Origin: a virus
Direction: 5' to 3' (one strand)
Length of the DNA stretch: 29,244 nucleotides
Virus record (IMG/VR): IMGVR_UViG_3300024177_000032
Span: 1-29,244 of that record
Below the pieces are notes generated by a model. The model was not told the origin of the DNA. It ran no database searches and saw nothing but the letters and a program-made list of their open reading frames with translations. The position numbers and the translations under genes are program-made. This document shows positions 1 through 29,244 of the stretch, piece by piece. Positions within the stretch are counted from its first letter, which is position 1, and each line of letters opens with the position of its first letter.

Positions 1-350
1 CTTATCACCGCGAAGGTGATCCCCGCAATGGCGAGCGCCGCCAAGATGGAGAATACCGCCCAACCGATGTTCTCGTTGCGCTGGCGGCTTTCCAATTCAT
101 CCAGCTTTGGGTCGATAGCCTTCAGCAGTCCCTCCAAGGAAACGTCATTGCCGGGACTGGCCACAGTTTCCAAGGCGTGAAGGCGCTCATCGACCTTGGA
201 CAGCTTCTCCCCGATCTGGGCCTCGGTCAGGGCAATGATAGCCCCTTCCACCTTCCGATCCAGGCTCGCGATTGCCTGGTCCTCCTGGACCTTCCGCTCC
301 ATCATGAGGCCCAAAAGCCCCTTGAGCGTCAGCTTCTTGCCCTTATCCAT
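1..350 (-). CDS. Coiled-coil membrane-anchored protein (3' end outside window)
   Basis: Reading from the ATG at 350 the frame stays open to the window edge, giving 116 residues without a stop, so the C-terminus is missing. The start is preceded by AAGGGG at a good distance. The first 90 residues are charged and heptad-like (LDRKVEGAII, LSKVDERLHALE, LDELESRQRNE), as expected of a coiled coil. A hydrophobic segment (GWAVFSILAALAIAGITFAV) close to the edge looks like one transmembrane helix. A cytoplasmic coiled coil with a C-terminal anchor suggests a membrane-associated phage accessory protein. I do not recognise the family. The gene follows the 28-residue membrane peptide gene after 12 bases. 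Confidence 0.75.
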   Translation of the reverse strand, partial: MDKGKKLTLKGLLGLMMERKVQEDQAIASLDRKVEGAIIALTEAQIGEKLSKVDERLHALETVASPGNDVSLEGLLKAIDPKLDELESRQRNENIGWAVFSILAALAIAGITFAVI

Positions 351-362
351 GAGCAGACCCCT

Positions 363-449
363 TCATTTGTTGTAAAGGATCCCCAAAACGAAGAACATCG
401 CCGCTCCGAACGCGAACGTCGCGATCACAACCAATTGAATATCCGTCAT
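363..449 (-). CDS. 28-residue single-span membrane peptide
   Basis: A very short open frame starts at the ATG at 449 and ends with TGA at 363-365. The product begins MTDIQLVVIATF, continues through a hydrophobic stretch rich in F, A, V, L and G, and ends ILYNK. Almost the whole peptide could be one transmembrane helix with a short lysine-ended tail. The start overlaps the stop of the upstream gene (ATGA), and AAGGA lies about 8 bases upstream, so translation is probably coupled. A gene this short between two membrane-protein genes could be a holin accessory or other membrane micro-protein. No family is recognised. Confidence 0.6.
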   Translation of the reverse strand: MTDIQLVVIATFAFGAAMFFVLGILYNK

Positions 450-688
450 CGCGATTCCTTTTTCTTGTCGATGTAACCGGAGAGCCAAATCCCCGCAGCA
501 TGCTCAAGACCAGGAAGATAAGGACAATCTTCGGCATTCATCCCTTGCGTGGCGGCTTCTTGGCCTTCCAGATACAGCCTGGTTTTCTGGGCGTTCCCGT
601 ACCATACTATTCCTGCTATTCCTGGAAAGATCAAAGCTAAAAACAGTGTCAAACCTAAAATAATCAACCGGTCCTTTGCCGTTCGCAT
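446..688 (-). CDS. Small membrane protein with an Rmf-like C-terminal motif
   Basis: The start at 688 is chosen because GAGGAG lies 8-9 bases upstream. An earlier in-frame start at 736 lacks this. The 80-residue product has an N-terminal transmembrane helix (residues about 8-30, LIILGLTLFLALIFPGIAGI). The soluble part carries the pattern YxxGxxAAxxGxxxxxCPY and ends with WLSGYIDKKKE. That spacing resembles the ribosome modulation factor family (Rmf; G..AA..G...NPY...W..GW), with Cys for the usual Asn. Fusion of such a motif to a membrane anchor is unusual. The similarity is by pattern only. The stop overlaps the next start. Confidence 0.65.
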   Translation of the reverse strand: MRTAKDRLIILGLTLFLALIFPGIAGIVWYGNAQKTRLYLEGQEAATQGMNAEDCPYLPGLEHAAGIWLSGYIDKKKESR

Positions 689-690
689 TT

Positions 691-825
691 TCAATTCTCC
701 TCTTGCTCTTCGAGCAGGCACAAAAAGCATGGGCATCTGCCCGGATGCCGGTCGGTGAACACGGCGTCATAGATCACGCCGGCCGAAAGATATACCGCAG
801 CAAAAACTTCCTTGATGGCTACCAT
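691..825 (-). CDS. Unrecognised 44-residue protein with CPCxxC motif
   Basis: The frame is open further upstream, but the ATG at 825 has a plausible GTAGGTG site before it and begins just after the stop of the minor head gene. The N-terminal half (VAIKEVFAAVYLSAGVIY) is mildly hydrophobic. The C-terminal half has a CPCFLC cluster followed by an acidic end (LEEQEEN). The cluster could bind a metal. The gene fits tightly between its neighbours (gap 2 bases to the next start), which is the main argument that it is real. No function is assigned. Confidence 0.45.
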   Translation of the reverse strand: MVAIKEVFAAVYLSAGVIYDAVFTDRHPGRCPCFLCLLEEQEEN

Positions 826-833
826 GCCAGCAC

Positions 834-1700
834 CTACCGTGAGATACCCACCGCCAAGCATCTGCACTGACAACGGTTGCCAGGCGATAGCTTATGGTCC
901 CCAGGATAATCCGCCCGCTCCCCACCCACCCAGAACTTGTCGTGGACCGATACTGTCTGGTAGTTGGCCTCCTTGTGGGCCGGCCGTACCCTACCGTCAA
1001 TGTTCCCGGTCCCGTGCAGGCACCGCCATTGCTTCTGGTCCACCAACCCCAACTCGCCCAGCGCCTCGATGGCCATCTGTCCGCCCAGCCCCATGCCCCC
1101 CTGACTTTCGGTCGCCGCGATGCCCTTGGCACGGCTGGCGTTGCTGGCCTTGTCGAAAACTTCCTCCTTGACCTTCTGGGCGATCTCGACCTCCCTCGGC
1201 AGGTCGGGAACCTTCCTCGCCCTGCCCCCCACGACGTCTTCGATCACCTTTTTGACCTTCTTCTTGATCGTGTCGATGATCTTCTTCGGCTCTAGCTCGT
1301 CGGCGATGTCGCTTACTTTCTGGATCACGGCGTTGATGATCTTGCCGGGCAATCCCTTCAGGGCGCTCCAAAACCCCTTCCTGACGTAGCCGAACAGCCC
1401 CTTGGCTGATTCCCTGGGCTGGTGCATCTCCCATTCTATCGCGGCGGACACCAGGGCCGCCTGCTCGTAATGCGTTTGAAGGATGCCCCCCAATTCCTTC
1501 TCCCATTTCTTGCCGATCACCTTGTCGATGTTGATCGAGCCTTTCTGCTCAAGGAGACGCTTTTCCGCCTCCTTGCCCATCCTATGAAACATCTGCGAAA
1601 GGCTCAGGAAAAACCTGGCCTCCACTTTGGCCTGCTCCCGTTGCAGGATCTTGAGGTGCCTGGATACGCCAATCAACTTCTGCCAGGTTTTCTTGGGCAC
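834..1700 (-). CDS. Minor head protein, Mu F / SPP1 gp7 type
   Basis: The last 70 residues carry the diagnostic C-terminal domain of the Mu gpF/SPP1 gp7 head-morphogenesis family: WRCLHGTGNIDGRVRPAH, then a YPGD element and a final NRCQCRC segment, matching the family pattern W...DxRVRxxH...YPGD...NCRC. The N-terminal 200 residues are helical and lysine-rich. Proteins of this family sit with the portal in the procapsid and help head assembly or DNA ejection. The start used is the GTG at 1700, which overlaps the upstream gene by 119 bases in another frame. A later ATG at 1592 would almost remove the overlap. Product is 288 residues with the long start. Confidence 0.85.
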   Translation of the reverse strand: MPKKTWQKLIGVSRHLKILQREQAKVEARFFLSLSQMFHRMGKEAEKRLLEQKGSINIDKVIGKKWEKELGGILQTHYEQAALVSAAIEWEMHQPRESAKGLFGYVRKGFWSALKGLPGKIINAVIQKVSDIADELEPKKIIDTIKKKVKKVIEDVVGGRARKVPDLPREVEIAQKVKEEVFDKASNASRAKGIAATESQGGMGLGGQMAIEALGELGLVDQKQWRCLHGTGNIDGRVRPAHKEANYQTVSVHDKFWVGGERADYPGDHKLSPGNRCQCRCLAVGISR

Positions 1701-1938
1701 ACCACACCCCCGTGAATGTGAACTCAGTCGCTTGCAAAAGGCCGGATTCCGACTCCTCGAACATCAACCGCTTCTTCTTTTTCCTTTTCGGCCTTTTGCC
1801 GCACGCCCTATCCACGAGGTTCTTGATATCTTCCAAGGGATCTGGCTCATGGCCAAAAGACACTTCCCAACTAACAATCTTAACAAGATTGCCGTTGATG
1901 CAAACCCTTCCAGCCTTGCCTGAAATCGGAGTGGTCAT
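1582..1938 (-). CDS. Protein with an internal copy of the DPLxDIxxLV tag
   Basis: ATG at 1938 overlaps the previous stop (ATGA). The first 33 residues form a small basic-hydrophobic module, followed by DPLEDIKNLVDRACGK, the peptide found at the C-terminus of many proteins at 15-28 kb. Here the frame does not stop after the tag. It continues through a lysine/arginine run (RPKRKKKKR) for about 65 residues and runs into the minor head gene. The DNA of the tag shares a 23-base identical run (1805-1827) with the tag of the gene at 16504-16776. The tail after the tag may be read-through of a decayed stop. Function unknown. Confidence 0.6.
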   Translation of the reverse strand: MTTPISGKAGRVCINGNLVKIVSWEVSFGHEPDPLEDIKNLVDRACGKRPKRKKKKRLMFEESESGLLQATEFTFTGVWCAQENLAEVDWRIQAPQDPATGAGQSGGQVFPEPFADVS

Positions 1939-2288
1939 TTCGCCTTGTCCTTGAGCAGCTTCTTTTGCAGCTCGATCTGGGCTTCCTGGTTGGATTGATG
2001 GACCGCCCCATACCAATTCAGTATCTGCGTCTGCTCCTTGATCGCTTCGGAAAGATCCTTAGCGGCCTTGTTGCCGTGCTCGCGGGACTTCTCGGCCTCC
2101 CTATGAGCGCATTCCCTCTCGTACCGGAGGTCTTCGGCAAACTGCCTGTTCATGGACGGCAGTTGAACAGTCAGGAGCCAAATGAACGAGCCGGCGATGA
2201 TGCCAGCAATGCCCAGGTTGGCGAACGTCTTCCACGGGCCGGCAAGGCCGATGAACTTATCAGCGGGTGTTTCCTTATCATCTGCCAT
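1935..2288 (-). CDS. Single-span membrane protein with C-terminal coiled coil, holin- or spanin-like by shape
   Basis: 117 residues from an ATG with AAGGACC upstream. A hydrophobic helix at residues about 23-44 (FANLGIAGIIAGSFIWLLTV) is followed by a long charged helical segment (AHREAEKSREHG, AIKEQTQILN, QEAQIELQKKLLKDK). This topology is seen in phage holins of the small coiled-coil kind and in inner-membrane spanins, and position among late genes fits. No family motif proves either role. It starts an ATGA-linked pair with the downstream tagged gene. Confidence 0.65.
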   Translation of the reverse strand: MADDKETPADKFIGLAGPWKTFANLGIAGIIAGSFIWLLTVQLPSMNRQFAEDLRYERECAHREAEKSREHGNKAAKDLSEAIKEQTQILNWYGAVHQSNQEAQIELQKKLLKDKAK

Positions 2289-2335
2289 GATGGTCCTTAG
2301 TTAAATGCCCCGCAATCCATCTTCGGCAAGTGGCT

Positions 2336-2536
2336 TCATTGTACAATGGGCTTGTCGTTGATCGACAATCGCGTGGCGATCCTCAAAACGGCATCGTAAC
2401 CAAATGGACCAATAAACTGGGGGGCTTCCGCAAGGGGAACATCCTGCGACCCGTCATCCCAAATCCTCGGCTTGTTCCGTCGTTCAATGCATGTTAGCTT
2501 ATTGTGCAACAGCTTTCCATAGTAATCGTATTCCAT
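2336..2536 (-). CDS. Unrecognised 66-residue protein after the fibre gene
   Basis: The ATG at 2536 shares a base with the stop of the upstream gene (TAATG), and GGTGGGGG precedes it, so it is probably translated by re-initiation. The product is polar with aromatic N-terminus (MEYDYYGKLLHNK) and a middle rich in P and D (IWDDGSQDVPLAEAPQF). The pairing with a fibre-like protein suggests a fibre chaperone or small tail accessory, but that is inference from position only. Confidence 0.6.
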   Translation of the reverse strand: MEYDYYGKLLHNKLTCIERRNKPRIWDDGSQDVPLAEAPQFIGPFGYDAVLRIATRLSINDKPIVQ

Positions 2537-3606
2537 TAGTACCCCCACCCGTTGATATTGATCTTGAACTGCGCGTTGGTGATATTGGCCGTCCAATATA
2601 TCGTTTGAGCGGTTATCAGAGGAACGTGCTTGAATATGCTCCCAGCCGTGAAGCTGTCAAAGGCGTTGCCTCCGACGCCGACGCATACCGAATCCTGCAT
2701 ACCTGTTCCGGCGGAATCCCCGCATACCCCCATCATCGCCTCGCCGCTACTTACCGAGTTGCCCATATTACCGCTGACGCTGACTGCCGTGAGCGGCACT
2801 ATCGTGCTAAGCGACTTTGATTCCAATGTATTAGCAACCGACGGCCCGGTAGCGGTGAATAGCACAATTTCCGGTATCCAAACCTCATTGTCGATCTGAT
2901 AAATTTTTCCTAAATGGCTGCTGCCGTCCGAATACTGAGCGCCGATGAGGCAGTAGAACGTAAACCCGCTAGGCAGCGTCGGGATGATCTTGCTTGTCGA
3001 ATAGACGAATAGTAGCGTATTCGTCGTAGGCCCATTGTAGATCGCCCATAGGTAATACCAGGTGGACGCCGCCACGCTGCCGGTGTCCAAGCCGCCATTG
3101 GTCGTCGTGGCGCTGACCGTTATATCTATGGTAACGCCGGAGCTGCTGCGAGCCCGTATCGGATTGGTGCCGTCCTCCAAAATGATGTCGTAATTTGACC
3201 CTTTGGGGCCTATCGCGAAATCCGTCTTGGTATTGGGGGTGGCTGCATTGGAGGATATCTTCAGGTTATTTGTCTTATGGGGTAAACCAGGGCCGGCGCG
3301 CCAAAGCGGGTTAGCGCTTGCCCCGGCGGTCCCCAAAAATTGCCCATTTGTCCCAGCCCCCAACCTTGTCCAAGTAGACGCTCCGCGAATTAAAATATCG
3401 CCCTGCGCTGCTGATCCCACAAAATCTAGGACATCACTTAGAGCGCATTCTTCGGTAACTCCAGCACTGGCCGTCTTCCGCCCCAAAATCTTCGATGTGG
3501 CCGATATATTCTGCATCTTGGCGTATGTGACGGCCCCGTTAGCGATATCCGCCGTATCGACGGTGCTGTCGAGAATTTGCGTCCCTTTTACTTGTGTTGC
3601 CGCCAT
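2536..3606 (-). CDS. Fibre-like structural protein
   Basis: 356 residues, with GAGGATAGG before the ATG. The N-terminus (MAATQVKGTQILDSTV, then TADIANGAVTYAKMQNIS) is the pattern common to phage tail-fibre and baseplate-associated proteins: short beta repeats with I..GAVT.AKM. The middle resembles trimeric fibre modules (LRARSSSGVTIDI-like strands) and is very rich in S, T, G and N. The first residues resemble those of the next gene (MATTQINGGSQIQANTV), so the two share an N-terminal attachment module. It probably forms part of a host-recognition or decoration structure. Confidence 0.75.
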   Translation of the reverse strand: MAATQVKGTQILDSTVDTADIANGAVTYAKMQNISATSKILGRKTASAGVTEECALSDVLDFVGSAAQGDILIRGASTWTRLGAGTNGQFLGTAGASANPLWRAGPGLPHKTNNLKISSNAATPNTKTDFAIGPKGSNYDIILEDGTNPIRARSSSGVTIDITVSATTTNGGLDTGSVAASTWYYLWAIYNGPTTNTLLFVYSTSKIIPTLPSGFTFYCLIGAQYSDGSSHLGKIYQIDNEVWIPEIVLFTATGPSVANTLESKSLSTIVPLTAVSVSGNMGNSVSSGEAMMGVCGDSAGTGMQDSVCVGVGGNAFDSFTAGSIFKHVPLITAQTIYWTANITNAQFKININGWGY

Positions 3607-3615
3607 TGCCTATCC

Positions 3616-4734
3616 TCAGCTCGCGATGTAAGTGCATCGAAGCTTGTCGCCGCTCACCGGGGCCGACAGCATCGTGATGTTCTGCCCGCTAATGGTATAG
3701 TCATTCCCCGATCCCGAATCCTGGAGAATCCCATTCAAATATAGCTGCTCCGTGCCCGCTATCAAGGCGTTGGCCAAGGTAAAGGCGGTATTGCTGCCAT
3801 TAATGGTCCCGCTCGGAGTCTCTCGAACGGTGTACTTGACGCTGGTTAATATCGTCGTCGAGCTATTAGGCAGCGTGAATGTCTTTTCAGACGAGGCGGG
3901 GCCTGAAAACTTGGTGAAGCCGTTGGCCGTGCCGCCGTTGGCCGATCCCAAGATGCCGGTGATCGTCGAAGTGCCTAAAGCTACGGTGAATCCGGCCCCC
4001 GTAGCGCCGCCAGTGAGCGTCCCGACCGTGACGATGCTCGACTGCCCCGCATAGGTGGACTTGATCGAAAACTGCGTCCCCGTCAGATGCAGGGTCGTCT
4101 CATCCGCTGTATAGCCGGTCCCGGCGTTCAGCTGCGTAAACGTGACGGCGTCGGTTCCGACAGTAAATGTCGCGTGGAAATCCGCCAGCCATACACTATT
4201 TTTATTAGCCGTTCCTTCATTATCTACCGGAATGAACGCCCCGGAGAATTCGACGGCGTCATCCATCTCCACGTGACGGGTGAATATATAGGGATGCGAA
4301 GCGTCGGGGATTTGCGTTGCGGTATAGAGGCCGTTGTTTGCCGCCGTCGCCTCCCCGCCTATCAACAGGTTATCGCCAACGACGTAAGTAACCCCATCTA
4401 TGGTTAGTTGCGTATTGTTGGCATTGCCGGTCAACGTGGCTCCGACGCCAGAAGCGCCGTTATTGTAGGTATTGGCAGCCAGCGCCGTGAACAGCGCCGC
4501 CCTCGCTGTGGGCTTTTGAGACAATCCCTGGACCGTGTTGTCCACATAATTCTTGTTGGCGGCGTCTGTCCCAGATACCGGAGACGCCACGTTAGTCGCC
4601 TTATTGCCGCCAAACGACTGGTCGCCAGAGAAAGCGTTCGTGCCGGCGGCGATGATGACAGAGGAATTCACCTGGCCAGACGTGACGGTATTGGCCTGGA
4701 TCTGACTGCCGCCGTTGATCTGGGTAGTCGCCAT
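3616..4734 (-). CDS. Tail-fibre-like protein
   Basis: 372 residues. The segment ATNVASPVSGTDAANKNYVD at about residues 46-65 is the recurrent phage fibre motif (ASPVSGTDAANKxYVD). The last 65 residues match the C-terminus of the neighbouring 118-residue protein at 4747-5103: both have G.(I/V)NG.NT.FTL, a YLNG or MLNG turn, a DY..SG step and a final Y. That module is common at the ends of phage fibre and baseplate proteins. Rich in T, N, G and A with beta-strand character. It is likely to be part of the adsorption apparatus. Confidence 0.8.
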   Translation of the reverse strand: MATTQINGGSQIQANTVTSGQVNSSVIIAAGTNAFSGDQSFGGNKATNVASPVSGTDAANKNYVDNTVQGLSQKPTARAALFTALAANTYNNGASGVGATLTGNANNTQLTIDGVTYVVGDNLLIGGEATAANNGLYTATQIPDASHPYIFTRHVEMDDAVEFSGAFIPVDNEGTANKNSVWLADFHATFTVGTDAVTFTQLNAGTGYTADETTLHLTGTQFSIKSTYAGQSSIVTVGTLTGGATGAGFTVALGTSTITGILGSANGGTANGFTKFSGPASSEKTFTLPNSSTTILTSVKYTVRETPSGTINGSNTAFTLANALIAGTEQLYLNGILQDSGSGNDYTISGQNITMLSAPVSGDKLRCTYIAS

Positions 4735-4746
4735 GTTGTGACGTCC

Positions 4747-5103
4747 TTAGTAGGTGTACGCCGCCATGATCACGTCCGCCCCGCTGGGGGCCGTAACGAA
4801 ATTCACCGTAGTCCCGGAAAGCGCATAATCGCCCCCCTGGGCCTGCCCCAGCCCGTTAAGCATGACCAGGATGGCGTTGGCTTTCGTCGGGGCCTTGGAC
4901 AAGGTAAAGACGGTATTGACCCCGTTCACTAGCCCGGCAGGGATTTCCGTAATGAATGTCCCACCCCGCTTGATGATCTCGCCGGCCAGATCGGTGATGC
5001 GTATGTTGCCGACCGCTTCCGAGGTCGGCCCGTACCCGACTGCGACGACATCGCTGTCGGTAAGCTTCGTCACCACCGGGTAATCGCTGAACAGCCTCGC
5101 CAT
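4747..5103 (-). CDS. Small fibre/baseplate-type protein sharing a C-terminal module
   Basis: 118 residues from the ATG at 5103 with GGAGATGG upstream. Residues about 50-118 are a copy of the C-terminal domain of the 372-residue fibre-like protein downstream: NGVNTVFTL, a hydrophobic strand ending MLNG, DYALSGTTVNFV and terminal YTY. The first 48 residues (VVTKLTDSDVVAVGYGPTSE) look like a short structural head that differs from the larger protein. It could be an adaptor onto which the longer fibre is built, or a product of module duplication. Confidence 0.7.
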   Translation of the reverse strand: MARLFSDYPVVTKLTDSDVVAVGYGPTSEAVGNIRITDLAGEIIKRGGTFITEIPAGLVNGVNTVFTLSKAPTKANAILVMLNGLGQAQGGDYALSGTTVNFVTAPSGADVIMAAYTY

Positions 5104-5106
5104 AGC

Positions 5107-5376
5107 TCATGCCATCTCCACCAATAAAGTCTCCTCATCCATCCGCTGCCGCCATTGCTCCTCGGTTTCCTCAACCAGGGCCAATCCGGCCGGGGTCATG
5201 ACCCACCGCCGCCTACGCCTGAATACTGGCAGGAATGCCCGCTTGACCTTCTCCCAGCCCCCGCCCCCGCCCGTGCCGGATGCGACTGGCTGCGATCCCA
5301 CATCCAACCCGTCAAGGAGGATCCCGCCGCCTTCGTCGAGCAGATCGGCGTAGGATTGGTCGAGGAGCTTCATCAT
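5107..5376 (-). CDS. Unrecognised 89-residue protein next to portal
   Basis: The start overlaps the portal stop (AATGATG, so either ATG at 5376 or 5373). The product has an acidic N-terminus (LDQSYADLLDEGG), a glycine run, then a strongly basic patch (RRRRRW) and an acidic end. Charge changes sharply along its length. Position after the portal suggests a head or connector accessory, but no motif supports a specific role. Confidence 0.6.
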   Translation of the reverse strand: MMKLLDQSYADLLDEGGGILLDGLDVGSQPVASGTGGGGGWEKVKRAFLPVFRRRRRWVMTPAGLALVEETEEQWRQRMDEETLLVEMA

Positions 5377-7508
5377 TCCTCCTCAATCGACTCTATGTTC
5401 CCTTCCATATCCCGTTTGACGATTTTCTTCCTTGCCTTGGCTTCTGGCACCTTCAAGGTGATATTCGGTTCCAGCGTGATCTTCGGGGATTCGATCTTAA
5501 TAGTTGGCGGGCTTGCGGAGACATTGACGATGGGGACTTCTTGCTTGGGGACGTTCACGTTGACCGTCGGGGATGCTTGCCTGGGAACCTGGACGTTGAC
5601 AACAGGCGCGTCTTGCTTGGGAACCTGGACATTGATCGTTGGCGGGGCCTGTGGGGCCGACTGAACCGTTACCTGGGCCGGGGAAGACTGCACATTGACC
5701 GTCGGGGGCATCTGCTGGGGCACGTTCACGTTGATCGTGGGGGCGTCCTGCTTGGGCACGTTCACGGTCACCTGGGCGGGTCTAACATTCACCTCCGGGG
5801 CGGTGACGACGATGCGGGGGGCCGGCGTTGTGACGTTCACTATCGGCTGGGGCACATCCACGTTGATGATCGGGGACAAGGTAATGGATTGCTGGGCCTG
5901 AGATTCCCGCTTGGCGGCGTGTGCTTTTTCGAGAACCGCCGCGTGGCCATTGCTGAAATGCTTGCCCAATCGCCCGTTCATGTCCGACCCGTGCGTATCG
6001 GATTCCTCGCGGTGGCCGATAGCCGGCAATGTCCCGTGCGGCGTCTTCGGCGTCCTCTCCTCGTGGAGGCTCTCCCGCTCCCCGCTCAGCAGGTTCCCCA
6101 TCAGGCCGCCGCCCCCCATCATGCCTGGGACCATGCCCATCTTCTTCTGAAGCTCCATCATCTTCTTGGCCCGGTAGATGGCCGGGGACAATTCGCCGTC
6201 CTCGACTGGCTCGCGGCCCCTGAGCTCGCAAATCTGGTTAACCGTGATGGCGTCGGCCCCGATATCCACCTCAAGGTCGGAGTTCAATTGGGCGGCGTCA
6301 GCCGGCGAGCAATCGTCATACCATACGACGATGTCCGGCCACCATTTGCCAAACCACTTTGTATATGCCTGGCCCCGCATCTCAAGCGTGGGGTTCAAAG
6401 CATATTGAGCGAATTGGACCAGGGCAGCCTCGGAAGTGTTCCGCTGCACGTCCTGGGCGATGCCCACGACGAACTTGGGCACGCCGAATAGGGCCAGGAT
6501 GCAGTCCCTCAATTGATCTGCCGATTGAATGTAGTCCATTTCCCTGGGATTGATCATCATCGGCACGACCTTCATGCCTGGCGGCATAATGATCGGTTTA
6601 CCAGCCCTACGCTCCCCCTGGTAGCGGGATACCCATTTCTGCTCGACGCGGGAGATGTCCTCGTCGGACGGGTCGAAGAATTCCGGCCCCAACTCGATGG
6701 CGATGGACGGGAAAGAGCCTTGCTTCATCGTATGCCAGCGGGCCTGGTCGACGGATTCCGACGAGTCGATCCAGCGGGATCCGGCGTCCTCCGGGCTATA
6801 GCCGTCAATCTTCGATATGGGGGACTTGGCCGGGATATGGAGGACTTCCTCGGCCGGGAAGACCAATCGCTTGTAGCCGCCCTCGACCGGCCGAATCTCG
6901 TACTCGTCGATGATGTTCTCAGTCCCGACGACCGGCCAGACCCAATGGGAAGGGAGCACCCACATCTCCGCGCACGGTCCCAGCCCGTTCGGGGGCATCC
7001 AGATGTACTCGTTGCCGGTAGCGCACCCCATCAGCTCCTGCTCGTAGGCGAATTGATAATGGGTGTCGATCTTGTTCGGGTTGAGGAACTTCTCGGTGAT
7101 AGGATGGTAGGAAGGGGCTGGCTCCAGGACCTCGTCCTGGGCCATCGTCGGCAATCCCTTGCATACCCTGCCCAGGTACTTGAGCCTTTCCTGGTGGATG
7201 ATCTGCTTGCGGTAAGGCCCGTCGATATGCCACTTGCGGCGGGTTTCCGAGTATGCCTTCTGGCGGTAGGAGACGTTGGCGACCTGCTGGGCGATGACCT
7301 TGCAGCGGGCCTGGGCAGCGACGAAAACCCAATGGCGTATGTGGCGTACCAGTTCCGCCCTGTTCGCGGTCCAAGCCCCTGTCAATTGGCCTAATGATGG
7401 GCCGCGTGACAGCAAATCGGCGAGGACGCGGGCGGCGTTCCACCGCTTCTCGGAGGATGGCTCCCCCTGGATGGCCGTATGGCGCTGTTTCAGCAATCCT
7501 TGAAGCAT
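5373..7508 (-). CDS. Portal protein with long valine-proline repeat extension
   Basis: Residues 1 to about 480 match phage portal proteins of the HK97 gp3/SPP1 gp6 superfamily in order: a helical N-terminus, the LMGCATGNEYIWMPP region, a strand-rich clip region, the stem-like IPAKSPISKIDGYSPED segment, and the late ALFGVPKFVVGIAQDV...NTSEAALVQFAQYALNPTLE region typical of portals. The portal is the 12-subunit channel through which terminase pumps DNA. After a glycine/methionine-rich link (MVPGMMGGGG), residues about 530-690 form some ten repeats of a VNVxVPKQxxP pattern. It then ends in a basic and acidic tail. At 711 residues it is longer than most portals because of this extension. The likely promoter lies at 7551-7579. 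Confidence 0.9.
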   Translation of the reverse strand: MLQGLLKQRHTAIQGEPSSEKRWNAARVLADLLSRGPSLGQLTGAWTANRAELVRHIRHWVFVAAQARCKVIAQQVANVSYRQKAYSETRRKWHIDGPYRKQIIHQERLKYLGRVCKGLPTMAQDEVLEPAPSYHPITEKFLNPNKIDTHYQFAYEQELMGCATGNEYIWMPPNGLGPCAEMWVLPSHWVWPVVGTENIIDEYEIRPVEGGYKRLVFPAEEVLHIPAKSPISKIDGYSPEDAGSRWIDSSESVDQARWHTMKQGSFPSIAIELGPEFFDPSDEDISRVEQKWVSRYQGERRAGKPIIMPPGMKVVPMMINPREMDYIQSADQLRDCILALFGVPKFVVGIAQDVQRNTSEAALVQFAQYALNPTLEMRGQAYTKWFGKWWPDIVVWYDDCSPADAAQLNSDLEVDIGADAITVNQICELRGREPVEDGELSPAIYRAKKMMELQKKMGMVPGMMGGGGLMGNLLSGERESLHEERTPKTPHGTLPAIGHREESDTHGSDMNGRLGKHFSNGHAAVLEKAHAAKRESQAQQSITLSPIINVDVPQPIVNVTTPAPRIVVTAPEVNVRPAQVTVNVPKQDAPTINVNVPQQMPPTVNVQSSPAQVTVQSAPQAPPTINVQVPKQDAPVVNVQVPRQASPTVNVNVPKQEVPIVNVSASPPTIKIESPKITLEPNITLKVPEAKARKKIVKRDMEGNIESIEEE

Positions 7509-7550
7509 CGCTGGTCCCTGCGAAAAGGGCGGGATCCTGACGCGATACCT

Positions 7551-7579
7551 AGTTTACAGTAGCGGGATGGATAAGTAAA
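7551..7579 (-). promoter_or_regulatory. Promoter of the portal operon
   Basis: On the minus strand TTTACT (7579-7574) and TAAACT (7556-7551) are 17 bases apart, followed about 40 bases later by the portal ATG. The same pair of hexamers with the same spacing occurs on the plus strand before the glycine-rich gene at 28639. Confidence 0.6.
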
Positions 7580-7778
7580 GGTAGAATTCCAGGCTTTGGC
7601 CAACCCCTCGATTCTTCTTTGTCCATTAGGTGGGCAAAACGCAATTCGCCATTATTTGACAGCTTCCCGCCCCTACAAAGAAAGGCGTGACTTACCCACC
7701 GTTCAGGTCGCGTGGCGTAGCCCGCGACTGGATTGTTTTTCTTTATTGTTCTTCTGAATATGTTGTTCTTTATATATA
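7580..7778. other. Non-coding AT-rich leader with hairpin
   Basis: No convincing gene is seen here. A hairpin with arms GTCGCG (7707-7712) and CGCGAC (7723-7728) is followed on the plus strand by a T-rich run, so it would look like a terminator only for plus-strand transcription, for which no gene exists. From 7736 to 7778 the sequence becomes strongly AT-rich (TTTTTCTTTATTG, TATATATA) and abuts the 51-bp repeats. This could be the unwinding side of an origin, or simply an untranslated leader of the portal operon. Confidence 0.45.
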
Positions 7779-7880
7779 GGGTATCCAACTTTGGTATACC
7801 CTAGGGTATCCAGAAACTAGCTACCCTAAGGGTATCCAACTTTGGTATACCCTAGGGTATCCAGAAACTAGCTACCCTGA
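7779..7880. repeat. Two 51-bp direct repeats with internal dyads (possible iterons)
   Basis: Unit 1 (7779-7829) and unit 2 (7830-7880) differ by one base. Each contains GGGTAT and ATACCC arms around CCAA..TTGG, then AGGGTA...TACCCT, so GGGTA/TACCC words occur at least eight times in 102 bases on alternating strands. The repeats overlap the last codons of the winged-helix gene and adjoin an AT-rich tract. Tandem dyads next to an initiator gene and an AT-rich tract suggest an origin or an autoregulatory operator. A transcription terminator is less likely because no T run follows. Confidence 0.75.
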
Positions 7881-8368
7881 AAATCATCTTTTCCTGTTTT
7901 TGGGGATTTCAACAGCCTGATCGCTTTCAGGATCTCCTCATCGGGCAGGTTCGCCATCTCGTACACCTTTTCCACGGCAAGGTACAGCTTTTTGCTTCTG
8001 ATTTTGATCCACCGCTTTGCTGGCTGCCCCTGCCATTTGGTTGCGATGAAACCCCGGCTAATGAGCGATGCGAAAAGCCGTTGTTGCTTCCTCAATGGGA
8101 TAAAGAGATCTCGTAGGATCCTGCTTTTCTTGCAATAGAACCAGTGGTCGTGTCTTTCAGCTGCCCGGCATCCCCTCGCGTGGCTTATCAAATAGGACAG
8201 AAGAATGGCCTCGGTGTCGGACATGATACACAGGAACTGCTTAGGAAACTGAAACCAGTTCCCGGAATTGAACATTTCCCGGATCATGCCGTCTTTCCTT
8301 GGGTCGTATGCTTCGGAATGGTTGTTTGAATAGGGGTTCTTCTTTTGGCATCCGTTGCTTTCAGACAT
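7868..8368 (-). CDS. Winged-helix replication-initiator-like protein
   Basis: The ATG at 8368 (MSESNGCQKK) is preferred over the upstream start at 8449, which would lie in the inverted-repeat leader. The 166-residue product has a helical core with LSYLISHARGC, a recognition-like stretch (PLRKQQRLFASLISRG) and a wing, FIATKWQGQPAKRWIKI. The sequence FIxTKxxGxPAKRWIxI is typical of phage replisome-organiser and helix-turn-helix proteins. A role in starting phage DNA replication, or in control of its own promoter, is inferred. Repeats at its 3' end and a long inverted repeat in its leader support DNA-binding self-regulation. The stop codon lies within repeat unit 2. Confidence 0.7.
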   Translation of the reverse strand: MSESNGCQKKNPYSNNHSEAYDPRKDGMIREMFNSGNWFQFPKQFLCIMSDTEAILLSYLISHARGCRAAERHDHWFYCKKSRILRDLFIPLRKQQRLFASLISRGFIATKWQGQPAKRWIKIRSKKLYLAVEKVYEMANLPDEEILKAIRLLKSPKTGKDDFQGS

Positions 8369-8388
8369 GGCGTCCCGCCAAATAAAAA

Positions 8389-8467
8389 CCGTTAGTCGGT
8401 CTCCTGCCGGAAATGTGATTGCTCGCAGCGACGCCAAGCCAATGCACAAACAGGAGACCGCTAACGG
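8389..8467. repeat. Long inverted repeat in the leader of the winged-helix gene
   Basis: Arms CCGTTAGTCGGTCTCCTG (8389-8406) and CAGGAGACCGCTAACGG (8451-8467) pair over 17 bp with one bulged T, around a 44-base loop. It lies just downstream of the -10 box at 8476-8481 and upstream of the start codon, so it will form at the very 5' end of the mRNA. It could be a leader hairpin that affects stability or translation, or a protein-binding dyad. The loop does not match the 9/8/9 repeat elements found further right. Confidence 0.85.
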
Positions 8468-8475
8468 CCAGTAGT

Positions 8476-8505
8476 ATTATAGCGAATTGCCATTGCCGCT
8501 GTAAA
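8476..8505 (-). promoter_or_regulatory. Promoter of the winged-helix gene
   Basis: TTTACA (8505-8500) and a perfect TATAAT (8481-8476) on the minus strand, 18 bases apart. Transcription would begin near 8469, at the outer arm of the inverted repeat. Confidence 0.75.
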
Positions 8506-8546
8506 CTTTTGGGGACGCTCTTTCCGGGAGGCATTCCCCAATGAAA

Positions 8547-8576
8547 AGTATAAACAAGGTGCTTAGGATCTGTAAA
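8547..8576 (-). promoter_or_regulatory. Second upstream promoter
   Basis: TTTACA (8576-8571) and TATACT (8552-8547) are 18 bases apart on the minus strand. It lies immediately after the stop of the gene at 8589-9029 and 70 bases upstream of the first promoter, so the winged-helix gene may have tandem promoters. Confidence 0.5.
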
Positions 8577-8588
8577 GGGGAATTTTGG

Positions 8589-9029
8589 CTAATACATCAC
8601 ATCCACGCCATTTTTGCTTACTGTTTCGCTGACCGGGCTGTCGATATGAACCCTTTTCACCTTCACGCCGAAGAATTCCTCCACGGCCTCGACGGCATCC
8701 CCGGTCGTCCGCCAACGGCCCATATGCCTGGCTCCGACGATAAAATCGCAATCTCCGTCCCGCTCCAATTGGGCGTTCGGCCTATGGTCGGAAAACCGTA
8801 CCTTGAACGCCTTGCCGTTCTCCTTGCGACGTATCCATATGTATTTGGATCGGGTGGTCTTGGCTTCGTACAGATGGAGCTGGAATAGGGGGAAAAGTAA
8901 TTCGCAGAAATGGATCCACCTGGGCTTCTGATAGCCGTTTTCCAAGGCCCATTCGGCCCGCTCGACTAGGAGCATCACCGTGACCTTGCCGTCGTGCTTC
9001 CAATGGCCCCGTTTTTTCTTCTTTCCCAT
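8589..9029 (-). CDS. Unrecognised basic 146-residue protein
   Basis: The ATG at 9029 is preferred to the GTG at 9038, whose ribosome site would be too close. The N-terminus is very basic (MGKKKKRGHWKHDGK). The body alternates aromatic and charged residues (WIHFCELLFPLFQLHLYEAK, SKYIWIRRKENGK) and ends with VSKNGVDVMY. The mixture suggests a compact alpha/beta nucleic-acid-associated protein. No family is recognised and no tag is present. It lies upstream of tandem promoters and is separated by about 125 bases from the tagged gene at 9156. Confidence 0.65.
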   Translation of the reverse strand: MGKKKKRGHWKHDGKVTVMLLVERAEWALENGYQKPRWIHFCELLFPLFQLHLYEAKTTRSKYIWIRRKENGKAFKVRFSDHRPNAQLERDGDCDFIVGARHMGRWRTTGDAVEAVEEFFGVKVKRVHIDSPVSETVSKNGVDVMY

Positions 9030-9155
9030 ACGCCACACCCTACCTTAATAGCCCCAGGATCGCCCCTGCGGGGCCTGGAAAGGGGAAATTAGGGATGGTA
9101 GCGGTCATTTAGTCCAAACGGCGTATAGGCGATCTTAGGCGTTCCTTACCTTTCC

Positions 9156-9407
9156 TTAATCTTTGCACGCCGACACGACCAATTCACGAATGTCATCCAA
9201 TGGATCCTCGATCAGATGGTCATAGAATCCTTGTTTTGAAATGGATCCTGCGTACCTCAGCGAATCGAAGCGGTCATCAAAGTACTTCACCTTAACGTAA
9301 TTCTCGGTAAGATCTTCCACGATGACCCGAACGGTCTTGATATCCTTATCCCTCGGCCCCCAACCAACGCAATTCAGGGTGTACTCCCTGCCCACGACGA
9401 TATTCAT
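9156..9407 (-). CDS. Tagged small protein (KOW/SH3-like body)
   Basis: 83 residues with AAGGGGAAG before the ATG. The body (VVGREYTLNCVGWG, KTVRVIVEDLTENYVKVKYFD) has the strand-turn-strand character of a small beta barrel, like several cascade proteins. It ends with EDPLDDIRELVVSACKD, the C-terminal tag. This is one of only two tagged genes outside the 15-28 kb cascade, and it lies downstream of the guide-like array block at 9605-10058. Its start overlaps the stop of the 58-residue membrane protein gene. Role unknown. Confidence 0.75.
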   Translation of the reverse strand: MNIVVGREYTLNCVGWGPRDKDIKTVRVIVEDLTENYVKVKYFDDRFDSLRYAGSISKQGFYDHLIEDPLDDIRELVVSACKD

Positions 9408-9580
9408 GGCTGCTTCCCCTTCCTATTGCCGCCAAATTGGATTATCAGCAGGATGGGCACAACGATCAGCGCCAATGGCCAGAGGCAAGGCGTAAGCAGG
9501 AAGACGACAATGGCAGCCGTCAGCAGGGAAGCGTTGAGCTCCTGCCGGGACGCCGGGTCGTTGGAGATATGGATAGCCAT
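9404..9580 (-). CDS. 58-residue membrane protein with hydrophobic hairpin
   Basis: Frame from the ATG at 9580 to TGA at 9404-9406. The product has a polar start (MAIHISNDPASRQELN) and a hydrophobic core broken by a proline/cysteine turn (TAAIVVFLLTPCLWPLALIV), followed by a second hydrophobic run and a basic end. It looks like a two-helix hairpin. The stop overlaps the next start (ATGA). No strong ribosome site is visible. Such hairpins occur in phage holins and small membrane effectors, but nothing specific identifies this one. Confidence 0.55.
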   Translation of the reverse strand: MAIHISNDPASRQELNASLLTAAIVVFLLTPCLWPLALIVVPILLIIQFGGNRKGKQP

Positions 9581-9604
9581 AGATGCACTAAGGTAAAATC
9601 GCAG

Positions 9605-10058
9605 GCAATCTCCAATTTCGGTGGCATTCTGTCAATCGCCCGCAGATCCAAAAAAGATTGGGGGCATTAAGCTACACGGTCACAACGGATAGATCGCCTT
9701 CCAATCTCTATTATCGCCCGGCATCCTTTTTCTCGGTTTCAATGGCACTATCGCCCATGAATAGGAAGGGGCAAGGCTCTATACGTTTGCAGTCTTTTAC
9801 TCGTCCCATCCAAGGAAAATACTGGCGTTTGTGGCATTCGGTATCATCGCAGCATTCACCAGTATCGGACATCCATCCGCTCGGTATCAAATAGATCGTC
9901 GTCTTCCCATTGAAATTCGCTGGCGTACCTTTGTCCGGTTCCAAATACTTGTTCGCCAGCGAATGGCACGTACACTTTCGGTAACAAGGGGCGTATCGCC
10001 AAAAAGGAAATAGCAAACACCCTTAGACTCGATTCCAACGGGCTTATCATTCGCTATT
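9605..10058 (-). repeat. TIGR-like array, block C (nine elements)
   Basis: Elements on the minus strand follow GCGAN, spacer, 8-base loop, spacer, TGC or CGC. Plus-strand element starts (GCA/GCG side) are 9605, 9664, 9721, 9771, 9825, 9869 (weak), 9923, 9966 and 10013. Loops in plus reading include TCGGTTTC (9733), ACGGTCAC (9676), TCGGTAAC (9978), TCGGTATC (9838, 9881) and CCGGTTCC (9935). Spacers are 9 and 9 in most, 10 and 9 in two, and 13 and 13 in the one nearest the Tas-like gene (10013-10054). Some elements are closed by perfect stems, such as ATTCGCTG/CAGCGAAT at 9915-9922/9957-9964. Spacer sequences differ between all elements. Confidence 0.85.
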
Positions 10059-10061
10059 CCC

Positions 10062-10937
10062 TTACTTCTGCCATTCGATCCACAGGTTCTTGAGCAGCAG
10101 CTTGGCCGCCAAGAGCATTCCGTGCCGATGACATCTGAGATCAGAGTAGTCAGGGTGTGCTGCCTTGAACTCCTGTTTCTTCGCGTCATAGCGCTTGCGG
10201 TAGGGGCCTTCGCGATTCCCCTTGACCAGGTTCTCCCCGATCAGGTATGCGATGGACCGCCGCCGGGGGCTATACCCAAAAGCTTCCCATTCCGACGCGG
10301 GAAGCTTCCCTTCCTTGCCGAACCGCCACGTCGAGCCCATCAGCGTCTTGTCCTCGAACGTCCAGGGGGCGCATCCCATCCGCCGCCAGACTTTGCCGGG
10401 ATTGGCGTAGTTGGCGAAATCGCCGACCTCCCCGACGATGACGGCCAATGACGGCATGCCGAAGCCCCGCTGCTCAGGCAAGGCGACCCAGGCCGCGACG
10501 GGCAGCTTGGCAGCGAGTTTGCCCATCTCCTTTTCCAGGGACTTCTGCATCACGTCGAAGGCGTCAATGCCGATCAGCGTGGTCTTGACGACCCCGCTGA
10601 AGGGAGAGGAAATCTCGTCGTTGGCGATCTGCTTGATGACGGCGGACGCCTCCTGGAACTTTTTCAGGCGGTCCTTCTCGGCCATTGAGCTGGAGTAGCC
10701 CAGCGTGCCGGCGACGACGGACTGGAGTCTGTTGGCCTGCATGATCCGGCTCTTGATGATCACAGAACGCTGCCGCTGAAGAGCTTGCAATTCAGGAACG
10801 GCGGAGATCAGACGACGGCTCGGTAACACACTGGTAGTCGTCTCCGTCGCCCCAGGTTCCGCAGCGGCGGGCAACCCTTGACTCGGTTGCATATAGCCAT
10901 TCGTTCCCGCCGTTGTCGTTTCCAATGTCTCACGCAT
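10062..10937 (-). CDS. Tas-like protein: IS110-type C-terminal / Nop-like domain, no nuclease
   Basis: The ATG at 10937 follows CGGAGG and is preferred to the one at 10988. The 291-residue product has a disordered first 45 residues, a helical segment at 47-145 (ELQALQRQRSVIIKSRI, EKEMGKLAAKLP), then the IS110-family C-terminal domain at about 154-290: GFGMPSLAVIVGEVGDF (158-174), MGCAPW (187-192), YSPRRRSIAYLIGENLVK (222-239), and HGMLLAAKLLLKNLW (272-286). In IS110 transposases and in Tas proteins of TIGR systems this domain is related to the Nop domain of box C/D RNPs and binds structured guide RNA. The DEDD catalytic domain of IS110 is absent, and no RuvC or HNH motif is visible, so a TasA-like RNA-guided DNA-binding protein is inferred. 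Array blocks flank it on both sides. Confidence 0.8.
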   Translation of the reverse strand: MRETLETTTAGTNGYMQPSQGLPAAAEPGATETTTSVLPSRRLISAVPELQALQRQRSVIIKSRIMQANRLQSVVAGTLGYSSSMAEKDRLKKFQEASAVIKQIANDEISSPFSGVVKTTLIGIDAFDVMQKSLEKEMGKLAAKLPVAAWVALPEQRGFGMPSLAVIVGEVGDFANYANPGKVWRRMGCAPWTFEDKTLMGSTWRFGKEGKLPASEWEAFGYSPRRRSIAYLIGENLVKGNREGPYRKRYDAKKQEFKAAHPDYSDLRCHRHGMLLAAKLLLKNLWIEWQK

Positions 10938-11027
10938 AAACTGCCTCCGGTTAAAGGATGATGCGGGCAGTCTCCTAAACGGTTGCATCCAGCCACCCGC
11001 CCGCGAAATGGAACCTCAAAGAAAACG

Positions 11028-11519
11028 GCAACCTTTCACTCGTATTCATGGGGCGTGTCGCCGCGCTCTTTCTCATTATCGCCAGGCACTCATTGAATCG
11101 TTTTCATCGCGTCATTCGCCCGGCGATTACCGCAAAAAATGGGCATTACCACTATCGGTTTCAAGGAAAGTGTCGCCCATTGACTCAAACATGAGGCAAA
11201 GCCTTTGTCGGTTTCACAGCCCTATTCGCCGCAAGCCCAAGAAACTTTGCCCGCCGTGCTCCATCGATTGAGGAATACCGCCCCTTTCGGAACGGGATGA
11301 GTTGAATGGGCCACGGACGGGCAAATTCTATGGGGCACCGCTCTTTTCGGTCGCACGCTGGCCATCGCCCTAAAAGCATCAGGCACACCACTTCTCGATT
11401 GCAAAACCCAGGCCGCCCAATATGTCAATGGGGCAATAGGACTTTCGATTTCACACCGAGTATCGCCCCAAAAGCCCAGAAATATCATTGGCTTACTCGA
11501 TTGCAACATCATGATGGAT
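11028..11519 (-). repeat. TIGR-like array, block B (seven clear elements)
   Basis: Clear elements start (plus-strand GCA) at 11028, 11086, 11143, 11196, 11335, 11383 and 11433. Each has exactly 9 bases, an 8-base loop, 9 bases and an ATCGC-type edge. Loops in plus reading are TCGTATTC, TCGTTTTC, TCGGTTTC, TCGGTTTC, TCGGTCGC, TCGATTGC and TCGATTTC. A weak eighth copy has loop TCGATTGC at 11498-11505 with poor edges. The 105 bases between 11230 and 11334 hold no clear copy and may contain decayed ones. The block fills the whole interval between the 172-residue gene and the Tas-like gene, with no believable ORF of its own. Confidence 0.85.
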
Positions 11520-11530
11520 GTTCCTGGGCC

Positions 11531-12049
11531 TCACGCCGCCTTGCCCACTTCTTTCCTCACCTGGGCGAAGATACTTTGCAATTCGCCTTCGCTGATTACC
11601 TCCCTGACCGGCTTGGAAGTCGGAACCCTCGCGGCCAATGTCTCGCACAGCCTGGCATTGAACAGATGCCCGTCGGATACGCTGCGCTCCATCTCGGCGA
11701 TCTTCCGCAGGTCCTTGCCGCACAATAGGCCAAGCTGCGTGCCCCCGATAAAATAATCGTAAACAGAGCGGAAGGCCCGGCCCACGGCCTCGGATTCTGC
11801 CGGAACAACCTTCGGGATGCCCACCCTGGCGTAATAGCCAACATCCCGCTTCATCTGAACATTGGCAGCGTGCCTGGCATTGTAAACCAACCCACGAATG
11901 GCGTCCTGAATAAGCGAACTGATCAGATCATCGAATTCTGGCATTGCTCGAATTTCTTGCTCGGCTTGGTTTACAGCAGCCTCGATATCGCCCCCGTGAT
12001 CAAGGGCCGCTTTTTGGGCGGCATCAAGAACTTCTTGCGGCATTTTCAT
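11531..12049 (-). CDS. Unrecognised 172-residue protein between array blocks
   Basis: ATG at 12049 has a strong TTGGGAGG site. The product is almost wholly helical: MKMPQEVLDAAQKAALDHGG, a DLISSLIQDAIRGLVYNARHA helix region, a conserved-looking GRAFRSVYDYFIGGTQLG segment and KLCETLAARVP-like repeats at the C-terminal side. No nuclease, zinc or membrane motif is visible. It is encoded directly after array block A, under the same promoter, and directly before array block B and the Tas-like gene. That placement makes it a candidate accessory factor of the array system, such as a processing or stability factor, but function is unknown. Confidence 0.75.
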   Translation of the reverse strand: MKMPQEVLDAAQKAALDHGGDIEAAVNQAEQEIRAMPEFDDLISSLIQDAIRGLVYNARHAANVQMKRDVGYYARVGIPKVVPAESEAVGRAFRSVYDYFIGGTQLGLLCGKDLRKIAEMERSVSDGHLFNARLCETLAARVPTSKPVREVISEGELQSIFAQVRKEVGKAA

Positions 12050-12066
12050 TGAATGCCTCCCAAAAG

Positions 12067-12327
12067 AAGGCGTTGCAATTTCATAGTCGGTTTCATAGTC
12101 ATAATCGCAACGCCTTCACGATCCTATTATCGGAGAAAGGGAAGCATAACCATCGGTCGGCTTCACGTCATCACCCGCTCCCCATTTCCCGAAATGCCGC
12201 AACGCACCATACCGATCACAACAAGGAGATCGCGGCAAATCTGTACGGCCACACTCGGTTTCATATCCGGTTTCGCGAATAGGCCCAGCACTATCCTCTA
12301 CGGTAACAACAACTCAATCGCCGGGCC
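12067..12327 (-). repeat. TIGR-like array, block A (five elements)
   Basis: Elements in plus coordinates: 12075-12108 (loop TCGGTTTC, spacers 9/9, stem AAGGCGTT/AACGCCTT), 12144-12178 (TCGGCTTC, 10/9), 12199-12233 (CCGATCAC, 10/9, stem TGCC/GGCA), 12243-12276 (TCGGTTTC, 9/9), and 12288-12321 (ACGGTAAC, 9/9, stem GGCCC/GGGCC). The block begins only about 10 bases after the predicted transcription start of the promoter at 12344-12372 and ends right before the ribosome site of the 172-residue gene. Confidence 0.85.
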
Positions 12328-12343
12328 TTCCCCCTTACATGCT

Positions 12344-12372
12344 ATTATAGGTATCCAAACCCCGGAAGTAAA
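12344..12372 (-). promoter_or_regulatory. Promoter of the array / Tas-like transcription unit
   Basis: TTTACT (12372-12367) and perfect TATAAT (12349-12344) with 17-base spacing on the minus strand. It lies just downstream of a terminator and reads straight into array block A. Confidence 0.85.
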
Positions 12373-12380
12373 GGACATGA

Positions 12381-12420
12381 AAAGAAAAAGGGCCGAACGG
12401 CAACCCTGCCGAATCGGCCC
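12381..12420 (-). terminator. Rho-independent terminator upstream of the array unit
   Basis: On the minus strand GGGCCGA (12420-12414), inner CGGCA/TGCCG arms and TCGGCCC (12396-12390) form a strong hairpin followed by TTTTTCTTT (12389-12381). It ends transcription from the right and insulates the array promoter, whose -35 box starts 9 bases further on. Confidence 0.85.
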
Positions 12421-12452
12421 AGATCGCCCAGGCGGACGACCGTTCCCTTACC

Positions 12453-12487
12453 GCTATGTCCCCACACGTATTCAGAACTCCAATCGC
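12453..12487 (-). repeat. Isolated TIGR-like element upstream of the terminator
   Basis: Plus reading: GCT (12453-12455), 10-base spacer, loop ACGTATTC (12466-12473), 9-base spacer, ATCGC (12483-12487), closed by CC/GG. It lies between the Ig-like gene and the terminator, so it would be carried on the upstream transcript. The rest of 12421-12586 holds no gene that I trust. Confidence 0.6.
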
Positions 12488-12586
12488 GGCAAGAACAAAA
12501 ATCCGCCACATGCTCCCACTCGTTAGCAAATCTTCTATCGCGGCGGAAAAATTCAAAGGGCATTGCAGTCGCAACGCTCCTTTTTT

Positions 12587-13075
12587 CTACGGCTGCTCGA
12601 CCGGCGTGCCCACGTCGATATCCAGCGTGGTGGCGGCCCCGGCGTTGATCAGGACGTCGATGGTCTTGGCGGCGACGGTGGACCCGTCGGCCCCGACCAA
12701 CTTCACGGTTACGTTGCATTCGCCCAACGGCCCAGCGGCAGCGACTACGCACGACATGCCGTCGGCCGAGGGCGTGACGCTGAGGAGCGCTGGATTGTCG
12801 GTCAGATACACGACAGAGCCGGGTGGAAGGGGCGTCGGGTTGTTCTTCTTGTCCTTAGCGCCCTTGACGGTGATGGGAAACTGCTGAGAATCGGGAAGCA
12901 CGATGTCGGCCACGAATTCGTCTCCTTGGTGCTTGAACGCCCCTCCCCAATGCCGGCACCTTGCCAGGATTGACGGAACAGGCTGGGTTTGCTCTGTAAA
13001 GGGTCCTACGGTGATAGATAGGCAGATTCGCCTCTTGCCACGAAGCCAGTCCCAGAAATCGCTGAGGCAATTCAT
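12587..13075 (-). CDS. Ig-like domain protein
   Basis: 162 residues from an ATG with GAGGTGG upstream. The first 55 residues (FWDWLRGKRRICLSITVG, CRHWGGAFKHQGDEF) form a distinct head. From residue about 60 the pattern FPITVKGAKDKKNNPTPLPP, then VVYLTDNPALLSVTPSADG and TVAAKTIDV is that of bacterial Ig-like (BIG2-type) domains: strands with L.VTPSADG and a final TxxxDV. Such domains decorate phage capsids and tails and may hold the virion to host surfaces. The gene closes a short operon whose upstream members encode the 398-residue protein and two small proteins. Confidence 0.7.
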   Translation of the reverse strand: MNCLSDFWDWLRGKRRICLSITVGPFTEQTQPVPSILARCRHWGGAFKHQGDEFVADIVLPDSQQFPITVKGAKDKKNNPTPLPPGSVVYLTDNPALLSVTPSADGMSCVVAAAGPLGECNVTVKLVGADGSTVAAKTIDVLINAGAATTLDIDVGTPVEQP

Positions 13076-13084
13076 CGGGCCACC

Positions 13085-13267
13085 TCACTTGAGATTGGCA
13101 TTGGCTTCCTTGGCGTCAGGCTCGGATAGGACGGTCGGCGGCTTGGCCTTGGCCAGGGCAGGGAACTCAATGATGTCCTTGCCGTCCTTGGACCTAATGA
13201 TGCATTGACCGATCTCGGTCTCGGCGTTCTGGCCTTTCAGGGACATGATAACGTCGAAGATTGTCAC
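13085..13267 (-). CDS. Unrecognised 60-residue protein
   Basis: GTG start at 13267 preceded by AGGAGG at a good distance. The product has a regular beta start (MTIFDVIMSLKGQNAETEIGQ), a middle CIIRSKDGKDIIEFPALAK and a proline/alanine-rich end. It precedes the Ig-like gene by 9 bases and may encode a small structural partner. No family is recognised. Confidence 0.6.
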   Translation of the reverse strand: MTIFDVIMSLKGQNAETEIGQCIIRSKDGKDIIEFPALAKAKPPTVLSEPDAKEANANLK

Positions 13268-13305
13268 TCGGATTCCTCCTTTGAAAACGGGTCACGATAC
13301 GAAAT

Positions 13306-13397
13306 GGCTGCTTACAGACGGCTTTTGCCCCAACCAACGTAGCACTATTCCTGCAAGCAGCCGGGCATGGCCAGATTGTTAGGGACCTGCCATACCC
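13306..13397. repeat. Two adjacent inverted repeats of unknown role
   Basis: Arms GGCTGCTT (13306-13313) and AAGCAGCC (13355-13362) enclose 41 bases. Immediately next, GGGCATGGC (13363-13371) and GCCATACCC (13389-13397) form a second dyad with one mismatch. No T run follows, so neither is a clear terminator. Their position beside a true array element (13404-13463) suggests decayed relatives of the array, but their loops do not match its consensus. Confidence 0.55.
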
Positions 13398-13403
13398 AAT
13401 GAT

Positions 13404-13463
13404 CCAAGGGCGTCGGCACCTCGGATGTCGATTGCAATCGGACATTCGCCAAAACGCCCTTGG
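13404..13463 (-). repeat. TIGR-like element D1 with long closing stem
   Basis: Core in plus reading: GCA (13416-13418), 9 bases, loop TCGATTGC (13428-13435), 9 bases, TTCGC (13445-13449). Around it CCAAGGGCGT (13404-13413) pairs with ACGCCCTTGG (13454-13463). It lies between the 83- and 60-residue genes. Confidence 0.8.
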
Positions 13464-13473
13464 ATTTCTCTTG

Positions 13474-13725
13474 CTACACGGTCGGCGGGGCGGGATCGGC
13501 AGTGACCGTCCATCCCAAGTCCGACATCAGGCTCGCCACGAACGGCACCCCCTGGGCGTCCCAGGAGCCGCGAATCTTCTCGATGAGCGGATCGACCAGC
13601 GTCGTCGCCAGCCAGCCCTGGCCCAAGCGATCCTCCAGCCAGGTGAAGGCTGCGTCGCCCACTGCCTGAATCTGACCTTGGGAATCCGACGCCGAGCCCG
13701 GAACCGCGAGCTTTTTGCCATCCAT
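13474..13725 (-). CDS. Unrecognised 83-residue protein
   Basis: ATG with AAGGAGATA upstream, an excellent ribosome site. The product runs from MDGKKLAVPGSASDSQGQ through a tryptophan-bearing helical middle (AAFTWLEDRLGQGW, LIEKIRGSWDAQG) to a proline-ended tail (TADPAPPTV). It is probably soluble and compact. Array element D1 follows its stop and D2 precedes its start, so it is expressed on a transcript that begins with D2. Confidence 0.65.
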   Translation of the reverse strand: MDGKKLAVPGSASDSQGQIQAVGDAAFTWLEDRLGQGWLATTLVDPLIEKIRGSWDAQGVPFVASLMSDLGWTVTADPAPPTV

Positions 13726-13768
13726 ACGAATATCTCCTTTGGAATTGATGGGCGATTAGTGGGTAAAT

Positions 13769-13810
13769 GTAGGCACCTTAAGGTTCGATTTCAAAGAGAT
13801 TCTCGCCTAC
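13769..13810 (-). repeat. TIGR-like element D2
   Basis: Plus reading: stem GTAG (13769-13772), GCA, 9 bases, loop TCGATTTC (13785-13792), 9 bases, CTCGC (13802-13806), stem CTAC. A TATAAT box on the minus strand at 13823-13818 would start RNA at the outer edge of this stem, which parallels the promoter-to-array layout at 12344. Confidence 0.8.
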
Positions 13811-13830
13811 GCTAATTATTATAGGAAAAC

Positions 13831-13896
13831 AAAAATCCTCCCAGGATGCGACCCCTTTAATCGGCTTCAGCTTTACATTCGCATCCTAGGATTTTT
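13831..13896 (-). repeat. TIGR-like element D3, also a terminator
   Basis: Plus reading: GCG (13848-13850), 10 bases, loop TCGGCTTC (13861-13868), 9 bases, TTCGC (13878-13882). Its stem AGGAT/ATCCT is extended by AATCCT/AGGATT and bordered by A/T runs (13831-13835 and 13892-13896). It begins at the base after the stop of the 398-residue gene, so it could end that transcript as a hairpin plus T run. Confidence 0.75.
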
Positions 13897-15093
13897 CTAC
13901 CCACACCCGCCGCATGGCGCGGCCGGCATGGCCTGGGCATCTGCCATCATCTTCAATAGCTGGGGCGTGAGCGTGACCTCGATATCCTTGCCGCAAGCCG
14001 CCATGTGCTCGGCATTGGGCGGGATGAGCGAGCAGAACAGCGCGGCGGCCGGCTGCCATTTGGCCGGCAGGCTACCGATCTGACTGCACAAGCCCCGCAG
14101 GATAGGCAGGAGCCAGGGCGGGATCGAGAGCGTCTGGGCCTGGGCAGCCGATCCGGTGACCGTGAGGGCAGGAATCTTCACCAGCGGCATGCCGAACAGG
14201 TAGCCGACCTGGTCGGGAATGTTGACCGTAAACGTCTGCGGGGCGGGCGTCGGTGTGGGCGTGGGGACAGGCACGGGAACGGGAACGGGAACCGGCGTAG
14301 GGTTATTGAGTGGGTAGGGCGGGAGCGGGGCGTTGAACGGATTGTCACCATTGATCTGGCCTACAGCATGAACGGCCGCCTTGAAATCGGCGAACGCAGT
14401 AGTCTTGGACGTCAGGGCCGCGTAGTTGGAGGAAAGGACGCCCGTCGGCTCCCCGGCCTGGACAATCTTGTCCACAGTGAAGCCCATCTTGGTCATCCAC
14501 CAAAGGTAGAGGACGCCGCAGCCGATGGAGGGGTAATCGCCATCCGTACCCTGATCGCGGCTGATCCAATCCGTGCCGTCCCAGGATGGGCCGGAAGCGT
14601 AATCCCGCAAGGCCCCGTTGGGGCCGCCGGAGACGATCTCGGCAAGGAACCGGCTGAGGGATTCGCCGCCGCTGCCGCCGCAGTTCCAGCCGCGATTCTG
14701 AAGGCCCATGTAAGACTCGGTGACCTCGGCCATGATAAGGCCGAAGGTGGTCTGGTCGCCCTCGACGTCCTCATACCAGTCGCCGCCATCGCTGAAAGAA
14801 CAGCCATAGTGGTACGCCCCGCCGCCGGTATCGGCGATGATGACGTTGCCGCCCTGGCCCCGGACGCCGAAGGCCCAATCGCAATACGCCATCAAGTCGT
14901 CAATCCTCGCCAGGGCATACTTGGCGGCGGAAAGGCCAGTGGCTCCTGTCGCGGGATCATAGTAAATCGTGACGGGCCTGCCGTCGCTTCCTTTCCAGCT
15001 GGACGTCCCGACCAAACTCGTCGGGTAATCAAATCCGCTGGCGGACTTCGCCTTGACCGCCATCTTCTGGCCTTTCTTGAGCATCACTCGCAT
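13897..15093 (-). CDS. Unrecognised 398-residue protein with proline-threonine linker
   Basis: Excellent AAGGAGAA before the ATG. Residues 20-235 form an aromatic, glycine-rich alpha/beta domain: YYDPATGATGLSAAKYALAR, then YCDWAFGVRGQGG and GSGGESLSRFLAEI. The layout, a strand-rich start then AEVTESYMG and a GGES...FLAE helix, recalls a metallopeptidase fold of the BSP type with its first active-site His missing, but this is only a weak impression. A low-complexity linker (VPVPVPVPVPTPTPTPAP, about 265-285) leads to a C-terminal domain with a hydrophobic segment and a final CGGCG. Linker architecture is typical of virion-exposed or cell-wall-acting proteins. Not assigned. Confidence 0.75.
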   Translation of the reverse strand: MRVMLKKGQKMAVKAKSASGFDYPTSLVGTSSWKGSDGRPVTIYYDPATGATGLSAAKYALARIDDLMAYCDWAFGVRGQGGNVIIADTGGGAYHYGCSFSDGGDWYEDVEGDQTTFGLIMAEVTESYMGLQNRGWNCGGSGGESLSRFLAEIVSGGPNGALRDYASGPSWDGTDWISRDQGTDGDYPSIGCGVLYLWWMTKMGFTVDKIVQAGEPTGVLSSNYAALTSKTTAFADFKAAVHAVGQINGDNPFNAPLPPYPLNNPTPVPVPVPVPVPTPTPTPAPQTFTVNIPDQVGYLFGMPLVKIPALTVTGSAAQAQTLSIPPWLLPILRGLCSQIGSLPAKWQPAAALFCSLIPPNAEHMAACGKDIEVTLTPQLLKMMADAQAMPAAPCGGCG

Positions 15094-15129
15094 GCGGGTT
15101 CTCCTTGGATTTAGGAAGTAAAACGTATA

Positions 15130-15330
15130 TTACTTAGAAGCCTTTTTGACCAATTCACTGATTTCAAGCAAGGGGTTTTCCTCCTCATACATTTGCCAGA
15201 TCGTCTCGAACGTCCAAACTACCGGGTAGCCGAACAGGTACGCCCCTTCGTCTTTCTTGAACCATCCGTTCTTATGGTGCTCCGCATACCCGGCGGCCAT
15301 CAGCAATTCCTTCTTTCGCTCGTCGGTCAT
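15130..15330 (-). CDS. Tagged 66-residue protein
   Basis: Start overlaps the previous stop (ATGA). Body: a basic helical start (MTDERKKELLMAAGYAEH) and an aromatic middle (LFGYPVVWTFETIWQM). The C-terminus ENPLLEISELVKKASK is a diverged tag: PL, I, LV and the final A are kept, while the usual AC is AS. It is the last tagged gene of the cascade. Confidence 0.7.
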   Translation of the reverse strand: MTDERKKELLMAAGYAEHHKNGWFKKDEGAYLFGYPVVWTFETIWQMYEEENPLLEISELVKKASK

Positions 15331-15629
15331 TTCCCCTGCTCCTTGTCCTTGACCGTTTCGAGGTGCCTTACGGCCTCCATGACCAGCCGCTCGATCTTGG
15401 GCTTGGTGTTCGCCATCGTCTCCGGGGCGTCGCTCTCGGATGTCGTCAATGATTCCAGCCAGGAGAGCATGGCCCCGTAAAGGTATAGTACGGTTTTCTC
15501 ATTGGCAGTCTTCGACTTCTCGATGAGGTCCTTGATCTCCCCTTCGGCGTCTGGGAGCTCCTTGAGCATGCCGGCGGACACGAAGGAGCCCAGCCACGAG
15601 GACATCCTGCCCAGATGATACAAGGTCAT
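15327..15629 (-). CDS. Unrecognised 100-residue helical protein with internal repeat
   Basis: The ATG at 15629 follows AGGAG by 14 bases. A TTG nine bases earlier would sit at 5 bases and could be the true start. The sequence contains an internal duplication, YHLGRMSSWLGSF near residue 4 and YLYGAMLSWLESL near 47, so the body is a repeated helix pair. No tag. The upstream spacer contains the 28-bp tandem duplication. Confidence 0.65.
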   Translation of the reverse strand: MTLYHLGRMSSWLGSFVSAGMLKELPDAEGEIKDLIEKSKTANEKTVLYLYGAMLSWLESLTTSESDAPETMANTKPKIERLVMEAVRHLETVKDKEQGK

Positions 15630-15650
15630 GGGATTCAAATCGGCTCCTGG

Positions 15651-15706
15651 TTCAGAAAGGGATATCGTCCTTGTCGGTTTCAGAAAGGGATATCGTCCTT
15701 GTCGGT
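15651..15706. repeat. 28-bp perfect tandem duplication
   Basis: Copies 15651-15678 and 15679-15706 are identical. The second contains the stop codon of the gene at 15680, so the first copy is only extra spacer before the next gene. Because 28 is not a multiple of three, it would have shifted the frame had it fallen inside a gene. Confidence 0.95.
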
Positions 15707-16021
15707 TTCCCTGAGCAATTTCTTCATCTCGATGAAGCAATCGTCCACGTAGATCAGTTTCTGCAATTCCCCCTTGAGGGCTTGCTCCAGATCGTTCAGG
15801 GCGGAATATTTATTCCTGGCGGCGTTCACCTGCTGCTGAAATTCCTGCTGCTTCTCCAATGTCTTCTGCCGCTCGAATATGCAAATCCGCAACCGCTCGA
15901 CAACATCGAGGATTCGCTTGGAATTGTCGTCAAGCAACGCCATATTGACCATGCGCTCAGTTACAGTTATCGGCATATCGATAACAACCTTTCCATTGCC
16001 GCTCAAAATATTTGTATTCAT
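15680..16021 (-). CDS. Coiled-coil protein, 113 residues
   Basis: ATG at 16021 overlaps the previous stop (ATGA). An in-frame earlier ATG exists at 16033. After a beta start (NILSGNGKVVIDMPITV) the protein is a long coiled coil: ILDVVERLRICIFERQK, KQQEFQQQVNAARNKY, LEQALKGELQKLI. It ends ETDKDDIPF with no tag. Likely an oligomeric accessory; family unknown. Confidence 0.7.
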   Translation of the reverse strand: MNTNILSGNGKVVIDMPITVTERMVNMALLDDNSKRILDVVERLRICIFERQKTLEKQQEFQQQVNAARNKYSALNDLEQALKGELQKLIYVDDCFIEMKKLLRETDKDDIPF

Positions 16022-16323
16022 TTCGCATGCCATAATTTGGATGCCAGTGGGCCTTTCCGCTCTTCCTTGGGCATCCCCAATTCCCATTTGCGGACCATTT
16101 CATCCATCGCTCTATCCACGTCCATGACCCCGTCTTCCTTGAGTCGTGCCTTCAGGCTATTGACATGATCCTTGAACCCCGGCGAGCAGGCACTGCATAC
16201 GCCCAGCCCCTCGTGGGCCAATCTGTAGATGGTTCCCAAATGACCGCTATCATCCGCTTGCTGCAAGGCGATCCCCTCTATTATCGCCAGGGCCGTCGCC
16301 AAGCGTATTTCCAGGTCAGTCAC
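16018..16323 (-). CDS. Helical protein with CSAC motif, 101 residues
   Basis: GTG start at 16323 overlaps the upstream stop (GTGA). The sequence is helical throughout (TDLEIRLATALAIIEGIALQ, VDRAMDEMVRKWELG), with one CSAC pair in the middle and a basic end. No tag is present. It lies between a tagged gene and the coiled-coil gene. Confidence 0.65.
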   Translation of the reverse strand: MTDLEIRLATALAIIEGIALQQADDSGHLGTIYRLAHEGLGVCSACSPGFKDHVNSLKARLKEDGVMDVDRAMDEMVRKWELGMPKEERKGPLASKLWHAK

Positions 16324-16493
16324 TCTTCGCACGCTTTCTCGACCAATTCCTCAATGTCCCGTAAAGGGTCGCGAGGGATGTATCCCATCTCTTCCATTTT
16401 CCTCTTCATCATCTTGAGGAATTGCTCCTTGCTAATGGCCTTCATGTCCAACATGGCGTTCGCGGTTTGCATCAGGGTGGCCAATTCATCCAT
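16320..16493 (-). CDS. Tagged small helical protein
   Basis: Start taken as ATG at 16493 (MDELATLMQTANAMLDM). A GTG at 16514 overlapping the previous gene has a better AGGG site and would add seven residues. Methionine-rich helix (QFLKMMKRKMEEMG) followed by RDPLRDIEELVEKACEE. Body function unknown. Confidence 0.65.
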   Translation of the reverse strand: MDELATLMQTANAMLDMKAISKEQFLKMMKRKMEEMGYIPRDPLRDIEELVEKACEE

Positions 16494-16503
16494 ATTGTAT
16501 TGA

Positions 16504-16776
16504 TCAGTCTTCACATGCCCTATCCACGAGGTTCTTGATGTCTTCCAAAGGATCCTTCGGGCTGAATAACTGGGCAAATGCCAATTCAAATTCAGCCTGT
16601 TTCCCAGCTTCTAAATTCCTATCAAGCATAAGAAGGTAGACATCCCCGGCCTGGACCAAACCACATATCATATTCACGTAAACCATGCTGCTATCCAGCT
16701 TTTCCAATCCCCGACATGCTGCGAATGTGTTTATGATGGCCCCAAAAATATTGATGCAAATAATTGTAGTGTTCAT
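16504..16776 (-). CDS. Tagged membrane-type protein
   Basis: 90 residues; ATG at 16776 or 16785. The N-terminus is a hydrophobic helix (TTIICINIFGAIINTFAA) and a second hydrophobic part follows (VYVNMICGLVQAGDVYLLML), so this tagged protein may sit in the membrane. The tag DPLEDIKNLVDRACED has a 23-base DNA identity (16517-16539) with the internal tag of the gene at 1582. It lies directly after the terminase nuclease gene. Confidence 0.65.
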   Translation of the reverse strand: MNTTIICINIFGAIINTFAACRGLEKLDSSMVYVNMICGLVQAGDVYLLMLDRNLEAGKQAEFELAFAQLFSPKDPLEDIKNLVDRACED

Positions 16777-16778
16777 GG

Positions 16779-17663
16779 CTACCATACACGGAGTCGCTGC
16801 ATGCCTCTTTCACCAAAGAAGAGTGCCAAAGCCACTGCCATGACGAGATCGTCGTGCGCCTGCCCCTCGGCCCCGGCGGTCTCGTTGGCGGCCTTGGTGA
16901 TTCGGATCTTAAATTCCCGCAATTCCTGGAGCAGCAATTCGACCTCCGGGATGCCCGCCGCGAAGCCCAGCCTCCCGGTCTCCAACATCACCGTCAATAG
17001 CCCGACCAATTCCATCTTGGGGACGTGGAAGCCCTTCGGCTCCTCGGTCACGGCCTTGCCGCCGGTGATGAGGATGGGCACGATCCTGATGCCCAAGCGA
17101 GCCCGCTGGAACATCTCCACGACCGGCTCGCCAACGCCACCCCAGTCTACGACCAGGACCGATTTCCCCTCTACTATTATAGGATGCTGGCAAAGCCTCT
17201 TGACGTACTTCACAATGTCAATGTAATCCGTGCCCAGGGGGAATTGCCTTAGCGCCCTGCCCTTGTAGTTGCGGACGAAATCCTTGGGCTTGTCCGTGGG
17301 CTCGGCTGGCGTCATGCCGTCATCGAAGGCCACCTCCCCAGCCCGGTAGGGATTAAGCTTGGAGGTAAGGTCGCCGCCTTGGGGCTTCTTGTCCCAGGGA
17401 TTTTCAATGGGCTTGAGGTCAACCAGGGCGTGACCGCCTTCCTTAAGCCTTATCGTGGCCAGGTACTGCTGGCAGTTCTTGCAGCTGCACGGAGATTCCT
17501 TCATTCCGCCTGGGTTCTCTTCCTCGATAAATCGCTTGGTGACAAGGCAACGGACTTTTGAGATGGGCTCAGCAACTGGCTCTAAGGGCATATCGACGCG
17601 CTCAATAAACGCGAGCGCTGCGAAATCTGATCTTTTTCCGAGGTCCAAGCCAAGGATATTCAT
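16779..17663 (-). CDS. terL (nuclease part): Terminase large subunit, nuclease half
   Basis: 294 residues from the ATG at 17663, which overlaps the tagged gene upstream. It begins with the RNase H-like nuclease core: MNILGLDLGKRSDFAALAFI (first acid D7 and D13), then VLVVDWGG (D173) and near the end HDDLVMAVALALFFGE (D271/D272), the three acidic positions of TerL nucleases that cut concatemers during packaging. Between the first and second acids, residues about 48-135 are an insertion with CSCKNC (59-64). No ATPase domain precedes it. That half is encoded 2.15 kb upstream at 19816-20733, so the enzyme is split and must associate in trans. Confidence 0.85.
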   Translation of the reverse strand: MNILGLDLGKRSDFAALAFIERVDMPLEPVAEPISKVRCLVTKRFIEEENPGGMKESPCSCKNCQQYLATIRLKEGGHALVDLKPIENPWDKKPQGGDLTSKLNPYRAGEVAFDDGMTPAEPTDKPKDFVRNYKGRALRQFPLGTDYIDIVKYVKRLCQHPIIVEGKSVLVVDWGGVGEPVVEMFQRARLGIRIVPILITGGKAVTEEPKGFHVPKMELVGLLTVMLETGRLGFAAGIPEVELLLQELREFKIRITKAANETAGAEGQAHDDLVMAVALALFFGERGMQRLRVW

Positions 17664-17860
17664 TTGCACGCCTCATCGACAAGGTCCGCGATATCCTCCA
17701 GCGGATCGTCAACCAGCCCAGCCATGAGCCATTCCTTATTGTATTCGTTGCTGGCCCTAGTCGCCTCGTCGTAGGAGATATCGACGCAATTGAATACGGC
17801 CATCTGGAACTCATAAGGAGTTCCGTGCTTTTCCTTCAATTTTCGTTGCGCCCTATTCAT
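17660..17860 (-). CDS. Tagged 66-residue protein
   Basis: Both ends overlap neighbours by ATGA. The body is a charged helical module (MNRAQRKLKEKHGTPYEF, SNEYNKEWLMAGLV) and the end DDPLEDIADLVDEACK is a full match to the tag. It directly precedes the terminase nuclease gene and is likely to supply its ribosome site. Confidence 0.75.
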   Translation of the reverse strand: MNRAQRKLKEKHGTPYEFQMAVFNCVDISYDEATRASNEYNKEWLMAGLVDDPLEDIADLVDEACK

Positions 17861-18252
17861 TGGTCCGCCCTTTCGACCAGGTTCCCGATCTCATATAGCT
17901 TGTCCTGCTCCAGCATCTCCTCGTAGACCTTGTGCAATTCGGACATCCGCCTGCCGAAATCATACCAGGCCGTGACATTGATGTCGATGCGGCATAAACT
18001 TATTCCCGGCTGAACAATGTGCAATTCCTCAGATTCGACCAGGAACCTGAATACATCCCTTTCGTGGATATGCTCCATCCCAACGATCTTAAACTTCCCC
18101 GGATCCAGGGCCTTGCCGTCGTATTCATATTCCACGCTCAAATGGCACGCAACCCAATCATGGCGGAACAGGTAGGGCATGTACTCCCTGGGGATCTCCA
18201 AATACGCCATCCGCTTCTCGTGTTTATTGTCATCCAGCATCTCGATTAGCAT
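17857..18252 (-). CDS. Protein with diverged tag, 131 residues
   Basis: ATG at 18252 with GAGGGCG upstream, overlapping the previous gene by 7 bases. The body has mixed alpha/beta character (KRMAYLEIPREYMPYLFR, HLSVEYEYDGK, INVTAWYDFGRRMSEL). It ends EQDKLYEIGNLVERADQ, where DPL has become DKL and the AC has become AD, while I, LV and A are kept. Confidence 0.7.
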   Translation of the reverse strand: MLIEMLDDNKHEKRMAYLEIPREYMPYLFRHDWVACHLSVEYEYDGKALDPGKFKIVGMEHIHERDVFRFLVESEELHIVQPGISLCRIDINVTAWYDFGRRMSELHKVYEEMLEQDKLYEIGNLVERADQ

Positions 18253-18476
18253 GAATCGCCCTCGCAAGCGTCCTCGACCAGGGCCTTGACGTCTTTCAAG
18301 GGGTCGTCGCTGATCTCCACGTACTTCTCGACGGTATAGGACATCACATCACCAACCTTCCATTGGAACGAAAGGCTCCTCACGTTCATCCGCTCCTCGC
18401 CGAGCAGTCGCAAGATCTTGCGGATGACCTCCCGGCCTTTCGCAGAATTGCTTGCTAGAATCGTAGACATAAGCAT
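18246..18476 (-). CDS. Tagged 76-residue protein
   Basis: Starts in TAATG with the previous stop. Short basic-helical body (STILASNSAKGREVIRKIL, ERMNVRSLSFQWKVGD) with a beta tail before SDDPLKDVKALVEDACEGDSC. Six residues follow the AC. Confidence 0.7.
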   Translation of the reverse strand: MLMSTILASNSAKGREVIRKILRLLGEERMNVRSLSFQWKVGDVMSYTVEKYVEISDDPLKDVKALVEDACEGDSC

Positions 18477-18862
18477 TACCCAATGAAAGGGAAGGGCTCT
18501 GGATCGTCCTTGCACGCTTCCCCGACCAATCTCCTGATGTCCTCCAGGGGATCCTCGTCTTCGCCCAGCTCGTCTGAATATGCCTCGATCCTGGTTATGA
18601 CATTTGTGTGCTCGACGCTCCTTACGATCATCTTGGCGTTTACCTTCCCTGAAATAGCGATACGATCTCCCACCCTAAAAGTAGGCAGGTGAATTTCGTC
18701 AATGACGATAACGGCTTCGAGCTGGGCGGGGCCTAGGACCTTTCCTTTGGTGCCATCCCTGTACTCGATATCAATGAGCTCCGTCCTATCGGCAATATCG
18801 AAGCGGATCACGGGCAAGCCGTTCACGAAAATGCCGGAAGGCCCGCAAAATGTCGTGGGCAT
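18476..18862 (-). CDS. Tagged SH3/KOW-like protein, 128 residues
   Basis: ATG at 18862 follows GGAAAAGAG. Strands such as GLPVIRFDIADRTELIDIEY, AVIVIDEIHLPTFRVGDRI and GKVNAKMIVRSVEH form a beta-barrel-like body with a VGD turn. The tag DPLEDIRRLVGEACKDD is followed by eight residues (PEPFPFIG). Confidence 0.7.
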   Translation of the reverse strand: MPTTFCGPSGIFVNGLPVIRFDIADRTELIDIEYRDGTKGKVLGPAQLEAVIVIDEIHLPTFRVGDRIAISGKVNAKMIVRSVEHTNVITRIEAYSDELGEDEDPLEDIRRLVGEACKDDPEPFPFIG

Positions 18863-18863
18863 A

Positions 18864-19049
18864 TCAGACGCTCTTTTCCGCCTTGGGCTTGTCTTCCGTA
18901 GCCCCGCACTCCCTGACGACGGACATCATCGCCATGCCGTTGGGCATCGTCTTGGCGGCGGTCTCGTAGCCGCAGGCGTAGATCGACCAGCCGTTATTGG
19001 CCCAGCCGGTGCAGATGCTGCCGCATTTCGGGCACTTTTCGCTTTCCAT
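18864..19049 (-). CDS. Zinc-ribbon protein, untagged
   Basis: Starts MESEKCPKCGSICTGWANNG with GGAGAG upstream. C6PKC9G and a later CGYE give a CxxC...C pattern, and WANNGW and CGYE match the next gene upstream (WASNGW, CGYEVG), so the two are paralogues. This copy has lost, or never gained, the tag and ends in a lysine-rich tail. Confidence 0.7.
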   Translation of the reverse strand: MESEKCPKCGSICTGWANNGWSIYACGYETAAKTMPNGMAMMSVVRECGATEDKPKAEKSV

Positions 19050-19050
19050 G

Positions 19051-19245
19051 CTAACTCTCCTTGTCTGGTTTGAGGTTATCTTCGCAAGCCTTGTCGATCA
19101 ATTTCCTGATGTCGTGTAGCGGATCCTCGTTCTTGCACAGGGCGTATACCCTCTTATCGATGCCGACCTCGTAGCCGCACTTGAATTTCCGCCAGCCGTT
19201 GCTGGCCCACGCTTCGCTACCAGCTCCGCATTTTGGGCATTGCAT
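19051..19245 (-). CDS. Tagged zinc-ribbon protein
   Basis: ATG at 19245 shares a base with the upstream stop (TAATG). MQCPKCGAGSEAWASNGWRK and FKCGYEV form a small zinc-ribbon-like unit, paralogous to the untagged gene that follows it. The C-terminus is EDPLHDIRKLIDKACEDN plus a charged end. Confidence 0.75.
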   Translation of the reverse strand: MQCPKCGAGSEAWASNGWRKFKCGYEVGIDKRVYALCKNEDPLHDIRKLIDKACEDNLKPDKES

Positions 19246-19556
19246 TATTCGCACGCTTTCTCGACCAGGTCGGCGATGTCCTGGAGTGGCCCGCGATGCT
19301 CGAATGCCAAAACAATCTCCCAGGAATCGGGCTGCCCGTCGAAATACGCCCCATTGCTGCTCTTGAGGTTGTTGCCAAACGGCCTCACCGACACGATCTT
19401 GGACACCTGGAAATCATCCAATAGCGGGTGCTTGGCCGTGAGGCAATACCGGACGGCCCTATTGATATCGCAATTCCCTGGAACGCGAATCATCATGTTG
19501 AGCAGGTCGATCCGGTCCGTCCAGCATTGCGTCCATATGAACGGGGCATTTTTCAT
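19245..19556 (-). CDS. Tagged 103-residue protein
   Basis: Starts by ATGA overlap. Body with many W, N and C residues (FIWTQCWTDRIDLLNMMIRV, CDINRAVRYCLTAKHPLL) and ends GPLQDIADLVEKACE. Its tag DNA (19249-19286) is identical over 38 bases to that of the gene at 23768-23977, although the bodies are unrelated. Confidence 0.75.
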   Translation of the reverse strand: MKNAPFIWTQCWTDRIDLLNMMIRVPGNCDINRAVRYCLTAKHPLLDDFQVSKIVSVRPFGNNLKSSNGAYFDGQPDSWEIVLAFEHRGPLQDIADLVEKACE

Positions 19557-19819
19557 TTGCACGCCTCCTCTACCAGGGACTTGATATTCCGCAAGGGATC
19601 CTCATAATCGGGAAGCCACGCCAATTCGCCCCTGACCAGCTCGAACCAATAGACCATATTCTCGTCGTCTTCCTCTTCCGCCCGTTTCATGGCTGTCTCG
19701 ACAGCCACCTTGGCGTATTCCATGCCGAGGCCCCTTACGAGGTCCTTGGCCTTGAGCCATGCTTTTTTGTCGTAACGGTAGGGCAGGTCAATATCGGACT
19801 GTCTTATTTTCCTGCTCAT
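19553..19819 (-). CDS. Tagged 88-residue protein after the terminase ATPase
   Basis: Starts by ATGA overlap with the terminase ATPase gene. The body is helical and acidic (KAWLKAKDLVRGLGMEYAK, ETAMKRAEEEDDENMVYW). Ends EDPLRNIKSLVEEACK. It occupies the point where an unsplit large terminase would continue into its nuclease domain. Confidence 0.75.
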   Translation of the reverse strand: MSRKIRQSDIDLPYRYDKKAWLKAKDLVRGLGMEYAKVAVETAMKRAEEEDDENMVYWFELVRGELAWLPDYEDPLRNIKSLVEEACK

Positions 19820-20733
19820 ACATCCACCCGATCATTCGCCGAGATGATCACCGGCTTTGGCCAGGTCGATTCATCGAAGAGGTCGAACGCATCGATGTCG
19901 TCCCGGACCGACTGGGCGATGGCCCATTCCGGGAACATCTGGCCGACAGCGTCCTCGAACGAGCAGCAGAACTCTTGCTTGTAAACCCGCTCGCCCTTCG
20001 CCTTCCGTTCATTATCGAGGAATTCCTTGGTCAGCCGGGGGCATTGGTCAGCAGTTATCTGGACTTTCTTCCAATCCTTCCCCTTGATCCATTGGTTATA
20101 GAACCAACCACGCTTCCCGAACGGCGTGGACAATACGATCTTCCTGCCGTGGGATACTGCGAGCATGGGGGTCACCGCGTCGTATAAAGCATCAAGTACA
20201 CGGGAAGCCTCGTCGATGACCAGCAATCCCACGGAGGAGTACGAGCGGATGTTACCCTCATTCTTTCCGGGTAGGGCCACGATACGCGATCCATTGCTAA
20301 ACTCCTTGGAAAACTCGTTGTTCTTGGTGATGGTAATAGCGGGGGCCTTTTCCTGGCTGTCCCCCATCCTGAAGGGGCGGTTGAGCCACGGCTCCAGGAA
20401 CGGCATGATCTTGGTCTTGAGCAATTCGATGGATTGGCGGTCGGTAGGGCTCAGGACCAGGATAAGGCAAGGGGCCTCGCACAATATGGCCTTGCTGACG
20501 ACGGACGCCGTGAGCTCCGATTTGCCGATCTGCCTTGATGCGCACAGGAAAAGGTTCTGGCGGGAATGGAGGCATTCCATCTGCCAAGGATCCGGCTGCA
20601 TATCCCTCTTGTGGAAGAGCCGCTCTGGGTACTTCCAGAGATAGTCGGTCTCGATCAGCCGATTCTGGCGGGCGCGCTCGGCCAGCGCCACGGCCCATCC
20701 CGGTACTCTTGGCATGTCGCTCATAAAGTCCAT
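19816..20733 (-). CDS. terL (ATPase part): Terminase large subunit, ATPase half
   Basis: 305 residues from the ATG at 20733, or 302 from 20724. Order of motifs: Walker A ASRQIGKS (65-72), a helix with LSPTDRQSIELLK, Walker B LLVIDEA (170-176), coupling motif LSTPFG (201-206). This is the packaging motor ATPase of tailed phages. The protein stops at SANDRVDV, just after the point where the RNase H-like nuclease usually begins. The nuclease is a separate gene at 16779-17663. The ORF is open upstream to 20913, but that part overlaps the broken tagged gene in another frame and is not believable. Confidence 0.9.
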   Translation of the reverse strand: MDFMSDMPRVPGWAVALAERARQNRLIETDYLWKYPERLFHKRDMQPDPWQMECLHSRQNLFLCASRQIGKSELTASVVSKAILCEAPCLILVLSPTDRQSIELLKTKIMPFLEPWLNRPFRMGDSQEKAPAITITKNNEFSKEFSNGSRIVALPGKNEGNIRSYSSVGLLVIDEASRVLDALYDAVTPMLAVSHGRKIVLSTPFGKRGWFYNQWIKGKDWKKVQITADQCPRLTKEFLDNERKAKGERVYKQEFCCSFEDAVGQMFPEWAIAQSVRDDIDAFDLFDESTWPKPVIISANDRVDV

Positions 20734-20760
20734 TTTACTTTGGCGGAGGGCGATTGTAAA
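20732..20760 (-). promoter_or_regulatory. Promoter just upstream of terminase ATPase
   Basis: TTTACA (20760-20755) and TAAAAT (20737-20732) with 17 bases between them. The RNA start would fall near 20725, at or beside the second ATG (20724), so translation from that transcript would be leaderless or nearly so. Confidence 0.55.
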
Positions 20761-20765
20761 GAAAA

Positions 20766-21079
20766 TTATCCACACGCCTCTTCGACAAGCCGCTTGATGT
20801 CGCGGAGCGGGTCCGGATAGTCCATTGCAAGCCTGTCCATGCAGACCTTCGGCGTGGCGGTATCCGCCCGGCCAATAGATGCAAATGACGTCTTCGTTAC
20901 GCAATAGATGCAAATGACGTCTTCGTTACGGTCGCCTTCCAAAGCATGTCGCCCATCCTGGAGATCAAAATAAACGGTTCAAGGGAAACGCAAACCGCGT
21001 CAGCGTAGTAGGCTGCCCCGCTTCGCAGCATATGCACTGGCGAAAGTGGACTCACAATGTCGCCCACGCGAATGCTCAT
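20766..21079 (-). pseudogene. Tagged VGDIVSP protein broken by a 29-bp duplication
   Basis: From the ATG at 21079 (ATGA overlap) the frame reads MSIRVGDIVSPLSPVHML and then stops (TAA) at the junction of two 29-bp copies (20873-20901 and 20902-20930). Removing one copy restores a 94-residue protein that continues GRADTATPKVCMDRLAMDYP and ends DPLRDIKRLVEEACG. This repaired product aligns along its whole length with the upstream neighbour at 21076-21372 (VGDIVSP, AVCVS..PF, GRAD, DYPDP). The gene is thus a recently disrupted paralogue unless the duplication is an assembly artefact. Confidence 0.85.
20873..20930. repeat. 29-bp perfect tandem duplication
   Basis: Copies 20873-20901 and 20902-20930 are identical with no flanking homology. 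Being 2 modulo 3 in length, it shifts the frame of the tagged gene that contains it. Confidence 0.95.
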
Positions 21080-21372
21080 TTACATGCCTCCTTGACCAAA
21101 GCAGTTAACTCCCGGAACGGATCCGGGTATTCCTTATCGAACTTCTCCATGCACCGATGCATGGTTTCCTGATCGGCCCTGCCCGTAACCATGAACATCA
21201 TGGGATAAACCGACCATTTCCAAATCAAGCACCCGTCTTCGGAAGCCAGGACGAATGGGTCTGTCGATACGCATACGGCCTGATAGTAGGATTTAAGCGG
21301 TTCGCGGGCCACCGCCCCTGCCCATAGCTGTTGCGGCATGATCGGGCTCACGATATCGCCTACGCTAATCAT
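21076..21372 (-). CDS. Tagged VGDIVSP protein, intact paralogue
   Basis: ATG at 21372 overlaps the upstream stop. 98 residues: a small beta barrel (SVGDIVSPIMPQQLWAG, QAVCVSTDPFVLASEDG), a GRADQETMHRC turn and helix, and the tag DPFRELTALVKEACK, in which L is F and DI is EL. It is the model for the broken gene next to it. Confidence 0.75.
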   Translation of the reverse strand: MISVGDIVSPIMPQQLWAGAVAREPLKSYYQAVCVSTDPFVLASEDGCLIWKWSVYPMMFMVTGRADQETMHRCMEKFDKEYPDPFRELTALVKEACK

Positions 21373-21566
21373 TCGCACGCCCTCTCGACAAGCCGTTTGA
21401 CATCAAAAAACGGGTCGACGGCCTCGGTATTGCTCTCCAGCCAAGGGGCTCGTATAATACCCTCCTCAACCATCAACGCCAGCCCCTTCAAGTAATCACA
21501 TTCGCCGACCACGATTCCCACATTCCCCACCTTATGCCTCACCTTCGTGCCGATGGGGTATTTCAT
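21369..21566 (-). CDS. Tagged KOW-like protein, 65 residues
   Basis: ATG at 21566 follows GGAGG and overlaps the upstream stop. KYPIGTKVRHKVGNVGIVVG is a typical KOW/SH3-like strand-turn-strand. It ends VDPFFDVKRLVERACE. Confidence 0.75.
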   Translation of the reverse strand: MKYPIGTKVRHKVGNVGIVVGECDYLKGLALMVEEGIIRAPWLESNTEAVDPFFDVKRLVERACE

Positions 21567-21862
21567 TTGCAAGCCTCCTTCACCAGCTCCTCGACCTCCC
21601 ACAAGGGGTTGTCGTACTTGCACGGGATGTCGATCTCGGTTTCAAACATCATATCATTGCCCATTCCAATCACTGTGCCGAAAGTCTCCATCAGTATCCA
21701 TAGCTGCCATTCGCTCCAGCCGTCGGCGTCTTCCTTCGGCGGATGGTATTCCCTATCCGGCTGGTCGATGGACTCCCAGAAATCCTTCCAGTATTTCCTG
21801 TGCCATTCCTTGCCTTCCTTGGTCAACCTGACCCGGACATTATTATTGATGTTGAACTTCAT
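21563..21862 (-). CDS. Tagged 99-residue tryptophan-rich protein
   Basis: Starts by ATGA overlap. The body has many W and Y residues (KEWHRKYWKDFWESID, GWSEWQLWILMETFG). It ends NPLWEVEELVKEACK, where DPL is NPL and DI is EV. Confidence 0.7.
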   Translation of the reverse strand: MKFNINNNVRVRLTKEGKEWHRKYWKDFWESIDQPDREYHPPKEDADGWSEWQLWILMETFGTVIGMGNDMMFETEIDIPCKYDNPLWEVEELVKEACK

Positions 21863-22134
21863 TGATCGGCCCTGTGAACGAGGTTCACCATATCTCGTAA
21901 GGGGTCGTTTTCAGCAAGCCTGCCGATGAAATCCCTCACCAAGAACCTGAAATCGGCGTTGCTCCTCAGCAGCTCGTAATCAGCATCATCCAGGCCCGGC
22001 GGCTTTTTCCCCACTTGCTCCAGTAATAAAGCCGCCCCTTCGTAGCCATAATGGCCTATCAGCCCATTGGCGAATTTGTTCGCCTTGTCCATGAGCAGGA
22101 TGAAAACGTCAATTTCCTCCTTGAACTTCTCCAT
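21859..22134 (-). CDS. Tagged helical protein, 91 residues
   Basis: ATG at 22134 with GAGGAA upstream. Contains YGYEGAALLLEQ, also seen as YGYEGAVADIV in the gene at 22366, so the two share a module. Ends NDPLRDMVNLVHRADQ, with AC replaced by AD. Confidence 0.7.
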   Translation of the reverse strand: MEKFKEEIDVFILLMDKANKFANGLIGHYGYEGAALLLEQVGKKPPGLDDADYELLRSNADFRFLVRDFIGRLAENDPLRDMVNLVHRADQ

Positions 22135-22136
22135 CG

Positions 22137-22391
22137 CTATTCCTCGCACGCCTTATGCGTGAGGTCCGCGATATCCACCAAGTCGCCCATCTCGTCGATC
22201 ATCGCTTTGATTTCCCTGGCGACCATCCGCATTTCCCGCTGCCGATGCCAATCCAAACCGCCCTGGCGTATTTGATCATAAGCCAGCTCCAGGGCCTTCC
22301 GGTATCCATGAACATTCACCAACAACATGGCACGCCGCTTGACTTTGGCCTTCACGTAGCCGGCGTCATTCTCGAATATGCTCTTCGCCAT
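22137..22391 (-). CDS. Tagged helical protein, 84 residues
   Basis: Overlaps the upstream gene by 26 bases. Basic helical body (KAKVKRRAMLLVNVHGYRKA, WHRQREMRMVAREIK). The tag is LVDIADLTHKACEE: DPL is changed but DI, L and AC remain. It ends with the GAGGAA site of the next gene. Confidence 0.7.
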   Translation of the reverse strand: MAKSIFENDAGYVKAKVKRRAMLLVNVHGYRKALELAYDQIRQGGLDWHRQREMRMVAREIKAMIDEMGDLVDIADLTHKACEE

Positions 22392-22704
22392 CGGACAGCC
22401 CCATTTTAGCCATCATATCTATTATCGGCCGCAGCGGGTCTTCCCGGTAATCATCCAGGGCATGCTGAACGAGGCAAAGGTGGTTGTGCCGCTCGTCGAA
22501 TTCCTTCTTCCCGTCCAGAACCTCCCGCTCCCTGACAATGTCAGCGACAGCCCCTTCGTACCCGTACATCACGTATCGCCTATACGCCTCGGCCCGGATC
22601 GCCTTTAGCTGCTTGGCCATGTTTTCGTAAAGCAGCCTGTGCATTTCATTCTGATCGAACGCCTTGCTTTTGAGATGACCCAGAACATCTTGTTCCAATC
22701 CCAT
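22366..22704 (-). CDS. Helical protein with degenerate tag, 112 residues
   Basis: ATG at 22704 follows GAGGAA. Helical throughout (EMHRLLYENMAKQLKAIR, YGYEGAVADIVREREVL). DPLRPIIDMMAKMG near the end keeps DPL and the I/M pattern but has lost LV and AC. The remaining tail GLSDGEEHIRE is unlike other members. It probably descends from a tagged gene. Confidence 0.65.
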   Translation of the reverse strand: MGLEQDVLGHLKSKAFDQNEMHRLLYENMAKQLKAIRAEAYRRYVMYGYEGAVADIVREREVLDGKKEFDERHNHLCLVQHALDDYREDPLRPIIDMMAKMGLSDGEEHIRE

Positions 22705-22706
22705 AG

Positions 22707-22925
22707 CTATTCCTCGCATGCCTTTTCAACAAGCTGCCTGATATCGAACAGCTGATCCTTAATAACACGATGCGGAAAATCTTCGATCCTCATTGAGTCA
22801 ATCGGACCTGACTTGTAGAAGCTCGGCCAGTACACGCGGCCATCCGTGATATGCGTGACGGTTATCGTATGGAGCTTACCGTGGTAATCCTTCAGCACAT
22901 ACTGCCCGCCGACCCTGATGTTCAT
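22707..22925 (-). CDS. Tagged KOW-like protein, 72 residues
   Basis: ATG at 22925 with AAGGAA upstream. NIRVGGQYVLKDYHGKLHTI and TVTHITDGRVYWPSF form a small beta barrel. The tag is DQLFDIRQLVEKACEE. Confidence 0.75.
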   Translation of the reverse strand: MNIRVGGQYVLKDYHGKLHTITVTHITDGRVYWPSFYKSGPIDSMRIEDFPHRVIKDQLFDIRQLVEKACEE

Positions 22926-22927
22926 CG

Positions 22928-23098
22928 CTATTCCTTGCATGCCGCGTCGACCAGGTTCCTGATGTCCTCAAGCGGGTCTTCCGGCTTGATATCCTGCCGG
23001 TAATGGACAGTCACAATAAACGAGCCGTCCGGGTTCAGCGTCCGCTCCATCCTCTCGATCCTGAACGTGGGCCACTCATCAATCTCACGCAGGTTCAT
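22928..23098 (-). CDS. Tagged 56-residue protein
   Basis: ATG at 23098 with GGAGGGG upstream. It overlaps the previous gene by 14 bases. A beta meander (TFRIERMERTLNPDGSFIVT) is followed by EDPLEDIRNLVDAACKE. It is one of the smallest bodies, so half of the protein is tag or its linker. Confidence 0.75.
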   Translation of the reverse strand: MNLREIDEWPTFRIERMERTLNPDGSFIVTVHYRQDIKPEDPLEDIRNLVDAACKE

Positions 23099-23765
23099 CG
23101 TCCCCTCCGAACGCCCCCATGACCCGAAGGATGGCCTCGGCCTCGTAATCGGCATCCTTCAGTAGCTGGGCCAGGAAAGTATGGGGCTTTTCCTTGAGCC
23201 GTTTCTCGACAATAGAGGTGATAATAGTGATGGCATTGGAAGACAATTTCACTGCCGTGGATTCGGTTTCCTGCCATTCTTTGACTGTGCTAATAATCCC
23301 CTCCAGCTCCCTCTTGACGGCCAATGCGACCGCCAATTGGATGAATTCCTCGTCGCCTATTAGCACGGCCTTGTCGGATTGGTTGACGATGCTGACGCCG
23401 TCTTCGCTGTAGCCGTCCTTTGGCAGGACCCTGACGATCTCAGATTCTGGCAGCTTATGGGATTTCTCTTTGGTTGCCTTATCGGGAATGCCCACCAAGA
23501 CACCGCATTTTTGGCATCGAAAGACCCGCTGCAATAGCCCTACCCGGTCGTAGGCCATCGTCATTTCAACCCAGTCGTGATCCGGGGCGTCTGGACATGG
23601 GAGTATAATCGGCTGTGATACTGAACCGCTGGTTCCTATCACTCCGTAATCCGTCGGATTGGATGTCCAAGGAGGCGATGTCGTCCTCTTTATTGGAAGA
23701 TTCCAGGGGGATGTTGTCGTTCCCGTTACTGGAATCCAGGGATTGATGTAATCGCCCGATGACAT
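23085..23765 (-). CDS. Untagged 226-residue protein
   Basis: ATG at 23765 with GAGGGAG upstream. N-terminal 45 residues are rich in W, P, S and T with PW repeats (NPWIPVTGTTTSPWNLP). A CQKCG pair near residue 85 is followed by an alpha/beta middle and a helical C-terminus (AVALAVKRELEGIISTV). There is no tag, so the cascade holds untagged genes as well. Unknown function. Confidence 0.7.
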   Translation of the reverse strand: MSSGDYINPWIPVTGTTTSPWNLPIKRTTSPPWTSNPTDYGVIGTSGSVSQPIILPCPDAPDHDWVEMTMAYDRVGLLQRVFRCQKCGVLVGIPDKATKEKSHKLPESEIVRVLPKDGYSEDGVSIVNQSDKAVLIGDEEFIQLAVALAVKRELEGIISTVKEWQETESTAVKLSSNAITIITSIVEKRLKEKPHTFLAQLLKDADYEAEAILRVMGAFGGDDEPA

Positions 23766-23767
23766 GG

Positions 23768-23977
23768 CTATTCTCCCTCGCACGCTTTCTCGACCAGGTC
23801 GGCGATGTCCTGGAGCGGATCCCTTTCAGGCTCCGGCTCCTCGAATTGGTCGTCGTACCATTCGTAATCGGCATCGTAATTACCCCTGCAATCGACGCAC
23901 ATGACATTTGCGTTGCCGACGATCAACAGCTTTCCGCATCGGCTGCAAGTGTCAAGATCCGGGTAGCTGTTCTTCAT
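23768..23977 (-). CDS. Tagged zinc-ribbon protein, 69 residues
   Basis: ATG at 23977 with AAAGGG upstream. CSRCGKLL and MCVDCRG give CxxC...CxxC, a zinc ribbon, then an acidic stretch (YDDQFEEPEPE) and RDPLQDIADLVEKACEGE. It shares a 38-base identical tag DNA with the gene at 19245-19556. Confidence 0.8.
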   Translation of the reverse strand: MKNSYPDLDTCSRCGKLLIVGNANVMCVDCRGNYDADYEWYDDQFEEPEPERDPLQDIADLVEKACEGE

Positions 23978-24170
23978 CGCATGCCCTTTCCACCAATTCC
24001 CTGATTTCCAGCAAGGGATCCGGTTTAGCGTTCCCTTTATCAATCCAGCATTCCCAACAAAGATTGTCGTCATGCCGATCCTTAATGGGGATCTTCTTGT
24101 CGCACATCCAGCATTTACTCTTCCGTATCCTTTTGCTTGGGGATGTCTTCCTCCGGCCATTCCTCGTCAT
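23952..24170 (-). CDS. Tagged zinc-ribbon protein overlapping the small terminase gene
   Basis: ATG at 24170 has a textbook AGGAGG site, although it overlaps the small terminase gene by 56 bases. A later ATG at 24107 would lose the first cysteine pair. KCWMCDKK and LCWECW form CxxC...CxxC. The tag is PDPLLEIRELVERACDE plus six residues. Confidence 0.75.
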   Translation of the reverse strand: MTRNGRRKTSPSKRIRKSKCWMCDKKIPIKDRHDDNLCWECWIDKGNAKPDPLLEIRELVERACDEEQLPGS

Positions 24171-24894
24171 GGGCCTCCTCCTGTTCCGTAGCTGGTATTA
24201 TATTGACCTCGTCGGGGCTTACGGGCAATACACCGTTGGTGATGATCTTGCCATTCTCCCTGTCAATCAGCTTGTCCATCTCCAATATGCCCACGAATAC
24301 GGTGCGGATGATGTCCTTGACGTCGTTGGGATGGCTCGATACCGGGACCAATTGCTGGCCGTCCGGGGTCGTGTTGGAATTCTTGTTGACGATCATCCCC
24401 TCGATCTGCATCCTCTGCTGCCTCAGCTTGATGATGACGTCCATCCATCGCGGGTCGCCGGGGGCGTGGCCCTCGACGTACTTGTTCTCCTCGACGGTGG
24501 TCAGGTTCCCCTTCTTGCCCTTGGATTTCCCGGTGAGCAGCTTCTTCCTGTGGATCTTCTCGGAATCCTGCTTGGAAAGGTAGTAGGCGTGGTAGGCTTC
24601 CCTCAATTGCAGGTCGATGGAGGCCAATTCCTTCCTCACCTTGGTATCGAAAGAATCGATGGCCTGCTCTTTCCATTCTGCCTGGACCTTGCGGAGGTCG
24701 GTCCATATCTGCACGTTGGACAGGGTGTAGGGGCGGATGGAGGCGATGTGGTCGGCTATCATCTGGAGGGTATGGCCCTTGAGGTGCAACTCCATCTCGA
24801 TGGCCAGGTCGAGACGTCGCTGGTCCTTGGACCGCTTGGCCTGGGTGCCCCCTGCTGTTCCTTTCATCCCCTTCGGCGGCATGGCTTGTTCCAT
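24115..24894 (-). CDS. terS: Terminase small subunit
   Basis: 259 residues. After a basic start (PPKGMKGTAGGTQAKRSK) there is a helix-turn-helix region (AIEMELHLKGHTLQMIADHI, TLSNVQIWTDLRKVQAEW), as in TerS proteins that bind phage DNA at the packaging site. A long coiled middle and an acidic tail (EQEEAHDEEWPEEDIP) follow, fitting the oligomerisation and TerL-contact regions of the family. The genes of the large subunit lie about 3.4 and 6.5 kb further along the transcript. Start at 24894 or, with a slightly better site, 24882. Confidence 0.75.
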   Translation of the reverse strand: MEQAMPPKGMKGTAGGTQAKRSKDQRRLDLAIEMELHLKGHTLQMIADHIASIRPYTLSNVQIWTDLRKVQAEWKEQAIDSFDTKVRKELASIDLQLREAYHAYYLSKQDSEKIHRKKLLTGKSKGKKGNLTTVEENKYVEGHAPGDPRWMDVIIKLRQQRMQIEGMIVNKNSNTTPDGQQLVPVSSHPNDVKDIIRTVFVGILEMDKLIDRENGKIITNGVLPVSPDEVNIIPATEQEEAHDEEWPEEDIPKQKDTEE

Positions 24895-24958
24895 CCGTGT
24901 AGTTAAATTGGCGGGAAGGTTAATCAGATAATGAATCCGGCTAACGGCGTCTGGCCGG

Positions 24959-25195
24959 TCAATTGCATGCCTCTTCCACGAGCTTGGCGATGTCGTCCAG
25001 CGGATCCCTGACGCCGATCAATTTCCTGAATTCCCTCATGGGAAGCCATTCTTTCTTACCCGTAGCCCAATGACCCCTCCTGAAGCTGACAATCCCCTTC
25101 TTGTTCACGCCCATCACCGTCACTCTGTCCCACGCCGTCCTGCCGTCCGGCATTTCGACAGCAATGGTGAATGCATCACCCTGCATCAAAGTCAT
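24959..25195 (-). CDS. Tagged small beta-barrel protein, 78 residues
   Basis: ATG at 25195 by ATGA overlap. MTLMQGDAFTIAVEMPDGRT and VTVMGVNKKGIVSFRRG are beta strands with tight turns. The tag is RDPLDDIAKLVEEACN. It is the gene upstream of the small terminase gene, from which it is separated by 64 bases, one of the few gaps here. Confidence 0.75.
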   Translation of the reverse strand: MTLMQGDAFTIAVEMPDGRTAWDRVTVMGVNKKGIVSFRRGHWATGKKEWLPMREFRKLIGVRDPLDDIAKLVEEACN

Positions 25196-25449
25196 GATTG
25201 GCATGCCCCCTCCACCAACAGGGCGATGTCGAATAATGGATCCTTCTCCAGCTCCATTTTTTCAGCAAGCGCCCCGGTGTAGGCATTGTACACGTTCTCG
25301 CCGCCGTTGCCGTAGCGGATTCTATACGAGCCGGACTCGACATTCATCCAGATTACTGTGCGGGGCGTATCGTCGTTGCTCACCTTGAATGGGGGCTTGG
25401 GATATCCCCTGCCTTCCTTCGCCAACCTGAATACGTCCGCCAATGTCAT
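25192..25449 (-). CDS. Tagged 85-residue protein
   Basis: Starts by ATGA overlap. Begins TLADVFRLAKEGRGYPK, then a beta body (RTVIWMNVESGSYRIRYG) and the tag KDPLFDIALLVEGACQS. N-terminal similarity to the next gene upstream (NDLQKLFNDVENGKRPMPR) suggests common ancestry. Confidence 0.75.
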   Translation of the reverse strand: MTLADVFRLAKEGRGYPKPPFKVSNDDTPRTVIWMNVESGSYRIRYGNGGENVYNAYTGALAEKMELEKDPLFDIALLVEGACQS

Positions 25450-25727
25450 GATTCGCACGCCTCCAGCACCAGGTCTCTGATGTCCTTGAGCGGGTCCTCG
25501 ACCAGGTCGAATAGGCAAAGGCCGCTCAAATCGAATACGTTCTCGGAACGCTCGTGGCGGTAGCGGACCTTGAATTTCCTTTTGATAAGATCAACCTCGA
25601 TGACCTCACGGCCGTCGCATTGATCGTTCTGCATATTGGGGAATATGCGGCGGATCGCCAGCGGCAATCTGGGCATGGGTCTTTTGCCATTCTCGACGTC
25701 ATTGAACAGCTTCTGGAGGTCGTTCAT
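25446..25727 (-). CDS. Tagged 93-residue protein
   Basis: ATG at 25727 by ATGA overlap. Body NDLQKLFNDVENGKRPMPRL followed by strands (EVIEVDLIKRKFKVRYRHE). The tag is EDPLKDIRDLVLEACES. The start and RIRYG/KVRYR segments resemble the gene at 25192, so they are probable paralogues. Confidence 0.75.
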   Translation of the reverse strand: MNDLQKLFNDVENGKRPMPRLPLAIRRIFPNMQNDQCDGREVIEVDLIKRKFKVRYRHERSENVFDLSGLCLFDLVEDPLKDIRDLVLEACES

Positions 25728-26182
25728 CGGTAGGCCCTCTCGACAAGGTCCTTGATGTCGGCCAACGGGTCCCATCCGCCGACCTTTAGTGAAACCACTT
25801 CGGCCGATTCCAGCTTCTCGAAATAGCCCTTCCACGGCTCCCAGCCGACATAAGTCCCATCCTCGATGGTCTTCCTTATGGATTCGGCGGAGCCCTCGCT
25901 ATCGTAAACGCCCACAATATGCCACGCCCCGGTCGTGCTCCCGAAAGTCCCGCCGGTCCTGTAGCGGACCAGGACGACGTGAATCATAGGGCATGCGTCG
26001 AAATCGATCTGCACCTGCTCCCTTTGAAGGCCGGGCATCTCGGAAACGTCTTTCTGGCATGCCACCAGCTCGAAGTCGATGACCTCATCCTCGTGGCTCG
26101 GCCACGGATCGTCCTCCTGCCCGGCGCATATCTCCCCGCCGGAGCGCGATTCCCGGTAGAACAGATTCAGTGCGGCGACCAT
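25724..26182 (-). CDS. Tagged 152-residue protein
   Basis: ATG at 26182 with GGGAG upstream, 2 bases after the previous stop. It is the longest tagged body: an acidic alpha/beta domain (DEVIDFELVACQKDVSEMP, IHVVLVRYRTGGTFGSTTG, GWEPWKGYFEKLESAEVV) ending WDPLADIKDLVERAYR, in which C is Y. Family unknown. Confidence 0.7.
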   Translation of the reverse strand: MVAALNLFYRESRSGGEICAGQEDDPWPSHEDEVIDFELVACQKDVSEMPGLQREQVQIDFDACPMIHVVLVRYRTGGTFGSTTGAWHIVGVYDSEGSAESIRKTIEDGTYVGWEPWKGYFEKLESAEVVSLKVGGWDPLADIKDLVERAYR

Positions 26183-26184
26183 AA

Positions 26185-26412
26185 TCAAAACTCCCGCAGC
26201 AGCGTCAGCGATTCCATCGCCTCGTCGTCGGCCTTCTTGTTCCTTATGGCCTCGTTGGGCGTTCGGCCTTTGCCGAGGAATTTCCATTTGCCGCCAACGC
26301 ACGCCCAACCGTGATTGACGCAGCGCGGGATGGCCTCTGAATGGCGTATGGGAATAGCCCGGCCGCATTGGGAGCATTCGTACCAAGATCGGTTACACTT
26401 GGTCTTCTTCAT
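26185..26412 (-). CDS. Zinc-ribbon protein, 75 residues, untagged
   Basis: Starts MKKTKCNRSWYECSQCGRAI, with a second CVNHGWAC, giving a CxxC / CxxH type knuckle. GGKWKFLGKG recalls WELVGKG of the next gene upstream, so the two may be paralogues. It ends in a helical segment (DDEAMESLTLLREF) without the tag. Confidence 0.65.
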   Translation of the reverse strand: MKKTKCNRSWYECSQCGRAIPIRHSEAIPRCVNHGWACVGGKWKFLGKGRTPNEAIRNKKADDEAMESLTLLREF

Positions 26413-26416
26413 GACC

Positions 26417-26680
26417 CTAATCCCTCGCCAGGGCTACCATATCCTTCAGCGTCCGGCGGGTCTCGGCGTCCTCGATATCCACGCCCTTGCCGACCAGTTC
26501 CCAATCGTGCAGCGATATGTCATGGGGAAACCCGTTCTTACTCCAATTGTCCCACATGCGCATATCCACGAACCCCTCATCCTTGGGCTTGAAGCAAATG
26601 CCCACCCACGTGCCGTTTTCGGAGACCTCGCCGCAATGCACGCATTTGTACCAATTGACAAGCTTCTTCCTGACCTTCAT
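26417..26680 (-). CDS. Small protein with single CxxC, 87 residues
   Basis: ATG at 26680 with GGAGAACGG upstream, overlapping the previous stop. CVHCGEVSENGTWVGICF carries one CxxC and a third Cys, possibly half a zinc ribbon. The C-terminal RRTLKDMVALARD is only distantly like the tag (L, V, A spacing), and I do not count it as one. Confidence 0.6.
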   Translation of the reverse strand: MKVRKKLVNWYKCVHCGEVSENGTWVGICFKPKDEGFVDMRMWDNWSKNGFPHDISLHDWELVGKGVDIEDAETRRTLKDMVALARD

Positions 26681-26916
26681 CCGTTCTCCTCATTGGCCCT
26701 ATCCACCAGGTCCTTGATGTCGTCCAGGGGGTCGGCGTCCCGCGTCGGCAAGTCCACGTTCTGCGGGTCGAATACCTCCCCGTCCCTGAACTGGACGCCG
26801 TACTGGTAATGGCCGTAGTAACCGTCCATCCAGAAAGCGATCTCCCATTTGCCGGTCAGGGGATGCCTGGTCATTCGGTGGTAGCTGCTCATGACTAGCA
26901 CGCACCTGCAATTCAT
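26677..26916 (-). CDS. Tagged 79-residue protein
   Basis: ATG at 26916 by ATGA overlap, or 26892. Strand-rich aromatic body (GKWEIAFWMDGYYGHYQY, VQFRDGEVF). The tag is ADPLDDIKDLVDRANEENG, with AC replaced by AN. Confidence 0.7.
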   Translation of the reverse strand: MNCRCVLVMSSYHRMTRHPLTGKWEIAFWMDGYYGHYQYGVQFRDGEVFDPQNVDLPTRDADPLDDIKDLVDRANEENG

Positions 26917-27098
26917 GTGGATTCAGCCGCGATAACAAGGTTCAGGATGTCGTCAAGGGGGTCCGCCTCCCTGCATTCCTGGACCTGCCCGCCTACGACT
27001 TCCAAGCCGCTGGCAAACGTGAAAACCCATTCCCCGGCCCGCCACGACCACTCGCCCTCCTCCCACCTGCCGGTATTCGGGTTCTTGAAGACGATCAT
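26913..27098 (-). CDS. Tagged 61-residue protein
   Basis: Beta-rich body (GRWEEGEWSWRAGEWVFTF). Its start IVFKNPNTGRWE and the start of the gene at 26677 (TRHPLTGKWEIAF) have a common x-TG-x-W pattern. The tag is ADPLDDILNLVIAAEST, with AC changed to AA. Confidence 0.7.
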   Translation of the reverse strand: MIVFKNPNTGRWEEGEWSWRAGEWVFTFASGLEVVGGQVQECREADPLDDILNLVIAAEST

Positions 27099-27099
27099 T

Positions 27100-27336
27100 T
27101 CACTTCTTCCGTTTCATGCCCTTGTACTTAGAGGGTCCTTCACACTTGAGCATCAGCACGTTCTTGCCGTTGACCTTGACCACTTTGTGCGGCCGGTACA
27201 AGTAGCCATCGACCTCATAGACCTGGGCCGTGTTGTGCTCATATTCCATCGAGTTGGCGGTCTCCTTGAACTTGCGGCCGTCCAGGGGGCCGCCGACCAT
27301 CTCCACGTAATCGTGGGTCCTTGCGTCGCGATCCAT
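27100..27336 (-). CDS. VGGPLDG-type small phage protein
   Basis: 78 residues from the ATG at 27336, which has GGAGAGG at a good distance. An earlier ATG at 27408 coincides with the predicted RNA start. DYVEMVGGPLDGRKFKE is the MVGGPxDG pattern frequent in small phage proteins of unknown function. It continues with strands (YEVDGYLYRPHKVVKV) and a basic end. No tag. Confidence 0.7.
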   Translation of the reverse strand: MDRDARTHDYVEMVGGPLDGRKFKETANSMEYEHNTAQVYEVDGYLYRPHKVVKVNGKNVLMLKCEGPSKYKGMKRKK

Positions 27337-27414
27337 ACGTCGCCTCTCCAGCGTCTTGCAATGGTGCTGGACGTCATCCAGGAACCAGGTGTTTTGGTAA
27401 GTGATCATGCCGTA

Positions 27415-27443
27415 ATTATACAGCCTATACTACCGAAAGTAAA
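27415..27443 (-). promoter_or_regulatory. Promoter inside the cascade
   Basis: TTTACT (27443-27438) and perfect TATAAT (27420-27415) with 17-base spacing. It lies just after the tag end of the upstream gene and starts RNA near 27408. Confidence 0.75.
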
Positions 27444-27446
27444 GGG

Positions 27447-27646
27447 TTAGGGCGGCTCCTCGCACGCCTCCTCGACCAGTTCCTTGATCCCCCCCCCCCA
27501 AGCGGGTCGTCCTCGGCCCAAAAATAGCGGTAACATTCCCCGCACCTGTAAATGAATAAGCAGGGCCTCGTTGGATGGACTCCCTCGTACTTGGCAATAT
27601 GCACCCTCTGCCGTTTGCCATCCCCTTTGCAAAGTGGGCATATCAT
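27447..27646 (-). pseudogene. Tagged zinc-ribbon gene with frame break at a G10/C10 run
   Basis: From the ATG at 27646 (ATGA overlap) the protein begins MICPLCKGDG and later CGECYRYFWAEDDPL, a CxxC...CxxC zinc ribbon running into the tag. At 27489-27498 there is a run of ten C (G10 on the coding strand). Read as it stands, the frame shifts and gives an unrelated arginine-rich end stopping at 27425. With nine or twelve G the tag frame IKELVEEACEEPP (stop 27447) follows directly. It could be phase variation, a recent slip or a sequencing error. Confidence 0.8.
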
Positions 27647-28104
27647 TCGTACCGTTCCCCTTCCGGGCTGCCGGTATGGAACACCAGCATTTCTTCGAGC
27701 TTCCTCACCTTGGCCTTCTGGTGCCCCAAAGCCCCCTCAAGCTCCTTGATCCGTTCCGTCGCGTAATCTGCGTTGTAAGGGCAGCCGGAAAGCAAGGACG
27801 ACGTGAACCTGTCGCAATTGGTCATCATCTTGTCCTTGCCCAGCAACGCCAACTGCTCCGGCGTGACCGTAATCCCTACCAGCTTGCCGAGCATTACGTA
27901 GACATCCATCCAGCAAACTGCGTCTGCCTGTTGCGTGACTACGGAAAGGACCGCTTCCCGCATCTTGTCGTATTCCTTGCCGATGTTGAGGTAATGCTGG
28001 AGGGAAACGGCAAGGCGGTCGGCAACGTCTGGCCGGCCCGGCCCGGCGGCTTTCTTATTGAGGAAATCCAGGAACTTCCGCAATTCGATCTCCTGCTCGC
28101 TCAT
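27643..28104 (-). CDS. Helical 153-residue protein, untagged
   Basis: ATG at 28104 with GAGGAACAG upstream. Helical with a C-terminal coiled coil (YATERIKELEGALGHQK, VRKLEEMLVF). The middle (AVCWMDVYVMLGKLVG) is hydrophobic. No family is recognised. It follows a tagged gene and is followed by the frame-broken one. Confidence 0.7.
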   Translation of the reverse strand: MSEQEIELRKFLDFLNKKAAGPGRPDVADRLAVSLQHYLNIGKEYDKMREAVLSVVTQQADAVCWMDVYVMLGKLVGITVTPEQLALLGKDKMMTNCDRFTSSLLSGCPYNADYATERIKELEGALGHQKAKVRKLEEMLVFHTGSPEGERYE

Positions 28105-28289
28105 GGCTGTTCCTCGCATGCCTTGTCGACCAATCTTTTGATATCGTGCAACAGATCAGGAAACTTCCCCAAGAGAAACGCCCAATAGCATCGCCCGCAA
28201 TACCAGTTGCCATCGCTCCCTTTGGTCAGCGGATCCCCAATCTCTGAAGCCTTGAGCCCGCATCGCTTGCAAACGTCGGCAATGGTCAT
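28101..28289 (-). CDS. Tagged zinc-ribbon protein, 62 residues
   Basis: ATG at 28289 by ATGA overlap. CKRCGLKA and YCGRCYWAF form CxxC...CxxC. The tag is DLLHDIKRLVDKACEEQP, with DPL changed to DLL. The GAGGAACA end supplies the next ribosome site. Confidence 0.75.
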   Translation of the reverse strand: MTIADVCKRCGLKASEIGDPLTKGSDGNWYCGRCYWAFLLGKFPDLLHDIKRLVDKACEEQP

Positions 28290-28516
28290 ACCCTTTCCCC
28301 TTCCAAAAGAAACGTGACCTTCGCATAGGGGATCAGCATGACCCAGCGGCCGTCCGCGAGCATCAGGTCGAAACACTCGATGGGCCAATGCTTCCCCTCG
28401 ACCAGGTAGGGGGAAATCATCCCCGAAAGCGTCATGCCGGGCTTGAGCGTTATCCTACCGGAATTGCCGAGCCTGAATTTGCCGCCTTTAGGGAACATGA
28501 CCGTGTTGGCTCGCAT
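28286..28516 (-). CDS. Small beta-rich protein, first gene of the cascade
   Basis: ATG at 28516 with GGGAGGG upstream. 76 residues of strands (VMFPKGGKFRLGNSGRITL, LADGRWVMLIPYAKVTF). No tag. It lies downstream of the divergent intergenic region and is the first minus-strand gene in this window. Confidence 0.7.
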   Translation of the reverse strand: MRANTVMFPKGGKFRLGNSGRITLKPGMTLSGMISPYLVEGKHWPIECFDLMLADGRWVMLIPYAKVTFLLEGERV

Positions 28517-28534
28517 CGGATTCCCTCCCGAAAC

Positions 28535-28563
28535 TTTACTTTTCCGTTTCGGCAAACTAAACT
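28535..28563 (+). promoter_or_regulatory. Plus-strand promoter for the glycine-rich gene
   Basis: TTTACT (28535-28540) and TAAACT (28558-28563), 17 bases apart, both identical to the portal promoter hexamers. The start codon of the glycine-rich gene follows after 75 bases. Confidence 0.6.
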
Positions 28564-28565
28564 AG

Positions 28566-28594
28566 GTTATAGCCGCCTGTTGCTATTATCGCAA
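28566..28594 (-). promoter_or_regulatory. Minus-strand promoter of the cascade (weak)
   Basis: TTGCGA (28594-28589) and TATAAC (28571-28566) are 17 bases apart on the minus strand. It overlaps the plus-strand promoter region, so the two may interfere. Confidence 0.4.
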
Positions 28595-28638
28595 ATTGGG
28601 GCGGCGACCCGGCGACATTCCCAAAGAAAAGGAAAGCC

Positions 28639-29244
28639 ATGAACAACGCGATGCTCTCCCTGATGGCCGTGCTCATGCCGGCCAACGTGGTCGATTTCAC
28701 GAGGCCGGCGGCATGGGAATGCCCAGCCGGAGTGGGGGTGGTATACGTCGAGTGCTGGGGGGCCGGCGGAGCCACCGAAGGGCTGCCAACATCCCCGACG
28801 GGCGGAGGAGGGGGCGGGGCGTATGCCGCTGCCACGGTGATCGTAGTCCCCGGCAAGCTGTACGCCATCGGCAATTTCGCCGATTGGGTGCGGTTCGCGG
28901 ACGGGAATGCCATCAGGGTGCTCGCCATGTCGGGAGGATACCTGGAATCCGGGATGCTCGGAGGGGCGAAAGGCGGCCAAGCGGCTGACTGCATTGGTAC
29001 TGTCAAGTTCTCCGGCGGCACTGGCGGCAAGTCATTCATCACGCAAAGGGGCATGTGGGTCTGCGGGGGAGGGGGAGGGGGCGCTGGGCCGTCGGGTCCC
29101 GGCCTTGATGGGACCGATGGGATGTTGGGAACGCTAACTGCAGGGATCGGCGGGGCTGGATACGCCGGAGGGGGTTTCGGCGGCGTGCGGAACAAGGCAC
29201 CATCGTGGGGCGACGCGGGGGCCTTCCCCAATGGGGGCAACGGC
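28639..29244 (+). CDS. Glycine-rich fibre-type protein (3' end outside window)
   Basis: The only plus-strand gene. ATG at 28639 has AAAGGAAAG upstream and the frame is open for 202 codons to the window end. VVYVECWGAGGATEG at about residue 36, then a GGGGGGAYAAATVIVVPGKL stretch, is the classic glycine-rich domain of phage fibre and adhesin proteins (VECWGAGG...GGGGG..Y....V.VPG). Further polyglycine loops follow (VCGGGGGGAG, GGAGYAGGGFGG). Such domains form polyglycine-II sandwiches on receptor-binding tips. The proline-rich minus-strand frame opposite is a shadow of the G runs. Confidence 0.8.
   Translation, partial: MNNAMLSLMAVLMPANVVDFTRPAAWECPAGVGVVYVECWGAGGATEGLPTSPTGGGGGGAYAAATVIVVPGKLYAIGNFADWVRFADGNAIRVLAMSGGYLESGMLGGAKGGQAADCIGTVKFSGGTGGKSFITQRGMWVCGGGGGGAGPSGPGLDGTDGMLGTLTAGIGGAGYAGGGFGGVRNKAPSWGDAGAFPNGGNG

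Follow-up and report, generated by a model that had tools for sequence, protein, structure and literature searches.

TIGR-TasA systems with stem-loop arrays have been described by Faure et al. 2025 (PMC12045711) from a Peromyscus leucopus gut contig, in which a solo Nop protein is accompanied by many stem-loops lying in sub-arrays around tas, and in which variable palindromic stems take the place of the edge repeats. The same paper lists as open questions how the arrays originate and change, where the spacers come from, what the nuclease-less TasA does, and what the natural targets are. The locus analysed here, in a window of 29,244 nt (IMGVR_UViG_3300024177_000032; all coordinates refer to the whole window), shares these structural features, as well as a loop of conserved length and sequence, which PMC12045711 mentions for some arrays. 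It thus belongs to the published kind, and the system itself is therefore not new. It differs from the P. leucopus system in its box C, which is CGA rather than the canonical CCA, a variant absent from the main text of PMC12045711, and in having in-frame guide units in tas, a conserved second gene and apparent spacer replacement. These last three, together with the mixture of array types within one clade, go beyond that main text. As a whole, the locus is very probably a phage TIGR-TasA system with a stem-loop guide array. A preliminary description of this DNA had proposed a TIGR-Tas system, and the two-spacer array, the Nop/Tas effector and the covarying stems all support that proposal; it had not noticed the guide units inside tas, the partner gene or the replacement of spacers.

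A stem-loop guide array on the minus strand

Each unit follows the grammar stem-CGA-N9-TG-NNNN-CGA-N9-TG-stem, in which a closing stem encloses two 9-nt spacers, A and B. Each spacer is preceded by a box C (CGA) and followed by a box D (TG), with a 4-nt loop between the two halves, and the TG and CGA boxes of the loop repeat recur at the stem end. The loop repeat, first taken to be 8 bases long, is better read as 9 bases, TG-NNNN-CGA. A relaxed scan, which allowed box mismatches and spacers of +/-1 and scored the stem, placed 26 units within 9606-13881. All of them lie on the minus strand, which is also that of tasA and the partner gene (Table 1), and neither strand has any further unit in the rest of the 29-kb window. 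This agrees with the at least 25 minus-strand copies counted before and with the spacer length of 9 given for most of them (9+9 in 23 of the 26 units, 9+10 in 3). That the copies are non-coding is correct for most, but not for all, because units 10872 and 10809 lie within the tas coding sequence.

We counted 16 matches to the exact grammar CGA-N9-TG-N4-CGA-N9-TG in the window, always on the minus strand, and none in 30 simulated sequences; the reversed pattern has no occurrence in the window. Fifteen of the 16 matches fall within 9722-13805, and the one at 5454, which lies in the portal gene and has no stem, is probably due to chance. A scan of the window with a covariance model, as suggested in the preliminary description, recovered 19 units at E <= 0.03 (15 of which were in the training set), all in the array region and on the minus strand. 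The guide units matched no Rfam family. Mutated boxes are present in several window units, which may be dead, and weak stems in some units.

Covariation of the closing stems, on which the earlier reading had been made to depend, is very strong: across 92 units from nine phage sequences it amounts to 0.762 compared to 0.213 after shuffling, with 270 both-side changes against 103, and all eight pairs have changes on both sides. The copy-to-copy variation of the stems, which it was thought might set this variant apart, is a published property of the TIGR stem-loop array, the subtype in which a variable but palindromic sequence replaces the edge repeat (PMC12045711). The boxes also change in a coordinated manner, being TG/CGA at both positions here and having the canonical CCA at both in the more distant relatives L093 and L096; boxes changing together have been reported for TIGR (Faure 2025, PMC12045711). 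Unlike CRISPR-Cas, with its cas genes and single-spacer repeats, the units carry two spacers, and the window protein has no PADLOC match.

Table 1 Features of the locus (CM, covariance model)
Feature	Position	Core	Strand	Evidence
tasA, 291-aa solo Nop-domain (TIGR-associated) protein	10062..10937		-	ATG 10937, GGAGG upstream
Conserved partner gene, 172 aa, no known family	11531..12049		-	Iterated profile search, 31 homologous ORFs
Guide unit, 3' box D = TC	13839..13891	13850-13881	-	CM, relaxed scan
Guide unit	13764..13815	13774-13805	-	Exact grammar; CM E 6e-6
Guide unit	13407..13458	13417-13448	-	Exact grammar; CM E 2e-4
Guide unit, 7-bp stem	12499..12550	12509-12540	-	Exact grammar; CM E 2e-4
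Degenerate guide unit	12455..12486		-	Relaxed scan only, two box mismatches
Guide unit	12279..12330	12289-12320	-	CM E 5e-4, outside training set; relaxed scan
Degenerate guide unit, spacer B 10 nt	12135..12187	12145-12177	-	Relaxed scan
Guide unit, 10-bp perfect stem	12066..12117	12076-12107	-	Exact grammar; CM E 3e-7
Guide unit, 5' box C = CCA	11476..11527	11486-11517	-	Relaxed scan, long stem, one mismatch
Guide unit	11424..11475	11434-11465	-	Exact grammar; CM
Degenerate guide unit	11384..11415		-	Relaxed scan
Guide unit	11326..11377	11336-11367	-	Exact grammar; CM
Guide unit	11187..11238	11197-11228	-	Exact grammar; CM
Guide unit	11134..11185	11144-11175	-	Best CM score, 42.9 bits
Guide unit	11077..11128	11087-11118	-	Exact grammar; CM
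Guide unit	11019..11070	11029-11060	-	Exact grammar; CM
Possible further guide unit	10958..11009		-	CM E 0.03 only
Guide unit in frame inside tasA, codons 12-22	10862..10915	10872-10903	-	Exact grammar; CM; in-CDS census
Guide unit in frame inside tasA, codons 33-43	10798..10850	10809-10840	-	Exact grammar; CM; in-CDS census
Guide unit, 5' box C = TGA, 14-bp stem	10018..10049		-	Relaxed scan
Guide unit	9957..10008	9967-9998	-	Exact grammar; CM
Degenerate guide unit, 9-bp stem	9924..9955		-	Relaxed scan
Guide unit	9860..9911	9870-9901	-	Exact grammar; CM
Degenerate guide unit, 8-bp stem, spacer B 10 nt	9826..9858		-	Relaxed scan
Guide unit	9712..9763	9722-9753	-	Exact grammar; CM
Degenerate guide unit	9665..9696		-	Relaxed scan
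Guide unit, spacer B 10 nt	9596..9648	9606-9638	-	CM E 0.005, outside training set; relaxed scan

TasA, its predicted structure and its putative role

The 291-residue protein had been suggested to be a Nop/Tas relative that lacks a catalytic domain, and both suggestions hold. The TasA family profile (A3) matches TaTasR (9mty) at 4.4e-12 and TasH at 3.2e-6. A structure prediction from the single sequence reached a pLDDT of 42 and was replaced by an AF2 model with alignment input (pLDDT 84), for which Foldseek returned TasH as the best match (E 1.6e-4, TM 0.5-0.6), followed by IS110 recombinases. Residues 1-38 are predicted to be disordered, with helices in the model from residue 41 on; the N-terminal DEDD RuvC-like catalytic domain is absent from both sequence and model, and no nuclease domain was found, whether a Pfam nuclease, RuvC or HNH. 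Judged by its sequence, TasA belongs to the TasR/TasH family as a nuclease-less solo Nop-domain protein. It shares with TIGR-TasR (TaTasR, PDB 9mty) and TasH (PDB 9w03/9w04/21kl) the homologous Nop domain, two-spacer guides and paired C/D boxes, and with TasR also the 9-nt spacers, but has neither their RuvC or HNH domain nor a dual-repeat array.

The second-best folds, a PHROG 'transposase' match at 2.8e-7 and weak matches of 9 of 25 family members to Pfam Transposase_20 could also be explained by a degenerate, decaying IS110-family transposase, with the repeats as its bridge RNAs or ends, and IS110 transposases with a bridge RNA (IS621, ISCro4) do have a related Nop-like RNA-binding domain and a two-guide RNA. 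We nevertheless regard this as extremely improbable: the DEDD catalytic part of those enzymes is missing and the N-terminus is predicted to be disordered, TasR and TasH score better, and in place of one bridge RNA there are dozens of units with all-different spacers, in line with the differing spacers reported before.

By analogy with published relatives of the TIGR-TasA system, transcripts across the region, including the tasA mRNA, would be cut into small RNAs, each of which would be bound by a TasA dimer through its two pairs of C/D boxes. The two spacers would then each pair with a different strand of an 18-bp DNA target, which would read as spacer B followed by the reverse complement of spacer A, and the DNA would be bent by the complex. 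Because TasA has no nuclease, its most likely role would be that of an RNA-guided roadblock on competing mobile-element DNA, or on host or phage promoters.

Matching the spacer pairs to candidate DNA, as had been advised, gave no target in the loci, four genomes, IMG/VR or phage records. Within the own and related loci, 59 matches with <=2 mismatches (overlapping loci being counted twice) compare with 31-50 for shuffled pairs, which is no clear excess; 18 target 18-mers had no full match in four genomes with related tas, and three window targets had 2, 2 and 0 matches in IMG/VR, which is chance level. None of six mycobacteriophage targets matched in full among 50,697 phage records, in which the positive control was found, and nor did the two of these six that were searched in the other spacer order. 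Since no spacer target was found in the sequences searched, competition between elements is proposed only by analogy. The same result, along with the snoRNA-like plan of the units and the missing nuclease, could be taken to mean that a box C/D-like guide system acts here on RNA, regulating transcripts of the host or the phage, and not on DNA. This seems unlikely to us, given that DNA is what TasR and TasH act on (PMC12045711) and that we saw no sign of an RNA-modifying partner; no methyltransferase is matched by the partner gene.

Spacer replacement in related loci

Searches with the single protein returned no loci. Searching IMG/VR with the unit pattern, at the DNA level alone, succeeded, and the multi-unit contigs found in this way encode tas homologs (phmmer 1e-62 to 1e-109). 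We discarded the pattern matches in L049, which are a coding tandem repeat with no tas; H4 (Faecalibacterium phage Roos) proved to be an ordinary IS110 transposase, and the Phycocomes row of the tree, translated in a wrong frame, was disregarded. A single protein clade contains dual-repeat-like arrays as well as stem-loop ones.

Roughly 69 mycobacteriophages are related. Among 13 mycobacteriophages whose tas is 97-100% identical, unit 1 carries nine different spacer pairs. Duplicated blocks show scaffold identities of 85/92, 98/110 and 38/42 compared to spacer identities of 9/36, 18/54 and 4/18; non-identical spacers are near background, and whole cassettes of spacer pairs recur between phages. 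By these sequence comparisons, spacers in the relatives are replaced wholesale within unchanged scaffolds. As the spacer differences show no adenine bias by eye, we rejected mutagenesis of the DGR type.

Among the mycobacteriophage spacers, a few of unit 1 and unit 4 look related. This would be expected if the spacer differences arose by ordinary fast drift and diversifying selection with no exchange, and selection could indeed be strong on spacers that pair with targets. For the spacer-replacement part of our reading we consider this a doubtful, if serious, alternative, as it sits poorly with scaffolds that are kept in duplicated blocks where spacers are not, with non-identical spacers at near background, and with pairs that recur as whole cassettes. 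Wholesale replacement would in part answer the question of how arrays change, namely that spacers change as units within fixed scaffolds. Moreover, all four questions listed above can be taken out of metagenome contigs and into cultured phages that share a laboratory host, M. smegmatis mc2 155, namely the mycobacteriophages Euphoria, Rajelicia, Rufus and Rich (a further cultured carrier is Rhizobium phage RHph_X2_25), so that the origin and purpose of the guides become testable in laboratory phages.

Guide units within tas and a conserved partner gene

The window units 10872 and 10809 lie in frame inside tasA. Across the clade, 22 of 156 exact units are within tas coding sequences, and all nine in-CDS spacings are divisible by 3; mycobacteriophage Rich has five units inside its annotated genes gp50 and gp51, three of them in gp50. 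Such units might simply be protein repeats (xKPxxxxP) that resemble guides only at the DNA level, and the N-tail peptides are indeed alike (MKP/LKP/VKP...P). This is very unlikely to account for the in-frame units, which occur in two different frames, giving KP-P from one and ETE/ETD from the other, and which are located in the disordered tail, in a single variable loop and in the C-tail; stems of 8-16 bp flank them in Rich, and the same element with covarying stems fills the non-coding DNA. Because guide units are in frame inside tasA, the effector mRNA may itself be a guide precursor, an unusual dual use of one message; processing of guides from it would, speculatively, limit TasA production and so provide a built-in feedback on the TasA level.

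An iterated profile search of the related loci found 31 ORFs homologous to the partner gene. They neighbour tas, with very few exceptions on its upstream side, and nearly all related loci have such a homolog next to tas; in Euphoria, tas is gp70 and the partner-like gene is gp71. The gene has no family match in Pfam, NCBIfam, PHROG or PDB. The arrangement resembles the TIGR-TasA/tasParB operon (PMC12045711), where TasA also has a conserved neighbouring gene and arrays surround both, but the partner here has no ParB match by HMM searches of Pfam, NCBIfam and PDB (27 members against Pfam and PDB), and tasParB loci have dual-repeat rather than stem-loop arrays. The partner protein could be speculated to serve guide exchange or the effector step. 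We tentatively put forward, as one possibility, that active exchange rewrites the 9-nt spacers while sparing stems, boxes and linkers, with the partner acting in exchange or in the effector step and the tasA mRNA serving as guide precursor. The partner would add a second component to a system that, as described, generally has one protein.

Guide units and their link to the Tas protein

The 29,244-base window, an IMG/VR virus record, holds terminase, portal and head genes and is coding almost entirely on the minus strand, where the unit reads stem-CGA-N9-TG-NNNN-CGA-N9-TG-stem, with CGA as box C, TG as box D and the two N9 stretches as spacers A and B. Without mismatches, this grammar occurs 16 times in the window, 15 of them in the array region, and is absent from 30 simulations; the reversed pattern has no match in the window. 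A relaxed scan, which allowed box changes and scored the stem, found 26 units and none elsewhere on either strand of the window. The preliminary description was correct in the count, location and strand of the units. A covariance model recovered 19 units at E <= 0.03, every one within the array region, and the spacer pairs of all 26 units are mutually different. A single stemless instance of the exact grammar in the portal gene (covariance model E 0.8) is probably due to chance.

Covariation in the closing stems, proposed earlier as a check, is present: in a gap-free alignment of 92 exact units from nine sequences it scored 0.762 against 0.213 after shuffling, with 80.3% of closing-stem cells paired (50.1% when shuffled, about 40-45% when slid) and 270 both-side changes compared to 103. 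The profile and structure-prediction checks suggested for the protein likewise led to Tas proteins. The family profile matches the solved structures TasR (9mty, 4.4e-12) and TasH (3.2e-6) by sequence, and the fold matches of a model built from 25 aligned homologs (pLDDT 84) are, in order, TasH, IS110 recombinases and Nop5. Residues 1-38 are disordered in the model, and the window protein has no nuclease domain. We conclude that this 291-aa protein is TasA.

Searching IMG/VR DNA with GCGA-N9-TGAAACCGA-N9-TGC, and thus using no protein information, gave ten contigs with at least three exact units, nine of which encode a tas homolog (phmmer 1e-62 to 1e-109); in the tenth, L015, tas was not found within the part examined. 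Pattern matches in another contig, L049, were dropped as a coding repeat. A protein-alignment search yielded 26 loci, and in these loci units and tas share one strand. Judged from these sequence comparisons, unit and protein belong together. The locus is a member of TIGR-Tas, namely a TasA with stem-loop arrays, and the reading of the array units as guides is well supported.

Positions of features in the window
Feature	Position	Strand	Remark
Guide array, relaxed scan	9606-13881	-	26 units
Exact units of the array	9722-13805	-	15 units
tas (tasA)	10062-10937	-	291 aa
Partner gene	11531-12049	-	172 aa
Stemless exact grammar	5454-5485	-	in portal gene
Small ORFs with shared tail	9156-28400	-	e.g. 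16320, 16504, 21369, 24959
Tandem duplicate	15660-15710	-	end of ORF 15680-16087
Terminase large subunit	19816-20913	-

Box C is CGA throughout the window's clade and the canonical CCA in more distant relatives, and its two copies are identical within each locus, an agreement described generally for TIGR systems (Faure et al. 2025, PMC12045711). Array types are mixed within this single protein clade: in loci L075/L029 and L076/L030 the units are arranged in tandem, their edges resemble one another and the closing stems measure 2-3 bp; in most others the edges are unlike and the stems have medians of 4-9 bp, with a maximum of 16. This fits the intermediate stage proposed in the same paper.

A recurrent partner gene

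Of the genes in the window, only tas and the partner gene recur across related loci. An iterated search returned 31 ORFs homologous to the partner, nearly always upstream of tas and, in closer relatives, about 120-700 bases away; Pfam, NCBIfam, PHROG and PDB gave no family match. The gene upstream of tas in mycobacteriophages and a Gordonia phage is weakly similar to it. TIGR systems are described as generally having one protein, the exception being a ParB-like partner (PMC12045711); the partner found here has no ParB match.

Spacer turnover

In three duplicated blocks within loci, chosen on flank identity without use of the spacers, the scaffolds agree at 85/92, 98/110 and 38/42 positions and the spacers at only 9/36, 18/54 and 4/18, as for unrelated sequences (Fisher, 7e-14, 5e-13 and 4e-7). 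Spacer identity is at background in 22 pairs with flank identity of at least 85%, and no spacer A or spacer B is shared among 156 units. About 69 mycobacteriophages carry a tas homolog, in some cases under the annotation 'transposase'. Thirteen of these phages, with 96.6-100% tas identity and almost invariant unit 1 stems, carry nine different spacer pairs in unit 1, and their non-identical spacers are just 32-37% identical. Entire cassettes reappear in different mycobacteriophages, and in unit 4 spacer A is sometimes kept while spacer B differs. These alignments favour replacement of spacers rather than step-by-step drift. The pattern could have arisen by exchange from phage to phage, through a process dedicated to it, or under very strong selection.

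In mycobacteriophages L106, L108-L109 and L112-L121, the 'transposase' or hypothetical gene near a Cas4-like exonuclease encodes a Tas homolog and has upstream of it a stem-loop array with some five units; these arrays are mosaics built from shared cassettes.

Guide units within the tas gene

The tas coding sequence contains 22 of the 156 exact units (16 loci), and the clade's partner gene contains none. Placed by protein alignment, 11 lie in the N-tail, 4 in the C-tail and 7 in a single loop, which is flanked by conserved helices and equivalent to window residues 241-244. Spacings between neighbouring units are divisible by 3 in 9/9 cases inside the coding sequence and 44/95 outside, and the internal units are restricted to two frames, both avoiding the loop TGA as a stop. 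The window tas has two in-frame units (codons 12-22 and 33-43), both downstream of its start at 10937, which has GGAGG upstream. Mycobacteriophage Rich, which is cultured, carries five units within its annotated genes gp50 (Tas) and gp51; their stems measure 8-16 bp, and the opposite strand has no unit. Gordonia phage Morrissey gp42 contains one unit, and Rhizobium phage RHph_X2_25 has two. According to the main text of PMC12045711, arrays are located upstream of tas, downstream of it or on both sides, and units inside the gene are not mentioned there; relative to that text, the locus has features absent from the published account.

Targets and proposed function

On the published cleavage rules, we took the target to consist of spacer B and then spacer A in reverse complement. 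Such targets gave nothing significant in related loci, four genomes with a related tas, IMG/VR, or a phage collection in which a positive control was found; they may contain mismatches or be located in unsampled elements. Most likely, the TasA system would work as an RNA-guided DNA binder without cleavage, supplied by many exchangeable guides, some of them cut out of TasA's own message. We infer guide processing, DNA binding and the purpose of the system by analogy with relatives.

Other observations

At least 18 otherwise unlike small ORFs of the window share the C-terminal tail DPL-x-DI-xx-LV-xx-AC, possibly a common localisation, assembly or stability tag, and GAAACCGACAAGGACGATATCCCTTTCTGAA forms a tandem duplicate at the end of one ORF. 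The terminase large subunit is nearest to those of Meiothermus and Thermus phages (about 37%). Faecalibacterium phage Roos (L003) encodes an ordinary IS110-type transposase at 7182-8357 and also has a reverse transcriptase gene.

What the first reader, a model, noticed from the sequence alone, without database searches (positions are those of the whole stretch)
10062..10937. The Tas-like protein has no visible nuclease
It keeps the IS110 C-terminal domain (GEVGDF, MGCAPW, AAKLLLKNLW) but lacks the N-terminal DEDD domain and shows no RuvC or HNH motif. A guide-directed DNA binder without cutting could silence genes of the host or of rival phages, or regulate the phage itself.
Basis: partly seen in the sequence, partly recalled or inferred. 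Interest (0 to 1): 0.75.

Follow-up and report, generated by a model that had tools for sequence, protein, structure and literature searches.

The report
Nuclease-free phage RNA-guided protein with partner
This phage gene makes TasA, a known kind of RNA-guided DNA-binding protein that lacks a cutting domain; around it lie about 30 guide units and, in most relatives, a previously undescribed partner gene, and in relatives the guides change far faster than the rest of the locus, as expected if they aim at moving targets.

Summary
The protein at 10062-10937(-) is a solo Nop-domain protein with no nuclease fold (AlphaFold pLDDT 90, all helical). Its best solved matches are TIGR-TasR and TasH without their nuclease parts, then IS110-type recombinases. 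It is therefore TasA of TIGR-Tas, published in 2025 as the commonest Tas type. "No visible nuclease" is known, not new. Three things go beyond the published description. (1) About 30 stem-loop guide units (two 9-nt spacers each) lie around the gene at 9.6-13.9 kb, on the tasA strand. (2) A small all-helical partner gene (window 11531-12049) stands just upstream of tasA in 54 of 66 related alphaproteobacterial phage loci. It matches no Pfam, NCBIfam or PDB family and was not clearly seen without tasA in 594 genomes. (3) In two pairs of close relatives stems are 95-98% identical while spacers are 26-38% identical, far below fourfold-degenerate sites (60-82%). Many guides sit inside the translated 5' tail of tasA. 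No target was found in the window, in related phages or in one complete phage. Most likely role: guided binding without cutting, aimed at fast-changing foreign DNA. Self-regulation and a hidden or partner nuclease are disfavoured.

The parts
10062..10937 (-). tasA: solo Nop-domain guide-RNA-binding protein (291 aa from ATG 10937; possible alternative start GTG 10829)
   Evidence: AlphaFold pLDDT 90; VIA-align Z 16.7 to TIGR-TasR 9mty residues 111-295, Z 16.6 TasH, Z 13.9 ISCro4, Z 13.5 IS621; family profile hits TasR chain 9mty_A at E 1.4e-22
11531..12049 (-). conserved partner gene, 172 aa, all-helical, no known family
   Evidence: one profile finds it in 55 of 66 distinct tasA loci, 54 of them same strand within 1.6 kb upstream of the TasA domain; subfamilies joined by hhalign; model pLDDT 87; no PDB, Pfam, PHROG or NCBIfam assignment
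9596..10063 (-). array I, downstream of tasA: 9 guide units (loop starts 9626, 9684, 9741, 9791, 9846, 9889, 9943, 9986, 10037)
   Evidence: box/stem scan
10804..10903 (-). two guide units overlapping the 5' coding tail of tasA (loop starts 10828, 10891)
   Evidence: loop boxes match the consensus; stems CGGAGA/TCTCCG and CGGCGGG/CCCGCCG
10963..11532 (-). array II, between partner and tasA: 9 guide units (loop starts 10987, 11048, 11106, 11163, 11216, 11355, 11403, 11453, 11505)
12066..12547 (-). array III, upstream of partner: 7 guide units (loop starts 12095, 12165, 12220, 12263, 12308, 12474, 12528)
   Evidence: 12220, 12263 and 12474 are weaker
13406..13880 (-). distal guide units (loop starts 13436, 13793, 13869)

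Best explanation
The locus is a TIGR-TasA system of an alphaproteobacterial tailed phage. Transcripts running through array, partner, array, tasA and array are cut into short dual-spacer guide RNAs. [quoted passage not shown] The two 9-nt spacers pair with opposite strands of one DNA site, which is bound and probably sharply bent but not cut. This blocks transcription or replication of the target. Because spacers are replaced much faster than neutral sites while stems and boxes stay fixed, the targets are probably changing foreign sequences (competing phages, plasmids or variable host loci) and not the phage's own genes. The helical partner most likely works with TasA, for example by joining complexes, binding RNA or DNA, or helping guide processing. 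Shown here: protein class, absence of a nuclease fold, guide anatomy and strand, conserved partner, rapid spacer turnover in relatives. Carried over from published TasR/TasH/TasA work: guide binding, two-strand pairing, DNA bending. Inferred: silencing as the effect, foreign targets, partner role.
For: Fold and sequence place it with TasR/TasH. The window scan at score 22 or more with strict 9/9/9 spacing gives 23 units on the tasA strand and 0 on the other, and 146 versus 4 in the other loci. A second box pattern (CCA-N9-[C/T]G-N4-CCA-N9-CG inside a stem) gives 267 versus 15. Window stems hold 36 G.U but only 5 A.C pairs, as expected for RNA made from the tasA strand (13 versus 4 when the two box-proximal pairs are left out). 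Partner found in 55 of 66 loci and, apart from two weak 47-residue matches, only beside tasA in 594 genomes. L061/L064: stems 123/126 identical, spacers 48/126, fourfold sites 120/146; L063/L080: stems 137/144, spacers 37/144, fourfold sites 78/131. Published: TasA binds 36-nt guides, TasR/TasH pair two spacers to two strands, and blocking without cutting is proposed for TasA (PMC12045711).
Against: No target was identified for any guide (the host search was insensitive to 18-mers). No binding, processing or silencing was tested. The window itself has no close relative, so spacer turnover is shown in the family, not in this phage. Only two close pairs support the rate claim. In L063/L080 the units were paired partly by stem similarity, which inflates stem identity but not spacer divergence.
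Confidence: 0.66

Rival explanations
1. Guided regulation of the phage itself or of fixed host genes: TasA acts like a programmable repressor that sets its own or the host's gene expression.
For: TasA cannot cut. Guides sit inside the tasA message, which would allow feedback when they are excised. One unit (L061/L064 at -820) keeps both spacers, and one half-spacer at +758 is shared.
Against: No self-match above chance in the predicted geometry, including the complete Rhizobium phage RHph_X2_25. Spacers change faster than fourfold sites. The conserved -820 unit lies inside the partner coding frame, so protein coding may conserve it.
Confidence: 0.15
2. A cutting system with the nuclease supplied in trans, by the partner or a host enzyme.
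For: A partner gene is conserved next to tasA in most loci.
Against: The partner model is all helical, with no match to a nuclease or any other solved fold (best Z 3.4), and no Pfam or NCBIfam nuclease.
Confidence: 0.07
3. DNA-bending aid to phage integration or recombination, as suggested for TasA in the discovery paper.
For: TasR bends its target almost 180 degrees (PMC12045711). Several relatives lie in bacterial genome assemblies, probably as prophages.
Against: About 30 different, rapidly changing guides are not needed for one fixed attachment site; no guide in the window or in RHph_X2_25 matches its own genome in the expected geometry.
Confidence: 0.07
4. A degenerate IS110 transposase remnant with chance palindromes around it.
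For: PHROG and Pfam name relatives 'transposase'.
Against: The Nop domain is conserved in 66 distinct loci with a conserved gene order. Guide units are strongly strand-biased and stem-conserved, and the fold is nearest to Tas proteins.
Confidence: 0.02

Closest known systems
TIGR-TasA with stem-loop arrays (Faure et al. 2025, PMC12045711)
   Different: Here a conserved non-ParB partner gene, guide units inside the translated tasA tail, about 30 units, and measured rapid in-place spacer turnover in relatives
TIGR-TasR and TasH nucleases (PDB 9mty, 9w03)
   Same: Same Nop fold (Z 16-17) and the same box C motif CCA in most relatives of the window
   Different: No RuvC or HNH domain
IS110-family recombinases (IS621, ISCro4)
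   Same: C-terminal RNA-binding domain fold (Z about 13.5-14) and sequence motifs
   Different: No DEDD domain, and many short guides where those elements use one bridge RNA
Box C/D snoRNP protein Nop5/Nop58 and Prp31
   Same: Nop domain fold (Z 7-9) and box C/D logic
   Different: No fibrillarin-binding N-terminal domain; arrayed phage guides
TasA operons with ParB-like genes (TasParB)
   Same: A small gene in operon with tasA
   Different: The partner here is all helical, with no ParB match found

Membership tests
TIGR-Tas, TasA class | Nop domain of the Tas kind | tested here: met
   Z 16.7 to TasR over 184 residues; family profile hits 9mty_A at E 1.4e-22
TIGR-Tas, TasA class | No N-terminal RuvC or HNH nuclease domain | tested here: met
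   residues 1-40 disordered, 41-142 helical coiled region, no nuclease fold in the model; TasR 1-110 not covered
[quoted passage not shown]
   about 30 units in the window, none on the other strand at the strict threshold; same in relatives
TIGR-Tas, TasA class | Array processed into short guide RNAs bound by the protein | not testable with these tools
   needs small RNA sequencing of the purified complex
TIGR-Tas, TasA class | Guide-directed binding of both strands of a DNA target | not testable with these tools
   no target found; needs a binding assay
IS110 family transposase | N-terminal DEDD (RuvC-like) catalytic domain | tested here: not met
   absent from the model; match covers only IS621 residues 124-312
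IS110 family transposase | Element ends and a bridge RNA | not tested
   dual-spacer guide units found instead
Box C/D snoRNP Nop5/Nop58 | N-terminal fibrillarin-binding domain | tested here: not met
   residues before the coiled region are about 40 and disordered
TasParB-TasA operon | ParB-like partner | tested here: inconclusive
   partner model all helical, no ParB among structural or family matches; absence from these lists does not exclude distant kinship

The most novel reading that the evidence does not exclude
TasA and its helical partner form a two-protein, non-cleaving RNA-guided interference complex. Its guides are re-written in place, inside fixed stems, by an active spacer-replacement process, and part of the guide set is carried within the coding sequence of tasA itself, so that guide excision feeds back on TasA production.
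Probability: 0.27. Interest if true: 0.87.

Novelty: new variant of a known kind. Interest (0 to 1): 0.6.

Why it matters
TasA is the commonest Tas effector, and its purpose, targets and source of spacers are stated open questions in the discovery paper. The family found here gives handles on them: a conserved partner gene to delete or co-purify, a cultured phage (Rhizobium phage RHph_X2_25 on Sinorhizobium americanum) that carries the system, and direct evidence that spacers change in place, faster than neutral sites, while stems stay fixed. That is unlike growth of a CRISPR array from one end, and it argues for changing foreign targets over fixed self-regulation.

Tried and rejected
Single-sequence searches (Pfam, PDB by phmmer, viral contigs by 8-mer patterns) gave little or nothing; a conserved-block alignment was needed. 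Array on the plus strand: considered because the motif also reads TCG...CA there, rejected by G.U versus A.C counts, by L010, whose regular array shows the same boxes on the tasA strand, and by strand counts. The first spacer register for the rhizobial relatives was off by one base; it was corrected after the constant A of box C CCA was seen. Spacer targets: four geometries with gaps of 0-2 were tested against about 0.8-0.95 Mb of related loci, the window and a complete phage. All were at chance level with the corrected register, and the two near-perfect 'B then A' self-hits of the first register vanished with it. Host-genome search with concatenated 18-mers returned nothing, but the tool's first look did not seed on them, so it is uninformative. 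Scans of viral collections with single 18-nt targets were judged without power and not run. VIA-align and Foldseek list no nuclease or ParB for the partner; that is absence of a match only. Rfam and tRNA scans of the window found nothing.

Full report
What was claimed.

Observation. The ORF is real: ATG 10937 to stop 10062, minus strand, with GGAGG a few bases before the ATG. AlphaFold with 60 relatives gives a confident, all-helical model (pLDDT 90): a disordered tail (1-40), a helical coiled region (41-142) and a Nop domain. The best solved matches are TIGR-TasR (Z 16.7, aligned only over TasR residues 111-295) and TasH, then ISCro4/IS621 (Z about 13.5-14), then Nop5 and Prp31. A family profile finds TasR by sequence at E 1.4e-22. 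No RuvC, DEDD or HNH fold is present. This is TasA, described in 2025 as the solo-Nop, nuclease-free and commonest member of TIGR-Tas (PMC12045711). The central point of the finding is therefore correct but already known.

Guide arrays. Around the gene lie about 30 units of the form stem-GGCGA-N9-TGnnACCGA-N9-TGCC-stem on the minus (tasA) strand, from 9596 to 13880. At the strict threshold there are 23 on the tasA strand and none on the other; related loci show 146 versus 4. Stems keep 36 G.U pairs but only 5 A.C pairs when read on the tasA strand (13 versus 4 outside the two box-proximal pairs), so the transcribed strand is the tasA strand. This matches the stem-loop TIGR arrays of the paper. 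A relative, L010, carries the same boxes in a compact array with 45-nt period and about 36 units, so stem-type and compact arrays occur in one TasA clade.

Family. A conserved-block alignment found 66 viral and 11 genome loci. The named hosts are Alphaproteobacteria (Magnetospirillum, Bosea, Hyphomicrobium, Rhizobium, Shinella, Methylobacterium, Metarhizobium), plus the cultured Rhizobium phage RHph_X2_25. The window's nearest relative is L008 at 53% identity. In most other relatives the boxes read CCA and CG or TG, close to the published TasR boxes CCA and UG.

Partner. A same-strand gene stands just upstream of tasA. Four clusters were seen; three are clearly homologous by profile comparison (hhalign E from 7e-9 to 1e-18). 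One profile built from them finds the gene in 55 of 66 distinct loci, 54 at the same place, with no other ORF hit in those loci. In 297 genomes of the order of Rhizobium esperanzae it occurs only in the genome whose tasA locus is known, and in 297 of the order of Magnetospirillum likewise, apart from two weak 47-residue matches. One further genome has tasA without a clear partner (L089). The window copy is 11531-12049. It has no Pfam, PHROG, PADLOC or NCBIfam assignment, and its all-helical model (pLDDT 87) has no PDB match (best Z 3.4). The paper reports no clear TasA partner apart from ParB-like genes; its neighbour clustering at 50% identity would split this family, whose members are 12-44% identical to the window's copy. 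I found no description of it in the library searched.

Spacer turnover. L061 and L064 come from one metagenome. Their TasA domains are 92% identical in protein and their seven units sit at the same coordinates. Stems are identical at 123/126 positions, boxes at 63/70, spacers at only 48/126; fourfold-degenerate sites are 82% and 80% identical in tasA and partner. L063 and L080 (TasA 97%) show spacers at 37/144 (26%, the random level) against stems 137/144 and fourfold sites 60% and 78%. Fisher tests give p about 1e-16 for each pair against both genes. Spacers thus change in place, faster than neutral sites. One spacer half stayed while its mate changed, so halves can be replaced separately. 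Apart from L061/L064 and one 9-mer shared by L006 and L080, probably by chance, no spacers are shared between loci.

Guides within tasA. In 47 of 65 relatives the tasA frame has no stop in the 150 nt before the domain, where units lie, while the other two frames are closed in 50 and 56. In 25 of 38 loci with nearby units, at least one unit lies downstream of an in-frame start with a Shine-Dalgarno sequence. L061/L064 and L002/L005 share their N-termini while the guide-bearing tails vary. Part of the guide set is thus carried in the coding sequence of a disordered tail; excision would cut the tasA message. In the window two units (10804-10903) overlap the tail, but the start there is not certain, because the closest relatives begin after their last unit.

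Targets. With the published pairing rule (spacer A followed by reverse complement of spacer B, gap 0-2; derived) no match above chance was found in the window, in the loci or in the complete phage RHph_X2_25. The host test was uninformative.

Mechanism. Shown: class, absent nuclease, guide anatomy and strand, conserved partner, rapid turnover in relatives. From published work: guide loading, pairing of two spacers to two strands, DNA bending. Inferred: blocking of transcription or replication of changing foreign DNA, and a supporting role for the partner. Self-regulation is less likely because guides neither match self nor persist.

Verdict. Known class (TasA), new variant through the partner, the embedded guides and the measured spacer turnover.

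Noticed in passing
window 16779-17669 and 19816-20913: The large terminase seems split: the ATPase part and the RNase H-like nuclease part lie in separate ORFs about 2.1 kb apart. An intron, insertion or true gene split was not examined.
   Followed up: no
L010 4143-7161 (tasA at 5485-6636): Compact array with 45-nt period and about 36 units, using the same boxes as the window's stem-loop array; looks intermediate between dual-repeat and stem-loop TIGR arrays.
   Followed up: partly
phage records H12-H27 and about 55 more: About 73 Mycobacterium phages encode a TasA-like protein annotated as hypothetical or transposase; their arrays and targets could be studied in Mycobacterium smegmatis.
   Followed up: no
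L061 about 1580 and L064 about 4947: A guide unit with both spacers conserved lies inside the 5' part of the partner coding frame; protein coding or a fixed target could explain it.
   Followed up: partly
window 24115-24894(-): 259-aa ORF with a weak PHROG match named RNase E (E 1e-4).
   Followed up: no
L005 917-1936(-): ORF with a long tandem repeat GHASAAGDG/GYRGHASAAG, about 3 kb upstream of tasA.
   Followed up: no
RHph_X2_25 unit at 24266 against 38300; L016 unit at 484: Two near-perfect 'spacer B, one base, spacer A' self-matches in the uncorrected register; gone after the register was corrected, so probably chance.
   Followed up: yes

Follow-up and report, generated by a model that had tools for sequence, protein, structure and literature searches.

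What does one short peptide do on dozens of mostly different phage proteins? Neither role nor location is known for most small phage genes, and a peptide common to dozens of them would be a single handle on their site of action. The question is raised by the 29,244 nt viral sequence IMGVR_UViG_3300024177_000032 (the window, i.e. the whole stretch of DNA analysed), in which small ORFs carry variants of the tag DPLxDIxxLVxxAC.

A tag profile, applied with a threshold of at least 14 bits, took 27 tags of the window as seeds, so that the scores of these 27 are not independent; the non-seed matches are 22137, 27447 and eight on an adjoining contig described below, and the 14 residues of the 1582 tag are identical to those of one seed. 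The profile matched 30 ORFs on the minus strand of the window and none on the plus strand. In a shuffle control (20 rounds, 13,480 shuffled ORFs) nothing reached the threshold, and the top score was 13.7 bits. Of the 30 tags, 28 lie within 15130-28289, where a sequence-only reading had counted about 27, and the other two are those it had placed outside, at 9156 and 1582; the tag-bearing ORFs are thus real. They are listed here together with the two untagged terminase ORFs:

28101..28289, minus, zinc-ribbon-like ORF, tag DLLHDIKRLVDKAC; weak zf-FPG_IleRS match (E=0.015)
27425..27704, minus, zinc-ribbon-like ORF (27425-27646); tag GIKELVEEAC in another frame, ORF 27447-27704
26913..27098, minus, tagged ORF, DPLDDILNLVIAAE; paralogue of 26677
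26677..26892, minus, tagged ORF, DPLDDIKDLVDRAN
25724..26182, minus, tagged ORF, DPLADIKDLVERAY
25446..25727, minus, tagged ORF, possibly barrel-like, DPLKDIRDLVLEAC
25192..25449, minus, tagged ORF, DPLFDIALLVEGAC
24959..25195, minus, tagged ORF, possibly barrel-like, DPLDDIAKLVEEAC
23952..24170, minus, CxxC tagged ORF, DPLLEIRELVERAC
23768..23977, minus, CxxC tagged ORF, DPLQDIADLVEKAC
22928..23098, minus, tagged ORF, DPLEDIRNLVDAAC
22707..22925, minus, tagged ORF, possibly barrel-like, DQLFDIRQLVEKAC
22137..22328, minus, tagged ORF, divergent tag GDLVDIADLTHKAC, 19.6 bits
21859..22134, minus, tagged ORF, DPLRDMVNLVHRAD
21563..21862, minus, tagged ORF, NPLWEVEELVKEAC; phrog_5792 match
21369..21566, minus, tagged ORF, DPFFDVKRLVERAC
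21076..21372, minus, tagged ORF, DPFRELTALVKEAC; phrog_17597 match
20766..21079, minus, paralogue of 21076, body and cut-off tag, DPLRDIKRLVEEAC
19816..20913, minus, terminase large subunit, ATPase part, untagged
19553..19819, minus, tagged ORF, DPLRNIKSLVEEAC
19245..19556, minus, tagged ORF, GPLQDIADLVEKAC
19051..19245, minus, CxxC tagged ORF, DPLHDIRKLIDKAC
18476..18862, minus, tagged ORF, DPLEDIRRLVGEAC
18246..18389, minus, tagged ORF, DPLKDVKALVEDAC
17857..18252, minus, tagged ORF, DKLYEIGNLVERAD
17660..17860, minus, tagged ORF, DPLEDIADLVDEAC
16779..17669, minus, untagged, probable nuclease part of the terminase; sub-threshold Terminase_6C match (E=0.0065)
16504..16686, minus, tagged ORF, DPLEDIKNLVDRAC
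16320..16493, minus, tagged ORF, DPLRDIEELVEKAC; weak SHOCT_2-like stretch in body (E=0.058, residues 8-29)
15130..15330, minus, tagged ORF, NPLLEISELVKKAS
9156..9407, minus, tagged Tudor/SH3-like barrel, DPLDDIRELVVSAC; tag is model helix 71-82
1582..1938, minus, ORF with non-terminal tag DPLEDIKNLVDRAC, then 72 residues; overlaps head-morphogenesis-like ORF 834-1700

A further contig, IMGVR_UViG_3300024177_000018, was considered as a second independent phage and ruled out. It continues the same genome, with an exact 41-nt end overlap and a 284-aa frame open across the junction, and its tags are therefore not independent evidence. It bears eight tags (five C-terminal, three other) alongside replication genes, which brings the total to 38 tagged ORFs spanning ~61 kb of one phage genome. 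The tag was proposed to be C-terminal, and this holds for 34 of the 38, in which it ends within 11 residues of the C-terminus and is followed by 1 to 11 extra residues of no constant sequence; it fails for 1582 and three more. One weak copy sits near an N-terminus. Another lies in the linker between the uracil-DNA-glycosylase (UDG) and exonuclease domains of one large enzyme, as an apparent insertion: three homologues appear to lack it, and in the alignment (25-28% identity) their last UDG helix stands opposite the tag. The four copies that are not C-terminal argue against roles needing a free C-terminus.

Conservation within the tag is uneven. In 36 tags L9 is kept in all, V10 and A13 in 34 each, P2 in 32 and C14 in 28, and positions 4, 7, 8, 11 and 12 are variable. 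A residue/codon test on these tags gave a codon identity of 0.440 at shared residues, compared with 0.402 for random synonymous choice, and the observed value was reached in 4 of 300 simulated sets. Because codons at agreeing residues agree nearly as rarely as random ones, it is the peptide itself that is held, as the sequence-only reading had proposed from varying codons and persistent residues. A recent DNA-level insertion element as general cause was ruled out by the same near-random synonymous sites. The slight excess over random indicates common recent DNA ancestry for some tags; those of 23768 and 19245 agree at 39 of 42 nt, and those of 16504 and 1582 at 38 of 42.

The suggestion of an amphipathic helix also gains support. 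The helical hydrophobic moment of 32 tags is 0.58 compared with 0.30 in shuffled sequences, and the moderate-confidence model of 9156 (pLDDT 75) shows a folded barrel, then a separate helix that corresponds to the tag. Mean charge in the 32 tags is -2.1 (net range -6 to 0), most copies being acidic. Prediction and periodicity thus support a tag that would fold as an acidic amphipathic helix. For another tagged protein, of 202 aa, the quality of the structure model was too low to be informative (pLDDT 41).

The bodies in front of the tag were described as unrelated, and mostly they are: with tags removed, 35 bodies include two related pairs at phmmer E<=0.01, the paralogues 20766/21076 and 26677/26913, and more pairs only at 0.05-0.08. 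The paralogue of 19051 at 18864-19049 carries no tag. Among the proposed body kinds, CxxC bodies are present and one barrel, 9156, models as Tudor/SH3-like, with fold-search Z up to 6.8 that may reflect just a common barrel arrangement. The 27447 tag is out of frame with its zinc-ribbon-like body, an 11-G run lying between them, and a 29-nt tandem duplication separates the 20766 tag (ORF 20766-20942) from body 20897-21079; the profile still matches both tags. Residues 2-76 of 21563 match part of phrog_5792 (1.3e-8) and residues 3-79 of 21076 align with positions 171-242 of the 243 in phrog_17597, at its C-terminal end; both matches stop short of the tag, which in 21076 lies past the end of the profile. 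Two weak matches reach into the tag: that of 19553 to phrog_1245 (E=0.0017) extends as far as residue 84 of 88, and that of a zinc ribbon on the adjoining contig, whose tag starts at residue 50, to phrog_26310 (E=0.0029) as far as residue 54. A body search in phages with the largest tagged protein and ORF 1582 gave no match.

We have also addressed the relation of the tag to the start of the next gene. In 26 of 34 tagged ends scanned, a candidate start (ORF of at least 40 aa) overlaps the stop or lies at most 8 nt away, 15 overlapping as ATGA and one as GTG; in about 22 of the 26, a ribosome-binding-like stretch of at least 4 nt begins upstream of the stop. Tag positions 11-14 often coincide with this stretch, so part of their conservation may be at the nucleotide level. 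On the adjoining contig, the short ORF 8168-8362 is devoid of the core, with DP..AEACK and the ATGA overlap retained. These observations speak for a gene-junction element, in which the 3' codons would be a ribosome-binding and start-stop overlap module and the peptide a by-product. However, the DPLxDIxxLV half lies upstream of the site and persists with free codons, the eight ends without such a start retain A-C in seven cases, and there is no gene start for non-terminal copies to serve; uncoupled and internal copies alike retain the motif. As sole cause this explanation is largely excluded, and we consider it very improbable. In one of the eight, 16320, a GTG overlaps the stop and was dropped by the scan rule. 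Start-associated sequences of Cluster K mycobacteriophages, repeated at starts of genes of different families with a proposed role in translation initiation according to PMC3203893, are conserved as DNA, whereas the conservation of the present tag lies in the peptide and not in its variable DNA. The overlap with start sites would rather be a second role of most tags, not the main one, and body plus tag may form a convenient cassette because the following gene has its start site in or next to the tag codons.

Among peptide-level alternatives, a degradation signal, through which a protease of host or phage would keep the amounts of small proteins in check, would suit the 34 tags at or near the C-terminus of mostly small proteins; the non-constant residues after them and the four non-terminal tags, one in a large enzyme, make it scarcely credible. 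Self-association, in which helices of different tagged proteins would bundle, perhaps via the conserved Cys, into mixed assemblies without a separate hub, is somewhat less remote, but we still regard it as quite unlikely. L3, I6, V10 and A13 have coiled-coil-like spacing, and a two-tag string searched against PDB sequences (limit E 10) found a "circular tendon repeat protein" (E 0.00093) and a designed helical peptide (E 1.2), although the individual stretches of these weak matches score 3 to 8 bits, a helix of two to three turns offers little length for stable bundling, and most copies are acidic. A capsid cargo signal is unlikely too, albeit to a lesser degree. Here the helix would bind the prohead interior or scaffold, and the small proteins would be packaged and injected with DNA, like T4 internal proteins. 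Consistent with this, the terminase ATPase ORF is preceded on its own strand by 18 of the 30 window tags, and the ~2.1 kb between it and the nuclease ORF downstream contains seven tagged ORFs and one untagged ORF; the 1582 ORF overlaps a head-morphogenesis-like gene. On the other hand, the UDG-exonuclease is also tagged, as are seven further ORFs on the contig with replication genes, and the genes scanned included none recognisable as a major capsid protein or scaffold. The T4 capsid-targeting sequence is N-terminal and is cleaved by the prohead protease; unlike it, the tag is C-terminal or internal. The P1 signal is N-terminal as well and, in DarB, enough to bring a reporter into the capsid, and the account in PMC9024508 gives no shared consensus for P1 Dar proteins.

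We favour, as slightly on the probable side, a short docking helix that acts as an address tag and brings mostly unrelated proteins to one putative common partner. D1-P2 would cap the helix, and the face of L3, I6, L9/V10 and A13/C14 would fit a groove, hydrophobic and probably basic, on one common intracellular partner. In this way the phage may bring the UDG-exonuclease and many small accessory proteins together at a single site, for which a hub of the replication or packaging machinery, encoded by the phage itself, is the most plausible candidate. In favour of docking are the number of tagged ORFs compared with none in shuffles, the mostly unrelated bodies, the residue/codon test, the helical moment and acidic charge, the separate helix in the 9156 model, the apparent insertion in the UDG-exonuclease linker and the PHROG matches of 21076 and 21563 that stop short of the tag. 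The untagged 18864 paralogue, the origin of all tags from one genome and the PHROG matches entering the tag count against it, as do the slight codon excess, the ribosome-binding-like stretch at positions 11-14 and the low identity of the UDG-exonuclease alignment. In a wider, speculative form that we think unlikely, a single docking helix, carried by about one gene in four, would be a genome-wide address code building an intracellular compartment or scaffold in a non-jumbo phage, with cassettes of body, tag and ribosome site plugging in new accessory proteins. If the docking code is true, its scale as an addressing system would be unusual for a phage, and the tag would be portable; one pull-down, reporter fusion or virion proteome would give all tagged proteins a common site.

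Several known systems are comparable. Curated sorting signals include the PEP-CTERM and LPXTG kinds; among the 11 families listed per library for 33 tagged proteins (Pfam E<=0.1, NCBIfam E<=0.5), no C-terminal sorting-signal model was present. The sliding-clamp/PCNA binding consensus is QLxLF or QxxLxxFF, and inspection by eye of the 36-tag column table showed neither an aromatic pair nor a leading Gln, a comparison that concerns clamp binding through this consensus alone. SHOCT, a short, mostly C-terminal module of many different proteins with predicted amphipathic helices and open function, is described in PMC3581485 as ~30 residues with two helices and strongly conserved Gly and Glu, unlike the single 14-residue helix of the tag. 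Among the 33 proteins, one SHOCT-type match (SHOCT_2, PF20612) was obtained at E<=0.1, in the 16320 body and none in a tag, with HMMER filters hiding most weaker ones. Our best reading, by analogy, is that the tag may work in the manner of the encapsulation peptides of microcompartments or of the T4 capsid-targeting sequence. The former are described as amphipathic helices of 10-20 residues on core enzymes, N- or C-terminal or in flexible surface loops (PMC6971018). The tag resembles them as a short, predicted amphipathic helix, terminal or in a linker, on various proteins, and differs in its fixed acidic core and its occurrence in a phage; no microcompartment shell family was among Pfam matches of the selected genes scanned in this incomplete genome. 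According to PMC3012670, highly diverse accessory proteins of T4 have a short conserved segment in common, and the tag is likewise a single short segment on proteins of this kind.

To find the tag in other phages, as the sequence-only reading had suggested, five pattern scans of viral contigs were performed, which matched 1, 1, 11, 2 and 4 contigs, none judged real beyond the adjoining contig. The patterns were exact and even in the window matched just 12, 11, 13, 13 and 4 places, with no more than 1 in the adjoining contig, so phages with diverged tags would go undetected, and the searched records may omit this genome or one very near. The ten other contigs of the 11-contig scan were judged chance, as a looser pattern occurred in an open frame in two only, of 19 and 44 residues (L020, 5 residues to the stop; L022, 29). 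So were L023 in the 2-contig scan, with NPLLVIVLFVELAC (read by eye) ~44 residues ahead of the frame end, and the 4-contig matches, which lie at the ends of frames 23 to 41 residues long, with no profile score above 12 bits. A genome-contig scan gave two matches, of which one is interrupted by a stop and the other lies 66 residues from the frame end. Two joined tags had no tblastn match in phages and plasmids at E<=10, and the open-access PMC literature searched yielded no on-topic work on C-terminal motifs that phage proteins have in common. Relatives were also sought via the terminase and contig ends, with nothing new. Relatives of the terminase are Thermus phage Riverbug and Meiothermus phage MMP17, and the nuclease ORF shares 27-31% identity with Thermus phage terminases over 41-46% of its length.

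Scanning viral contigs with the back-translated peptide DPLxDIxxLVxxAC (the tag) returned one contig, IMGVR_UViG_3300024177_000018 (31,808 bp). Its right end is the reverse complement of the right end of the window over exactly 41 nt, and a 284-aa reading frame runs open through the junction; for these reasons the two sequences are taken as neighbouring pieces of one phage genome of ~61 kb or larger. The collections searched yielded no tag beyond this genome, with exact patterns that diverged tags would escape.

In the window, which is a complete virus record of 29,244 bp, a 14-column tag profile matched 30 ORFs at 14 bits or more, all on the minus strand. The highest scores were 10.0 on the window plus strand, where no ORF reached 14 bits, 11.6 on the reverse strand of the adjoining contig and 13.7 in shuffled ORFs. 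Scores of the 27 window tags that seeded the profile are not independent, while those of eight adjoining-contig matches and of window ORFs 22137 and 27447 are. The sequence-only reading described a peptide common to about 27 ORFs in 15130-28289, and 28 of the 30 window matches lie there. A simple gene caller, which overlooks 10 of the 38 tagged ORFs, counts 22 tagged genes among 60 in the window and 6 among 56 in the adjoining contig.

The tag lies at most 11 residues from the C-terminus in 34 of the 38 tagged ORFs of both contigs. Copies in other positions are:
window 1582, minus strand, 72 residues after the tag
adjoining contig 1-123, 24 residues after the tag
adjoining contig 21964-22275, weak tag lacking AC, 58 residues after it
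adjoining contig 8783-10156, uracil-DNA-glycosylase (UDG) and exonuclease ORF, internal tag with core LGDIKNLVDEAC

In the last of these, LGDIKNLVDEAC lies between the UDG (73-217) and exonuclease (279-448) matches, a join that is shorter in Lysinibacillus phage LysYB1, an uncultured Myoviridae record and Streptomyces phage KimJongPhill. Alignment at 25-28% identity places the tag opposite the last UDG helix of homologues, although spacing from the HP motif suggests that the ORF's own canonical helix is the stretch before it; the tag is thus probably additional.

Tag-free bodies are mostly unrelated, as had been proposed: among 35, two pairs (20766/21076 and 26677/26913) are related at phmmer E ≤ 0.01, and three further pairs only at E 0.05-0.08. 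Some contain CxxC pairs. For 33 tagged proteins, the lowest Pfam E-value was 0.0079. PHROGs, scanned with the same 33 proteins (20 listed singly), gave three matches below 1e-4 (phrog_5792, 17597, 10176), all of unknown function and ending before the tag, and two weaker ones (E 0.0017, 0.0029) extending into it. No model scanned in Pfam, PHROGs or NCBIfam corresponds to the tag. Untagged 18864 adjoins its tagged paralogue 19051, which shows gain or loss of the tag. In the paralogue of 21076, a 29-nt tandem duplication (window 20873-20930, minus) interrupts the reading frame ahead of the tag. An 11-G run (27489-27499, minus), either a sequencing error or a slippery tract, separates a zinc-ribbon-like body from its out-of-frame tag. 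Possible decayed tags are ...CDPAEACK at the C-terminus of adjoining contig 8168-8362 and ...DPLRPIIDMMAKMG close to that of window 22366-22704 (minus).

Across 36 tags, L9, V10, A13 and P2 are nearly invariant, while codons are mixed at conserved columns. Residues common to two tags agree in codon in 44.0% of 4,921 comparisons, against 40.2% for random draws from the codon usage of 25 genes of both contigs (observed value reached in 4 of 300 simulations). Synonymous sites are therefore nearly saturated while these four residues hardly vary, in line with the earlier view that residues persist as codons change. A few pairs share 39 and 38 of 42 nt, and hence some tags were copied more recently.

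It is unlikely that the tag is solely a gene-junction element supplying the ribosome-binding or start site of the next gene. At 15 of 34 tag ends the stop shares the sequence ATGA with the ATG of a candidate next gene, a candidate start overlaps the stop or lies within 8 nt at 26, and about 22 of those 26 have a ribosome-binding-like stretch of at least 4 nt starting before the stop. Such sites would give a nucleotide-level reason for positions 11-12, but leave DPLxDIxxLV and the non-terminal copies unexplained, and seven of the eight ends without such a start keep A-C.

The predicted amphipathic helix is supported by periodicity (hydrophobic moment 0.58 vs 0.30 when shuffled; mean charge -2.1) and by the model of 9156 (pLDDT 75; alignment of five sequences), in which the tag forms a C-terminal helix set apart from a Tudor/SH3-like barrel. 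Kept on mostly unrelated bodies, and internally too, this capped, acidic helix most plausibly serves as a docking motif for a single putative partner. Short targeting helices on many different proteins are already known in kind: microcompartment encapsulation peptides and the T4 capsid targeting segment resemble the tag in this, and SHOCT as a short C-terminal domain with function open. To our knowledge, from a narrow literature search, so many tagged proteins within one phage are unusual.

Among the genes scanned, the adjoining contig has UDG with polA-type exonuclease, polA polymerase, clamp-loader-like AAA, RecA-like, 5'-3' exonuclease, resolvase and Mom-like genes. Terminase, portal and head-morphogenesis-like genes lie in the window. 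None of the genes scanned could be recognised as encoding a major capsid protein. The UDG-exonuclease copy and the spread of tags over replication and packaging regions weakly favour an intracellular, phage-made hub over capsid cargo. A clamp-like candidate (adjoining contig 6972-8057) has a sub-threshold Pfam match (E = 0.0055), and its PDB matches at E ≤ 1 are antibody chains.

On the window minus strand, the large terminase is seemingly split into ATPase (19816-20913) and nuclease (16779-17669) ORFs, with seven tagged ORFs and one untagged in the ~2.1 kb gap. DNA polymerase A of the adjoining contig is split into UDG-exonuclease (8879-10156) and polymerase (10406-11857) ORFs, separated by an untagged 91-aa ORF (10146-10421). 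Also on the window minus strand are a transposase-like ORF (10062-10988; phrog_4285, 5e-7), a portal protein (5373-7508) whose long C-terminal part has repeated VNVP/VNVQ-type stretches, and an untagged, helical-looking ORF (15680-15976) ending in DDIPF, much like the tip found at the C-terminus of bacterial single-strand binding proteins.
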